From Synergistaceae bacterium (GTDB lineage: Bacteria; Synergistota; Synergistia; Synergistales; Aminobacteriaceae), in assembly GCA_031272145.1 (NCBI GenBank), contig JAISUL010000106.1, positions 1 through 38,020 of the forward strand: DNA of 38,020 bases, written 5' to 3'. Positions 1-38,020 of the stretch are shown here, in pieces; positions within the stretch are counted from its first letter, which is position 1, and each line of letters begins with the position of its first letter. The position numbers were made by a program, and so were the translations under genes. The notes beneath the pieces were generated by a model. That model worked only from the letters and a program-made list of their open reading frames with translations. It did not search any database and was not told the origin of the DNA.

Positions 1-706
1 TGGCGAAGCCGACGTCTATCAGCGCCTGACGCATCTCGGCGGTCATGTCTTTATCACCTACCTCCCTAACCAGTCTTGGGTTGGCGGCGTAGAGCACGTA
101 CAGATACGCGCTGAGCGGCACGCCAAGTCCCTTTCTCATACGCCACACCTTCCTGAGGCTCTCGGCGTCTATGCCCTTGTGCAGGGTTTTCAGCCACAGG
201 TTCTCGTCCTCGCTCAGCTTGCCGCACTCCACAAACTGAACCGTCATGGGGAAGTCAGATGCCACATGTATGCCGGGCGACGTCTCCGTCACGGCGGCGC
301 ACATCTCGCCCTCCATCCGGCCAAACAGGCCGCTGGGGTAGGACGTAGCCGTGAACGTAACGGTTATGTCGCGCGATGACACGTGGTTCTGCGAGGCGTA
401 GAGCCAAGCATAGGCGAAGACCTTTTGGCAGTCCTCCACCGATATATAGTCGTCGGGACTTTTGTACTCGACGACGTTGTACGAGCGGAAAATCCGCCCA
501 ATGTTCTTAGCTATCACGCGATCGGCGAGCTTCTTTATGATCAGCACGTCGATCTTCAGCGGCTCAGACGTCAGCTGCTTCTCCTCATCAAATTCCAGTG
601 CGTCTAAATAGCCGACGAACTCGGCTCGTATGGCCTCGACGAATGCCGTGTGCCACTTGATGCGCTCGTCAGACGTGGCATCAGCGACCGATTCAGCTGC
701 GGTCAT
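1..706 (-). CDS. PD-(D/E)XK nuclease-like protein, C-terminus outside window
   Basis: The gene is open from an ATG at 706 to the window edge (235 codons seen), so its C-terminus is missing. I do not recognise a named enzyme. The N-terminal third has a PD-(D/E)XK-type arrangement: Asp53 in KIDVLIIKK, followed by Glu80-Tyr-Lys82 in VVEYKSPDD. This resembles small Rpn/transposase-like nuclease-fold proteins common in anaerobic Firmicutes and Synergistota. The segment after it (EDCQKVFAYAWLYAS) is also typical of that group. Its start overlaps the stop of the upstream ArsA-type ATPase by four bases (ATGA), so the two are probably translationally coupled. The fold call is from motif spacing only. 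The cellular role is unknown. Confidence 0.6.
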   Translation of the reverse strand, partial: MTAAESVADATSDERIKWHTAFVEAIRAEFVGYLDALEFDEEKQLTSEPLKIDVLIIKKLADRVIAKNIGRIFRSYNVVEYKSPDDYISVEDCQKVFAYAWLYASQNHVSSRDITVTFTATSYPSGLFGRMEGEMCAAVTETSPGIHVASDFPMTVQFVECGKLSEDENLWLKTLHKGIDAESLRKVWRMRKGLGVPLSAYLYVLYAANPRLVREVGDKDMTAEMRQALIDVGFA

Positions 707-1671
707 TCGAGCTTCCCCAGTATAGCCGCGATCTCCTCGACCTGCTCCATACCGCGCACGTCCGACCGCAGGAGCGGCAGGCGAACGATATTCTTTCCAC
801 CGAAGCGCCTCTCTATATCAGCCAGATAGCCCTCCTGATCCTTAAGCCTCTCGGCGAAGAACTCGCCCGCGTCCGGCGGAATCACTCGGTTCACGACTAC
901 GCCGCCGACCGTTATGCCGAACTTCTCCAGCATCTCCACCGCGCGCGCCGTCTCCATTATGGGCATCTTCTCGGCGTTGAGCACGAAGAAAAACGCCGAC
1001 ATGTCCCCCGTGAGGTACTCGCGGCTCTTCTCGAACTGCTTCTGCCTGCGCGTCAGTGTGTCGATGACGGGGTCGTCGGTGGCACGCTTCTTCATGTCCT
1101 CCTCAAACTTGCCGACCATGCCGAAAAGCTCCAGAGTCTTCCGGCGCTTCGCTATCAGGCTGTCTATCCAGGCTCCGAGTATCTCCGGCAGGGAGAGCAG
1201 CCTGAGCGTGTGCCCCGTCGGGGCTGTGTCGAACACTATGGAGTCGAACGTCCTGCCGCCTTTTGCTCCGTCTGCGCCCTTCACCATGTCCATGAGCTCG
1301 ACAAACTTGTCGAACGTGGCGGCTTCCTCGGCGCCAGGGGAGGTGTAGGCTATCTCCATCTGGCGCTTGATCTCCTCGACTATGGCTGGGCTGACGATCG
1401 CCAGCATCTTGTCTTGAATCTCGCCGATGTACCGCTTGGACTCCTCCGCCGCGTCGATCTCTATGCCCCAAAGCCGCTCGCGTATCGGCCTGATGGTGTT
1501 GTCGAGGCCAGTTCCCACTATGTCGGAAAGCGAGTGGGCCGGGTCGGTGGACACCAGAAGCGTGTCGAACCCGTCGTCGGCCAGCTTCACGGCGTAAGCG
1601 GCCGAGCACGTCGTCTTGCCCGTGCCGCCCTTGCCGCCGAAAAACGTGAATGACCTTCTAAGTGAAGTCAT
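703..1671 (-). CDS. ArsA/Get3-family ATPase
   Basis: This 322-residue protein is a deviant-Walker ATPase of the ArsA/Get3 (arsenite- or tail-anchored-protein-related) family. The N-terminus has GGKGGTGKTT (residues 12-21), followed by the STDPAHS switch motif. The ArsA signature DTAPTGHTLR lies near the middle. It is a single ATPase unit of about half the length of tandem ArsA. No ArsB/Acr3 transporter, ArsR regulator or arsenate reductase is present nearby, so an arsenic-export role is not supported by context. The gene overlaps the preceding small hydrophobic-protein gene by 14 bp and the following nuclease-like gene by 4 bp, in a unit that starts with ftsH. A membrane-protein targeting or maturation role is possible, but that is inference. 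Confidence 0.9.
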   Translation of the reverse strand: MTSLRRSFTFFGGKGGTGKTTCSAAYAVKLADDGFDTLLVSTDPAHSLSDIVGTGLDNTIRPIRERLWGIEIDAAEESKRYIGEIQDKMLAIVSPAIVEEIKRQMEIAYTSPGAEEAATFDKFVELMDMVKGADGAKGGRTFDSIVFDTAPTGHTLRLLSLPEILGAWIDSLIAKRRKTLELFGMVGKFEEDMKKRATDDPVIDTLTRRQKQFEKSREYLTGDMSAFFFVLNAEKMPIMETARAVEMLEKFGITVGGVVVNRVIPPDAGEFFAERLKDQEGYLADIERRFGGKNIVRLPLLRSDVRGMEQVEEIAAILGKLE

Positions 1672-1972
1672 ATTGCGCCGCCTTCTCCGCAGCCACGGAC
1701 TTGCGGTTCATGATTCGCCTCTGCCACGCGGGCATGTCCTCCGCGATGTATGGCAGAATCTCCAGAGTGTAGTAGGAAATCGGGTTCGGCAGCCCCAAGA
1801 AGTCCCCGAACAGCAGGAGCATCACGTTGTCGTTCATGTCCCACGCCTCCTTGCGTATGGCGAACGTGCGCTTCTCCAGAAACGACGCCACGACGAACAG
1901 CCAGAGCCACTCGCCGACCGAAAAGACCGCCCGCTTGACCTTGTCGAAAATTTCCCGCACCGTCATGGCCAT
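1658..1972 (-). CDS. Small hydrophobic protein between FtsH and ArsA-type ATPase
   Basis: A 104-residue protein, start chosen at ATG 1972 because AAGGCGGTG lies a few bases upstream and the frame opens 13 bp after the ftsH stop. I do not recognise a family. The N-terminus (MAMTVREIFDKVKRAVFSV) is amphipathic and basic. Two hydrophobic stretches follow: WLWLFVVASFL (around residues 22-32) and MLLLFGDFLGLPNPISYY (around 50-67). The C-terminus is charged. It may be a small membrane-associated protein. It overlaps the start of the ArsA/Get3-type ATPase by 14 bp, so the two are probably made together, and the small protein is a good candidate partner or client of that ATPase. Function is otherwise unknown. 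Confidence 0.75.
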   Translation of the reverse strand: MAMTVREIFDKVKRAVFSVGEWLWLFVVASFLEKRTFAIRKEAWDMNDNVMLLLFGDFLGLPNPISYYTLEILPYIAEDMPAWQRRIMNRKSVAAEKAAQYDFT

Positions 1973-1985
1973 GAAAAACACCGCC

Positions 1986-3902
1986 TTACGCCGTGAAGTC
2001 CGCGGCCTCGCCCTTGGAGAGGTCGACCCCAGCCGCAGCGGGTTCGGCCTTCGCGGTTCCATCGATAGGGGGAAGGGTCTCGCCGCGCAGCAGGGCGTCG
2101 AACTCGTCCCCGTCCAGAACCTCGCGCTCGATCAGCACAGCCGTTACGCGCTCGATCACGTCGCGGTTCTCCCCCAGAATCTCCTTCGCCTTCGCGTAGC
2201 AGGAGTCTATTATCGCCCTGATCTCCTGGTCTATGGCGCAGGCGACCTCCTCGCTGTAGTTGCGGTCTTCAACTATGTCGCGGCCTAGGAATATCTCCTC
2301 TTCCTTGTGCCCAAGCCTCACGAGGCCGAGCCTGTCGCTCATGCCGAGCTCCATGACCATCTGGCGCGCGGTCTTCGTCGCCCGCTCGAGGTCGTTCGCT
2401 GCGCCGCTCGTCACATCGCCGAAGACGATCTCCTCCGCCGCACGCCCGCTGAGCAGGATGGATATTTTGTTCAGCATCTCCGAGCGCGAGACAAGGAAGC
2501 GGTCCTCGTCCGGCAGCTGCAGGGTGTAGCCAAGGGCGGCGTGCCCTCTCGGAACTATGGAGATTTTGTGAATGGGGTCGCAGTCCGGCAGCTTCTTGGC
2601 CACCAAGGCGTGCCCTACCTCGTGGTGGGCTATGATGTTTCTCTCCCTGTCGCTGATGAGGCGGCTCCGCCGCTCTGGGCCCGCCATGACCCGCTCTATG
2701 CCCTCCTCCATCTCGTCCATGCCGATGTTCTCCTTGTCGCGCCGCGCGGCCAGAAGCGCCGCCTCGTTTATCAGGTTTTCCAGGTCAGCCCCGACGAGGC
2801 CGGGCGTGCGGCGCGCCAGCACGCCAAGGTCGACGTCTGACGCCATCTTCTTCCCCTTCACGTGAACCTGAAGTATGGCCTCGCGCCCCTTGACGTCCGG
2901 ACGGTCTACGACTATGTGCCGGTCGAAGCGGCCCGGCCTGAGAAGCGCAGGGTCGAGTATGTCCGGCCTGTTCGTGGCAGCTATAAGAATGGTAGATGTG
3001 GAGGAGTCGAAGCCGTCGAGCTCAACCAAAATCTGGTTCAGGGTCTGTTCGCGCTCGTCGTGGCCTCCACCGAGGCCCGCGCCCCTGTGCCTGCCCACCG
3101 CGTCGATCTCGTCCATGAAGACGAGGCACGGCTGGTGCTTCCGCGCCTGCTCGAACAGGTCGCGCACGCGGGCAGCCCCGACTCCGACGAACATCTCCAC
3201 GAAGTCCGAGCCGCTCACGCTGAAAAACGGCACCTCGGCCTCGCCCGCAGCGGCGCGCGCGAGGAGGGTCTTCCCAGTGCCGGGCGGCCCAAGCATCAAG
3301 ACGCCCTTGGGCACCCTGGCGCCGAGCCTCGAAAACTTGCTTGGGTCTTTGAGGAAGTGTATGACCTCCTGGAGCTCCTCCTTGGCCTCCTCGCAGCCAG
3401 CCACGTCCGCGAACGTGACCTTCCCGCGGTTGTCCATGAACATTTTCGCCTTGCTCCGAGCGAAGGACATCACCTTTCCGCCGCCGCCCTGCATGTTGTA
3501 GATGAAGAAGACCCACACGCCGATCAGCAGCAGCGTCGGGAAGAGAGACGAGACGATCGTCACCCACCATGAAGTTTTGAGCGGCGGCTCTATGGTGACG
3601 ATGGCTCCCTTCCTGGCGGCCTCCGAGGCTATGACCTCGGCGTCCACGCCGTAGGACAGGAACTTGTCCCCGTTTCTAAGCTCGCCCCTCAGGACGACGG
3701 AGCTGGACTCGCCAGGTGTCGTGTTGTTCCTTATCTGAAGGACGCTGACGCGCCCTTCCTCCAACTCGGACAAAAACTTGCTGTAGCTCAGCTCGATATA
3801 CGTCTGAGGTGCCTGCGTCGGCGTCAGAAACATGTTAACCATGCTGACGACCAGCACGATTAGGATCAGGTACAACCCCAGATTTTTCGCAATCTTGCCC
3901 AA
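1986..3902 (-). CDS. ftsH: ATP-dependent zinc metalloprotease FtsH
   Basis: A 638-residue membrane-bound AAA+ zinc protease that degrades misfolded and regulatory membrane and cytosolic proteins. TM1 lies at residues 8-26, a small periplasmic domain follows, and TM2 is near 112-136 and ends in a Gly-rich NMQGGGG linker. The AAA module has Walker A GPPGTGKT (205-212), Walker B VFMDEID and the second region of homology [20 protein letters not shown]. The zinc site is HEVGH at 427-431. The length is typical of the family. In Gram-negatives FtsH controls LpxC turnover, and lpxC is also present in this window at 33882-34730. It heads a four-gene unit with the small hydrophobic protein, the ArsA-type ATPase and the nuclease-like protein. 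Confidence 0.98.
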
Positions 3903-3936
3903 AAAATCCCCGCCTCTCAGAGTGTAACAACATCAG

Positions 3937-3952
3937 CTTGGAGATTCTAGCA
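3937..3952 (-). promoter_or_regulatory. Candidate extended -10 promoter of ftsH
   Basis: On the minus strand TGCTAGAAT (TAGAAT at 3944-3949, preceded by TG-N) lies about 42 bp upstream of the ftsH start, in the 77-bp gap after the M20 amidohydrolase. No good -35 box is visible. An extended -10 promoter is plausible but only by motif. Confidence 0.35.
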
Positions 3953-3979
3953 CAAAAGGAACGCTTGAGGTGGCGCGGC

Positions 3980-5185
3980 CTACGCGAGATATTCCCATGC
4001 GAAGGCAGCGTGAAGGGCCGTTCCGAGGTAGAGGACGCTCTCGTCCAGGTCGAACTTAGCGGAGTGGTGCGGGAAGGACGCGTCCGTGCCGACGCCCAGA
4101 AAGGCAAAGGACGCGGGAACCTTCCGGCCGTAGTAGCAGAAGTCCTCCGACCCCATCACGAGCTCTGACTCCTTGACTCTGCCGGCGCCGAGCACCTTCT
4201 CCGCGACGGATACGGTGAGGTCGGTGAGGGCGGCGTCGTTGACGGTCGCGGGGAGTACGCGGGTGTAATCGAGGTGCCCCCTGCACCGAGCGGCCTCGCA
4301 GATTTTCTTGACGATGCGGTTCATCGCTGCCTCGATGTGGTCCTGAACCTCGCGGCGGAACGTGCGCACCGCGCCGTTCATCTCGACCCGCTCCGGTATG
4401 ATGTTGAAGACGTAGGACGAGGAGCGCATGCCGCCGATGCTGAGCACCGCCGCGTCCCTCGGCGACACCTCGCGGGCGACGATGGTCTGGAGCGCGCCGA
4501 CGACCTCCGCCGCCGCCGTGATCGGGTCAAAGGTCTTGTCAGGCGTCGAGGCGTGCCCTCCCTTGCCCTCGATCACGAGCTCCCACCTGTCCGACGCGGC
4601 CATGAACGGCCCCTTGCGGTAGACCAGCGTGCCGGTCGGCACGTCGGCCATGACGTGGAGGCCGAACACAGCGTCGACCGGGGGCCGACCGTCGGCTCCG
4701 TCGAGAGCCCCGCCCTCAATGAGAGCGCTAGCGCCGGACTTGGCGCCTGACTCCTCGGCTGGCTGGAACAGGAGCCTCACCGTGCCGCTCATCTCGCCCT
4801 TCAGCTTCGAGATGACCTTCGCAGCCGAGAGCAGTATCGCCGTGTGGGCGTCGTGTCCGCAGGCGTGCATCGTCCCGGGCCTTCTGGACTTGTAGGGGAC
4901 GTCGTTCTCCTCGTCCAGGGGAAGCGCGTCAATGTCGGCACGCAGCGCCACGCAGCGTCCCTGTCTTCCGCACTTGATGTCCGCAACTACGCCGCTCTCC
5001 GTGCCGCCGAAGCCGACCCTGACGTTCTCGCACCCAAGCGCGTGAAGCTCCTCCGCTATCGCCCTCGTGGTCTGAACCTCTTCCCACGAAACCTCTGGGT
5101 TCATGTGGAACCTGCGGCGCCTTTCGACGACCTCGGAGTCGAGCTCCTTCGCCATGCCCTTGATCTTTTCGATCATGTTTTCCAT
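3980..5185 (-). CDS. M20 family amidohydrolase (amino-acid N-acyl hydrolase type)
   Basis: A 401-residue M20D-type metallopeptidase, the class that includes N-acyl-L-amino acid, hippurate and IAA-amino acid hydrolases. Seen motifs are the metal-binding MHACGHDAH, the catalytic QPAEESG, the dimerisation-domain GKGGHAS, and the C-terminal GSEDFCYY and HHS motifs. No signal peptide is present, so it should be cytosolic. An upstream in-frame start at 5215 is possible, but the ATG at 5185 has GGAGG nine bases upstream and gives the usual N-terminus. It follows the LytM-like gene by 26 bp in the AzlC-AzlD unit. An amino-acid scavenging role fits the peptide-fermenting lifestyle suggested by the neighbours; the exact substrate cannot be read from sequence. 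Confidence 0.93.
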   Translation of the reverse strand: MENMIEKIKGMAKELDSEVVERRRRFHMNPEVSWEEVQTTRAIAEELHALGCENVRVGFGGTESGVVADIKCGRQGRCVALRADIDALPLDEENDVPYKSRRPGTMHACGHDAHTAILLSAAKVISKLKGEMSGTVRLLFQPAEESGAKSGASALIEGGALDGADGRPPVDAVFGLHVMADVPTGTLVYRKGPFMAASDRWELVIEGKGGHASTPDKTFDPITAAAEVVGALQTIVAREVSPRDAAVLSIGGMRSSSYVFNIIPERVEMNGAVRTFRREVQDHIEAAMNRIVKKICEAARCRGHLDYTRVLPATVNDAALTDLTVSVAEKVLGAGRVKESELVMGSEDFCYYGRKVPASFAFLGVGTDASFPHHSAKFDLDESVLYLGTALHAAFAWEYLA

Positions 5186-5211
5186 AAAAACGTGCCTCCA
5201 TTCGTAAAGCG

Positions 5212-6312
5212 TCAATACTTTTTCATGCGGCTAAGCGGGTTCACGGTCAGGCCGCCCACGCGCACCTCGAAGTGGAAGGTTACGCCGGAACTGTCCGCCA
5301 GCCTGGCGTTGCCGATGACCGTGCCAGCCTTCACCGATTCCTTGCTTTTAACGCTGGCTGTCCCAAGGTTGGCGTACACCGTGGACAAGCCATCGCCGTG
5401 GTCTATTATGACCATTACTCCCATGCCAGGCACGCTGCCGACGAACGTCACCCGGCCCGGCCCTGCTGCGCAAATCGGCGCGCCAGCCGCGGCGCGTATG
5501 TCTATGCCGCTGTTGAACGTGCGCGTCTTCAGCACCGGGTCATCCCTTAGGCCGTAGTAAGACGCCACCGGCCCCTTCAGCGGCCAGTCGAGCTTTTCTG
5601 CCTCGTCCTCGTCCACCGCGTTCCCTGGCGTGGCGAAAACGCCGCTGTTCACATCAAGCCTCATGCCGTCCGTGGTTTGGCCCATACCTATGCTCGGCCC
5701 TGGGTTAACGAACCCCTTGGGGGCGGCTAATCCCTCCGCAGCTGGCGCGGTGGGGGCGGCATTTGCCTGTTCGGCGGCGGCGATCGTTCTGTTGAGGGCG
5801 TTTATCGAGATGCGGTACCGTCTCATCTGCGACGAGAGGGCGTCGTTCGCCACGACCAATCTGTGTTCGCTGACGGCGAGCGCGGCCTTGGCGCGATCCA
5901 GCCTCTCCATCCGCGCCGCCAAGCTGTTCAGCAGAGTCTGGTTGCGCCGCGAGAACCTGCTGAGCATATTTGCGGAGTTCATAGCGTCGTGCGCTGTTTT
6001 AGACGAGAAGAGCACGTTCATCTCCTCCTGAGTGCCGTACTTGTACATGTCGATAAGGCATACGCGAAGGCTGGCCATTAGCCTGTCCCGCTCGACGGTC
6101 AGGGCCTTTATCTCGGCGTTCAGCGAGTCGGCGTTCTTTTTTAGCCTGTCGATGCGCCCTTGCAGGAGGTCGGCCTCTCGCCTGGCGTTGGCTGCGTCGC
6201 GCCTGAGGGCGGCCAGACGGCTGGCAGTATCATCTGCGCTCTCTGCCTGTGCCGCAAAAAGCGCCATAACTAGGAGGAATAAAGCGGCTCTCAGAGCGAG
6301 CTTAACGTTCAT
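5212..6312 (-). CDS. EnvC-like murein hydrolase activator, degenerate LytM (M23) domain
   Basis: A 366-residue exported protein. A signal peptide (LALRAALFLLVMALFAAQAES) leads into a long coiled coil at about residues 28-190, then a linker and a C-terminal LytM/M23 domain from about 240. The zinc ligands of active M23 peptidases are partly missing. The HxxxD position reads NSGID and the usual YAHL reads YANL, while the FHFE histidine remains. This is the pattern of EnvC/NlpD-type activators of cell-wall amidases rather than of an active endopeptidase. The linker holds one copy of the short palindromic repeat (PKGFVNPG). The start overlaps the methyltransferase stop (ATGA). Activator function is inferred from domain order and degenerate ligands. 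Confidence 0.88.
   Translation of the reverse strand: MNVKLALRAALFLLVMALFAAQAESADDTASRLAALRRDAANARREADLLQGRIDRLKKNADSLNAEIKALTVERDRLMASLRVCLIDMYKYGTQEEMNVLFSSKTAHDAMNSANMLSRFSRRNQTLLNSLAARMERLDRAKAALAVSEHRLVVANDALSSQMRRYRISINALNRTIAAAEQANAAPTAPAAEGLAAPKGFVNPGPSIGMGQTTDGMRLDVNSGVFATPGNAVDEDEAEKLDWPLKGPVASYYGLRDDPVLKTRTFNSGIDIRAAAGAPICAAGPGRVTFVGSVPGMGVMVIIDHGDGLSTVYANLGTASVKSKESVKAGTVIGNARLADSSGVTFHFEVRVGGLTVNPLSRMKKY
5698..5726. repeat. GGGGT-N6-ACCCC palindromic mini-repeat, copy in LytM gene linker
   Basis: One unit (GGGTTAACGAACCCC followed by TTGGGG) lies in the low-complexity linker of the LytM gene, where it is read as PKGFVNPG. It matches the repeat family found in the helicase gene and elsewhere in the window. 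Confidence 0.75.
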
Positions 6313-8012
6313 AGCGGCAGCCTCTTCTGCGCGTCCTTGCCCTTGTCGGGTCGCGCAGACTTTACCACGTCCGGCGAGTACGGCATGTGCAGCCGCCCAC
6401 CGTCCAGAATCTCCTGAGTAGTCACTATCAGTATTCTATCCGTCTTTTGCCCTGTCATGGTGTTCTCGTACCTCCCGGCCGCTGCCGCAGCCTGCCGCAT
6501 TGCCGGCGTAGGCTCGGCCAAGGTTATGAAGACCCCGAAGGCAGCACCGCGCGACTCGACCAAGCCAAGCAGGTCCCGCACCATGCCCGGGTTCACCGCG
6601 CCGGACTTCACAGAGAAGAGTATCTCCTTATCCGATCCGTCAGCCTCCCGAATGAACGCTACTCCGTCCAATCCCCCGTCCGCGCCCTTCTTCTCGTTGA
6701 TCATAGCCTTGTTGTCCGAGTAAGTCAGCACTGCCCACTTCTCGAACTCCTTGCGCGTGCGGTCGTCCTTCTTGTGGGCTAGAGCGGCGGCGCTCTCCAA
6801 GTCCCTGGGTATGCCGAAGAGCTCTACCTTATCCATGACGTCCTCGCCATAGGAGTCCTGAAGGCGCTTGATTATAAGGGATATGCTCTGGTAGGTGATG
6901 TCGACGCCTATCCACTTGCGGTTCAGGCGCTCCGCGACGGCGACGGTTGTGCCACAGCCGCAGTAGGCGTCGAGCACCGTGTCGCCCTCGTCGCTGGAGG
7001 CGCGGATGATGCGCTCAAGCAGGGCCTCGGGCTTCTGGGTCGGGTAGCCGAGCTTTTCTTTCGCCTGCGCGGAAAGAGGGTTGATGTCGGTGATTATATC
7101 TTGAGCCGGGCTTCCTTTAGTTTCGTCGTAGTATCTTTTGAAAGTCGGCATTGCACCCTTTGACGGCCAATAGATAAAACCGGCCTTGTCCAGCACGTCG
7201 AGCTTTTCGCACGTGCTCATATCGTCATACCCGTCGGGGCACTCGAACCACCTCGGCAGCGCCTCGGCAGACGGCAATGCCCAGTGCCGCCCTTTCTCTG
7301 TCGGGTCGATGCCTTTCCATGGCAGGCCTGAAGAGCCGCTCCTTCTCCCCTGGCCTGTCAGATCGCCACTTGCATAAAAACCGCGCTCATCCTCGTGGCG
7401 ATAAAATTTTTTGACGTATCCCTTGTTGTAATCTTGCGGGACTCTATTCCACGTGTGCCGGTCTGACTTTGAGTAAAAGAAGATCACGTCGTGTATCGGC
7501 CCCCACCGCTTCGCCCTGTTATGCGAAGATGTACGTTTCCATACTATCTCGTTCAGGAACTCCCCGCCGCCGGGCAGGAACACGCCGTCAAGCATCAGCT
7601 TGAGGTAATGGCTCGCGGTCGGATCACAGTGAAGGTAGAAACTCCCCGTCGGCTTCAGGGCGCGGCGGATCTCCGTCACGCGCCGAGTGAGGCTTACGAT
7701 GTAGGCCAGCATGCTGCCCTTGCCCAGCACAGACTCAAGTCCGCGGATCAGGCGCACGGTTTGAGGCGTGTAGATCGTCGAGCCGGTCTCCTTGATCTCA
7801 ACTAATCCGTCGTTGGCTGCGTCGTTCCACGTCCAGGTGTCCATAAACGCCTGAGCCTGCGCAAAATCCTCCTGGCCGACGTTGTTGTATATCTGGTTGT
7901 AGTTACGCGACGAGTTGAACGGCGGGTCGATGTAGCATAGGTCTATTGACTCGTCCGGGACGTATTTTCTTAGTACCTCAAGGCTGTCGCCGTAGAATAT
8001 CTTGTTCTTCAT
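6309..8012 (-). CDS. DNA methyltransferase fused to Mrr-like restriction nuclease domain
   Basis: A 567-residue amino-methyltransferase of the beta class: motif IV DPPFNS (residues 29-34) precedes motif I VLDAYCGCGT (347-356), as in Type III Mod proteins. The N-terminal KNKIFYGDSLEVL and the DEGDTVLDAYCGCGTTVAVAE region are typical of N6-adenine or N4-cytosine enzymes. From about residue 420 a separate domain follows with GADGGLDG (Asp449) and FSVKSG (Lys469), the D...(x)xK arrangement of Mrr-cat PD-(D/E)XK endonucleases. This suggests that modification and cleavage are combined in one chain. The start at 8012 overlaps the AzlD stop (ATGA). An upstream in-frame start would merely read through azlD in another frame. 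No separate restriction or specificity subunit is nearby. Recognition sequence is unknown. Confidence 0.9.
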   Translation of the reverse strand: MKNKIFYGDSLEVLRKYVPDESIDLCYIDPPFNSSRNYNQIYNNVGQEDFAQAQAFMDTWTWNDAANDGLVEIKETGSTIYTPQTVRLIRGLESVLGKGSMLAYIVSLTRRVTEIRRALKPTGSFYLHCDPTASHYLKLMLDGVFLPGGGEFLNEIVWKRTSSHNRAKRWGPIHDVIFFYSKSDRHTWNRVPQDYNKGYVKKFYRHEDERGFYASGDLTGQGRRSGSSGLPWKGIDPTEKGRHWALPSAEALPRWFECPDGYDDMSTCEKLDVLDKAGFIYWPSKGAMPTFKRYYDETKGSPAQDIITDINPLSAQAKEKLGYPTQKPEALLERIIRASSDEGDTVLDAYCGCGTTVAVAERLNRKWIGVDITYQSISLIIKRLQDSYGEDVMDKVELFGIPRDLESAAALAHKKDDRTRKEFEKWAVLTYSDNKAMINEKKGADGGLDGVAFIREADGSDKEILFSVKSGAVNPGMVRDLLGLVESRGAAFGVFITLAEPTPAMRQAAAAAGRYENTMTGQKTDRILIVTTQEILDGGRLHMPYSPDVVKSARPDKGKDAQKRLPL

Positions 8013-8341
8013 AGCGCCAGCCTCAGCAGCGCTGACGCCGCTATGCCCGTCGCTACCGCTCCGAAAAGGCTTTTGGTCTTCCACGCCACCCAAAACGTTG
8101 GAACCGCCGCTAGGATGTTGAGGTTGAATAGCGAAAAGGCCGGACCCTCCAGCGTGTCGCGAACCAGCAGGAGCTCGGGCGCCAAAAGCGCCGCCATTAT
8201 CGCCGGGGCAACAAGCGACAGCCAGCGCTCAATGCCGCGCGGCATCCTCCGGCCAGGCAGCAGAAGAAGCGGAATAACCCGCGGCAGCAGCGTGGCCAAG
8301 GTCATGCCGATTATAACTACCCACGTTTTACTCACGCTCAC
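8009..8341 (-). CDS. azlD: Branched-chain amino acid transport protein AzlD
   Basis: A 110-residue polytopic membrane protein of the AzlD family, the small partner of AzlC in branched-chain amino acid export. Four hydrophobic helices are visible: VVIIGMTLATLLPRVIPLLLL, LVAPAIMAALLAPELLLV, LNILAAVPTFWVAW and the C-terminal FGAVATGIAASALLRLAL. The chosen start is GTG 8341, which overlaps the azlC stop (GTGA); a second GTG at 8335 is equally possible, because AAAGGGG lies upstream of both. The gene is directly coupled to azlC upstream and to the methyltransferase downstream. Confidence 0.9.
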   Translation of the reverse strand: MSVSKTWVVIIGMTLATLLPRVIPLLLLPGRRMPRGIERWLSLVAPAIMAALLAPELLLVRDTLEGPAFSLFNLNILAAVPTFWVAWKTKSLFGAVATGIAASALLRLAL

Positions 8342-9063
8342 GCTTCCCCTTTCGCATATCCGGCAGACGCCCCGGCCAGTGCGCCCAAAAGCGTTGCCCA
8401 GCTCTCGGCGCCGGCCAGAACCAGCGCCACCGATACTGCCCCTCCGCAGAGCGCGGCGATCAGGGCTGGCCTCCCGCGTGTGTCCAGCATGGACATCAGC
8501 AGGCCTATGAACATCGCGGGCAGGGCGAAATTTATGCCCCACGCCTCGGGACGCTCTATCAGAGTTCCGAGCATATATCCGGCGCAGCCCGCCGCCGTCC
8601 ACGCGACGTATATGACGCAGTTAAGGCTTATCGCCGCGGCGGGGTCAGTGTCACCCTCGGCGAAGCAGACGGAGTGAATGGCGAAGGACTCGTCCGTCAG
8701 CATGCCACCAAGCAGGGCGCAGTGCCATTTGCTCCACACCCGCAGCATTGGGGAGAGGGACGCGGCCATCAGGACGTGCCGGAAGTTTATCACGAACGTC
8801 GCGCCGACTATCGCGGCAACGCTCGCGCCGCCGTGAAGCATCGAGAGAGCCATGAGCTGAGACGCCCCGGCGAACACGAAAAGCGACATCCCCGCCGTGT
8901 CCCAAAGGCCGAGGCCGAGCTGCTGCGCCAAAAGACCGTAGGCCATGCCGACTGGCATAAAACCCAGCAGGACCGGCAGCGACCTCTTGGCACCCCTCAG
9001 CACTGGGTTGGCTTGAGAAAACCCCACGGACGCGTGCTTCTGCATATTTTCCTTATTCCCCAT
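8338..9063 (-). CDS. azlC: Branched-chain amino acid permease AzlC
   Basis: A 241-residue polytopic membrane protein of the AzlC family, which exports branched-chain amino acids (and azaleucine) with AzlD. Family features visible include GFMPVGMAYGLLA near the N-terminus, FAGASQLMALSML, NFRHVLMAASLSP and LTDESFAI. Several hydrophobic helices follow. The start at ATG 9063 is preferred over an ATG at 9078 because GGAGG lies eight bases upstream. It is the first gene of a five-gene minus-strand run (azlC, azlD, methyltransferase, LytM, M20) after a 94-bp gap behind recO. Confidence 0.95.
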   Translation of the reverse strand: MGNKENMQKHASVGFSQANPVLRGAKRSLPVLLGFMPVGMAYGLLAQQLGLGLWDTAGMSLFVFAGASQLMALSMLHGGASVAAIVGATFVINFRHVLMAASLSPMLRVWSKWHCALLGGMLTDESFAIHSVCFAEGDTDPAAAISLNCVIYVAWTAAGCAGYMLGTLIERPEAWGINFALPAMFIGLLMSMLDTRGRPALIAALCGGAVSVALVLAGAESWATLLGALAGASAGYAKGEA

Positions 9064-9157
9064 ATTCCGTGCCTCCAAATGTTCCAGCCCACGTCGAAGT
9101 GGTTAGTCACCGGAGTGAACTGCAACCCCAAAACAACACGTGTCCCTTCATTATAAG

Positions 9158-9781
9158 CTATGTCTCCCTCAGAAGGAACTCGGCGCGGCGCGAGGCCTGC
9201 CGGAAAAGTTCGGCATGCCCGATCATGGGGGAGAAGTCCGGCCCTGAGGCCATGAGGCCGTCGACCTTGGACAGGGCCGCGGCTTGCAGGACGCCGCGCT
9301 CGAGGGGCGTGTCCGCGAACTCCGACGCGTCGGGGGCGAGCCCCCAGAGCCGAAGCCAGCGCCACAGGAAGCGCCACTCGGCGGCGAGGGGCGGGAAGCC
9401 CTCGTCCAGCAGCCTCATGTTCCAGTAGAGGTTCGCGAGGAGGTCGTCGGCCTGGTGCCCGGGCGGCAGGTGGCGAACCACGAGCTTTGCCCACCGCACG
9501 GCGGCCATCAGGGAGTCGGGACGGGCGCGCATTTTGAGCATGTCGTCGGCCACGTCCACGCCGGTGAGGCTTTTCCGGCCAGCACTGCCCTCGTAGAAGG
9601 AGAACGTCCCCCACACGAGCGGCTCGGTGCCGCCGCCGAAGCGAACCTTGCCGGACGAGGCGCCCCTGGCCGAGGCGAACGTCAGGCCGACGCCCTTCAG
9701 GAAGAGGGTCATCAGAATGTCGCCCTCGCCGGCGAAGCTCCGGCCAAGCACGACGCCGGACGCCGAAAAATACCGGCTCAC
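9158..9781 (-). CDS. recO: DNA repair protein RecO
   Basis: A 207-residue RecO-type recombination mediator, which loads RecA with RecR at gaps. The N-terminal OB-fold segment (FSASGVVLGRSFAGEGDILMTLF) and the following Arg/Lys-poor linker fit the family. The C-terminal helical part is rich in Trp and Leu. It is shorter than usual (about 240) and lacks the four-cysteine zinc site found in many RecO proteins. The start is taken as GTG 9781, eight bp past the era stop. A CTG at 9793 is an alternative, and longer in-frame extensions only shadow era. A copy of the palindromic repeat lies exactly at the era/recO junction. Confidence 0.82.
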   Translation of the reverse strand: MSRYFSASGVVLGRSFAGEGDILMTLFLKGVGLTFASARGASSGKVRFGGGTEPLVWGTFSFYEGSAGRKSLTGVDVADDMLKMRARPDSLMAAVRWAKLVVRHLPPGHQADDLLANLYWNMRLLDEGFPPLAAEWRFLWRWLRLWGLAPDASEFADTPLERGVLQAAALSKVDGLMASGPDFSPMIGHAELFRQASRRAEFLLRET

Positions 9782-9782
9782 A

Positions 9783-9803
9783 GGGTTATTCAGCCCCCAA
9801 GCC
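9783..9803. repeat. Mini-repeat copy at the era/recO junction
   Basis: The minus strand reads CTTGGGGGCTGAATAACCC across the era stop codon and just before the recO start. This is a diverged unit close to GGGGCTGATTAACCCC at 27586-27602. The era C-terminus (RLGG) is encoded by it. Confidence 0.5.
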
Positions 9804-10758
9804 GCGCCGCGTACCCAAAACGCCGCAGCGCCGCCTCGGACTCGCGCCACCCGGGCGAGACCTTGACCCAAAGGTCGAGGTACACGGGAAAGCCGGTGAT
9901 GTCCTCCAGATCGGCCCTGGCCGACCGCCCGATCTTCTTGAGCATCCCACCGCCAGCGCCTATCGCTATGGCCTTCTGGCCGTCGGTCTCCACTATGAGG
10001 GACGCTCGGACGTACAGCTTCTTTTGGCTTGGGTACTCGTCCGGGCTCTTGTACTCGTCGATCTCGACGGCCACGCAATGCGGCACCTCGTCCCGAAGGC
10101 AGCGAAGGCACGCGCCGCGCAGGGCCTCGGCTGCCATGAAGCGCTCCGTCCCGTCAATCAGGACGTCCGAGTCATAGAGGGGCTCGCCCTCCGGCATAAG
10201 AGAGAGTAGGAAAGCGACTAATTCCCGCACGCCAGCGCCGGTTCTGGCCGAGACCGCGAAACGCGCCTTGTTGCTGCCGGCCAGGGCCTCCCAGGGAGTA
10301 AAAACATCCTCCCCCGGCTGCCTTCCCTCGTCGCACTTGTTCACGACTAGGACGACGGGGCACCGCGCTGCGGCCAGGCGAGCCGCTATGTCCATGTCCG
10401 GGGGTTTTCCCAAGCTATCTCTTTCAATAACCCAGCACACGGCGTCCGCGTCCTTCAGTGCCGCGTCGATAGCCGAGACGAGGAACTTATCAAGCCTGCT
10501 CTTGGGGGAGCAGCGGTCACCCGGCGTGTCGACGAGCACCATCTGGACGCCCTCGCCGCTGTAGATGCAGCGCACGGCGTTGCGGGTGGTCTGAGGCTTC
10601 GGCGAGACGAGCGCGGCACGGGCGCCGAGGATGGCGTTGATCAGCGACGACTTCCCGACGTTGGGGCGCCCGACGAACGCCACTGTGCCGAAGCGCGAAG
10701 GATGTCCGCCGGATGATGGAGGGGCATTTATATCCAATGCGCTTTTGTACTCACTCAC
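9790..10758 (-). CDS. era: GTPase Era
   Basis: A 322-residue Era GTPase, needed for 16S rRNA processing and 30S assembly. The G domain has G1 GRPNVGKSS (residues 30-38), G3 DTPGDR and G4 NKCD. A C-terminal KH domain follows, with an IGAGGGMLKKIG motif (GxxG type) and a YLDLWVKV strand. The N-terminus has about 20 extra residues before the first strand. The start is GTG 10758, which overlaps the upstream UxaA-type gene stop (GTGA). The association with recO is common in bacteria. Confidence 0.96.
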   Translation of the reverse strand: MSEYKSALDINAPPSSGGHPSRFGTVAFVGRPNVGKSSLINAILGARAALVSPKPQTTRNAVRCIYSGEGVQMVLVDTPGDRCSPKSRLDKFLVSAIDAALKDADAVCWVIERDSLGKPPDMDIAARLAAARCPVVLVVNKCDEGRQPGEDVFTPWEALAGSNKARFAVSARTGAGVRELVAFLLSLMPEGEPLYDSDVLIDGTERFMAAEALRGACLRCLRDEVPHCVAVEIDEYKSPDEYPSQKKLYVRASLIVETDGQKAIAIGAGGGMLKKIGRSARADLEDITGFPVYLDLWVKVSPGWRESEAALRRFGYAARLGG

Positions 10759-11930
10759 TGCGTCGGGCCTATTCGGTTTATCGCGAAACTGCCGTAGCCC
10801 AGGTCCTCGCTCTTCGTGGACTTGCCGTTCGCCACCCTCAGGAGCTCCTCGAAAAGTGCGTCCCCTACCTCAGGTATGCTCCGGCTGCCTGATATGATTG
10901 AGCCGGCGTCGACGTCCATGTTGTCACGCATCCGCTCGAAGGTCGGGGTGTTGGAACACACCTTGATGACAGGCGCCACAGGGCAGCCCGTGCAGGTTCC
11001 GCGGCCAGTGGTGAAAAATATCGCCTGAGCGCCGCCCGCGACCATGCCAGTGATGGACTCTATGTCGTGCCCCGGCGTGTCCATAACCACGAGGCCGCGC
11101 TTCGTCGGGCGCTCGGCGAAGTCCAGCACCTCCAGCAGGGGGGCAGTGCCGCCCTTGGCTATGCACCCTAGTGACTTCTCCTCAAGGGTCGTCAGGCCGC
11201 CCTGCATGTTGCCCTGAGTCGGGTTCGAGCCGCGAATGTCCACCCCAAACGACATCGCGCCCTCCTCGGCCCTGCGCACCACGGCGACGAGCCGCGCCCC
11301 CACATCGGGCGAGACGGCGCGCGCGGCAAGCAGGTGCTCGGCGCCGATCATCTCCTGCGACTCCGACAGTATCGACGTGCCGCCGGCCTTGACGAGGCGG
11401 TCAGACGCCCAGCCCACGGCAGGGTTGGCCGAAAGCCCAGACCACGCGTCCGACCCGCCGCACTCCAGCCCCAAGACAAGATCGGACAGGGGGCGTTCCT
11501 CCCTCCTCATCTCGGACATCGCGGCCAGCATCTCGCGCCCAGCCCTGACGCCCCTCTCGATTGCCGCGATCGTGCCGCCGCTTTCCTGTATGGAGAGGCA
11601 GAAGACGGGCTTGCTAGGCGACAGGCGCTCTATCTCCGCCGCGACGTCCTCGGCACGGACGGTCTCGCACCCAAGCCCGACGACGATGCAGGCCCCGACG
11701 TTCGGGTTGGCACCGAAGCCCGCGAGAGTCCGAAGCGTCTGAGCCGCGTCCGGCGGCAGCTGGGCGCACCCGTGCTGGTGCGTGACGTAGACCGCGCCGC
11801 TGAGCTGAAGGGCGACCCTGACCGCCGTGTCGTTTGCGCAGACCACCGAGGGCATAACGAGGAGGTGGTTCCGAATGCCGACCCTTTCCCCCAGCCCGTC
11901 TGCCCTGACGTATCCCCAAAACGTGCTCAT
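10755..11930 (-). CDS. UxaA-family hydro-lyase, C-terminal (catalytic) chain
   Basis: A 391-residue protein matching the C-terminal catalytic part of altronate/galactarate dehydratases (UxaA/GarD family). Recognisable segments are GYVRADGLGERVGIRNHLLV at the N-terminus, THQHGCAQ, NPNVGACIVVGLGCE, LGLECGGSDAWSG and TTGRGTCTGCPVAPVIKV. The conserved Cys and His residues suit a metal- or Fe-dependent sugar-acid dehydratase. The SAF domain is encoded by the separate upstream gene, whose stop overlaps this start (TGATG). The start at ATG 11930 has GGGGG seven bases upstream. The true substrate is unknown; altronate is only the best-studied member. It is directly followed by era. Confidence 0.92.
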   Translation of the reverse strand: MSTFWGYVRADGLGERVGIRNHLLVMPSVVCANDTAVRVALQLSGAVYVTHQHGCAQLPPDAAQTLRTLAGFGANPNVGACIVVGLGCETVRAEDVAAEIERLSPSKPVFCLSIQESGGTIAAIERGVRAGREMLAAMSEMRREERPLSDLVLGLECGGSDAWSGLSANPAVGWASDRLVKAGGTSILSESQEMIGAEHLLAARAVSPDVGARLVAVVRRAEEGAMSFGVDIRGSNPTQGNMQGGLTTLEEKSLGCIAKGGTAPLLEVLDFAERPTKRGLVVMDTPGHDIESITGMVAGGAQAIFFTTGRGTCTGCPVAPVIKVCSNTPTFERMRDNMDVDAGSIISGSRSIPEVGDALFEELLRVANGKSTKSEDLGYGSFAINRIGPTQ

Positions 11931-12232
11931 CACTGTGCCCCCAATACTCTGGCCTTGTCGCCGCGTCCCCTGACGCCGCCGAGGTTGTGTACGTGGACGT
12001 GGGCGCCCTTAGGAATGTCCGCCGATGCCGCGCCGATGACCGAGCCGTACTTCAGGACGTTTTCCCCCGCCGCGATGTCGCGCAGGGCGATCTTGTGCCC
12101 CGACGGTATCGGCGTGACAGCCGTTATCTCGGCCCCTGAGCCGAGCGTTAAGTTTTCCCCCGCCGCAACGTCGCGGACGACGACGGCCACGTCGTCGCGG
12201 TCGGTGACGCGGTGGGCGTCACATGGTTTCAT
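11930..12232 (-). CDS. UxaA-family hydro-lyase, SAF-domain chain
   Basis: A 100-residue SAF-domain protein corresponding to the N-terminal domain of altronate dehydratase. The pattern DVAAGENLTLG...ITAVTPIPSGHKIALRDI and NVLKYGSVIG is typical. The start at ATG 12232 is preferred over an upstream ATG at 12259 because of the AGAAGGCG just before it and the domain boundary. It overlaps the catalytic-chain gene by one TGATG junction, so the two chains should be made in equal amounts and act as a split enzyme. Confidence 0.9.
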   Translation of the reverse strand: MKPCDAHRVTDRDDVAVVVRDVAAGENLTLGSGAEITAVTPIPSGHKIALRDIAAGENVLKYGSVIGAASADIPKGAHVHVHNLGGVRGRGDKARVLGAQ

Positions 12233-12336
12233 GGTGTTCGCCTTCTCTTTTACGGGCATTTTTCTCGGCGGCGATCCAGGCCGCCGGGGAGAGCATAGCA
12301 TAAGCGGATGCCGCCGCCGTATCTTTTCCGTAGGGG

Positions 12337-12379
12337 AAATAAAAAATCCGGGGGCGCTGGCACTAAGCCCTGCCCCCGG
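12337..12379 (-). terminator. Rho-independent terminator after the first lipoprotein gene
   Basis: The minus-strand RNA can form an 8-bp stem (CCGGGGGC at 12372-12379 with its complement at 12348-12355) followed by a T-rich tract, ATTTTTTATTT. It lies 26 bp after the stop of the lipoprotein gene at 12405 and separates it from the SAF-domain gene. Confidence 0.8.
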
Positions 12380-12404
12380 CCTGAAGTCTGAAACTCCTTG
12401 AGGC

Positions 12405-13376
12405 CTAATAGGTAACCTTCTGGAGCGTATACGTCACGTTGTACGAAACCGGATAGCCATCAACGACGTCAGTCCCCGTCTGCCTCACTGTAGCCGAAGT
12501 GTATGAGTCTGATAAGAATTTCCATGTAAACGTGGCACCAGGCTCAACAGTCGTCCCTGAATATGTACCGTTGCTGTATGTAACATTGGCCTGTTCACCA
12601 TCTCGGCTGTACAAGACAGCGGAAGTGGACTGACCATTGTAAGTGGCGCTCCAAGTACTCTTGCCGTCGAGATCGAAAAGTCCATGATTTTCGTCCTCGT
12701 CTTGAAGGTCAAGCGTAAAATTGCCACTCGGTGCCGTCAATGAAATAGTATAACTATGACCAGCGACTGTTGCTGTTGCTGTTCCGGAGCCTCCGGTTAT
12801 GCTCCACTGACCATCCAGAGCCGCGAAGTCTGGCGTGCCGCCGCTCTCGGCTTTGAGCGTATACGTCACGCGGTATGAACCCGTATAGTCATTAATGACA
12901 ACAGTCCCTGTCTGCGTTACTTGGGCTGTAGTGTCTGACAAGAATTTCAATGTAAACGTGGCAACGGGCGCAACAGTAGTCGTCCCATAATACGTACCGT
13001 TGCGGTAGGTAACATTGACATGGTCGTCCTCTGGAATAGACATAGAAAGATAGCCAATGTTCTGGCCATTGTCAGTGGCGCTCCAAGTACTCGTGCCGTC
13101 GAGATCGAAAAGTCCATGATTTTCGTCCTCGTCTTGAAGGTCAAGCGTAAAATTGCCACTCGGTGCCGTCAATGAAATAGTATAACCGCCGGCTGTTGCT
13201 GTTCCGGAGCCTCCGGTTATGCTCCACTTGCCATCCAGAGCCGCGAAGTCTGGCGTGCCGCCGCCCCCGCCGCCGCCGCCGCCACCGCAGCCTCCGGCCA
13301 CTACCACGAAGGACATGACCAGCGCCACAACCGCCAGCGCGAACCACCCCTGTTTCCCCTGACCCCGCAACAACAT
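12405..13376 (-). CDS. Putative lipoprotein with two tandem repeat domains
   Basis: A 323-residue exported protein of unknown function. The start at ATG 13376 has AAAGGA upstream and matches the start of the paralogue at 14267-14806. The signal peptide (GWFALAVVALVMSFVVVAGGC) ends in a lipobox-like VAGGC, so lipid attachment is likely. A run of ten glycines follows the cysteine. The mature part consists of two copies of a domain of about 140 residues that begins with PDFAALDG and ends with VTYTL. The composition (Gly, Thr, Ser, alternating strands) suggests a beta-rich, lipocalin-like or surface domain. It has two strong upstream promoters and a downstream terminator, so it is a separate transcription unit. 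No function is assigned. Confidence 0.85.
   Translation of the reverse strand: MLLRGQGKQGWFALAVVALVMSFVVVAGGCGGGGGGGGGGTPDFAALDGKWSITGGSGTATAGGYTISLTAPSGNFTLDLQDEDENHGLFDLDGTSTWSATDNGQNIGYLSMSIPEDDHVNVTYRNGTYYGTTTVAPVATFTLKFLSDTTAQVTQTGTVVINDYTGSYRVTYTLKAESGGTPDFAALDGQWSITGGSGTATATVAGHSYTISLTAPSGNFTLDLQDEDENHGLFDLDGKSTWSATYNGQSTSAVLYSRDGEQANVTYSNGTYSGTTVEPGATFTWKFLSDSYTSATVRQTGTDVVDGYPVSYNVTYTLQKVTY
12410..13270 (-). repeat. Tandem 432-bp internal duplication in the lipoprotein gene
   Basis: The two domains are offset by 432 bp (144 codons). Near-identical stretches include the 90 bp around 12642-12735 and the same bases at 13074-13167. A small indel follows in the VAGHSYTI/GGYTI region. Nucleotide identity far above that of the flanks shows a recent duplication or gene conversion. 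Confidence 0.85.
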
Positions 13377-13416
13377 AACGCTCATCCTTTCACGAAAAAG
13401 ATTCAGGCATGACGAA

Positions 13417-13470
13417 GCCGCCGTTTTCACAAACGGCACCTGCCCTGCTCCGAAAGAGGAGCAAGGCCCA
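13417..13470 (-). promoter_or_regulatory. Two hairpins in the leader of the first lipoprotein gene
   Basis: The leader RNA contains a 5-bp stem with flanking pairs (13447-13462, GCTCC/GGAGC) and a 7-bp stem with a 4-base loop (13420-13437, GCCGTTT/AAACGGC), shortly before the ribosome binding site. I do not recognise a riboswitch class. Confidence 0.35.
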
Positions 13471-13540
13471 CGCTTATGACGGAGCTAAGCAGCCCCGCCG
13501 AATTGCAACCAAACTTATTGGAATTTAAGGCAGGATTTGG

Positions 13541-13571
13541 CCGTTGGGCCGTTGGGCCGTTGGGCCGTTGG
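13541..13571. repeat. Octamer tandem repeat CCGTTGGG, about four copies
   Basis: CCGTTGGG occurs at 13541, 13549, 13557 and (partial) 13565. The array lies at the expected transcription start of the proximal lipoprotein promoter, so the copies would form the 5' end of that RNA. Confidence 0.9.
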
Positions 13572-13599
13572 AGTATACACGGCTCGGCGGGCTTGTCAA
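13572..13599 (-). promoter_or_regulatory. Sigma-70 type promoter P2 for the first lipoprotein gene
   Basis: On the minus strand TTGACA (13594-13599), a 16-bp spacer and TATACT (13572-13577). Both boxes are close to consensus. Predicted start is near 13566, giving a leader of about 190 nt. Confidence 0.75.
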
Positions 13600-13702
13600 T
13601 AGGTTTATCCACAAAATCGCGCAAATCCAAAAATTTTGCTGCCTCACCGGTGCTGCCTCCCCTCGTGCGTCGCCGAAGATTTGGAAACTCGAAACGCTAC
13701 AC

Positions 13703-13730
13703 ATTTTACACACCTCGGCGCAAATGTCAA
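13703..13730 (-). promoter_or_regulatory. Sigma-70 type promoter P1, upstream of P2
   Basis: On the minus strand TTGACA (13725-13730), a 16-bp spacer and TAAAAT (13703-13708). It would give a leader of about 320 nt to the first lipoprotein gene. The 404-bp gap 13377-13780 holds P1, P2, the octamer array and the leader hairpins, and no gene that I can support. Confidence 0.7.
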
Positions 13731-13780
13731 GGGGTTGAGTTAGAATTGTGAGCCAAAATAGCTCGAAAGGAGTGGTGCCT

Positions 13781-14263
13781 ATGCCCAGCCGAAAAATCCT
13801 CGCCGCCGCCCGCAATGTCTTCCTCCTAATAGCCCTCGACCAAGCCTCGAAGCTATGGGCGGTGGCCAGCTTATCCCCAGCGTCCCCAGCGTCCCCAGCG
13901 TCCCCAGCGTCCGGGGCTGCTTTCTCCTCGGGGAACTGGTTCTCCATCGCGCTGAGCTTCAACCGCGGCGCGGCCTTCTCCATCATGGACGGGGGGACGG
14001 GCACGCCCGGGCTGCTCCTCGCCGCGGCAGGGCTGCTCGTCCTCGGCGTCGCCTGCGTGGCCTGTCCGGCGCTGCGCAGGCTGCGCGGGATGTCCTTCCT
14101 ATGGGCAGGGGGCGTCTCGAACTTCATCGACCGCGTCGCCCGCGGTTGCGTCGTCGACTGGGTGCAGGTGTGGGGGCTGGGCGTGAACCTCGCCGACCTC
14201 TGGCTTTGCGTCGGCTGCCTCTTGGCCGTGGCCTCCGCCGTCGAGGCGTCCAGACGCCGCTGA
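13781..14263 (+). CDS. lspA: Lipoprotein signal peptidase LspA
   Basis: A 160-residue signal peptidase II, an inner-membrane aspartyl protease that removes the signal peptide of prolipoproteins. The conserved boxes are LDQASKLWA (Asp20), FNRGAAFSI (Asn61), GGVSNFIDR (catalytic Asp117) and VNLADLWL (catalytic Asp139). Four hydrophobic helices are present. The start at ATG 13781 has AAAGGAG eight bases upstream; a GTG at 13748 has no such site. A four-fold Ser-Pro-Ala repeat (residues 32-43) extends the periplasmic loop after the first helix. The gene lies between two putative lipoprotein genes on the other strand and ends three bases before the stop of the second. Confidence 0.95.
   Translation: MPSRKILAAARNVFLLIALDQASKLWAVASLSPASPASPASPASGAAFSSGNWFSIALSFNRGAAFSIMDGGTGTPGLLLAAAGLLVLGVACVACPALRRLRGMSFLWAGGVSNFIDRVARGCVVDWVQVWGLGVNLADLWLCVGCLLAVASAVEASRRR
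13874..13911. repeat. 9-bp tandem repeat inside lspA (SPA repeats)
   Basis: CCCCAGCGT recurs with a 9-bp period at about 13875, 13884, 13893 and 13902 and encodes SPASPASPASPAS. The truncated lspA copy at 14874-14934 has only two such units, so copy number differs between the copies. Confidence 0.9.
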
Positions 14264-14266
14264 GGC

Positions 14267-14806
14267 CTAAGACCCGGCTGGAACCTTCTGGAGCGTGTAC
14301 TTCACGGTGTACTGATAGCCCGCGTCGGAAACCCCTGTCTGCGATACTTCGGCTGAAGTATCTGACGAAAATTTCAATGCAAACTCGGCATTGGACTCAA
14401 CAGCCGTCCCGCGATACGTGCCGTCGCTGTATGTAACCTTGACCTGCTCACCGGCGTGGCTGTACATGGTCACAGGAACGGCATTACCATTGATAATGGC
14501 GAACCCGCTGCTCTGGCCCTTAAGATTGAAGAGCTCATAATCTGGGGTCTCCTGTTGCAGGCTGAAAGCAAGATCGCCTGACACTGCCGTCAGTTCATAA
14601 GTAGCACCATTGGCCGTTGCCGTCCCGGAGCCTCCAGTGATATTCCACTCTCCCTCCAGGGCCGCAAAATTCGGCGTGTCGCTGCTGCTGCCACCGTCGT
14701 CGTCTCCTCCGCAGCCCCAGCCTCCGGCCACGACCACGAAGGACACGACCAGCGCCGCAACCGCCAGAGCGAACCAACCCTGTTTTCCCTTGCCCAGCAA
14801 CAACAT
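14267..14806 (-). CDS. Putative lipoprotein, paralogue of the gene at 12405
   Basis: A 179-residue exported protein with the same N-terminus as the two-domain paralogue (MLLLGKGKQGWFALAVAAL versus MLLRGQGKQGWFALAVVAL), but with only one copy of the FAALEG...YTLQKV domain. The signal peptide ends AGGWGC, a weaker lipobox than the paralogue's VAGGC, so lipid attachment is less sure. An Asp/Gly/Ser-rich spacer follows. The start at ATG 14806 has AAAGGG shortly upstream. No strong promoter was seen between this gene and the helicase gene 145 bp upstream, so it may be transcribed from there. Function unknown. Confidence 0.82.
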   Translation of the reverse strand: MLLLGKGKQGWFALAVAALVVSFVVVAGGWGCGGDDDGGSSSDTPNFAALEGEWNITGGSGTATANGATYELTAVSGDLAFSLQQETPDYELFNLKGQSSGFAIINGNAVPVTMYSHAGEQVKVTYSDGTYRGTAVESNAEFALKFSSDTSAEVSQTGVSDAGYQYTVKYTLQKVPAGS

Positions 14807-14825
14807 AATCGCTCACCCTTTCTCA

Positions 14826-14851
14826 AGGGGTCACGCTTCAGCAGACCCCAT
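14826..14851. repeat. Possible diverged mini-repeat upstream of the second lipoprotein gene
   Basis: AAGGGGTCACGCTTCAGCAGACCCC has GGGGT and ACCCC ends like the repeat family but a longer middle. It may be a diverged unit or an unrelated inverted repeat in the leader. Confidence 0.3.
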
Positions 14852-14873
14852 GCGTGTCGAACCGCCCTTCTAC

Positions 14874-14934
14874 AGCCCTCGCCCAAGCCTCGAAGCTATG
14901 GGCGTTAGCCAATTTGCCCCCAGCGTCCCCAGCG
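14874..14934 (+). pseudogene. Truncated second copy of lspA (remnant)
   Basis: These 61 bases match lspA bases 13831-13891 at 54 positions by my count. The translation reads ALAQASKLWALANLPPASPA against lspA ALDQASKLWAVASLSPASPA. The conserved Asp of the DQxxK box is changed to Ala, and no later lspA boxes follow. It sits upstream of the second lipoprotein gene just as lspA sits upstream of the first, so it is probably the relic of a duplicated lipoprotein/lspA unit. Confidence 0.8.
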
Positions 14935-14951
14935 GCTAAGCAACGAGTGAC

Positions 14952-17900
14952 CTACCCCAGACAGCCGCGGCACCCCCCCTGCCGCATGGAAAACGGGCAG
15001 CGCGGGCAGCGCTTTTCCCCGGCTCGATCCTTCGGAAGCCAGGGGCCGCACGCCGCCTCCTCCGCAGCGCGCCGCACGCGCTCCGCTATGTCCTCCAAAG
15101 ACCGCGCCTCCCACAAACGAACCGCCCCCTCCCTCAGGAAAATCAGGCCCACGCTTACGCTGCCCACGCCGGTCAACATCTCCAGGGCCAGGGCGTAGAA
15201 GTCTAGCTGCGCCGTATAGAGCTCGTCCGGGAGGTTAGTCAACCCCGAGGCGTCGGCTGCTGCGGTTATCTTGTAATCCCTCACGCTCCACTTGTCGCCG
15301 TCTCGCCACGCGACGTCCGTCGTGCCCACCAAGCGAACCCCATGCAGCGACACGCGGAACGGGCTTTCCCTCATAAGGAGGTCATGAGCCCCTGAACCGT
15401 CTGCTGACTCTAGGCGGCGCCTGATGTTTATCCCCTCATCGGTGGCGGCGAATCTGGTTAGCCACGCGGTCAGAGGCTCGCGCCCGTTAGCTTGAGAAAG
15501 CTCCCCCAGCCACTGGCTCAGGCTCTCCTCCCTCAAGTCCCAGTTGGCCAGAACCCAGTGGGCTAGGGAGCCAAGGTCGGCACCACCGATATTAGGGTAC
15601 TCATCTTCCGTCGTGTCGGGGATTTCCCATTTCAGGTCGAGGCCCTGGCGGTACTTGCGGCGCCATGCCAGCGGGCACCACTCGAACAGGGCAAACGACG
15701 TGGCCGAAAACGACGCCAGCGCGCCTGATGTGGCAGCGGGAAGCGGTACGGCTTGGGGTTGACTAACCCCTCGGGGTTGACTAACCCCCGCCGGGGGGAG
15801 GTCATTAGACCCTAAGCGGATAAAATGGGCTGGGTTTGGGGCTTGAGCCTCGGAGGGTACGTGGATTATTGGCACGTCCTTTTTTTCCGGCCCCTCAAGC
15901 CACGACAAGGTTGTGGCCAGCCAGCTCTTGTCTGTGGCCTTTTCCCCAGCGCCCCCAGCGGAGTTTTTCCGTGTTCCGCAAATCACCAGCGCGTCGCGGG
16001 CGCGCGTCGCGGCGACGTAGAACAGGCGCATCGACTCCTCGGCCTCGGAGCGGCTAGTTAAGACCCTATCCCAGTGCAGCGAAAGATGGGCGCTGTCCTC
16101 CTCCGGCGGGTAACAAAGCTCGTCCGGCAGGGCAGACACTGCGACGCCCATCAGAGTTGACGGGGCTGCGGTGCTCTTGGGGTTCCTTATGCCACGCTCT
16201 GCTCTGACTACGGCCACGACGGGAAACTCCAACCCCTTCGCGGCGTGTACCGTCATCACGTGGACGGCGTTTTCGTCGACGGACTCCGGCTCCACGACGT
16301 CCCGACCTGCGCGCAGCGCCATGTCGAGCCACCTCGCGCAGCCCGCCACCCCTCCGGGCATTGCGGCCTCGTACTGCGCTGCGAGGGCGGCGGCGTGCCG
16401 GACGTTCGCCGTGACGCGCTCGCGGTTCCGCGGCGGCACGGACGAAAGCCACAGGGAGTCGGCTTGGGGTCTCATGACCTCTTGGGGTCTCATGACCCCT
16501 TGGGGTCTCATGACCTCCAGCAGGGACGACAGGATCGCGCTAGGGCCCCTCAGGGCTCCTATGCGCCTCAGACGCTCTATGGGGGTGCGCGCCGCGGCTG
16601 CCTGGATGGTGCCGTCCTCGATGCTCCGCATGGCCTCGTCCGGGCTTAAGCCCGAAAACGGCGAGCAGAGCCAGCCGGCCAGGGCCGCCTCGTCCTCCGG
16701 GGAGGCGGCGGCGCGGAGCGTGTTCACCACGTCCGTCACCTCGCCGCGCGAGAAGTAGCTCTTCGCCGCGACGAACACCGCCGGAATGCCCAGGGCGTCA
16801 AACGCCCGCTCCAGCACCTCGTACTCCCCGCGCGTGGGCGTCAAGACCGCAAAGTCCCCCCAGCGAACCGGACGAGCCTTATTATCCCCCTTATCCCAGA
16901 CGGTCCGGCCTTCGCCGACCCATCGCGAGAAGAGGCAGGCCAGTTCGGCGGCCCCGCGCTCCCGCGCCTCGGACACTGGGCCGTCGGCCTCCGAGAGCAG
17001 CACAGTCAGGGGCTCAACTGTGACGGCGTCCCTTATGCCGCCGCTTGGGGTCTCATGACCCCTGTCGTCAGAGGTCATGAGACTCCAAACTGGCCTCAGG
17101 GGTTCGTAGCTGTTGCCCCACACGCTGGCGAAGAGCGAGTTGATGTGCCTCAGGAGCGACGCGCGCGTGCGGAAGCTCACGTCGAGCGGCACGGAGGATG
17201 TCGTGAGACCCCGAGGGGTCATGAGACCCCGAGGGGTCGTAAGACCCAGAGCCGACGCGCGGGCGGTGCAGGCCTCGAACAGGCTGGGGTCAGCGTGCCG
17301 AAAGCCGTATATCGCCTGCTTGACGTCCCCGACGATGAACAGTTTTTTTTCACTCTGACTCTGAGTCTGAAGTATCAGGTTGTACTGCACCCGATCCGTG
17401 TCCTGAAACTCGTCTATGAGGACGTGGCGGAACGCTTGGCCGGCTTGGGGTCTCATGACACCCTTTGCTTGGCCGGCCTTCAAGGCGCGCCGGGCCAGCG
17501 AGATCATGTCCGAGAAGGAGAGCAGGTTCGAGCGCCTCTTGGTCTCGTTCCAAGCCTCCCAAGCCGCGGCGCATAGGCGCAGGAGCGCGGCGCGAACCTG
17601 CCTATCCGCGTCGGAGCTAACCGTTAAGAACTGCGAGAACTCCGCCATCGCCTTGTTAGCCTTGCGCCAGTCACCGGCGGTCATGCCGAGCCGCTCGGTG
17701 ATCATCTTGAACAGCTTGGAGCTGCCGCCGCGGACGTTCGAGCAGACGTCGACGAAGAACTGGCGCTTCACCTCTTCCGTCGGGTCGGGGTTGACTAACC
17801 CCTCGGGGTTGACTAACCCCTTGGGGTCTGCCGGACGGCGCCTCATGACCTCTAACAGCGCCATCTCTTTATCGTGCTTCGCCCCGGCGATCTCGCTCGC

Positions 17901-18629
17901 CAGATCATCAAATATACTGCCCCACCTACTCCACGCGTCGTCCCAGACGCCACGCAGGACGTCCCTCCTGACGATGGCGCGGACGTGGGCGAGCCGCGAG
18001 TCTGACTCTCGCTCGGTCTTGGCGGCCCAGCGGAGGAGCGTGGAGGGCGTCCGGTCGAGGCTCGCGTGCGTCTCTATCACCTCGCGCGCCAGGTTGCTCA
18101 GCGTGCCAGCCCCCCACTTCTCGACGGCGGCGCGGAGGGGATGGTCTACCTGGGGCTGGTACGGCATGCCGGAGAAGTCCAGCGCGTCGACGGCGCGCGT
18201 GAATCCCTCCCAGAACGCGTCCTCGCGTGGTGCCGAGACCACCGAGAAGCCCGGGTCGACGTCGAGCGCCAGCCCGCCGATGCGAATCAGGCGGGACGCG
18301 AACGAGTGTATGGTCGAAATCCACACCTCGTCGAGGCCGTCCCGCACGTCCCGCTGCCGAGGCTCCGGCAGGAGGGGCAGGAAGTCGAGCACCGCCCTCT
18401 CGACCCGCTCGCGCATCTCACGCGCCGCCGCGTCCGTGTAGGTCAGAGTCAGGATGTCGCGCGGCAGGCACTCCGGGTCATTGAAGAGCGTGGCGACGAA
18501 CCTCCGCGTGAGCACCCACGTCTTGCCAGTCCCGGCCCCCGCCCTGACCGCCACTATGTTCCCGTCCTGCGCCGCGGCCCTAGCCTGCTCCGGCGTAAGG
18601 CCGCTTAAAATCTGCTCAATTACGTTCAA
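14952..18629 (-). CDS. addA: AddA/RecB-like UvrD helicase-nuclease
   Basis: A 1225-residue superfamily 1A helicase with a C-terminal nuclease, of the AddA/RecB type used in double-strand break processing. Helicase motifs are GAGTGKT (31-37), TLTYTDAAAREM, IDEFQDTD (near 408) and VMTVHAAKGLEFPVV. The nuclease has GTTDVAW and VRDYK (near 1118) of the PD-(D/E)XK family. Cys in FEWCPLAW (near 984) and the C-terminal CPRCP...CRGC cysteines would fit an Fe-S cluster of the AddB/Cas4 kind, which typical AddA proteins lack. The start is TTG 18629, with GGGGGGA six bases upstream. At least six clusters of palindromic mini-repeats are inserted in frame. No addB is visible in the window. Confidence 0.9.
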   Translation of the reverse strand: MNVIEQILSGLTPEQARAAAQDGNIVAVRAGAGTGKTWVLTRRFVATLFNDPECLPRDILTLTYTDAAAREMRERVERAVLDFLPLLPEPRQRDVRDGLDEVWISTIHSFASRLIRIGGLALDVDPGFSVVSAPREDAFWEGFTRAVDALDFSGMPYQPQVDHPLRAAVEKWGAGTLSNLAREVIETHASLDRTPSTLLRWAAKTERESDSRLAHVRAIVRRDVLRGVWDDAWSRWGSIFDDLASEIAGAKHDKEMALLEVMRRRPADPKGLVNPEGLVNPDPTEEVKRQFFVDVCSNVRGGSSKLFKMITERLGMTAGDWRKANKAMAEFSQFLTVSSDADRQVRAALLRLCAAAWEAWNETKRRSNLLSFSDMISLARRALKAGQAKGVMRPQAGQAFRHVLIDEFQDTDRVQYNLILQTQSQSEKKLFIVGDVKQAIYGFRHADPSLFEACTARASALGLTTPRGLMTPRGLTTSSVPLDVSFRTRASLLRHINSLFASVWGNSYEPLRPVWSLMTSDDRGHETPSGGIRDAVTVEPLTVLLSEADGPVSEARERGAAELACLFSRWVGEGRTVWDKGDNKARPVRWGDFAVLTPTRGEYEVLERAFDALGIPAVFVAAKSYFSRGEVTDVVNTLRAAASPEDEAALAGWLCSPFSGLSPDEAMRSIEDGTIQAAAARTPIERLRRIGALRGPSAILSSLLEVMRPQGVMRPQEVMRPQADSLWLSSVPPRNRERVTANVRHAAALAAQYEAAMPGGVAGCARWLDMALRAGRDVVEPESVDENAVHVMTVHAAKGLEFPVVAVVRAERGIRNPKSTAAPSTLMGVAVSALPDELCYPPEEDSAHLSLHWDRVLTSRSEAEESMRLFYVAATRARDALVICGTRKNSAGGAGEKATDKSWLATTLSWLEGPEKKDVPIIHVPSEAQAPNPAHFIRLGSNDLPPAGVSQPRGVSQPQAVPLPAATSGALASFSATSFALFEWCPLAWRRKYRQGLDLKWEIPDTTEDEYPNIGGADLGSLAHWVLANWDLREESLSQWLGELSQANGREPLTAWLTRFAATDEGINIRRRLESADGSGAHDLLMRESPFRVSLHGVRLVGTTDVAWRDGDKWSVRDYKITAAADASGLTNLPDELYTAQLDFYALALEMLTGVGSVSVGLIFLREGAVRLWEARSLEDIAERVRRAAEEAACGPWLPKDRAGEKRCPRCPFSMRQGGCRGCLG
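15753..15812. repeat. Mini-repeat array in helicase gene, two units plus a diverged third
   Basis: GGGGTTGACTAACCCC occurs twice with an 18-bp period, followed by the related GGAGGTCATTAGACCC. The helicase strand reads it as PAGVSQPRGVSQPQ (about residues 940-959), one frame off the reading used at 17781-17835. Confidence 0.9.
16463..16517. repeat. Mini-repeat array in helicase gene, three units
   Basis: CTTGGGGTCTCATGACC starts at 16463, 16481 and 16499, an exact 18-bp period. The helicase strand reads RPQGVMRPQEVMRPQ (about residues 705-723). Confidence 0.93.
17044..17087. repeat. Mini-repeat copies in opposite orientation in helicase gene
   Basis: CTTGGGGTCTCATGACCCC is followed 10 bp later by the inverted, diverged GAGGTCATGAGACTCC. 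The two could pair as a larger inverted repeat. The region is read as SLMTSDDRGHETPSG. Confidence 0.8.
17201..17247. repeat. Mini-repeat array in helicase gene, inverted relative to 16463
   Basis: GAGGGGTCATGAGACCCC units with an 18-bp period. On the helicase strand this is the reverse complement of the unit at 16463 and is read as LGLTTPRGLMTPRGLTT (about residues 461-477). Confidence 0.9.
17442..17465. repeat. Single mini-repeat copy in helicase gene
   Basis: GCTTGGGGTCTCATGACACCC, read as AKGVMRPQA just N-terminal of the IDEFQD motif (about residues 389-396). Confidence 0.8.
17781..17835. repeat. Mini-repeat array in helicase gene, GLVNP form
   Basis: GGGGTTGACTAACCCC occurs twice with an 18-bp period and is followed by a half unit. 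The helicase strand reads PKGLVNPEGLVNPD (about residues 266-283). Confidence 0.92.
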
Positions 18630-18651
18630 GCGCGTTCCCCCCGCCGCGGTT

Positions 18652-18664
18652 TTTGTGCTAAAGT
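18652..18664 (+). promoter_or_regulatory. Candidate extended -10 promoter of speD
   Basis: TGCTAAAGT (TAAAGT at 18659-18664 preceded by TG-N) lies 31 bp before the speD start in the 65-bp divergent gap. The same TGTGCTA pattern precedes ftsH. No clear -35 box is seen. Confidence 0.35.
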
Positions 18665-18694
18665 TTAACCTATCACGCGTGAGGGGGGATTCAC

Positions 18695-19108
18695 ATGTCT
18701 CCTAAAGGGGTTCATTTTATTGTGGAGGCATCCGGCTGCGGGCCCGTCATAGCCGACGTGTCCAAGCTTCAGGATGTTTTGGTTGAGGCTGCGAAACAGG
18801 CCAACGCGCAGGTTTGGGCTGTTTCGTTCAACCGCTTCCCGCCGAACGGCGTGAGCGGCGTGGTCGTCATAAGCGAGTCGCACCTGTCGGTTCACACCTG
18901 GCCCGAGGAGGACTACATGGCGCTCGACATCTACACCTGCGGCGAGAAGAGCATGCCCTTCAAGGCCGTCGAGTACGTCCTTGAGATGATCGACGCCAAG
19001 CGCAGCCACATCACGGAGATCACGCGCGGACTCGACGACAACGACAGGATTTTCTACCACTCGTTCGTGACGTGGGAGGAGATCCTCAAGAAAAACGGGG
19101 GCGTCTGA
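18695..19108 (+). CDS. speD: S-adenosylmethionine decarboxylase proenzyme (SpeD/SpeH type)
   Basis: A 137-residue prokaryotic class 1B AdoMet decarboxylase, which makes decarboxylated AdoMet for spermidine synthesis. The self-cleavage site is Glu61-Ser62 in ISESHLSVHTWPE; Ser62 becomes the pyruvoyl group. His67 and Cys82 (YTCG) match the processing and catalytic residues. The length fits the short bacterial/archaeal form. GAGGGGGG lies six bases upstream of the ATG. No spermidine synthase (speE) is present in the window. It is followed by nadE after two bases. Confidence 0.96.
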   Translation: MSPKGVHFIVEASGCGPVIADVSKLQDVLVEAAKQANAQVWAVSFNRFPPNGVSGVVVISESHLSVHTWPEEDYMALDIYTCGEKSMPFKAVEYVLEMIDAKRSHITEITRGLDDNDRIFYHSFVTWEEILKKNGGV

Positions 19109-19110
19109 CC

Positions 19111-21009
19111 TTGTACGTCCGTGTCGCCGCCGCCGCTCCGCCGATAAGGGTCGCGGACTGCGCCTACAACGCCGGGCAGTGCGAGGCCCTGATGCAGCGG
19201 GCTGCGCAAAAGCGCGTCGACCTGCTGTGCCTGCCGGAGCTCTGCATAACCGGCTACACCTGCGGCGACCTGTTTCTCCAGTCCGCCCTGATAGACGAGG
19301 CGAGGAGCGCCCTCGCCCGCTTGGTCGAGGCGAGCCGCGCGCTCCCGGGCCTGACCGTGGTCGCAGGGCTCCCGTTCTCGACGAACGGCCGGCTGTTCAA
19401 CGTGGCGGCGGTCTTCGGCAGCGGCGCACTGTTCGGCGTGGTTCCCAAGGCCAACATCCCAAACTACGGCGAGTTCTACGAGCGCCGCTGGTTCGATCCA
19501 TGCGCCTCGAGGGTCTTGTTCCACTCTGAAGACGACGCATTTTGCCTTGCGGCGGAAATTTGCGAGGACCTATGGGTGCCGGTGCAGCCCTCGGCCTTTC
19601 ACGCCGCGGCTGGGGCGAACATCATAGTGAACCCCTCGGCCAGCGACGAGCTGATAGGCAAGGCGGAGTACCGAAGGGCTCTGGTTGCGGCGCAGTCGGC
19701 GCGTCTGGTATGCGCCTACGTCTACGCCGGAGCCGGGCGCGGCGAGAGCAGCACGGACATGGTCTTCGGCGGGCACTGCCTGGTGTGCGAAAACGGAGCG
19801 GTGCTTGCCGAGGCCCCGCCGTTCGGCGACGCGTGGGCTGAAGCCGACGTTGACGTCGACGCCCTGACCCACGACCGCCGCCGCATGAACACGTTCAACC
19901 CTCCCAACGAAGGCAGCGCAGAGGGCAATGGCTACACGCACATCCGCATTCCTCCGCCCGAGCGCGCCGTCCGCCCCCCTCTGCGAAGCACCGATCCCTA
20001 TCCCTTCGTGCCGAAGGACGAGCGCGAGAAGGGCGAGCGCTGCGAGGCGATACTGGACATGCAGGCGTCAGGGCTCGCGACAAGGCTGGAGCGCAGCGGA
20101 GCCCAAAGGGCACTGATCGGCGTGTCTGGGGGGCTTGACAGCTGCCTGGCGCTTCTGGTGTCCGTGCGCGCGATGGATCGCTTAAGCCGCCCCGCCTCGG
20201 ACGTTGTGGCAGTGACCATGCCGTGTTTCGGTACGACGCAGCGCACAAGGTCGAACGCGGAGAAGCTCTGCAGCGCTCTAGGCGTGGAGTTTCGCGAGAT
20301 AAACGTGACAGAGCCTGTGGAAGCCCACCTCCGCAGCCTAGGCCGAAGTAGCAAGGCCAAAGGCAAGGAAAACGCCGACGTGGTGTACGAGAACGCCCAG
20401 GCCCGCGTCCGCACTCTGACTCTGATGGACTTAGCCAACGATTTAGGCGGCATAGTTGTCGGCACGGGCGACCTGTCGGAGCTCGCTCTGGGCTGGGCGA
20501 CCTACAACGGCGACCACATGAGCATGTACGGGGTTAACGCCGGAGTTCCGAAGACCCTTGTGAGGCACATAGTGCGCCACGTGGCCGACGGAGTGGGGTC
20601 GCCTCTGTCGGAGGTGCTTGGGGATATTTTGGCCACGCCCGTCAGCCCGGAGCTGCTGCCTCCGTCGGAGGATGGCGAGATACTTCAGCGGACGGAGGAC
20701 ATAGTCGGCCCTTACGAGCTTCACGACTTCTTTCTGTATCACATGGTGCGCCGCGGCAGGTCTCCGATGGCAATATATGACCTTGCTCTGTCGGCGTGGG
20801 GCGGCCTATACGAGCCGGACGTCATAATGAAGTGGCTGAAGGTGTTCTATCGGCGTTTCTTTGCGCAGCAGTTCAAGCGAAGCTGCCTCCCCGACGGCCC
20901 GAAGGTCGGATCGGTGAGCCTGTCGCCGAGGGGAGACTGGCGAATGCCAAGCGACGCCTCGTCGGAGGCGTGGCTGCGGGACTTAGATGGGGCGAGCCGA
21001 CCGGCCTGA
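19111..21009 (+). CDS. nadE: Glutamine-dependent NAD+ synthetase
   Basis: A 632-residue two-domain NAD+ synthetase that converts deamido-NAD to NAD+ using glutamine. The N-terminal nitrilase-type glutaminase has the triad Glu43 (LPELCITGY), Lys113 (VPKANIPNYGEFYE) and Cys151 (AEICEDLW). The C-terminal synthetase has the PP-loop SGGLDS (339-344) and GTGDLSELALGW. The chosen start is TTG 19111, with GGGGG nine bases upstream; a longer in-frame start at 19072 would overlap speD. The Cys-containing form means it does not depend on free ammonia. Confidence 0.96.
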   Translation: MYVRVAAAAPPIRVADCAYNAGQCEALMQRAAQKRVDLLCLPELCITGYTCGDLFLQSALIDEARSALARLVEASRALPGLTVVAGLPFSTNGRLFNVAAVFGSGALFGVVPKANIPNYGEFYERRWFDPCASRVLFHSEDDAFCLAAEICEDLWVPVQPSAFHAAAGANIIVNPSASDELIGKAEYRRALVAAQSARLVCAYVYAGAGRGESSTDMVFGGHCLVCENGAVLAEAPPFGDAWAEADVDVDALTHDRRRMNTFNPPNEGSAEGNGYTHIRIPPPERAVRPPLRSTDPYPFVPKDEREKGERCEAILDMQASGLATRLERSGAQRALIGVSGGLDSCLALLVSVRAMDRLSRPASDVVAVTMPCFGTTQRTRSNAEKLCSALGVEFREINVTEPVEAHLRSLGRSSKAKGKENADVVYENAQARVRTLTLMDLANDLGGIVVGTGDLSELALGWATYNGDHMSMYGVNAGVPKTLVRHIVRHVADGVGSPLSEVLGDILATPVSPELLPPSEDGEILQRTEDIVGPYELHDFFLYHMVRRGRSPMAIYDLALSAWGGLYEPDVIMKWLKVFYRRFFAQQFKRSCLPDGPKVGSVSLSPRGDWRMPSDASSEAWLRDLDGASRPA

Positions 21010-21113
21010 CCCGCGAGGAGCTTTCTAATGCCCAGGGCGTTGGGGAGGGGCAGCCCCGCCCCCCCTGAGCCCTGAGCCCGAAGATAAGATAAGGTAAGGT
21101 AAGAAAACTCCCC
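21010..21113. other. Convergent spacer with short simple repeats
   Basis: This gap between nadE and rubrerythrin (convergent) holds a GGGGAGGGGCAGCCCC segment and a GATAAGATAAGGTAAGGTAAG simple repeat. A weak GC stem can form, but there is no T tract, so I do not call a terminator. Confidence 0.4.
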
Positions 21114-21695
21114 CTACCAGTTCACTCCGAGCATCTCGAAGTACGCCCTCGGGTGGTCGCAGGCAGGGCACTTCTCCGGGGCCTCGGTGCTCTCCACAAT
21201 GCAGCCGCAGTTCCGGCAGCGCCACTTGATCTTCGTGTCCTTCTTGAAGACCTTGCCCTCGGCGATGTTCTTCGCCAGGCCTAGATAGCGCTCCTCGTGA
21301 AACTTCTCCGCAACCGCTATGGCGCGAAACACCGAGGCTATGTCCGGCAAGCCCTCCGCATCGGCGACGCGCGCGAACTCCGGGTACATCACGGCGTACT
21401 CGTGGTTCTCGCCCGCCGCGGCGTCCTTCAGGTTCGTCAGAGTGTCGCGCTCCGGCCCAGCCGGGAAGCTGGCCGTGATCTCGATCTCCTCCCCCGACTC
21501 GCCCATCAGGCGGTACAGGCGCTGCGCGTGCTCCCGCTCCTGGTCGGCGGTCTCCGAGAAGATGAACTCGATCTGCCGATAGCCCTCCTTCGCCGCCTTG
21601 GACGCGAACCACGTGTAGCGGTTGCGCGCCTGGGACTCGCCGGCGAAGGCCTTCATCAGGTTAGTCAGGGTTTTGGTGCCCTTCAGGTTTCCCAC
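21114..21695 (-). CDS. Rubrerythrin
   Basis: A 193-residue rubrerythrin, a non-haem di-iron peroxidase that protects anaerobes from hydrogen peroxide. The ferritin-like domain has the Glu/His ligands in FAGESQARNRYTWFA, DQEREHAQ, GENHEY and AVAEKFHEERY. A C-terminal rubredoxin-like domain has CRNCG and CPACD. The start is GTG 21695 with AGGAGG seven bases upstream. It follows the CbiA-like gene after 20 bp and is probably cotranscribed with it. Confidence 0.97.
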   Translation of the reverse strand: MGNLKGTKTLTNLMKAFAGESQARNRYTWFASKAAKEGYRQIEFIFSETADQEREHAQRLYRLMGESGEEIEITASFPAGPERDTLTNLKDAAAGENHEYAVMYPEFARVADAEGLPDIASVFRAIAVAEKFHEERYLGLAKNIAEGKVFKKDTKIKWRCRNCGCIVESTEAPEKCPACDHPRAYFEMLGVNW

Positions 21696-21715
21696 GTTGC
21701 TACCTCCTAAAAAAA

Positions 21716-23146
21716 TTATATGTGGTGCCTTTTCTTGATCTGGTCATACGCGGTCAGCAGGCGGTTAAAAACCCCCACGTTGCTCCACGTTTCGATGTTA
21801 AGCTCTGTCATCAGGCAGCAGTTGGCCTTTTGCCAGCCCGAGTACCCACGCTCCATGTCCTTGCGCGCGTCGCGGTACGCCCACAGGGGCGTCTCCGCGT
21901 TGCCAGGGTTGCTCACCTGTACGTACGACAGATAGCGCCCCCGCAGCTTCTCGTCCCGCCTTGTAAGGATGGAATTATCCGTCCCTCTCACCTCTACGTT
22001 GCCCTCTTTGCTCCCGTCGTCCGGCACAGGTGCGGAGTATGAGCCGCGGCACGAGAATATCCCTATGCCGTCATACTGCTTTCGGTCTATCCCGACAAAG
22101 CACTTGCAGAACAGCGGTGCAAACGCGCCGTTGATAAACATCAGCTTGCGCGAGGCCATCGCGTTTTTGACGCCGTTGACGAACGGCGCGCAGTTCATCA
22201 GCTTGTCAGCGTACAGGCCGACGACGGAGTTCGGGAAGTAAATGAGGTCGGCGCTCCCCGGAAACATCTGTGTCAGCGGGTTGTAGTCCTCGACGGAGGA
22301 GCATCCGATGGCGCCGAACATCTTGGCGGCGTTGGCTCCCTCCAGCGAGAATAGGCTGTCTCCGACTATGGCCACCCGTATGTCCTTGGGGTCAAACGAC
22401 CCCTTGGGGCGGGAGTCCGGTGCGCTGATGCCAGTCCAGGACTCGTACAGCCGTCCGAAGGCTTGAAACGCGTGCCACTCTATCTGTCGGCGCGAGGCCA
22501 GCTGCAGGGCGGCGCTCTTGACCTGAGTGAGGCGCGCGCCGGCCGAGGCGTTGAAGAGGTCTGGCAGGAACGGCATCGGGCGGTTCAGCTCCGCCGACAT
22601 GTGGCCTAGGTTGATCAGCGACGTGTTTCGGCCTATGTGCTGCTCGAGGAGCTGGTACTCCTTGATGTTTCTCACCGACGAGAAGATTATGCCGAGCACG
22701 TTGTTCTGCATCGTGCCGCTGAAGGCCGAGAGGGTCTCCATCACGGCGCGCGAGGAGAGTATCGACGAGGCCATCGCCGAGAAGACGGCGACGATTCCGC
22801 AGGACAGGGCGCGGCTCATGTCGAGGGGCTCAGGGCGCACCTCGGTGTACTCGTTTCCGTCGGACTGCTTGCACAGGGGCGTCAGAATCACGTTCAGGGC
22901 GCTTGGGCTTGCGGCCTCCTGAAAGAGCGCCCTTATGCCGTCCGTGCCGCCGCACGTGTAGGCGTCGAGGGAGACTATATCCTGCGAGAACAGCAGCCTC
23001 AGCAGCCGCATCTCGGCTTCGTCGCGCGCGCAGGTGAAGATTTTCACGTCGACGCCGACCCTTTGAAGCGCGTAGAGCAGAAGAACACCAGCCGGCACGG
23101 TTCCCTGCGTGCTCTCGTCGGCGATGATTACGCGCGGCAAATCCAA
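21716..23146 (-). CDS. CobB/CbiA-like protein with degenerate active sites
   Basis: A 476-residue protein that looks like a cobyrinic acid a,c-diamide synthase/dethiobiotin-synthetase relative, but with altered motifs. The N-terminal P-loop position reads IADESTQGTVPAG, without the usual GKT lysine. The C-terminal amidotransferase-like domain (from VAIVGDSLFSLEG) has LIYFPNSVVGLYADKLMNC in place of the GGYPE segment and FINGAFAP in place of the AECGG nucleophile motif. It is probably a pseudoenzyme or has a new activity. The linker carries a mini-repeat (RPKGSFDPK). The TTG at 23146 is the preferred start because AAAGGGGGG lies eight bases upstream; a GTG at 23170 is possible. The family call is moderate. 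Confidence 0.5.
   Translation of the reverse strand: MDLPRVIIADESTQGTVPAGVLLLYALQRVGVDVKIFTCARDEAEMRLLRLLFSQDIVSLDAYTCGGTDGIRALFQEAASPSALNVILTPLCKQSDGNEYTEVRPEPLDMSRALSCGIVAVFSAMASSILSSRAVMETLSAFSGTMQNNVLGIIFSSVRNIKEYQLLEQHIGRNTSLINLGHMSAELNRPMPFLPDLFNASAGARLTQVKSAALQLASRRQIEWHAFQAFGRLYESWTGISAPDSRPKGSFDPKDIRVAIVGDSLFSLEGANAAKMFGAIGCSSVEDYNPLTQMFPGSADLIYFPNSVVGLYADKLMNCAPFVNGVKNAMASRKLMFINGAFAPLFCKCFVGIDRKQYDGIGIFSCRGSYSAPVPDDGSKEGNVEVRGTDNSILTRRDEKLRGRYLSYVQVSNPGNAETPLWAYRDARKDMERGYSGWQKANCCLMTELNIETWSNVGVFNRLLTAYDQIKKRHHI
22385..22411. repeat. Mini-repeat copy in the CbiA-like gene linker
   Basis: TTGGGGTCAAACGACCCC followed by TTGGGG, read as PKGSFDPK between the two domains of the CbiA-like protein. 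Confidence 0.8.
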
Positions 23147-23180
23147 AACAGCCACCCCCCTTTGTGTCACACAGTCTATT

Positions 23181-23212
23181 CGGGGTCTAAGCCCCCAAGG
23201 GGTCTAAGACCT
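23181..23212. repeat. Mini-repeat pair upstream of the CbiA-like gene, 17-bp period
   Basis: GGGGTCTAAGCCCCC and GGGGTCTAAGACC start at 23182 and 23199. The period is not a multiple of three, unlike all copies inside genes. The pair would lie in the leader of the CbiA-like mRNA. Confidence 0.85.
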
Positions 23213-23250
23213 CCTGATGAAGTGTTTGCTATAATATCACGGATACTGCG

Positions 23251-24510
23251 CTAATTTGCGTTTTCTCCTGCCAAATATCCCGTGCTCCAGCATAACTGGA
23301 GGTTGAACCCCCCTGTTGGGCCGTTTAAGTCCAGAAGCTCGCCGGCGAAGGAGAGGTTGGGGCAGAGCCTTGACCTCATGGTCTGCGGGTCGACCTCGTC
23401 AAGGCTGACGCCGCCCTTCGTGACGATGGCGTGGTCGAAGCTCCAGAGGTGCGTGACGGTCATCGTTATGTCCTTGAGCAGGCGTGCGATGCCGAGCGCA
23501 GCCGGCTGCTCCCGCGGGGAGGCGCCGAGTACCGCCATGAACATCGGGATCAGCGCCCTCGGCAGGAGCCCGGCCATCCCGCCGGCCACGTCGCGGCCCT
23601 CTCGCCCCGCGAAGCCGCGGCCCACTCGGTCGGCCAGCTTTTCGAGCGTGAGCGCCGGCTTGAGGTCGAGGTGGAGCGTCACGGTGCCCTTCGCCATGAG
23701 CTCCGGCAGGGACGCGCTTACGTCCATCACGATGGGGCCGCTGACGCCGAAGTTGGTGAACTCCATCTCGCCGAAGCGCGCCATGCTGGGGCACTCCTCC
23801 CCGTCTACTCTGACCGTGAGCCTGACGTTCCTCAGGTCGAATCCCTTGGCGAGCTTGACCCAGGTCTCTCTGACCGCGACCGGCACGAGGGCCGGAGTCG
23901 GGGTGACGATCGAGTGCCCGGCTTGTCTCGCAAATCGGTAGCCGTCCCCCGTCGATCCGGTCTTTGGGTATGACATGCCGCCCGTCGCCAGCACGTAGCG
24001 GCCGGCGCCCAGCTCGTCCGAGCGCGTGATCACTCGATCTATGTGCCCATTTTTAACGTTTATCCCCATCACGGGCGTGTTTCTGAGGAATCGCACCAGG
24101 CCCCGGCCGCAGTACGCGAGCAGGCGGTTCATCACAAGCCGCGCCCCCGATGGAGATTTCTTAACGCTTCCGCTTCCTGCTCCGGGCTCGGGGAAGGCGC
24201 GTCCGCCTCGTTCGACGGTTACTTTCACCCCTCCCTGCCGGAAGAACGCCATCGTCCTCTCCGGCCCGAACAGCGACATGGCCGGGCGCAGGAACTCGCC
24301 CCCCTTTTCCCCGTAGCGCGCGAGGAACGAGTCCGCGTCGAGGCGCGAGTTGGTGAAATTGCACCGTCCTCTGCCCGAGATAAGCAGTTTTTCCCCGACC
24401 GAGGCGTTCTTCTCGACCAGGAGCACTGCTGCTCCTTTTTCAGCCGCGCGACCGGCGGCGATGAGGCCGGCCGGCCCGCCCCCTATGACCATCACGTCGA
24501 AGCGCTGCAT
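23251..24510 (-). CDS. BaiN/HI0933-family flavoprotein (NAD(P)/FAD-dependent oxidoreductase)
   Basis: A 419-residue flavoprotein. The N-terminal Rossmann motif is VMVIGGGPAGLIAAGRAAEKG, followed by the family motif ISGRGRCNFTN. The C-terminus has the flavin-binding segment LDLNGPTGGFNLQLCWSTGYLAG. This matches the HI0933/BaiN family, whose few studied members reduce bile-acid intermediates; most have no proven substrate. The start at 24510 has AGGCAGG shortly upstream. Length is normal. It is followed by the CbiA-like gene after about 100 bp, with a mini-repeat pair between them. Confidence 0.93.
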   Translation of the reverse strand: MQRFDVMVIGGGPAGLIAAGRAAEKGAAVLLVEKNASVGEKLLISGRGRCNFTNSRLDADSFLARYGEKGGEFLRPAMSLFGPERTMAFFRQGGVKVTVERGGRAFPEPGAGSGSVKKSPSGARLVMNRLLAYCGRGLVRFLRNTPVMGINVKNGHIDRVITRSDELGAGRYVLATGGMSYPKTGSTGDGYRFARQAGHSIVTPTPALVPVAVRETWVKLAKGFDLRNVRLTVRVDGEECPSMARFGEMEFTNFGVSGPIVMDVSASLPELMAKGTVTLHLDLKPALTLEKLADRVGRGFAGREGRDVAGGMAGLLPRALIPMFMAVLGASPREQPAALGIARLLKDITMTVTHLWSFDHAIVTKGGVSLDEVDPQTMRSRLCPNLSFAGELLDLNGPTGGFNLQLCWSTGYLAGENAN

Positions 24511-24538
24511 ATCGCCTGCCTGATGGGGTCTTTTTTAA

Positions 24539-25099
24539 TTAGAAGTAAATATTAAGCTTGCCTGTGACGGAGAAGCCGCTCAGGTCGTAGCCTTGTACGT
24601 CTGAGACGTAGTTGTACGCGGCTTGGAGCGTGAACCACTTCGTCACGTCTGCGCCGATTGCGATGCGCCCTCCGACGGCAGACCGCCAGCCCGTGTCGAC
24701 GCCGGCGCCGCGGTCCTCGAAGCGCACGCCGTAGAGCGCGGCCCCGACGCCTAGGTAGGGTGAGAAGTCCCGATCGGCGTGCGGCAGGCGCCAGCGCATC
24801 TCGAGGCCGAGCGGTATGATGTCCGCGTCGTTGCCGTTCTCGTTCGCGTGGTAGTAGCCGAAGTACGGCGACAGCTTGAACTCGCCCCTGCCGCTTGAGA
24901 GGCCGAGGGCGCTCAAGTTGACCGACACGCCGAGCTGGAACCACGAGCGCCCGAAGGCGTTCTGGGTCTTGCTGTCGGTCGGCATGTACCACCCGGCTGT
25001 CGGCGAGATGATAAACAGCTTTTCTGATGCAAAAGCCGGAGCGGCGAGCACTGCGAGGCCGAGAGCCAGCGCCGCTGCCAAGATAGATTTGCGTTTCAC
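24539..25099 (-). CDS. Small outer-membrane beta-barrel protein
   Basis: A 186-residue exported protein. The signal peptide (KRKSILAAALALGLAVLAAPAFA) is followed by alternating amphipathic strands with aromatic girdles and a C-terminal strand ending LNIYF. It ends in Phe, as outer-membrane barrels usually do. Segments such as YLGVGAALYGVRFEDRG and SAVGGRIAIGADVTKWFTLQAAYNY resemble the OmpW/OmpA-like 8-strand barrel group. The start is GTG 25099; the ATG at 25129 gives a longer N-terminus without a ribosome binding site. Function unknown. Confidence 0.8.
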   Translation of the reverse strand: MKRKSILAAALALGLAVLAAPAFASEKLFIISPTAGWYMPTDSKTQNAFGRSWFQLGVSVNLSALGLSSGRGEFKLSPYFGYYHANENGNDADIIPLGLEMRWRLPHADRDFSPYLGVGAALYGVRFEDRGAGVDTGWRSAVGGRIAIGADVTKWFTLQAAYNYVSDVQGYDLSGFSVTGKLNIYF

Positions 25100-25139
25100 G
25101 AGCAACACTTTCTTTCTATTTATTATCATGATCTATGAT

Positions 25140-26477
25140 CTATGTTTTGACGCGTCTGTAGACGAAGCAGAAGAACCCCGCCGCCACGAAGCTGCCGCAG
25201 AAGGCCGCCAGCGACTGGAACCACCATATGTGCGAAAAGTCCACCTGAGTCGCGAATATCCACGCGGCTGTCACGCGGAAGACTATGCTGCGCAGGAGCT
25301 GCGTCACGGTTCCGAAGAGCGAGTACCCCGTGCCGACGAAGAACCCGCACGACAGGACGACCAGGATGTTGAACGGGTAGCCTGGCACCGACGCGCGTAT
25401 GGCGGCGGCGGCCATGGCTCCGATCTCCGGCGCTGGCTGGAAGAGGTCGAGGAACAGATGCGGCGCCGCGTAGATGACGCCCCCCATCGTGACCATGAGG
25501 CCGAGCGCCAGGAGGTACGCCGCCTTGAAGCCGGCGAGCATGCGGGCGGCGTTGCGCCTGCCGTAGTTGAACGCCACGTATGGCACGAGGGCTGTGTTGA
25601 TGCCCTGGACGAAGTTAAACGCCAGCTCCTCCACCCTCAGGCCGAGCATCCATGCGGCGACGGCGCGGTGCCCGAACGCGGAGAGTATTTTGTTCACGCT
25701 GCCCATGCCGAGCGCCACGCTGGCCGAGGTCAGGGCGACTGGGACGCCTATCCAGAGTATGCCGCGCCAGTAGAGCGTCGGCCTGTCCCACGGGCGCATG
25801 AGCGGCGACACCTTTATCTCGCTCTCTTTGTTCAGCTTCCGCCACAGGTAGTACGACGAGGCTATGCGGGAGACCCATGTCGCGATGGCTGCGCCGGATA
25901 TTCCCCACCCGACGGAGAAGATGAGTATGGGGTCGAGCACGATGTTTATGGTGTTTGCCAGGGCGATTGCCTTGAACGGCGTCAGCGTGTCCCCCTGGGC
26001 GCGGAAGACGGTGTTGCACATGTACGTGTACCCCATGAAGGGGAACATTATCGGCACCCACATGTTGTAGAGCCAGCAGAGGTGGAGGACGTCGCCCTGA
26101 GCGCCTATGCCCTCGAACACGGCGTTGGAGACCGACGGCAGGATCATGGGCAGGGAGAGCATGCTTTCGACGTACATCAGGGCGAGGGCGCTTCTCGCTA
26201 TGTGCTGCGCCGCTCCGACGTCCCCGCGTCCGAGGTTGCGCCCCATGAGGGCTATGGCGCCGTTGGCCACGCACTCGAGCATAGCGAAGATGCACAGGTT
26301 GACCGGCCCCGTGAACGACATAGCGGCCATGGGAAACTCGCCGAGCCACGATACGAATATCGTGTCGACCAAGTGCAGCAGGCTGCTGAAGACGAAGAGG
26401 CCCATCGAGGGGACGGCCAGCTTGAAGATCGCCGCGCTAGGAGCGTCGCCCCCTAGGTCGGCGTGTCCGCCGAACAG
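25140..26477 (-). CDS. MATE family efflux transporter
   Basis: A multidrug/toxin-extrusion type transporter with about 12 helices. Family hallmarks include VDTIFVSWLGEFPMAAMSF in helix 1-2 and GVPVALTSASVALGMGSVN in the second half. The first ATG (26405) falls inside helix 1 and would remove IFKLAVPS. Homology and hydrophobicity suggest the protein begins upstream, but no ATG, GTG or TTG occurs in frame there. CTG at 26477 (AAGGGGG eight bases upstream) or CTG at 26483 are the candidate starts, next to the stop of the preceding gene at 26480. The substrate cannot be predicted. Confidence 0.85.
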   Translation of the reverse strand: MFGGHADLGGDAPSAAIFKLAVPSMGLFVFSSLLHLVDTIFVSWLGEFPMAAMSFTGPVNLCIFAMLECVANGAIALMGRNLGRGDVGAAQHIARSALALMYVESMLSLPMILPSVSNAVFEGIGAQGDVLHLCWLYNMWVPIMFPFMGYTYMCNTVFRAQGDTLTPFKAIALANTINIVLDPILIFSVGWGISGAAIATWVSRIASSYYLWRKLNKESEIKVSPLMRPWDRPTLYWRGILWIGVPVALTSASVALGMGSVNKILSAFGHRAVAAWMLGLRVEELAFNFVQGINTALVPYVAFNYGRRNAARMLAGFKAAYLLALGLMVTMGGVIYAAPHLFLDLFQPAPEIGAMAAAAIRASVPGYPFNILVVLSCGFFVGTGYSLFGTVTQLLRSIVFRVTAAWIFATQVDFSHIWWFQSLAAFCGSFVAAGFFCFVYRRVKT

Positions 26478-26479
26478 TC

Positions 26480-27901
26480 TCAGTTCCCCCTTAGGCTGCC
26501 CTCGTCCAGGGCGTGGGCGTAGATGTCGAGCAAGAGCGCCCTCAGGTCGTCGCCGTGCATTCCGACTTTGCTGGCGGTCAGGGCGAGGTTTACGTAGAGG
26601 CTGCGGTCGGCTGGGTTCATGCTCACGGCGTCGGCCAGTATTTTGACGTCGGACGGCAGGGAGAGGTCCTTAACGAAGCCCTTCCATATGGGCCCCGTGT
26701 CCCCCGCGAGCGACATGTCGGGGAGCGCGCCGCCGCCGGGCTCGTCGAGGCACGCCCGGAAGGCCTTGAGCGCGTCGCTGAACCTTCTGGCTCGGAACAT
26801 GGACACGCCTATGCTGAACAGCCCGCCCCTGTCGACCTTCTCGTAAATCACTGCCGCGCGGCGCGGAGTATTAGGGGTATTAGGAACCGCGGTATTAGGA
26901 ACAGCAGTATTAGGAACCGAGGCCCTTGGAGCAGCTGGCCTTGTGGCAACTGCCGCCGTGGGGACGGCTGCCCTCCTGCGTGCGGCGGGTCTGAGGGCGG
27001 CGGGTCTGGCGGGGCTGGGGGGCCTGAGGGAAACTGTCCCCTTGGGGGGCTCGGCAGCGGGACGGCCTGCCTCCGTGGCGGGTGCGGCCGCGGGGGTGGA
27101 CACTTCGCCGCCAGGCACTGCCGGTGGCTCGGCCGCCTTTGTGACCTCAGGCTTTGAGGGCTCGGCCTTGGTGCCCTGCTCCTCCTTGGGAGCGGCTGCC
27201 TCCTTGGGAGCGGCTGCTTCTTTGGGAGCGGCTGCTTCCTTGGGAGCGGTTGTCTCCTTGGGGGCAACTGCTGCCTCCTGGGGTGGCTCTAGCGCGGGTT
27301 TTCCCATGATGGACACCGAGCCGATGACTATCGCGCAGAAGATCGCCGCCGCTGCCAGCATGGTGAACAGCCGGCGCCGTTTTTTGCTGGAGGCTTTGGC
27401 GCCCCTGGTCTGCGGCTCTGGGTGGTCGCTCCCAAGCTTGTGCGAGCGGAACGGCTGATACTCGGCGTTCGCTAGGCGCGACACGTTGGCGTCCATCTCG
27501 ATGCCCTGCTCCGGGCCTGAGCTCCGGCTCTCGGCTCTCTTCAGCGCGTCCGTACGGGGCGGGACGAGTCCCCCAAACTGGTTAAGGGGCTGATTAACCC
27601 CGGCCACGTCTTCCTCCTCTTGAGCAATGGACTGACCGATGGGCTGGCTAGCCACCGCCTCGACGGGTTCCCATGTCTGCGCGCCGGGCAAGCTCGGCTC
27701 GGCTGCCATGCTCGGCTCGACTGCCTCCGTCGGCGTGGGCTCCTCCGTGGCAGGGACGACTGCCCGCGCCCTCTGAGCCGTCACGACCACCGGAAGCCGC
27801 AGAACCACCGCCGCGTCCAACAGAAGACCAGTCCGGTCGAACGGGACGTCGCTGAACGACGGCCTTCCGCCCCGAAGCCAATCCTCCAAATCCTTAAGCA
27901 C
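26480..27901 (-). CDS. Proline/alanine-rich single-pass membrane protein, TPR-like C-terminus
   Basis: A 473-residue protein of unknown function. An N-terminal cytosolic part is rich in Glu/Pro, then KKRRR leads into one membrane helix (about residues 178-200). A long Pro/Ala/Lys linker follows, containing KEAAAP repeats and PNTAV repeats. The C-terminal 120 residues (from RGGLFSIGVSMFRARRFSDALKAF) look like TPR helices. The topology resembles TonB-like or periplasm-spanning adaptor proteins, but no family is recognised. The GTG at 27901 is preferred because GAGGGG lies eight bases upstream, inside a mini-repeat; a GTG at 27910 is the alternative. Its promoter appears to be at 27989-28017. 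Confidence 0.7.
   Translation of the reverse strand: MLKDLEDWLRGGRPSFSDVPFDRTGLLLDAAVVLRLPVVVTAQRARAVVPATEEPTPTEAVEPSMAAEPSLPGAQTWEPVEAVASQPIGQSIAQEEEDVAGVNQPLNQFGGLVPPRTDALKRAESRSSGPEQGIEMDANVSRLANAEYQPFRSHKLGSDHPEPQTRGAKASSKKRRRLFTMLAAAAIFCAIVIGSVSIMGKPALEPPQEAAVAPKETTAPKEAAAPKEAAAPKEAAAPKEEQGTKAEPSKPEVTKAAEPPAVPGGEVSTPAAAPATEAGRPAAEPPKGTVSLRPPSPARPAALRPAARRRAAVPTAAVATRPAAPRASVPNTAVPNTAVPNTPNTPRRAAVIYEKVDRGGLFSIGVSMFRARRFSDALKAFRACLDEPGGGALPDMSLAGDTGPIWKGFVKDLSLPSDVKILADAVSMNPADRSLYVNLALTASKVGMHGDDLRALLLDIYAHALDEGSLRGN
26875..26921. repeat. 15-bp tandem repeat (PNTAV) in membrane-protein gene
   Basis: TATTAGGAACCGCGG and close variants occur three times and encode PNTAV; a shortened unit precedes them. 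Confidence 0.85.
27180..27275. repeat. 18-bp tandem repeat (KEAAAP) in membrane-protein gene
   Basis: CCTTGGGAGCGGCTGCCT and variants occur about five times with an 18-bp period and encode KEAAAP. The CTTGGG core and the 18-bp period recall the palindromic mini-repeats, but the unit is not a palindrome. Confidence 0.85.
27568..27602. repeat. Mini-repeat copy in membrane-protein gene
   Basis: AAGGGGCTGATTAACCCC preceded by a diverged inverted half (CCCCCAAACTGGTTAAGGGG). It is read as VNQPLNQFGG before the membrane helix. Confidence 0.65.
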
Positions 27902-27907
27902 CCATAC

Positions 27908-27978
27908 CACCCCTCGCGAGGGGTCAGCGCAGGCCCCAAGGGGTCAGCGTAGGCCCCAAGGGGTCAGTTTGACCCCAA
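27908..27978. repeat. Intergenic mini-repeat array, 20-bp period
   Basis: CCCCTCGCGAGGGG is followed by three GGGGTCAG-type units with a 20-bp period (CCCCAAGGGGTCAGCGTAGG) and ends TTTGACCCC. It fills most of the predicted leader of the membrane-protein gene, including its ribosome binding site. Confidence 0.92.
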
Positions 27979-27988
27979 AGTAAAAAAG

Positions 27989-28017
27989 AGTGTAGCAACA
28001 TGGACGTTCATTCGCAA
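27989..28017 (-). promoter_or_regulatory. Candidate promoter of the membrane-protein gene (divergent)
   Basis: On the minus strand TTGCGA (28012-28017), a 17-bp spacer and TACACT (27989-27994) with TG-N before the -10. Its -35 overlaps the -35 of the plus-strand promoter, so the two may compete. Confidence 0.45.
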
Positions 28018-28034
28018 CATCCGCGTGTTATAAT
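28007..28034 (+). promoter_or_regulatory. Promoter of the phosphatase-sigma-bamA-lpx operon
   Basis: A perfect TATAAT (28029-28034) with a weak TTCATT at 28007-28012 (16-bp spacer), 55 bp before the first gene of the plus-strand run. Confidence 0.6.
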
Positions 28035-28088
28035 TCTCGGCGAAGTTTAGCAAATAAACGGGCCGCCCGGCTATGGAGGTTTTTTCGC

Positions 28089-28736
28089 TTGCCAGCCGAC
28101 AAGAAAATTCTTTTGATACGGCACGGCCGCACCGACTGGAACGACGAGAGGCGCTTTCAGGGGATAAGCGACGTCCCGCTGAACGCCGAGGGCACGGAAC
28201 AGGCCGCGCTCACGTCGGCTCGCCTGGCGTCGGAGCGGCTCGGCGCCGTCTACACCAGCCCACTCTCCCGTGCGCACGCGACCGCGTCAGCGATAGCCGC
28301 GCCCCACGGCCTTGTCCCGACGGTCGTGGACTCGCTCGCCGAGGTAGGCTTCGGCGTCTGGGAGACCATGCCGATACAAACTATAAAGGAACGCGACGAG
28401 GAGTTCTTCGCGAGGTGGCTCGACGACCCGTTCTTCACGGTGCCCGAGGGCGGCGAGGACTGGAGCTCCGCGCGGCGGCGGATAGGCGAGGCCGCGGACG
28501 TCGTCGCGGGCTCTGGTCACGCGAGCGTTGCGGTGGTCTCCCACGGAGGGGTTATACGGGCGCTCTTCGCCCTTCTTCTGGGCTTCGACCCCCATTCTGT
28601 GTGGAGCATCAAGGTGTCCAACTGCTCGCTCACTGGCATAGAGCGCGGCAGCTGGGGCTGGCAGCTGGCGTTCTCAAACGACGACCTTCATCTAAGCCTG
28701 CCGAAAGGCACCGCCCTGCCCGTGTGGAGAAGTTAG
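28089..28736 (+). CDS. Histidine phosphatase family protein (phosphoglycerate mutase-like)
   Basis: A 215-residue branch-1 histidine phosphatase. The catalytic motif is LIRHGRTDWN near the N-terminus, followed by YTSPLSRAHATA, the acid EVGFGVWE and the second histidine VSHGGVIRAL. This family includes cofactor-dependent mutases, alpha-ribazole phosphatase (CobC) and broad phosphatases; the substrate cannot be told. The start is TTG 28089 with GGAGG nine bases upstream. It is the first gene of the envelope operon and lies 25 bp before the sigma factor. Confidence 0.92.
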   Translation: MPADKKILLIRHGRTDWNDERRFQGISDVPLNAEGTEQAALTSARLASERLGAVYTSPLSRAHATASAIAAPHGLVPTVVDSLAEVGFGVWETMPIQTIKERDEEFFARWLDDPFFTVPEGGEDWSSARRRIGEAADVVAGSGHASVAVVSHGGVIRALFALLLGFDPHSVWSIKVSNCSLTGIERGSWGWQLAFSNDDLHLSLPKGTALPVWRS

Positions 28737-28761
28737 AGTAGAATAATTACGGAGGCGCGAG

Positions 28762-29298
28762 ATGGACAGAGAGCAAGAGACGGAGCTTTGGACGAAATGC
28801 CGTGCTGGGGACGAGGACGCGCGCGAGGCGCTCATCGTGGCGTACAGGCCGTTGGTGTTCTGGTTCGCCGGGAAGATGAGGACGAGCCCGTCGCTCAGGC
28901 AGGACGTGATTCAGGAGGGCATGCTGGCCCTGATAGGCGCGGTGGATCGGTTCGACCCGGCGCGCGACCTGAGGTTCACGACCTACGCCTGCTACAGGAT
29001 AAGGGGCTGTATGCTGAACATGCTCGCGAGGACGGAGGGGCGCGCGCCTGTGCCGGTCGGTGAGGCGTTCTCCATGCCGCCGCTCTTCGCCTCCGAGCAG
29101 CCCGACTACGACGGCCTCGACGTGGCCGAGATCATCGGCAGGCTCACTGGCCGGGAGGCGGAGGTCGCGTCCGACATCTTCTTCGAGGGCAAGGAACCGT
29201 CCGAGGTCGCCGAGAAGCGCGGTCTGGACGTGTCCCACGTGTACCGCCTGCGGCGCGTCGCCATAGTGAGGATACGCGAGCTCCTGGGCTTGGCGTGA
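28762..29298 (+). CDS. Small RNA polymerase sigma-70 family factor
   Basis: A 178-residue alternative sigma factor. Region 2 spans about residues 25-95, with the core-binding helix DVIQEGMLALIGAVDRFDP and the -10-reading helix RFTTYACYRIRGCMLNML. A short linker follows, then a region 4 helix-turn-helix (GKEPSEVAEKRGLDVSHVYRLRR). Region 1 and a full region 3 are lacking. The acidic DRFDP and FTTYA pattern is closer to the SigB/SigF/SigH type than to typical ECF factors. GGAGGCGCGAG precedes the ATG. It is followed after 10 bp by a putative membrane anti-sigma factor and then by bamA. Confidence 0.92.
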   Translation: MDREQETELWTKCRAGDEDAREALIVAYRPLVFWFAGKMRTSPSLRQDVIQEGMLALIGAVDRFDPARDLRFTTYACYRIRGCMLNMLARTEGRAPVPVGEAFSMPPLFASEQPDYDGLDVAEIIGRLTGREAEVASDIFFEGKEPSEVAEKRGLDVSHVYRLRRVAIVRIRELLGLA

Positions 29299-29308
29299 GG
29301 TGGTTCCG

Positions 29309-29869
29309 ATGTTTGAAAGGCGCGTCGCGTTTATAGTGAGATGGCTGGAGCGCTGCCTGAAGTCCTGCGGCTCCGGGTCGCTGGAGAGCGCTCTGATGGA
29401 CGTGGAGTGCGCGAGCGCGGACATGGAGCTCCTGCGCAGGGCGCTCTGGGAGAAGGTCGGCAGGCGGAGCGGCTCCCGCTGGCATAGCGCCGGCATGGCC
29501 GTGAAGACCGCGCTCGTCGCGGCGCTGCTGGTCATGGCGACAGCCGAGCCCCTGGCCCGCCCGATGTACGCAGACGTCCTCTCAAGCCAGCCCCAAGAGG
29601 CTTTCTCAAGCCAGCCCCAGCCGGAGCCCCAGCTGGTTTCGACTCCGGCTGCGCCGGTGAAAAGCGCGGCCCGCGGGCGCAGGGAGGCGCCGGCGAAAAC
29701 AAAGCCGGAGACAAAGGCAGAAGAGATAAAAAACGCCGCGCCCAAGGCGGCGGACTTCTTGCCGTATGACCGCGTTCTCTCGCTCGTGCGGACGGGAGAG
29801 AGGGCGCTTAAAAACGAGCCGCCCATAATCATAGTGGGGCCGGAAAATCGAGGAGAGATGAGCAGGTGA
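29309..29869 (+). CDS. Putative membrane-anchored anti-sigma factor
   Basis: A 186-residue protein with an N-terminal cytosolic helical segment of about 60 residues, one membrane helix (about 62-79) and a Pro/Ala/Lys-rich periplasmic part. This size and topology, and its place directly after a sigma factor, are typical of anti-sigma factors, but there is no zinc-type HxxxCxxC motif. A short direct repeat (SSQPQ, twice) follows the helix. The start at ATG 29309 has GTGAGGTGG five bases upstream. The stop overlaps the bamA start (GTGA). The function is inferred from context only. Confidence 0.5.
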   Translation: MFERRVAFIVRWLERCLKSCGSGSLESALMDVECASADMELLRRALWEKVGRRSGSRWHSAGMAVKTALVAALLVMATAEPLARPMYADVLSSQPQEAFSSQPQPEPQLVSTPAAPVKSAARGRREAPAKTKPETKAEEIKNAAPKAADFLPYDRVLSLVRTGERALKNEPPIIIVGPENRGEMSR

Positions 29870-31629
29870 GAAATGTGCCGAACAAGGCGCTTTTGCGCTT
29901 CAGCGCCGCGTGTGCCGTCTTTTTTGGGGCGTTATTGATGCTTCTGGGCATAGCAGGCGCCGCTGAGCCTATCGTCGTTGACGTGGCCGTCAAGGGCAAC
30001 TCCGCCATAACGTCGGACTACATCCTCGGCGTGGTCGAGACGAAGGCCGGCAAGCCGCTGAATAGAGACACGCTCCAGAAGGACATCGAGGCCATCTACA
30101 ACCAGGGCTTCTTCTCGTTCGTGGACGTCGAGCTGTCGGCGTCGCCGGGCGGCGTCGCTGTGACGTACTCCGTGAGGGAGAACCCCATCGTTGAGGAGAT
30201 CACGTTCTCCGGCAACACCGTGTACAAGAGCGACGTCCTCATGAAGGAGGTCTTGACTCAGGTCGGGGCGGTGTTCAACCGCGTGTTCTTCCGGAACGAC
30301 CTCGACCGGGTGCAGGACAAGTACCACAAGGACGGCTACGTTATGGCCCGCGTGGCGGACGTCAAGATGGACGGCGGGCGGATCAACGTCCAGATAGTGG
30401 AGCCGCGCATCGGAGACGTCATAGTTCAGGGCAACAAGCGCACCAAGACCAAGGTCATCCGCCGCGAGATAAAGTTCAAGAGGGGCGACCTCTTCAACAT
30501 AACCAAGTTCCGCCACCAGCTGGCCAGGCTGCAGGGGCTGGGCTACTTCGAGGACGTGAACGTCGGCTTCGACACGCCCGACGGGGACGACGGGGTCATC
30601 GACGTGATTCTGACGGTCAAGGAGAAGAAGACCGCCAACATCGGCATCAACGTCGGCTACGGCACGGAGAGCGGCATAAGCGGCGGCCTGACCTTCTCCG
30701 AGACGAACCTCGGCGGGCTTGGGCACACGTTCGACATAGGCTTCGACGAGGGCGACGAGGCGAGGTACTGGGCTACCTACGCGAACCCCTACATGGACAG
30801 GCATACCTACGCGTGGCGCGTCGGCGTCGTCTACCAGCACTACATCGACCAGTACTACTACCACGACGAGGTGAAGCAGTTCGAGTACGACGAGAAGGGC
30901 ATGCTCTTTTACGCCGGCCTAGGGAAGAGGTTCGGGAAGGACGAGGAGTGGTCGTGGTTCTTCACCCTGAGCCACCGTAACGTGGACTACAGCAACAAGC
31001 ACAACGAGATCCAGGACGCCTACGACGACCTCTTCATGTGGGGCGGAGTGAACTTCTACGGCGACTTCACGGTCACTCTGGACAAGCGCGACCCGTACCT
31101 GCCCTACTCGAAGGGCTTCGTGTGGGACACGAACATAGAGCAGGCGGTGGAGGTTCTCGGCGGGGAGTACAGCTACCTTAAATACTGGACTCAGGCGCGG
31201 TACTACCTTCCGCTCAACAGCATCCTGGAGGACGTCATCTACAACGAGGGAGGCATGTGGAACGAGGACAACCCCGTCATCCTCGCGGCGCGGGCGAGAA
31301 TCGGGTCTTCCACGGAGACGGAGCTCCCGGCCTTCGCGCGCTACGTCCTCGGAGGGATGAACACGCTGCGCGGCTACCACAGCCGCACGTTCGAGGGCAG
31401 CAACGTGCTGCTCGGCAACGTGGAGCTTCGCGTTCCTGTGCAGAAGAGCTTCGAGCTCGTCGGCTTCTACGACATCGGCAACGCCGCGAACGAGATGGAC
31501 TGGGGTGACTTCCACGACAACTACGGGGTGGGGCTGAGGGTAAAGACCCCTATGGGGCAGGTCAGGCTGGACTACGCGACCGGCGGCGACGAGGGCAGAA
31601 CGTACTTTGGCTTCGGCCAGATGTTTTAA
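29866..31629 (+). CDS. bamA: Outer membrane assembly factor BamA
   Basis: A 587-residue Omp85 protein that inserts beta-barrels into the outer membrane. After a signal peptide (FSAACAVFFGALLMLLGIAGA) three POTRA domains can be made out (about 30-100, 101-175, 176-255), against five in Proteobacteria. A 16-strand barrel follows with the L6 motif NTLRGYHSRTFEG, and the chain ends YFGFGQMF with a terminal Phe. The start is GTG 29866, with AGGAGAG eight bases upstream. It is followed by an unknown exported protein and the lpx genes. The gene is overlapped by the next open frame at its 3' end. Confidence 0.96.
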   Translation: MRNVPNKALLRFSAACAVFFGALLMLLGIAGAAEPIVVDVAVKGNSAITSDYILGVVETKAGKPLNRDTLQKDIEAIYNQGFFSFVDVELSASPGGVAVTYSVRENPIVEEITFSGNTVYKSDVLMKEVLTQVGAVFNRVFFRNDLDRVQDKYHKDGYVMARVADVKMDGGRINVQIVEPRIGDVIVQGNKRTKTKVIRREIKFKRGDLFNITKFRHQLARLQGLGYFEDVNVGFDTPDGDDGVIDVILTVKEKKTANIGINVGYGTESGISGGLTFSETNLGGLGHTFDIGFDEGDEARYWATYANPYMDRHTYAWRVGVVYQHYIDQYYYHDEVKQFEYDEKGMLFYAGLGKRFGKDEEWSWFFTLSHRNVDYSNKHNEIQDAYDDLFMWGGVNFYGDFTVTLDKRDPYLPYSKGFVWDTNIEQAVEVLGGEYSYLKYWTQARYYLPLNSILEDVIYNEGGMWNEDNPVILAARARIGSSTETELPAFARYVLGGMNTLRGYHSRTFEGSNVLLGNVELRVPVQKSFELVGFYDIGNAANEMDWGDFHDNYGVGLRVKTPMGQVRLDYATGGDEGRTYFGFGQMF

Positions 31630-32869
31630 CTGGCCTAACTGGCGGCTGTTTCTGCGGGACGGCACCGTCTTAGTGTTTTTGCTGTCGTTCCTCCCGCTGA
31701 GCCCTGCTTGTGCCCTCACAGCCGAGGTGTCGCCCGACTGGCTGGCGCCCTACGTGCTGCGCGGGCTCGCCGCGGTCTGGAGCGAGATACCTCACGGGCC
31801 TACGAGGCTCGAGACCCTTTCGATCGTCGCGTCTCGGCTCTTCTCCGGCTACGGCGTGGCGATCGACGCCAGCGAAGGAGAGCCGAAGGTCGTGTTGGAG
31901 CCCCTGGCCTCTGCCAAGTGGAGCGCGGCGGTCGCGGGGCCTATCCTTCGCCCGCCCGTGTCGGATTGGTTCGCAGCCGACGTCAGAGGCATGGACGCGG
32001 AGATAGCGTCGATAGTGGACGGCCTGCCGGTCGAGGCGCTTGCGTGGGCTGACTCGGCCCTGCGCGACCGCGTGGAGGAGGTCGTGGCGCGGCGGCTTCC
32101 GGGCTGGGGATTCTCCCTGCTGGTAAGAGAGGCCGATCAAAAAAACATACTGCAGGTCTCGCTTAACCCGGCTCAGCCGGTGATCCTTGCCGTGACTCCG
32201 TCGGTTTTCTCCTCGACCATGCCGGTCATGTTTCAGTCAGACCTGGCCGCGAAGCTGCTCCCGGGGCTTTCGCCGCTGATCGGCATGCCGCTTGAGTGGA
32301 CCGCCATCCACAAGGCCGACGTCGAGCGGTTCGCCGCGACGCTTCTCGAGGACCGCAACGCCGTCTCCAACACTCGCTCGATGGTCGAGGCGTCCTTCGA
32401 GGCCGACCAGGTCTCGCGGCTGGACGCGGTCGTGGAGAGCGACCGGTTTATCTTCCTCATATGGATAGCGGCCTACGCCGGGGTGGAGGGGCGCTACCCC
32501 GAGGCCGGCGTTACGATCGGCTGGAACGCGCGGCGGGAGCTGGGCTTCGACCTTGAGATATACGACGAGGCCAAGGTGGACGTGAGCTCCTTCGGCCTGC
32601 ACAACAGGATTGGGTTTCGCTTTCCCGTGCTTTCGTCGCCGTCGTTCAAGCTGAGGCTAGGGGCGGAGTGGTCGCACGGAGACGCTTGGGTGAGGGCTTG
32701 GGCTGACACGGGGCGGATTAGACGTCCCTACGCCTGGTGGCGCTACAGCCCCGAACACGGACACAACGCCGCGCTCGGCTATCGGGTGGACGAGCACATA
32801 TCGATAGAGCTGCACTACGACGCGAGGTACAAAAACAAAATAGGTTTGAGGGGAATCCTTCTTTTATGA
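31607..32869 (+). CDS. Unknown exported protein between bamA and lpxD
   Basis: A 420-residue protein with a signal peptide ([23 protein letters not shown]). I do not recognise a family. The N-terminal half is mixed, with helical segments and a repeated feature of acidic turns. The last 150 residues are strand-rich with aromatic residues ([46 protein letters not shown]) and end LRGILLL, which could be part of an outer-membrane barrel. The start is uncertain: TTG 31607 lies inside bamA; the GTG at about 31671 is another option but would shorten the signal peptide. The stop overlaps lpxD (ATGA). Location suggests an envelope-assembly or LPS role. Confidence 0.65.
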
Positions 32870-33885
32870 TTACTTTGTCGGAGCTTGGTGAGAAGCTGGG
32901 CCTGCCCGTCGTCGGCGACGGCGCTTTGATCGTGACGGGCGTATCTGCGCCAGAGGCCGAGGAAAAGCGCCCCGGCTCAATATGCGTGGTGTGGGACAAG
33001 CGCTCGCCGCGTATGGAAAACATGCCGCCTGGCGTCATGATGATAGGCAGGCCGGAGCTCTTCAAGCCCGGCATGTCGGGGCTCGCCTCGGGCGACCCGC
33101 GCGGGGTGCTGCCGGCTCTGCTGCCGCTCTTTGCGCCGCCGCGGACGGACAAGCGCGGCATCCACTGGGCTGCTGCCGTCGCCAAGGGCGCGCACGTCTC
33201 CAACGCAGCATGGGTCGGGCCGATGTGCGTCGTGGAGGACGGGGCCTCGATCGGGAATGGCGCGCGGCTCCTGTCCAGCGTGTTCGTTGGCAGCGGCGCA
33301 TCCATCGGGGACGGGACGGTCATAGAGCCCAACGTCTCGATCATGCAGGGCGTGAGGATAGGAAAGAACTGCGTGGTGCACGCGAACACGGCGATAGGCT
33401 GCGACGGCTTCGGCTTTCTGCCCGGCCCCGACGGGTTAGTGAAGATACCCCAAATCGGAGGGGTCGAGGTCGGCGACGACGTGGAAATCGGCGCCTGCTG
33501 TGCCATAGATCGGGGTGCAATCGGTGATACTGTTGTGGGGGACGGCACCAAGATCGACAACCACGTCCAGATCGGGCACAACGTGAAGATCGGGCGGCAC
33601 TGCGTGATATGCGCGATGAGCGGCATAGCAGGCAGCTCGGTCGTTGAGGACGGGGTCACGATAGCGGTTCAGGTCGGGGTGACTGACCACGCCAGGATCG
33701 GAGCTGGGGCAACTCTGGCCGGCAGGGCGGGGGTGACGAACGACGTTCCGCCGGGGCTTGTGGTGTCGGGCTTCCCAGCGCGCCCCCACGGCGAGGCTAA
33801 GCGGGCTCAGGTGCTCGCCATGCGCCTGCCGGAGCTATACGAAAGGATCAGGCGTCTTGAACGGCTGAACAAGATTGAACCATGA
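32866..33885 (+). CDS. lpxD: UDP-3-O-acylglucosamine N-acyltransferase
   Basis: A 339-residue LpxD, the third step of lipid A synthesis, which adds the second acyl chain. It has an N-terminal uridine-binding domain, then a left-handed beta-helix with hexapeptide repeats from about residue 100. The catalytic His is His238 in [10 protein letters not shown]. The segments [15 protein letters not shown] and [12 protein letters not shown] match the family. A short C-terminal helix ([13 protein letters not shown]) is the usual trimer tail. ATGA overlap with the upstream gene and with lpxC downstream. Confidence 0.97.
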
Positions 33886-34730
33886 CGTACCGCGAGCTCG
33901 TAGCACCCATCCATAGGAGCGGCCCAGGCCTGCACTCGGGGCGGGATTTCGATCTGGCCATAGAGCCGGCGCCAGGCCCCCTGACGCTCGGCATTGAGGG
34001 CGGCCCGCGCCTTCCTCTCTCGGCGTTCTCCCTCTCCGGCGACGCGAGGGGAACGGATTTCATTTTCCCTGAGCCTAACTCAGGCGTAAAGATTCGCACC
34101 TGCGAGCACGTCCTGTCGGCCATGGCGGGCTGCGGCGTGTGGAGCGGGGCGATAACGGTTGGCGGACAGGGCGGTGGCGAGTTCGAGATGCCGGGCATGG
34201 ACGGCTGCTCGAGTGATCTGGCCAGGGAGATAATGGAGAAGTCCGCGCCGGCCTCCGTTCCTCCGGAGCCCATACGCCTGATGTCCCCGATATGCAGCGG
34301 CAGCGGGCGGCGCTGCGTAGCGGCGTTTCCGTCGCGCGGGTTCGAGATAACCTACGTGATAGACTACGACGCCGCGCCGATTGGCACGATGCTGTTCGAC
34401 TACGACGGCGAGAGAAGCGACTACGTGAGCGAGGTGAGCGTGGCGCGGACGTTCGTGATGAGGCGCGACATCGAGGGACTCCGCGCGTCCGGCCTGGCGC
34501 TGGGCGGCTCGACGCGGGGCGCCGTGGTGGTCGACGACTCCGGGGTGGAGACTGAGGGAGGTCTGCGCTTCAGGGACGAGTTCGTCCGGCACAAGACGCT
34601 CGACCTCATAGGCGACCTGGCGGCGCTGGGACGCCCGATAGCCGCGCGAATTCTGGCTCTGCGCGCCGGACACGCCCAGCACGTTGGGCTGGTCGAGCTG
34701 ATAAAGGCAGCGGCGTGCCCTTCGAGGTGA
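33882..34730 (+). CDS. lpxC: UDP-3-O-acyl-N-acetylglucosamine deacetylase
   Basis: A 282-residue LpxC, the zinc deacetylase that commits precursors to lipid A. Zinc ligands are His76 (TCEHVLSA), His237 and Asp241 ([11 protein letters not shown]), and the catalytic histidine is His264 (AGHAQHVGL). The substrate segment [10 protein letters not shown] is present. It is slightly shorter than typical LpxC. The level of LpxC is set in E. coli by FtsH, whose gene is also in this window; no LapB is seen here. Confidence 0.97.
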
Positions 34731-34746
34731 GGAGGTGTCCAGGCAG

Positions 34747-35211
34747 ATGGACATAACGGAGATAATGAAGTTTATGCGCCACCGATACCCGTTTCTGCTC
34801 GTCGACCGCATAGTCGAGTACGACGAGGACCACGTCGTGGGCTACAAAAACGTCACCATAAACGAGCCGTTCTTTCCGGGGCACTTCCCCGGCGAGCCGG
34901 TCATGCCCGGGGTGCTCATTCTGGAGTCCATGGGGCAGGTGGCGTCCATTCTGGTGGCGGCGCGGCTCGGCGATAAGATGGGCGACGGGGGCATGGTGGC
35001 GTTCCTGACCGGCGTGGACAAGGCGCGCTTCCGCAAGCCAGTCCGCCCCGGCGACTGCCTCGTCACGAAGGCGGAGCTCCTGAAGGTGCGCAGCATCGTC
35101 GGGCGCGCCAAGGTCAAGGGCTTCGTGGACGACGTTTTGGTCGCCGAGGCCGAGCTCAGCTTTATGGTCGCCTCAACGCTCAAAAAGGCCGAGGAAGGGG
35201 CAGAAGAATGA
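34747..35211 (+). CDS. fabZ: 3-hydroxyacyl-ACP dehydratase FabZ
   Basis: A 154-residue hot-dog-fold dehydratase of fatty acid elongation. The catalytic pair is His46 (GHFPGEPVMPGV) and Glu60 (LILESMGQ). The start at ATG 34747 gives the usual MDITEIM N-terminus; a GTG at 34735 is possible and is preceded by GAGG. Its position between lpxC and lpxA is standard: it competes with LpxA for 3-hydroxyacyl-ACP. Confidence 0.95.
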   Translation: MDITEIMKFMRHRYPFLLVDRIVEYDEDHVVGYKNVTINEPFFPGHFPGEPVMPGVLILESMGQVASILVAARLGDKMGDGGMVAFLTGVDKARFRKPVRPGDCLVTKAELLKVRSIVGRAKVKGFVDDVLVAEAELSFMVASTLKKAEEGAEE

Positions 35212-36038
35212 GCACAGCGGTTCACCCAACGGCAGTGGTCTCGCGGAGCGCGGAGCTCGGTGATGGCGTCGCGGTGGGGCCGTACTGCGTAGTCGAGGCC
35301 GGGGCCGAGATAGGGGCAGGGACGGTGCTGAGCGCCTTCGTGAAGGTCTGCGGGCAGACGGCGATAGGCAAAAACTGCCGCATCCACGAGAACTCCGTGC
35401 TCGGCGGCGACCCTCAAGACCACAACTACAGGGGCGAGCCGTCTATGGCGCGGGTGGGCGACGGGTGCCTCATACGCGAAAACGTGACGGTCAACCGCGC
35501 GACCGGCGAGGGCTGCGAGACCGTCGTCGGAAACAGCTGCTTTATAATGGAAGGAGTCCATATAGCCCACAACGTCAGGATAGGCGAGGGCGTAACCATC
35601 GCGAACAAGGTCGGCCTGTCCGGCTTCGTTACGGTGGACGACCACACCGTCTTCGGGGGCATGGCTGGGGTTCACCAGTTCGTCCGCATAGGGTCATACT
35701 GCATGATAGGCGGGATGTACCGCGTGACGAAGGACGTTCCGCACTACACCTTGGCGTCGGGAGACCCGCTGAGGCTCGTGGGGCTGAACTCGGTCGGCCT
35801 GCGCCGCGCCGGGTTTACTCCGTCCGTTAGAAGGAAGATACTCTCGTTCTACCGCGAGCTTTACGGCAGCGGCCTCTTCAGCCGCGCCCTCGAAAACGCC
35901 GTCAAAAAGAGGGACTCGTACTGCCCCGAGGTTCAGAGGATTCTGGACTTCTACGGCCTCTCGAAACGGGGTGTGACGTTCTGGAGCAGAGCCAAGGAAG
36001 CCAGGGAAGCCAAGGAAAAGGACAGCACGGAGGATTGA
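35208..36038 (+). CDS. lpxA: UDP-N-acetylglucosamine O-acyltransferase
   Basis: A 276-residue LpxA, the first lipid A enzyme. The N-terminal left-handed beta-helix has the typical hexapeptides (HPTAVVSRSAELGDGV). The catalytic His is His121 in GVHIAHNVRIG, and GMAGVHQFVRIG follows. The helical C-terminus carries GLKRRG-like LNSVGLRRAGF. ATGA overlap with fabZ. A short Lys/Glu/Ala-rich tail (EAREAKEKDS) lies at the end. Confidence 0.97.
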   Translation: MSTAVHPTAVVSRSAELGDGVAVGPYCVVEAGAEIGAGTVLSAFVKVCGQTAIGKNCRIHENSVLGGDPQDHNYRGEPSMARVGDGCLIRENVTVNRATGEGCETVVGNSCFIMEGVHIAHNVRIGEGVTIANKVGLSGFVTVDDHTVFGGMAGVHQFVRIGSYCMIGGMYRVTKDVPHYTLASGDPLRLVGLNSVGLRRAGFTPSVRRKILSFYRELYGSGLFSRALENAVKKRDSYCPEVQRILDFYGLSKRGVTFWSRAKEAREAKEKDSTED

Positions 36039-37411
36039 CGAGTTCTGATTTAGCCCCGCGCCAGGCCGCGTCGCCCGACCGCATGGGCAGGGAGCCTATA
36101 CCTAAGCTCCTCGCGGCCTTCGCACTTCCCGCGACCGTCGGTATGATGGTGAACGCGCTTTACAACGTAGTGGACAGGATCTTCGTGGGGCGCTTCGTGG
36201 GGCCTGACGGGCTTGCCGCGACGAGCCTGTGCTTTCCGTTCATCATGCTCATCTTCAGCCTGTGCCTTCTCTTCGGCGTCGGTGCGTCGACGCTCATCTC
36301 GACGGCGCTGGGCGAGAAGGACGCGGAACGGGCTGAGCGAATCCTAGGCGGCATGACCCTGTCCGTTTTCGTTTTGTTTTGCGCCGTGGCCATTGCCAGC
36401 GCAGTCTTCATTGACCCGCTGCTTCGGGTAAGCGGAGCGGAGGGGCGGCTTATGCCCCCTGCCCGCGAGTACCTGGGCATAAGCATACTCGGCATGCCCC
36501 TGTCGTGTCTGGCCTACACCCTCAGCTCCTGCATCAGGGCGGAGGGGCGGCCATCGTTCGCAATGGCCACTCAGGTGCTGGGCGCAGCGTCCAACATCGC
36601 GCTCGACGCCCTGTTCATCCCGGTGCTGGGCATGGGCGTCGTCGGCGCAGCGTGGGGCACGGTCATATCCCAGGCCGTATCGGCGCTATGGGTCTTCTCG
36701 TTTTACGCGAGGCGTGCCGGCGTCCTGCGCTTTCGCTTCGCGCTACCTCGTCCGTCCGACCTGTTCAGGATCACGGCCATCGGCCTTTCGCCGTTTCTCA
36801 ACAACCTGGTCTACTCGTTTTTTTCCGTGATGTTAAACCGCGCGCTGTTCTTCCACGGAGGCCCCTTGGCCGTGTCCGCTCTGGGCGCGTTCATGGGCTG
36901 GGACTCGCTCCTGTTCCTGCCGGTGGTAGGCCTGGGCGAGGCGGCTCAGACGCTCTTCGCGTACAACAACGGGGCGCGCTTGATGGCCCGCGTGCTCGAC
37001 ATCCTGAAGCTGTCCTTGATAATCGCCTCTCTGTACTTCGCGGCGAGCGTACTCAGCGTTTACTTCTGGGCCGAGGGCATGCTGATGCTGTTCACGTCCG
37101 ACCCGGAGCTTCTCGAGGTGGCGGCGCACGGGATGCGGATATCCTACGCCGGCGGGATTTTCGTCGGCACGCTGGTCATAATAATCAGCTTCTTCCAGGG
37201 CCTAGGCCGCGCCGGCACGTGCCTTTTTATGAACATCACGCGCCAGTTCCTGTTCCTAATCCCCTCCGTGCTGCTCCTGCCGAAGTACTTCGGCCTGCAG
37301 GGAGTGTGGCTCTGCTTCCCCGCAATGGACATAGGAGGCGCCGCCGTAGGTCTGGTGCTGCTGGTGAGGGAGTACGGCAAGATGGGCCTGAGCGAGTTCG
37401 AGAGGATTTGA
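36035..37411 (+). CDS. MATE family efflux transporter (second)
   Basis: A 458-residue MATE transporter with about 12 helices. Hallmarks are LLAAFALPATVGMMVNALYNVVDRIFVG at the N-terminus and the second-half SPFLNNLVYSFFSVMLN. The start is uncertain: TTG 36035 directly abuts GGAGGA, and ATG 36083 has no clear ribosome binding site. The stop lies in the -35 box of the ridA promoter. Although read after the lpx genes, the protein is more likely a general efflux or lipid/peptide exporter than a lipid A enzyme; no substrate is visible. Confidence 0.9.
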   Translation: MTSSDLAPRQAASPDRMGREPIPKLLAAFALPATVGMMVNALYNVVDRIFVGRFVGPDGLAATSLCFPFIMLIFSLCLLFGVGASTLISTALGEKDAERAERILGGMTLSVFVLFCAVAIASAVFIDPLLRVSGAEGRLMPPAREYLGISILGMPLSCLAYTLSSCIRAEGRPSFAMATQVLGAASNIALDALFIPVLGMGVVGAAWGTVISQAVSALWVFSFYARRAGVLRFRFALPRPSDLFRITAIGLSPFLNNLVYSFFSVMLNRALFFHGGPLAVSALGAFMGWDSLLFLPVVGLGEAAQTLFAYNNGARLMARVLDILKLSLIIASLYFAASVLSVYFWAEGMLMLFTSDPELLEVAAHGMRISYAGGIFVGTLVIIISFFQGLGRAGTCLFMNITRQFLFLIPSVLLLPKYFGLQGVWLCFPAMDIGGAAVGLVLLVREYGKMGLSEFERI

Positions 37412-37436
37412 CACGCTCTCAGCTTGGAAGTAGAAT
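37408..37436 (+). promoter_or_regulatory. Strong promoter of ridA
   Basis: TTGACA (37408-37413), a 17-bp spacer and TAGAAT (37431-37436), close to the consensus. The TGA of the MATE stop codon is part of TTGACA. The predicted leader is about 30 nt. Confidence 0.8.
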
Positions 37437-37471
37437 AAAGAAAGTAAGATACACTTTCGGAGGTGTCCTCA

Positions 37472-37846
37472 ATGGAAAAGCGCGAGATTCGGACGGCGAA
37501 GTCGCCTTCGCCCATCGGCCCCTATTCTCAGGGGCTGGTGTTGGACGGCAGGATTTACGTTTCTGGTCAGGGGCCGACCGACCCCGCAACGGGCAAGCCC
37601 CCCGCCGGCATAGCGGCCCAGACGCGGCAGACCCTGAACAACGTCAAGAACATCGTCGAGCAGGGCGGCGGCACTATGGACAACGTCGTCAAGACCACGG
37701 TTCATCTGGCGAACCTGGACGACTTCGCTGAGTTCAACAAGGTCTACACGGAGTTCTTCCGCCCGCCCTACCCAGTCCGCACGACGGTCGGCAGCGCGCT
37801 CCTCGGCGGCATTCTGGTGGAGATAGACGTCGTGGCGGAGCTCTAG
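37472..37846 (+). CDS. ridA: RidA family reactive intermediate deaminase
   Basis: A 124-residue RidA/YjgF protein, which removes reactive enamine/imine intermediates such as 2-aminoacrylate from PLP enzymes. The N-terminus has SPSPIGPYSQGL; the arginine that binds the carboxylate is in PVRTTVG; the C-terminus has LVEIDVVAEL with the key Glu. The start at ATG 37472 has GGAGG eight bases upstream. It has its own promoter and is followed by a further gene after 3 bp. Confidence 0.96.
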   Translation: MEKREIRTAKSPSPIGPYSQGLVLDGRIYVSGQGPTDPATGKPPAGIAAQTRQTLNNVKNIVEQGGGTMDNVVKTTVHLANLDDFAEFNKVYTEFFRPPYPVRTTVGSALLGGILVEIDVVAEL

Positions 37847-37849
37847 GCG

Positions 37850-38020
37850 ATGGGGAATGCCTGCACCATACTGAGCATCCCCAGGGGGTTCACCGGAGCG
37901 GCGGGCGTCAGGCAGCGCAACGCCGTCGGAAGCTGGCTTGCCCTTGCCCCCGAGGGGTTAGTCAAGCCGGAGGTCATTCTTTTCGGCGGCGACCCAGGAG
38001 TAGCTGAGGCCGCCGCCGCG
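37850..38020 (+). CDS. Unknown protein, C-terminus outside window
   Basis: Fifty-seven codons are seen from ATG 37850 (GGAG nine bases upstream). The N-terminus (SIPRGFTGAAGVRQRNAVGSW) followed by VILFGGDPGVAEAA resembles the start of a small nucleotide-diphospho-sugar transferase-like family, but the segment is too short for a firm call. A mini-repeat unit (GAGGGGTTAGTCAAGCC) is inserted between the two, read as PEGLVKPE. Confidence 0.55.
   Translation, partial: MGNACTILSIPRGFTGAAGVRQRNAVGSWLALAPEGLVKPEVILFGGDPGVAEAAAA
37947..37973. repeat. Mini-repeat copy in the last, partial gene
   Basis: CCCGAGGGGTTAGTCAAGCC, in the same coding-strand orientation and frame as the helicase array at 17781-17835, although that gene is on the other strand. 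Confidence 0.7.

Follow-up and report, generated by a model that had tools for sequence, protein, structure and literature searches.

Introduction

REPs are short stem-loop repeats that occur in many copies, cluster and are sometimes intragenic, and the intragenic ones strike recBCD, UvrD-type helicases and tRNA synthetases (PMC3733652). Rickettsia palindromic elements (RPEs) and their counterparts in Wolbachia and M. jannaschii are found mostly in unstructured segments and have no known transposase (PMC2996958, PMC3733652). PARCELs are 75-bp units encoding a conserved amphipathic protein domain (PMC2996958), and the short palindromic repeats of Volvox organelle genomes, averaging 50 bp with loops of 3-5 bases, are intergenic or intronic (PMC2670323). 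For both RPEs and CGTC REPs, it has yet to be settled whether short palindromes can disperse through genes when no transposase is known. RPE families are longer than 15-16 bp, and RPE-1 reaches over 100 bp.

Here, we describe palindromic units in the draft genome of an uncultured Synergistaceae bacterium (2.05 Mb, 107 contigs, 98% complete, 62–63% G+C), with emphasis on one 38,020-bp contig (C46; hereafter the window). The units act like intragenic REPs and RPEs, but they are shorter, lie head-to-tail and have no detectable Y1 mover. The hosts AddA and CysS are strikingly like the REP targets, and CGTC REPs likewise lack a dedicated transposase; in the broad sense, as short hairpin repeats with many dispersed copies in one genome only, the units are REPs. 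However, they carry no GTAG or CGTC tag, measure 15-16 bp rather than the 20-40 bp of REPs, and repeat head-to-tail with a period of 17 or 18 bp, whereas REPs are mostly head-to-head dimers. Their stem is 6 bp with TY/RA flanks, compared with 8-9 bp in CGTC REPs, and unlike GTAG REPs they have no RAYT (Y1 HUH transposase) match in their genome. As with RPEs, palindromic DNA lies in frame within ordinary genes (AddA, YmdB, RsmH), but the unit here spans six codons, is tandem, and occurs in multiple frames and both orientations, with net insertions of 17, 18 and 36 bp, which appear shorter than RPEs (a comparison of lengths). Volvox repeats are similarly selfish-looking hairpins spreading through a genome, but the present units lie within conserved enzymes. 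PARCELs share the tandem palindromic DNA that encodes protein repeats; here, however, the period is 17 or 18 bp and the peptide is not conserved but varies by frame. In MITEs, terminal inverted repeats of 15-30 bp bound an element of 70-300 bp, whereas here 15-16 bp is the whole unit. This genome makes the question of spread testable because the unit is small, its two length forms differ only in frame-keeping, and filled and empty sites coexist, as expected of a mobile element.

Results

The exact pattern GGGGTN6ACCCC, described as a repeat family in an earlier note on the window, occurred there 8 times against 0.03 expected, a number attained in 0 of 100 shuffles; with one mismatch, there were 16 matches against 1.4 expected from the shuffles. 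The whole genome (2.05 Mb) contained 45 exact matches versus 1 for the control, the same pattern read backwards. The family is therefore real, and its genome count is far above expectation. In the analyzed part of the genome (see below), with no assumption on the centre, GGGG-N7-CCCC was found 86 times (control 15) and GGGG-N8-CCCC 96 times (control 16), the control being CCCC-N-GGGG; all other spacings were near their controls.

Each unit is a palindrome of 15 or 16 bp in which GGGG and CCCC enclose two strands of a 2-bp inner stem and a loop of 3-4 bases. When units were chosen only by the commonest loop, GNCT, and hence blind to the stem, both inner pairs were complementary in 37 of 48, compared with 12.7 after shuffling partners (maximum of 5,000 shuffles, 23); the stems included TT/AA, AC/GT, AT/AT and TC/GA. 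Therefore, the unit has invariant GGGG/CCCC ends and an inner stem that changes in sequence but stays paired. Single-stranded DNA units were predicted to fold into a 6-bp hairpin (−5.6 to −6.5 kcal/mol). Neighbouring units were separated by TY in the GNCT orientation and by RA in the other (GA, TT, AA and TC were recorded), and the flanking dinucleotide usually followed the same rule. The 2-bp spacer thus gives head-to-tail arrays a period of 18 bp for 16-mers and 17 bp for 15-mers. The definition proposed earlier is thus too narrow: the unit is better written as GGGG-N7/8-CCCC with covarying stems, and an insertion comprises the palindrome plus 2 bp.

Units were analyzed first in about 1.06 Mb and then in 1.33 Mb of the 2.05 Mb, on which the array and unit counts rest. 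This survey yielded 148 units in 93 arrays. One identical 15-mer recurred in 18 arrays and one identical 16-mer in 9, over many contigs. An exact unit sequence was common to 7 of 28 pairs of near arrays, compared with 48 of 1,100 distant pairs, a pattern compatible with both local duplication and insertion. The flanks of 76 arrays were mostly TY/RA with C upstream and showed no GTAG; 2-bp direct repeats flanked 18 of the 76, versus 7 expected.

Table 1. Palindromic units and their hosts in the window (coordinates from its first nucleotide; − denotes the minus strand)
Position	Feature	Context	Peptide	Basis or remark
5701-5716	Single unit TGGGTTAACGAACCCC, 1 mismatch	M23 peptidase gene (5212-6312, −)	KGFVNP	
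14952-18629	AddA-type helicase-nuclease, UvrD helicase + PDDEXK_1	−		Pfam; aligned with orthologues
15231-15246	Single unit GAGGTTAGTCAACCCC	AddA	SGLTNL	Six-residue insertion; orthologue alignment
15755-15788	Two-unit array, GGGGTTGACTAACCCC x2, 18-bp period	AddA	GVSQPRGVSQPQ	
15798-15813	Degenerate unit GAGGTCATTAGACCCT, 2 mismatches	AddA		
16466-16517	Three-unit array GGGGTCTCATGACCYC, 18-bp period	AddA	VMRPQGVMRPQEVMRPQ	TRF
17047-17062	Unit GGGGTCTCATGACCCC	AddA	GHETP	
17071-17086	Degenerate unit GAGGTCATGAGACTCC	AddA	SLMTS	Orientation opposite to 17047
17197-17248	Three-unit array, TCATGA type, 18-bp period	AddA	GLTTPRGLMTPRGLTTS	
17447-17462	Single unit GGGGTCTCATGACACC	AddA	GVMRPQ	
17787-17820	Two-unit array, GGGGTTGACTAACCCC x2, 18-bp period	AddA	KGLVNPEGLVNP	TRF
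22388-22403	Single unit GGGGTCAAACGACCCC	Gene 21716-23170 (−)	KGSFDPK	
23182-23214	Non-coding pair, GGGGTCTAAG type, 17-bp period	Intergenic, immediately upstream of start 23170 (−)		
27586-27601	Single unit GGGGCTGATTAACCCC	Gene 26480-27910 (−)	GVNQPL	
27920-27976	Non-coding three-unit array, 20-bp period	Directly upstream of start 27910 (−)		TRF
37570-37585	Possible unit GGGGCCGACCGACCCC, 1 mismatch	In predicted gene		
37954-37969	Weak unit GGGGTTAGTCAAGCCG, 2 mismatches			Close to chance level

Coordinates listed previously agreed with ours within a few bases (Table 1), but that list had missed the units at 15231, 15798 and 17071 (the last two degenerate) and included weak ones, with two mismatches, at 9783 and 37947. 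The array at 27920-27976 consists of two 18-bp hairpins and one 17-bp hairpin.

AddA is the most heavily loaded host, with units at no fewer than seven sites. These yield several hexapeptides (GLVNPE, GVSQPR, GVMRPQ, GLMTPR and SGLTNL), which confirms the earlier observation of unrelated hexapeptides in this gene. The SGLTNL insertion lies immediately past the nuclease DYK motif and corresponds to an exact 6-residue gap in most orthologues, and the array at 16466-16517 is an 18-residue insertion facing an 18-residue gap. The remaining AddA sites, including the array at 17197-17248, are also insertions relative to orthologues, with less certain length. The unit at 17447-17462 sits between 11-bp direct repeats, GCTTGGCCGGC (17434-17444 and 17467-17477). 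The closest genomes in our comparison set are related at the family level, with no congener among them, and their AddA shares about 50% identity with that of the studied genome. A search for TIGR04564, as a marker of Synergistota, returned nothing above its cut-off.

Homologues of AddA and YmdB lacked the unit peptides, leaving clean gaps of 6, 18 and 12 residues, all multiples of the 18-bp unit; the same units are thus not conserved across homologues. In YmdB (TIGR00282 family), GGQTSPRGQTSP forms a 12-residue (36-bp) insertion relative to the solved B. subtilis protein, and RsmH contains an 18-residue insertion in the alignment. Gaps were less clean in further hosts, namely CysS, GlgB, EtfA and a nucleotidyltransferase (HIGH_NTase1). 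The proposal that units sit in linkers and loops was borne out for a few proteins with homologues.

Three filled and empty pairs were found, two of which are paralogues of moderate identity while the third involves contig ends of the draft assembly. The unit in L103 near 1609 is a net 17 bp (15-mer + 2) relative to an intact paralogue in L089, which reads KWHQAFVDALHTGLRRYRDVLELL; the filled copy is frameshifted, with a stop soon after. Around the site, L182 at 213 and L184 share about 91% identity, and the difference between them amounts to exactly 17 bp, namely GGGGTCTTAGACCCC and GA; this filled copy has other indels too and is out of frame. Relative to a paralogue at about 2481, L012 at 1365 has exactly 18 bp more around GGGGTCGACTGACCCC; this insertion keeps the frame and lies within an apparent signal peptide, close to an additional 36-bp insertion. 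In every clean case, the net gain was the palindrome plus 2 bp, and the empty paralogues had no precursor unit at the site. The flanking dinucleotides in the three pairs were alike but not identical, so a 2-bp duplication was not clean; from these three pairs, the extra 2 bp could be either a target duplication or a portion of the unit. Three further candidate paralogue pairs (L077, L082 and L014) gave no clean alignment across the unit.

Each insertion adds the palindrome and two letters, so the 16-mer form (18 bp) keeps the reading frame. Using gene calls from a codon-model prediction (91% coding), we found that arrays of 16-mers only were 30 genic and 12 non-coding, whereas arrays of 15-mers only were 5 genic and 32 non-coding (1.33 Mb; odds ratio 16, Fisher p = 3e-7). 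Because 20 stretches of the analyzed DNA had been picked for carrying the motif, the test was rerun on the unselected 1.03 Mb, where the corresponding ratios were 10:4 and 4:27 (odds ratio 17, p = 2e-4). The frame-neutral 16-mer therefore predominates within genes. The period rule stated for the window, 18 bp in coding arrays and 17 (23182) or 20 (27920) in leaders, held there; genome-wide it became 16-mers at 18 bp in genes and mostly 15-mers at 17 bp outside. Among genic GNCT-type units, 17 were in the gene's orientation and 25 opposite, in several frames, nearly all of them stop-free for the commonest sequence. Of the 45 non-coding arrays, 27 preceded a predicted start by at most 100 bp, many of them by no more than 60 bp.

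Exact GGGGTN6ACCCC occurred 0-10 times per genome in 60 relatives, generally at the background level of their own controls. The tandem-pair pattern GGGGN8CCCCNNGGGGN8CCCC occurred 27 times in the genome studied; among the 187 other phylum genomes compared, four had one match each, none palindromic in the same way, and a scan of GTDB r220 returned three unrelated loci (Streptomyces, Methylococcaceae and Chloroflexi). The family is lineage-specific, confined to one species among the phylum genomes compared. A CCCCA-N6-TGGGG expansion in two relatives (G049 and G057) was rejected, since its spacing of about 61 bp identified a CRISPR array. Tandem repeats of other kinds and (GA)n tracts are also numerous in the studied genome.

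The reported absence of a RAYT or transposase extended from the window to the whole genome: a search of the 98%-complete assembly with PF01797, the Y1 (RAYT-type) transposase family, gave no match at E <= 0.001, and the family was present in 23 of the 61 comparison-set genomes. The Rpn-type PF12784 nuclease was rejected as a mover, as there are 2 here versus 0-14 in relatives without units, many of which have more. One reverse-transcriptase fragment lies at a contig end, without link to the units.

Discussion

Units have been inserted at new places in and outside genes, and we consider it highly probable that they are ultra-short palindromic insertion modules forming a family specific to this lineage. 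Each unit would spread as a hairpin on single-stranded DNA, either handled by a putative trans-acting enzyme or copied through template switching in replication. The latter route is supported by near arrays having unit sequences in common more often than distant ones, and both may be at work. Single insertions would then expand through tandem duplication, and purifying selection would eliminate those that break the frame, introduce stops or hit structured regions of proteins. A dedicated enzyme that transposes the 15-16 nt hairpin, adds 2 bp and recognises the GGGG/CCCC ends and the shape, but not the inner sequence, is a tentative proposal that we hold to be somewhat less than an even chance. 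If it were true, these would rank with the smallest transposing units known, the 16-bp form being frame-neutral by length.

A hairpin minisatellite, in which palindromes arise and multiply in place through slippage and template switches in G-rich DNA without any mobility, would explain why units within one array are alike, why near arrays share exact units more than far ones and, through template-switch correction of imperfect palindromes, perhaps the covarying stems; the abundance of (GA)n tracts and of further tandem repeats is also in its favour. We nevertheless regard it as rather unlikely, since identical 15-mers and 16-mers recur across many contigs, empty paralogues carry no precursor, and, of five relatives that lack this family, two have a comparable or greater density of tandem repeats. 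That the units are selected as a functional DNA or RNA element, such as a regulator site, terminator or leader hairpin, is improbable: the placement upstream of predicted starts, the maintained stems and intergenic 15-mer hairpins of like form in the closest sampled relative fit this view, but units also lie inside catalytic genes in both orientations and several frames and in dead gene copies, and the family is restricted to one species. Some leader arrays may still have been co-opted.

The frequent G-x-x-x-P pattern of unit peptides, which might suggest a motif selected in proteins, stems from GGG and CCC codons; peptides differ by frame and orientation and non-coding units occur, so we give this reading hardly any credence. 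Both orientations, several frames, the 16/15-mer split and the paralogue frameshift instead bear out the earlier note's view that the element is a DNA-level one, with insertions filtered by reading frame. Equally implausible is an artefact of a draft metagenome-type assembly. There are 107 contigs and one filled and empty pair lies at contig ends, yet an artefact would neither place 16-mers in genes and 15-mers in non-coding DNA nor steer clear of stop-containing frames. Insertion modules thus remain the preferred reading.

In G008, the closest sampled relative, intergenic 15-mer hairpins, e.g., GGGGCCTGAGGCCCC-TT-GGGGTCTGAGACCCC, occur within longer repeats. Because of these, the 15-mer form is possibly the older, and our guess is that the coding 16-mer form is derived. 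The insertions also amount to a natural experiment in peptide insertion, with many six-codon multiples in AddA, RsmH and YmdB, enzymes that appear intact.

Inner-stem variants and surroundings of the units

The inner stem of the palindrome varied within the same unit frame, and each of the types GGGGATGACTATCCCC, GGGGATAGCCATCCCC, and GGGGAAGGCGTTCCCC (loci L091, L069, and L102, among others) built its own short arrays. In this genome, 27 of the 45 non-coding arrays lay upstream of a predicted start by no more than 100 bp, and for many of them the distance was at most 60 bp; therefore, some of them may affect translation or transcription. The single unit at window position 17447, inside the AddA-type helicase-nuclease gene, had a direct repeat, GCTTGGCCGGC, on both sides (window 17434-17477), which is 11 bp long, whereas the usual spacer is 2 bp. 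In the closest sampled relative (G008, loci L132-L137), dispersed intergenic repeats were observed in the context CTGATTAATGGGGTTCTTA, and 15-mer hairpins occurred there in pairs as GGGGCCTGAGGCCCC-TT-GGGGTCTGAGACCCC.

Other repeats and large protein groups

Predicted gene starts lay at or close to several of the long (GA)n/(CT)n tracts, and translation of one tract gives the run REREREREREI within a predicted protein; such an arrangement would permit phase variation. Approximately 110 bp at 89-90% identity was common to two of the four loci.

Tandem repeats of the window and dinucleotide tracts of the genome
Feature	Location	Coordinates
Near-duplication (432 bp)	Window	12423-13296
GGCCGTTG x4	Window	13539-13571
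TCCCCAGCG x4	Window	13874-13912
18-bp repeat encoding a PKEAAA-type linker	Window	27181-27276
Long (GA)n/(CT)n tract	L087	453-865
Long (GA)n/(CT)n tract	L061	3272-3599
Long (GA)n/(CT)n tract	L057	9883-10096
Long (GA)n/(CT)n tract	L003	5387-6130

A paralogous group of 26 members (e.g., L014:8541-9446), counted over approximately 65% of the genome, is represented by a recombination-promoting nuclease of the Rpn type (TIGR01784, PF12784); only two members matched PF12784 in the genome search. Ankyrin-repeat proteins formed a 21-member group (L106:6132-7811), which is unusual for a bacterial genome of 2 Mb. A reverse transcriptase fragment (RVT_1, E = 1e-14) was located at a contig end (L167, G000:C9:1-447).

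Follow-up and report, generated by a model that had tools for sequence, protein, structure and literature searches.

Palindromic DNA lying within protein-coding genes has been described in several systems. Rickettsia palindromic elements (RPE), as described in PMC6649704 and PMC3733652, are palindromes inserted without loss of reading frame into a wide range of unrelated genes, where protein loops tolerate them; they are also present outside genes. Intragenic REP elements of the GTAG/CGTC kind are small hairpins, single or grouped, that lie in frame and are strikingly frequent in DNA repair genes (for example uvrA, uvrB, a UvrD-type helicase gene and recB); CGTC REPs occur without a dedicated transposase (PMC3733652). 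PARCEL (PMC2996958) are palindromic amphipathic repeat coding elements within genes, linked to surface phenotypes. In the mitochondria of Nematomorpha, perfect inverted repeats are tolerated in coding sequence and template switching has been proposed for them, and the formation of perfect short palindromes through template-switch correction is discussed in the same paper (PMC6649704).

The window analyzed here is the whole 38,020-nt stretch of contig JAISUL010000106.1 (assembly GCA_031272145.1) from a Synergistaceae bacterium, a rumen-type organism whose genome of 2.05 Mb in 107 contigs has a completeness of 97.8% and a contamination of 0. It carries 18-nt hairpins that represent a miniature, apparently transposase-less version of the in-gene palindromes of Rickettsia and of REP elements; a literature search returned no report of such repeats in Synergistota. 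The features are as follows, with hairpin features given without strand and residue gains counted against relatives:

14952-18629, minus strand: addA-like gene (UvrD helicase plus PD-(D/E)XK nuclease; Pfam PF00580, PF13361, PF12705), the insertion host
15231-15248: single 18-nt unit, GAGGTTAGTCAACCCC plus GA (core 15231-15246, residues 1129-1135)
15378-15397: decayed single unit, residues 1078-1084, +7 residues
15749-15817: cluster c6, exact GGGGTTGACTAACCCC cores at 15755 and 15773 plus a decayed unit at 15798, reading GVSQPR GVSQPQ
16460-16517: cluster c5, three 18-nt units reading (G/E)VMRPQ three times; 18 residues missing in all relatives
17041-17086: cluster c4, an exact core (17047) and a decayed core (17071), GHETPS, +14 residues
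17197-17251: cluster c3, three 18-nt units with loop ATGA, GLTTPR GLMTPR, +15 residues
17441-17463: cluster c2, one core GGGGTCTCATGACACC, GVMRPQ, +8 residues
17781-17838: cluster c1, exact GGGGTTGACTAACCCC cores at 17787 and 17805 plus a decayed neighbor, coding strand GLVNPE GLVNP, +7 to +9 residues
22388-22403: exact core of the same hairpin family in the neighboring gene 21716-23170 (minus strand), reading GSFDP, which may be inserted or native
23182-23213: intergenic array of 17-nt period, made of the sister 15-bp hairpin GGGGTCTAAG[A/C]CCCC
27920-27976: intergenic array of 20-nt period, made of three hairpins (GGGGTCAGCGYAGGCCCC-AA)

The ORF at 14952-18629 encodes 1225 residues with UvrD-helicase, UvrD_C and PDDEXK_1 domains (Pfam), and in a structure-database comparison its protein matches the PDB AddA entry 3u44 (E 3e-37). 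About eight units or clusters have been accepted by this gene, namely six clusters and two degenerate single copies. A sequence-only reading had described six in-frame clusters of one to three units each, and all were found, with the unit numbers correct and the positions (residues 258-283, 389-397, 460-477, 515-530, 705-724 and 938-961) agreeing to within a few residues; the single copies at 15231-15248 and 15378-15397 had been overlooked. The same reading had located a good part of all the window's copies in this gene, and seven of the eight exact cores indeed lie there. TRF detected arrays with an 18-nt period and 2.4-3.1 copies at 16463-16517, 17200-17251 and 17785-17827. Cluster c6 occupies the variable helicase-nuclease linker, and c2 is flanked by an 11-nt direct repeat, GCTTGGCCGGC, of a kind seen at none of the other sites. 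Some one-mismatch matches are probably native and were excluded from the insertion counts, for example that at 37570 in a RidA-like gene, which we take to be the conserved YVSGQ..-P.DP region.

What is repeated is 18 nt long: a hairpin of 16 bp, GGGG-NN-N4-NN-CCCC, whose 6-bp stem encloses a 4-nt loop, together with 2 nt of spacer. The unit amounts to one small inverted repeat. The spacer is TT or TC (AA or GA on the other strand), is found in either orientation with respect to the gene (12 and 6 cases), and is of a size compatible with a 2-bp target duplication. Only the GGGG/CCCC ends are fixed; the loop varies and is non-palindromic, most often AGTC/GACT (AGTC in 28 of 72 units), and the inner stem bases covary. 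Among units selected by their ends and tandem placement alone, stem positions 5-12 and 6-11 pair in 70% and 72% of cases versus 42% and 35% when shuffled (0/2000), in a statistic that ignores the shared ancestry of units. The covarying pairs are T-A, A-T, C-G and G-C, and no pairing was found at the loop positions in the same test. Arrays fold as hairpins with z about -1.6 to -6.5. Sites hold 1-4 units, near-identical within an array and different between arrays, with stem types TT/AA, TC/GA, AC/GT, AA/TT and AT/AT. Between genes there is a sister form whose core measures 15 bp and whose period is 17 nt. In genome stretches mostly picked for holding copies, with genes called by codon usage, spacing was 18 nt in 23 of 24 cases within genes versus 17 (10), 18 (6), 20 (2) and 21 nt (2) between genes (Fisher p 4e-6), and exact 16-mers lay deep inside genes in 18 of 29 clusters versus 1 of 14 for exact 15-mers (p 8e-4).

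When AddA is aligned with 29 related proteins, the cluster residues are absent from all of them, an insertion read at the protein level against orthologues about 50% identical. The cleanest sites have a fixed length: exactly 18 extra residues at c5, and exactly 6 (SGLTNL, in the nuclease domain) at 15231-15248, the latter relative to 26 of 28 relatives. At several other addA sites the net gains (+7, +8, +14 and +15) cannot be divided evenly into 6-residue steps, arguing that further small indels or duplications of flanking sequence contributed. RsmH has exactly 18 extra residues, a whole 54-nt block that is empty in 29 relatives, apart from two that carry two additional residues each. The AlphaFold model of AddA has low-pLDDT segments at 269-273, 391-397, 463-473, 518-529, 707-724, 935-967, 1079-1082 and 1127-1131 that match the inserts, the low values being due in part to the lack of homologous columns there. 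Alignment and model together support the view that the AddA clusters were inserted into tolerant loops in this lineage specifically. This agrees with the earlier suggestion of an unusually tolerant target, the hexapeptides not being conserved in the 29 orthologues compared and the inserts falling in eight low-confidence loops rather than core helices.

The hairpins are widespread in this genome. Exact GGGGTYNNNNRACCCC (GGGGTYN4RACCCC) cores number 44, versus 1 for the pattern read backwards as a control, and 0-4 per genome in 60 relatives; one-mismatch cores number 119 versus 13. There are 27 tandem pairs of the form GGGGN8CCCCNNGGGGN8CCCC here, 0-1 in each of 187 other Synergistota, and 0 in the control. 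Identical GGGGTTGACTAACCCC 16-mers occur on contigs C34, C43, C46, C78 and C107, and the carriers comprise more than 15 unrelated genes, mostly housekeeping (including RsmH, GlgB, Tex, ETF-alpha and conjugation genes), together with intergenic DNA. Relatives of similar GC lack such palindromes. Among the Synergistota compared, the 18-nt family is confined to one genome, and a sister form occurs in one neighboring genus. That genus, g9 (G008 and G024), has a MITE-like intergenic repeat of about 100 nt containing the same 15-bp hairpin as here (GGGGTCTSAGACCCC, locally in 17-nt tandem), but set between terminal inverted repeats GGAAGC[AG]CTGATTAA whose ends are nearly absent here (1 in 275 kb vs 28 in 66 kb); its AddA orthologue has no inserts. 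A scan of viral contigs gave two matches, one a collagen-looking Gly/Pro-rich repeat region and the other a weak look-alike.

Genome-wide, addA is a true hotspot, with 5 of 29 clusters in 0.18% of the genome (Poisson p ~3e-9, for a gene chosen because it is repeat-rich). The loop ATGA occurs in 4 of 7 addA clusters versus 2 of 41 elsewhere (p 0.002), and this concentration of the ATGA/TCAT subtype suggests local spread. The many copies in addA would reflect a long, fast-diverging gene with many tolerant loops, and the spread of the ATGA subtype within it. No other sampled gene has as many insertion sites. The AddB-like partner gene, checked in the same genome, has zero hairpin inserts. That gene and the mixed functions of the carriers speak against a tie to recombination function, the sequence-only reading having stressed that the gene encodes a recombination enzyme. 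A process tied to addA transcription, which that reading had also raised, is not supported either: upward of 15 unrelated genes carry the elements, as does intergenic DNA, and the spacer has two orientations relative to transcription. The reading's appeal to slippage fared better, in that near-identical adjacent units fit tandem duplication.

By analogy, the 18-nt hairpins would work like intragenic REP and RPE elements, minus their tags, size and RAYT transposase. They resemble RPE in lying in frame in unrelated genes and in being absent from orthologues. RPE-1-type elements, however, measure about 100-150 bp and have a family consensus, whereas the units described here come in an 18-nt quantum, in tandem, with variable stems and loops, and in the phylum Synergistota. 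With REP they share a stem-loop palindrome repeated in the genome, but the ends are GGGG/CCCC, flank frequencies show no GTAG/CGTC tag, the core is 15-16 bp and the unit 17-18 nt as against 20-40 bp, and most exact 16-mers lie deep inside genes. There is also no RAYT gene: PF01797 (RAYT/Y1 transposase) has no match in the genome, with control genomes positive, which rules out a RAYT-driven REP, and no mobilizing enzyme was found. The Nematomorpha palindromes have arms of up to 142 bp, each of which encodes conserved residues, whereas the residues here are inserted. PARCEL is an amphipathic repeat coding sequence; here the peptide varies by frame and the hosts are mostly housekeeping enzymes. 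A simple tandem repeat formed by slippage would share the head-to-tail, near-identical copies, 1-4 per site, but would leave dispersal unexplained.

Several other explanations can be weighed against these data. The earlier reading had spoken of hexapeptides, and peptides such as GVSQPQ, GLTNPE and GVMRPQ, all short, Gly/Pro-rich, hydrophilic and in frame, might be selected as linkers or interaction motifs. However, three frames of one 16-mer unit are used within AddA (GVSQPQ/GVMRPQ, GLMTPR/GHETPS and GLVNPE), and GGGGTTGACTAACCCC, compared from gene to gene, is translated in each of its three stop-free frames (GLTNP, GVSQP and GLVNP). The peptide is therefore incidental, a conserved peptide motif is ruled out, and what repeats is one DNA palindrome. 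With protein function thereby refuted as the main cause, with carriers that share no function, an intergenic sister hairpin and orthologues that manage without inserts, selection on the hexapeptides is extremely improbable. The abundance of insertion sites in addA could also mean that the gene is decaying into a pseudogene and has lost its resistance to insertion. This is very unlikely, since the 1225 codons form an uninterrupted reading frame, positions that do not vary among 26 orthologues are retained (among them GAGTGKT, DEFQDT, the motif preceding the DYK of the nuclease, and the cluster cysteines), the inserts avoid core elements, and the AddB-like gene is present and insert-free. An assembly or binning artefact might be suspected with 107 contigs, but is scarcely credible when the arrays are spread over many contigs, within long ones whose genes are coherent, and leave the frames open, and given the completeness and contamination values above.

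A more serious competitor, though still an unlikely one, is a purely local origin, in which slippage or quasi-palindrome correction acting on native G/C-rich sequence produced every cluster where it now stands and nothing spread from one site to another. The likeness of units within arrays and their unlikeness between arrays would fit, as would the several stem types, and template-switch correction is an accepted source of perfect short palindromes (PMC6649704). Nonetheless, identical GGGGTTGACTAACCCC on those separate contigs, the recurrent AGTC loop, the wholly extra RsmH block and the lack of such palindromes in relatives at similar GC all argue for dispersal. It is rather improbable that the hairpins are a sequence-specific DNA signal (a regulator site, an uptake or segregation signal, or a recombination hotspot signal) spread by selection. 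AddA-type enzymes do recognize DNA signals, and a palindrome repeated on both strands, in genes and spacers, recalls HIP1 or DNA uptake sequences. Against this, fixed GGGG/CCCC ends with a covarying stem and variable loops fit recognition of structure over sequence, some 120 sites over 2.05 Mb, many of them crowded into a single gene, are poorly distributed for a signal acting genome-wide, and the arrays are inserted extra DNA.

We consider it probable that the repeats are not a protein feature but a dispersed, locally amplifying DNA mini-palindrome, with selection on reading frame, stop codons and loop placement deciding which copies persist. Single units would reach new sites as 18-nt insertions, probably via a hairpin intermediate, either mobilized in trans by an enzyme or copied when replication switches template onto an existing copy. 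Hairpin-assisted slippage could then raise single units to 2-4 copies, and purifying selection would discard copies that shift the frame, add a stop codon or strike the folded core. More tentatively, this may be the smallest self-dispersing palindrome known, a hairpin of 18 nt with non-RAYT mobilization that colonizes coding sequence genome-wide and spreads locally in addA, its loop one nt longer (16 + 2 versus the intergenic 15 + 2) and the unit thus frame-neutral.

These hairpins extend in-gene palindrome insertion beyond Rickettsia and the REP/RAYT genomes, and they indicate that units as small as 18 nt suffice, adding 6-residue steps to protein loops. The three-frame reading, taken with the period of 18 nt in coding and mostly 17 nt in intergenic DNA, allows the product of the DNA process to be separated from what selection keeps. 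An excess of palindromes within DNA repair genes has been reported, to which the addA-like gene adds one more example, and AddA, RsmH, GlgB and Tex constitute natural loop-insertion libraries.

All six in-frame repeat clusters that a sequence-only reading had placed in the AddA-like gene (referred to here as c1 to c6) were found at the residues it gave, along with two decayed single units that it had overlooked. The features discussed individually are as follows.

14952-18629, minus strand: AddA-type helicase-nuclease gene (Synergistales bacterium)
17441-17463, within this gene: cluster c2
16460-16517, within this gene: cluster c5
15749-15817, within this gene: cluster c6
15231-15248, within this gene: decayed unit, nuclease domain
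15378-15397, within this gene: second decayed unit

At the DNA level, each cluster is built from one, two or three units of 18 nt, a unit being a 16-bp hairpin and two spacer bases (e.g. GGGGTT-GACT-AACCCC or GGGGTC-TCAT-GACCCC). In a set of units selected solely for having GGGG/CCCC ends and lying in tandem, positions 5-12 of the inner stem paired in 70% and 6-11 in 72% of units (ignoring their shared ancestry), versus 42% and 35% after shuffling, with 0 of 2000 shuffles reaching the observed values. The inner pairs include T-A, A-T, C-G and G-C, the four loop positions are unpaired (most commonly AGTC/GACT), and arrays are predicted to fold as a succession of hairpins. The unit is a hairpin. 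An 11-nt direct repeat, GCTTGGCCGGC, lies on both sides of c2 (17429-17474), and may have arisen by duplication of the target or by slippage on the spot.

Judged from protein alignment, the addA units are insertions. Among named genomes, the closest relatives found were rumen MAGs assigned the name Fretibacterium. In an alignment of AddA orthologues from relatives (29 counted), a check that the sequence-only reading had proposed, the unit residues are absent from the relatives. The anchors of c5 are 9 residues apart in 27 of 29 relatives and 10 in two, versus 27 in the window protein (+18), while the nuclease-domain site spans 9 residues in 26 of 28 relatives versus 15 here (+6). The remaining sites are longer by 7, 8, 14 and 15 residues, except for c6, which sits in a linker whose variability among relatives precludes length comparison. 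RsmH likewise carries exactly 18 additional residues (GSTDPS GSTDPS GSAGLP) at a place with none in 27 of 29 relatives and two in the other two.

The conserved object is DNA, not peptide. The addA unit is translated in three frames (GVSQPQ/GVMRPQ, GLMTPR/GHETPS and GLVNPE), and three of the six frames of GGGGTTGACTAACCCC are stop-free, all three being used across genes. Unit spacing within genes is 18 nt in 23 of 24 cases, versus 17 (10), 18 (6), 20 (2) and 21 nt (2) in intergenic DNA (Fisher p 4e-6, from about 275 kb of stretches mostly picked around matches, with our own gene calls). At least one array counted as intergenic (L066:1390) probably falls within a gene that reaches further upstream than called, in which case the contrast would be stronger. 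Of the exact 16-bp clusters, 18 of 29 lie well within genes, versus 1 of 14 for an exact 15-bp form (p 8e-4, from the same stretches and gene calls). Together, frame use, spacing and placement bear the mark of a process acting on DNA, with selection for reading frame deciding which copies are kept.

The 2.05-Mb genome has 44 exact matches to GGGGTYNNNNRACCCC versus 1 for the reversed control (119 versus 13 with one mismatch allowed), and 60 relatives have 0-4 each. Tandem pairs (GGGGN8CCCCNNGGGGN8CCCC) number 27, versus 0-1 in 187 other Synergistota genomes. Genes carrying units, which in most of them are taken to be inserted rather than native from the array structure, include RsmH, GlgB, Tex, a family 2 glycosyltransferase, alpha-2-macroglobulin, a YgjP-like peptidase, a HIGH nucleotidyl transferase, ETF-alpha, a PurE-type AIR carboxylase, a solute-binding protein and conjugation genes. 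The conjugation genes of contig C78 are a second hotspot and might serve to spread the family; at least nine units were seen there across neighbouring S26/TraF-like peptidase, TrbI and CagX genes (L077:3453-6915).

Other repeats occur in the window. A Pro/Ala-rich protein gene holds two arrays, one of 18 nt (27181-27262, APKEAA x4.6) with a spacer similar to that of the hairpin family, and one of 15 nt (26876-26919, PNTAV). Perfect tandem arrays of 8 nt (GGCCGTTG x4.1, 13539-13571) and 9 nt (TCCCCAGCG x4.3, 13874-13912; GDAGDAGD on one strand) are also present. A secreted-protein gene contains a 432-nt tandem duplication (12423-13264; two copies, 82% match).

Five of the 29 exact clusters fall in addA (Poisson p 3e-9). 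The gene is both long and diverging, and on the predicted AddA structure (mean pLDDT 80.7) the inserts map to low-confidence loops between core elements, accounting for 8 of 10 internal regions with pLDDT below 50. Part of the excess looks local, since loop ATGA is concentrated in addA (4 of 7 clusters versus 2 of 41 elsewhere, p 0.002) and the left flank C[CG]GCTT is common to four addA sites. A tie to recombination function found no support: a search of the AddB-like gene detected no units.

The family works in a similar way to Rickettsia palindromic elements and to intragenic REPs. Intragenic REPs are reported to occur often in repair genes, among them uvrA, uvrB, a UvrD-type helicase and recB (PMC3733652). 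It differs from REPs in tag, size and transposase, and from the Rickettsia elements in size, and is thus classed as a variant within a known kind. Units might move through mobilisation by some enzyme or through replication template switching. A viral contig (IMGVR_UViG_3300027984_000204, 47% GC; L148:130-181) carries an 18-nt array of GGGGATNNNNATCCCC-TT hairpins, identical in architecture yet in an apparently unrelated genome.

The 15-bp form, GGGGTCTSAGACCCC, has 39 copies in the window genome and 43 and 6 in the two genomes of a neighbouring genus, g9, and was found in no other genome among the 183 Synergistales searched. In g9 the hairpin is part of a longer element, located between genes and bearing terminal inverted repeats, at times as a 17-nt tandem. 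Sampled g9 stretches (L084-L093 and L107-L112, from G008 and G024) show this as a MITE-like repeat of about 100 nt with internal tandem 15-bp hairpins and ends GGAAGC[AG]CTGATTAA (28 end matches in 66 kb). Because g9 shares the 15-bp form, the hairpin family is older than the window species; among the genomes compared, only that species has the 18-nt coding arrays.
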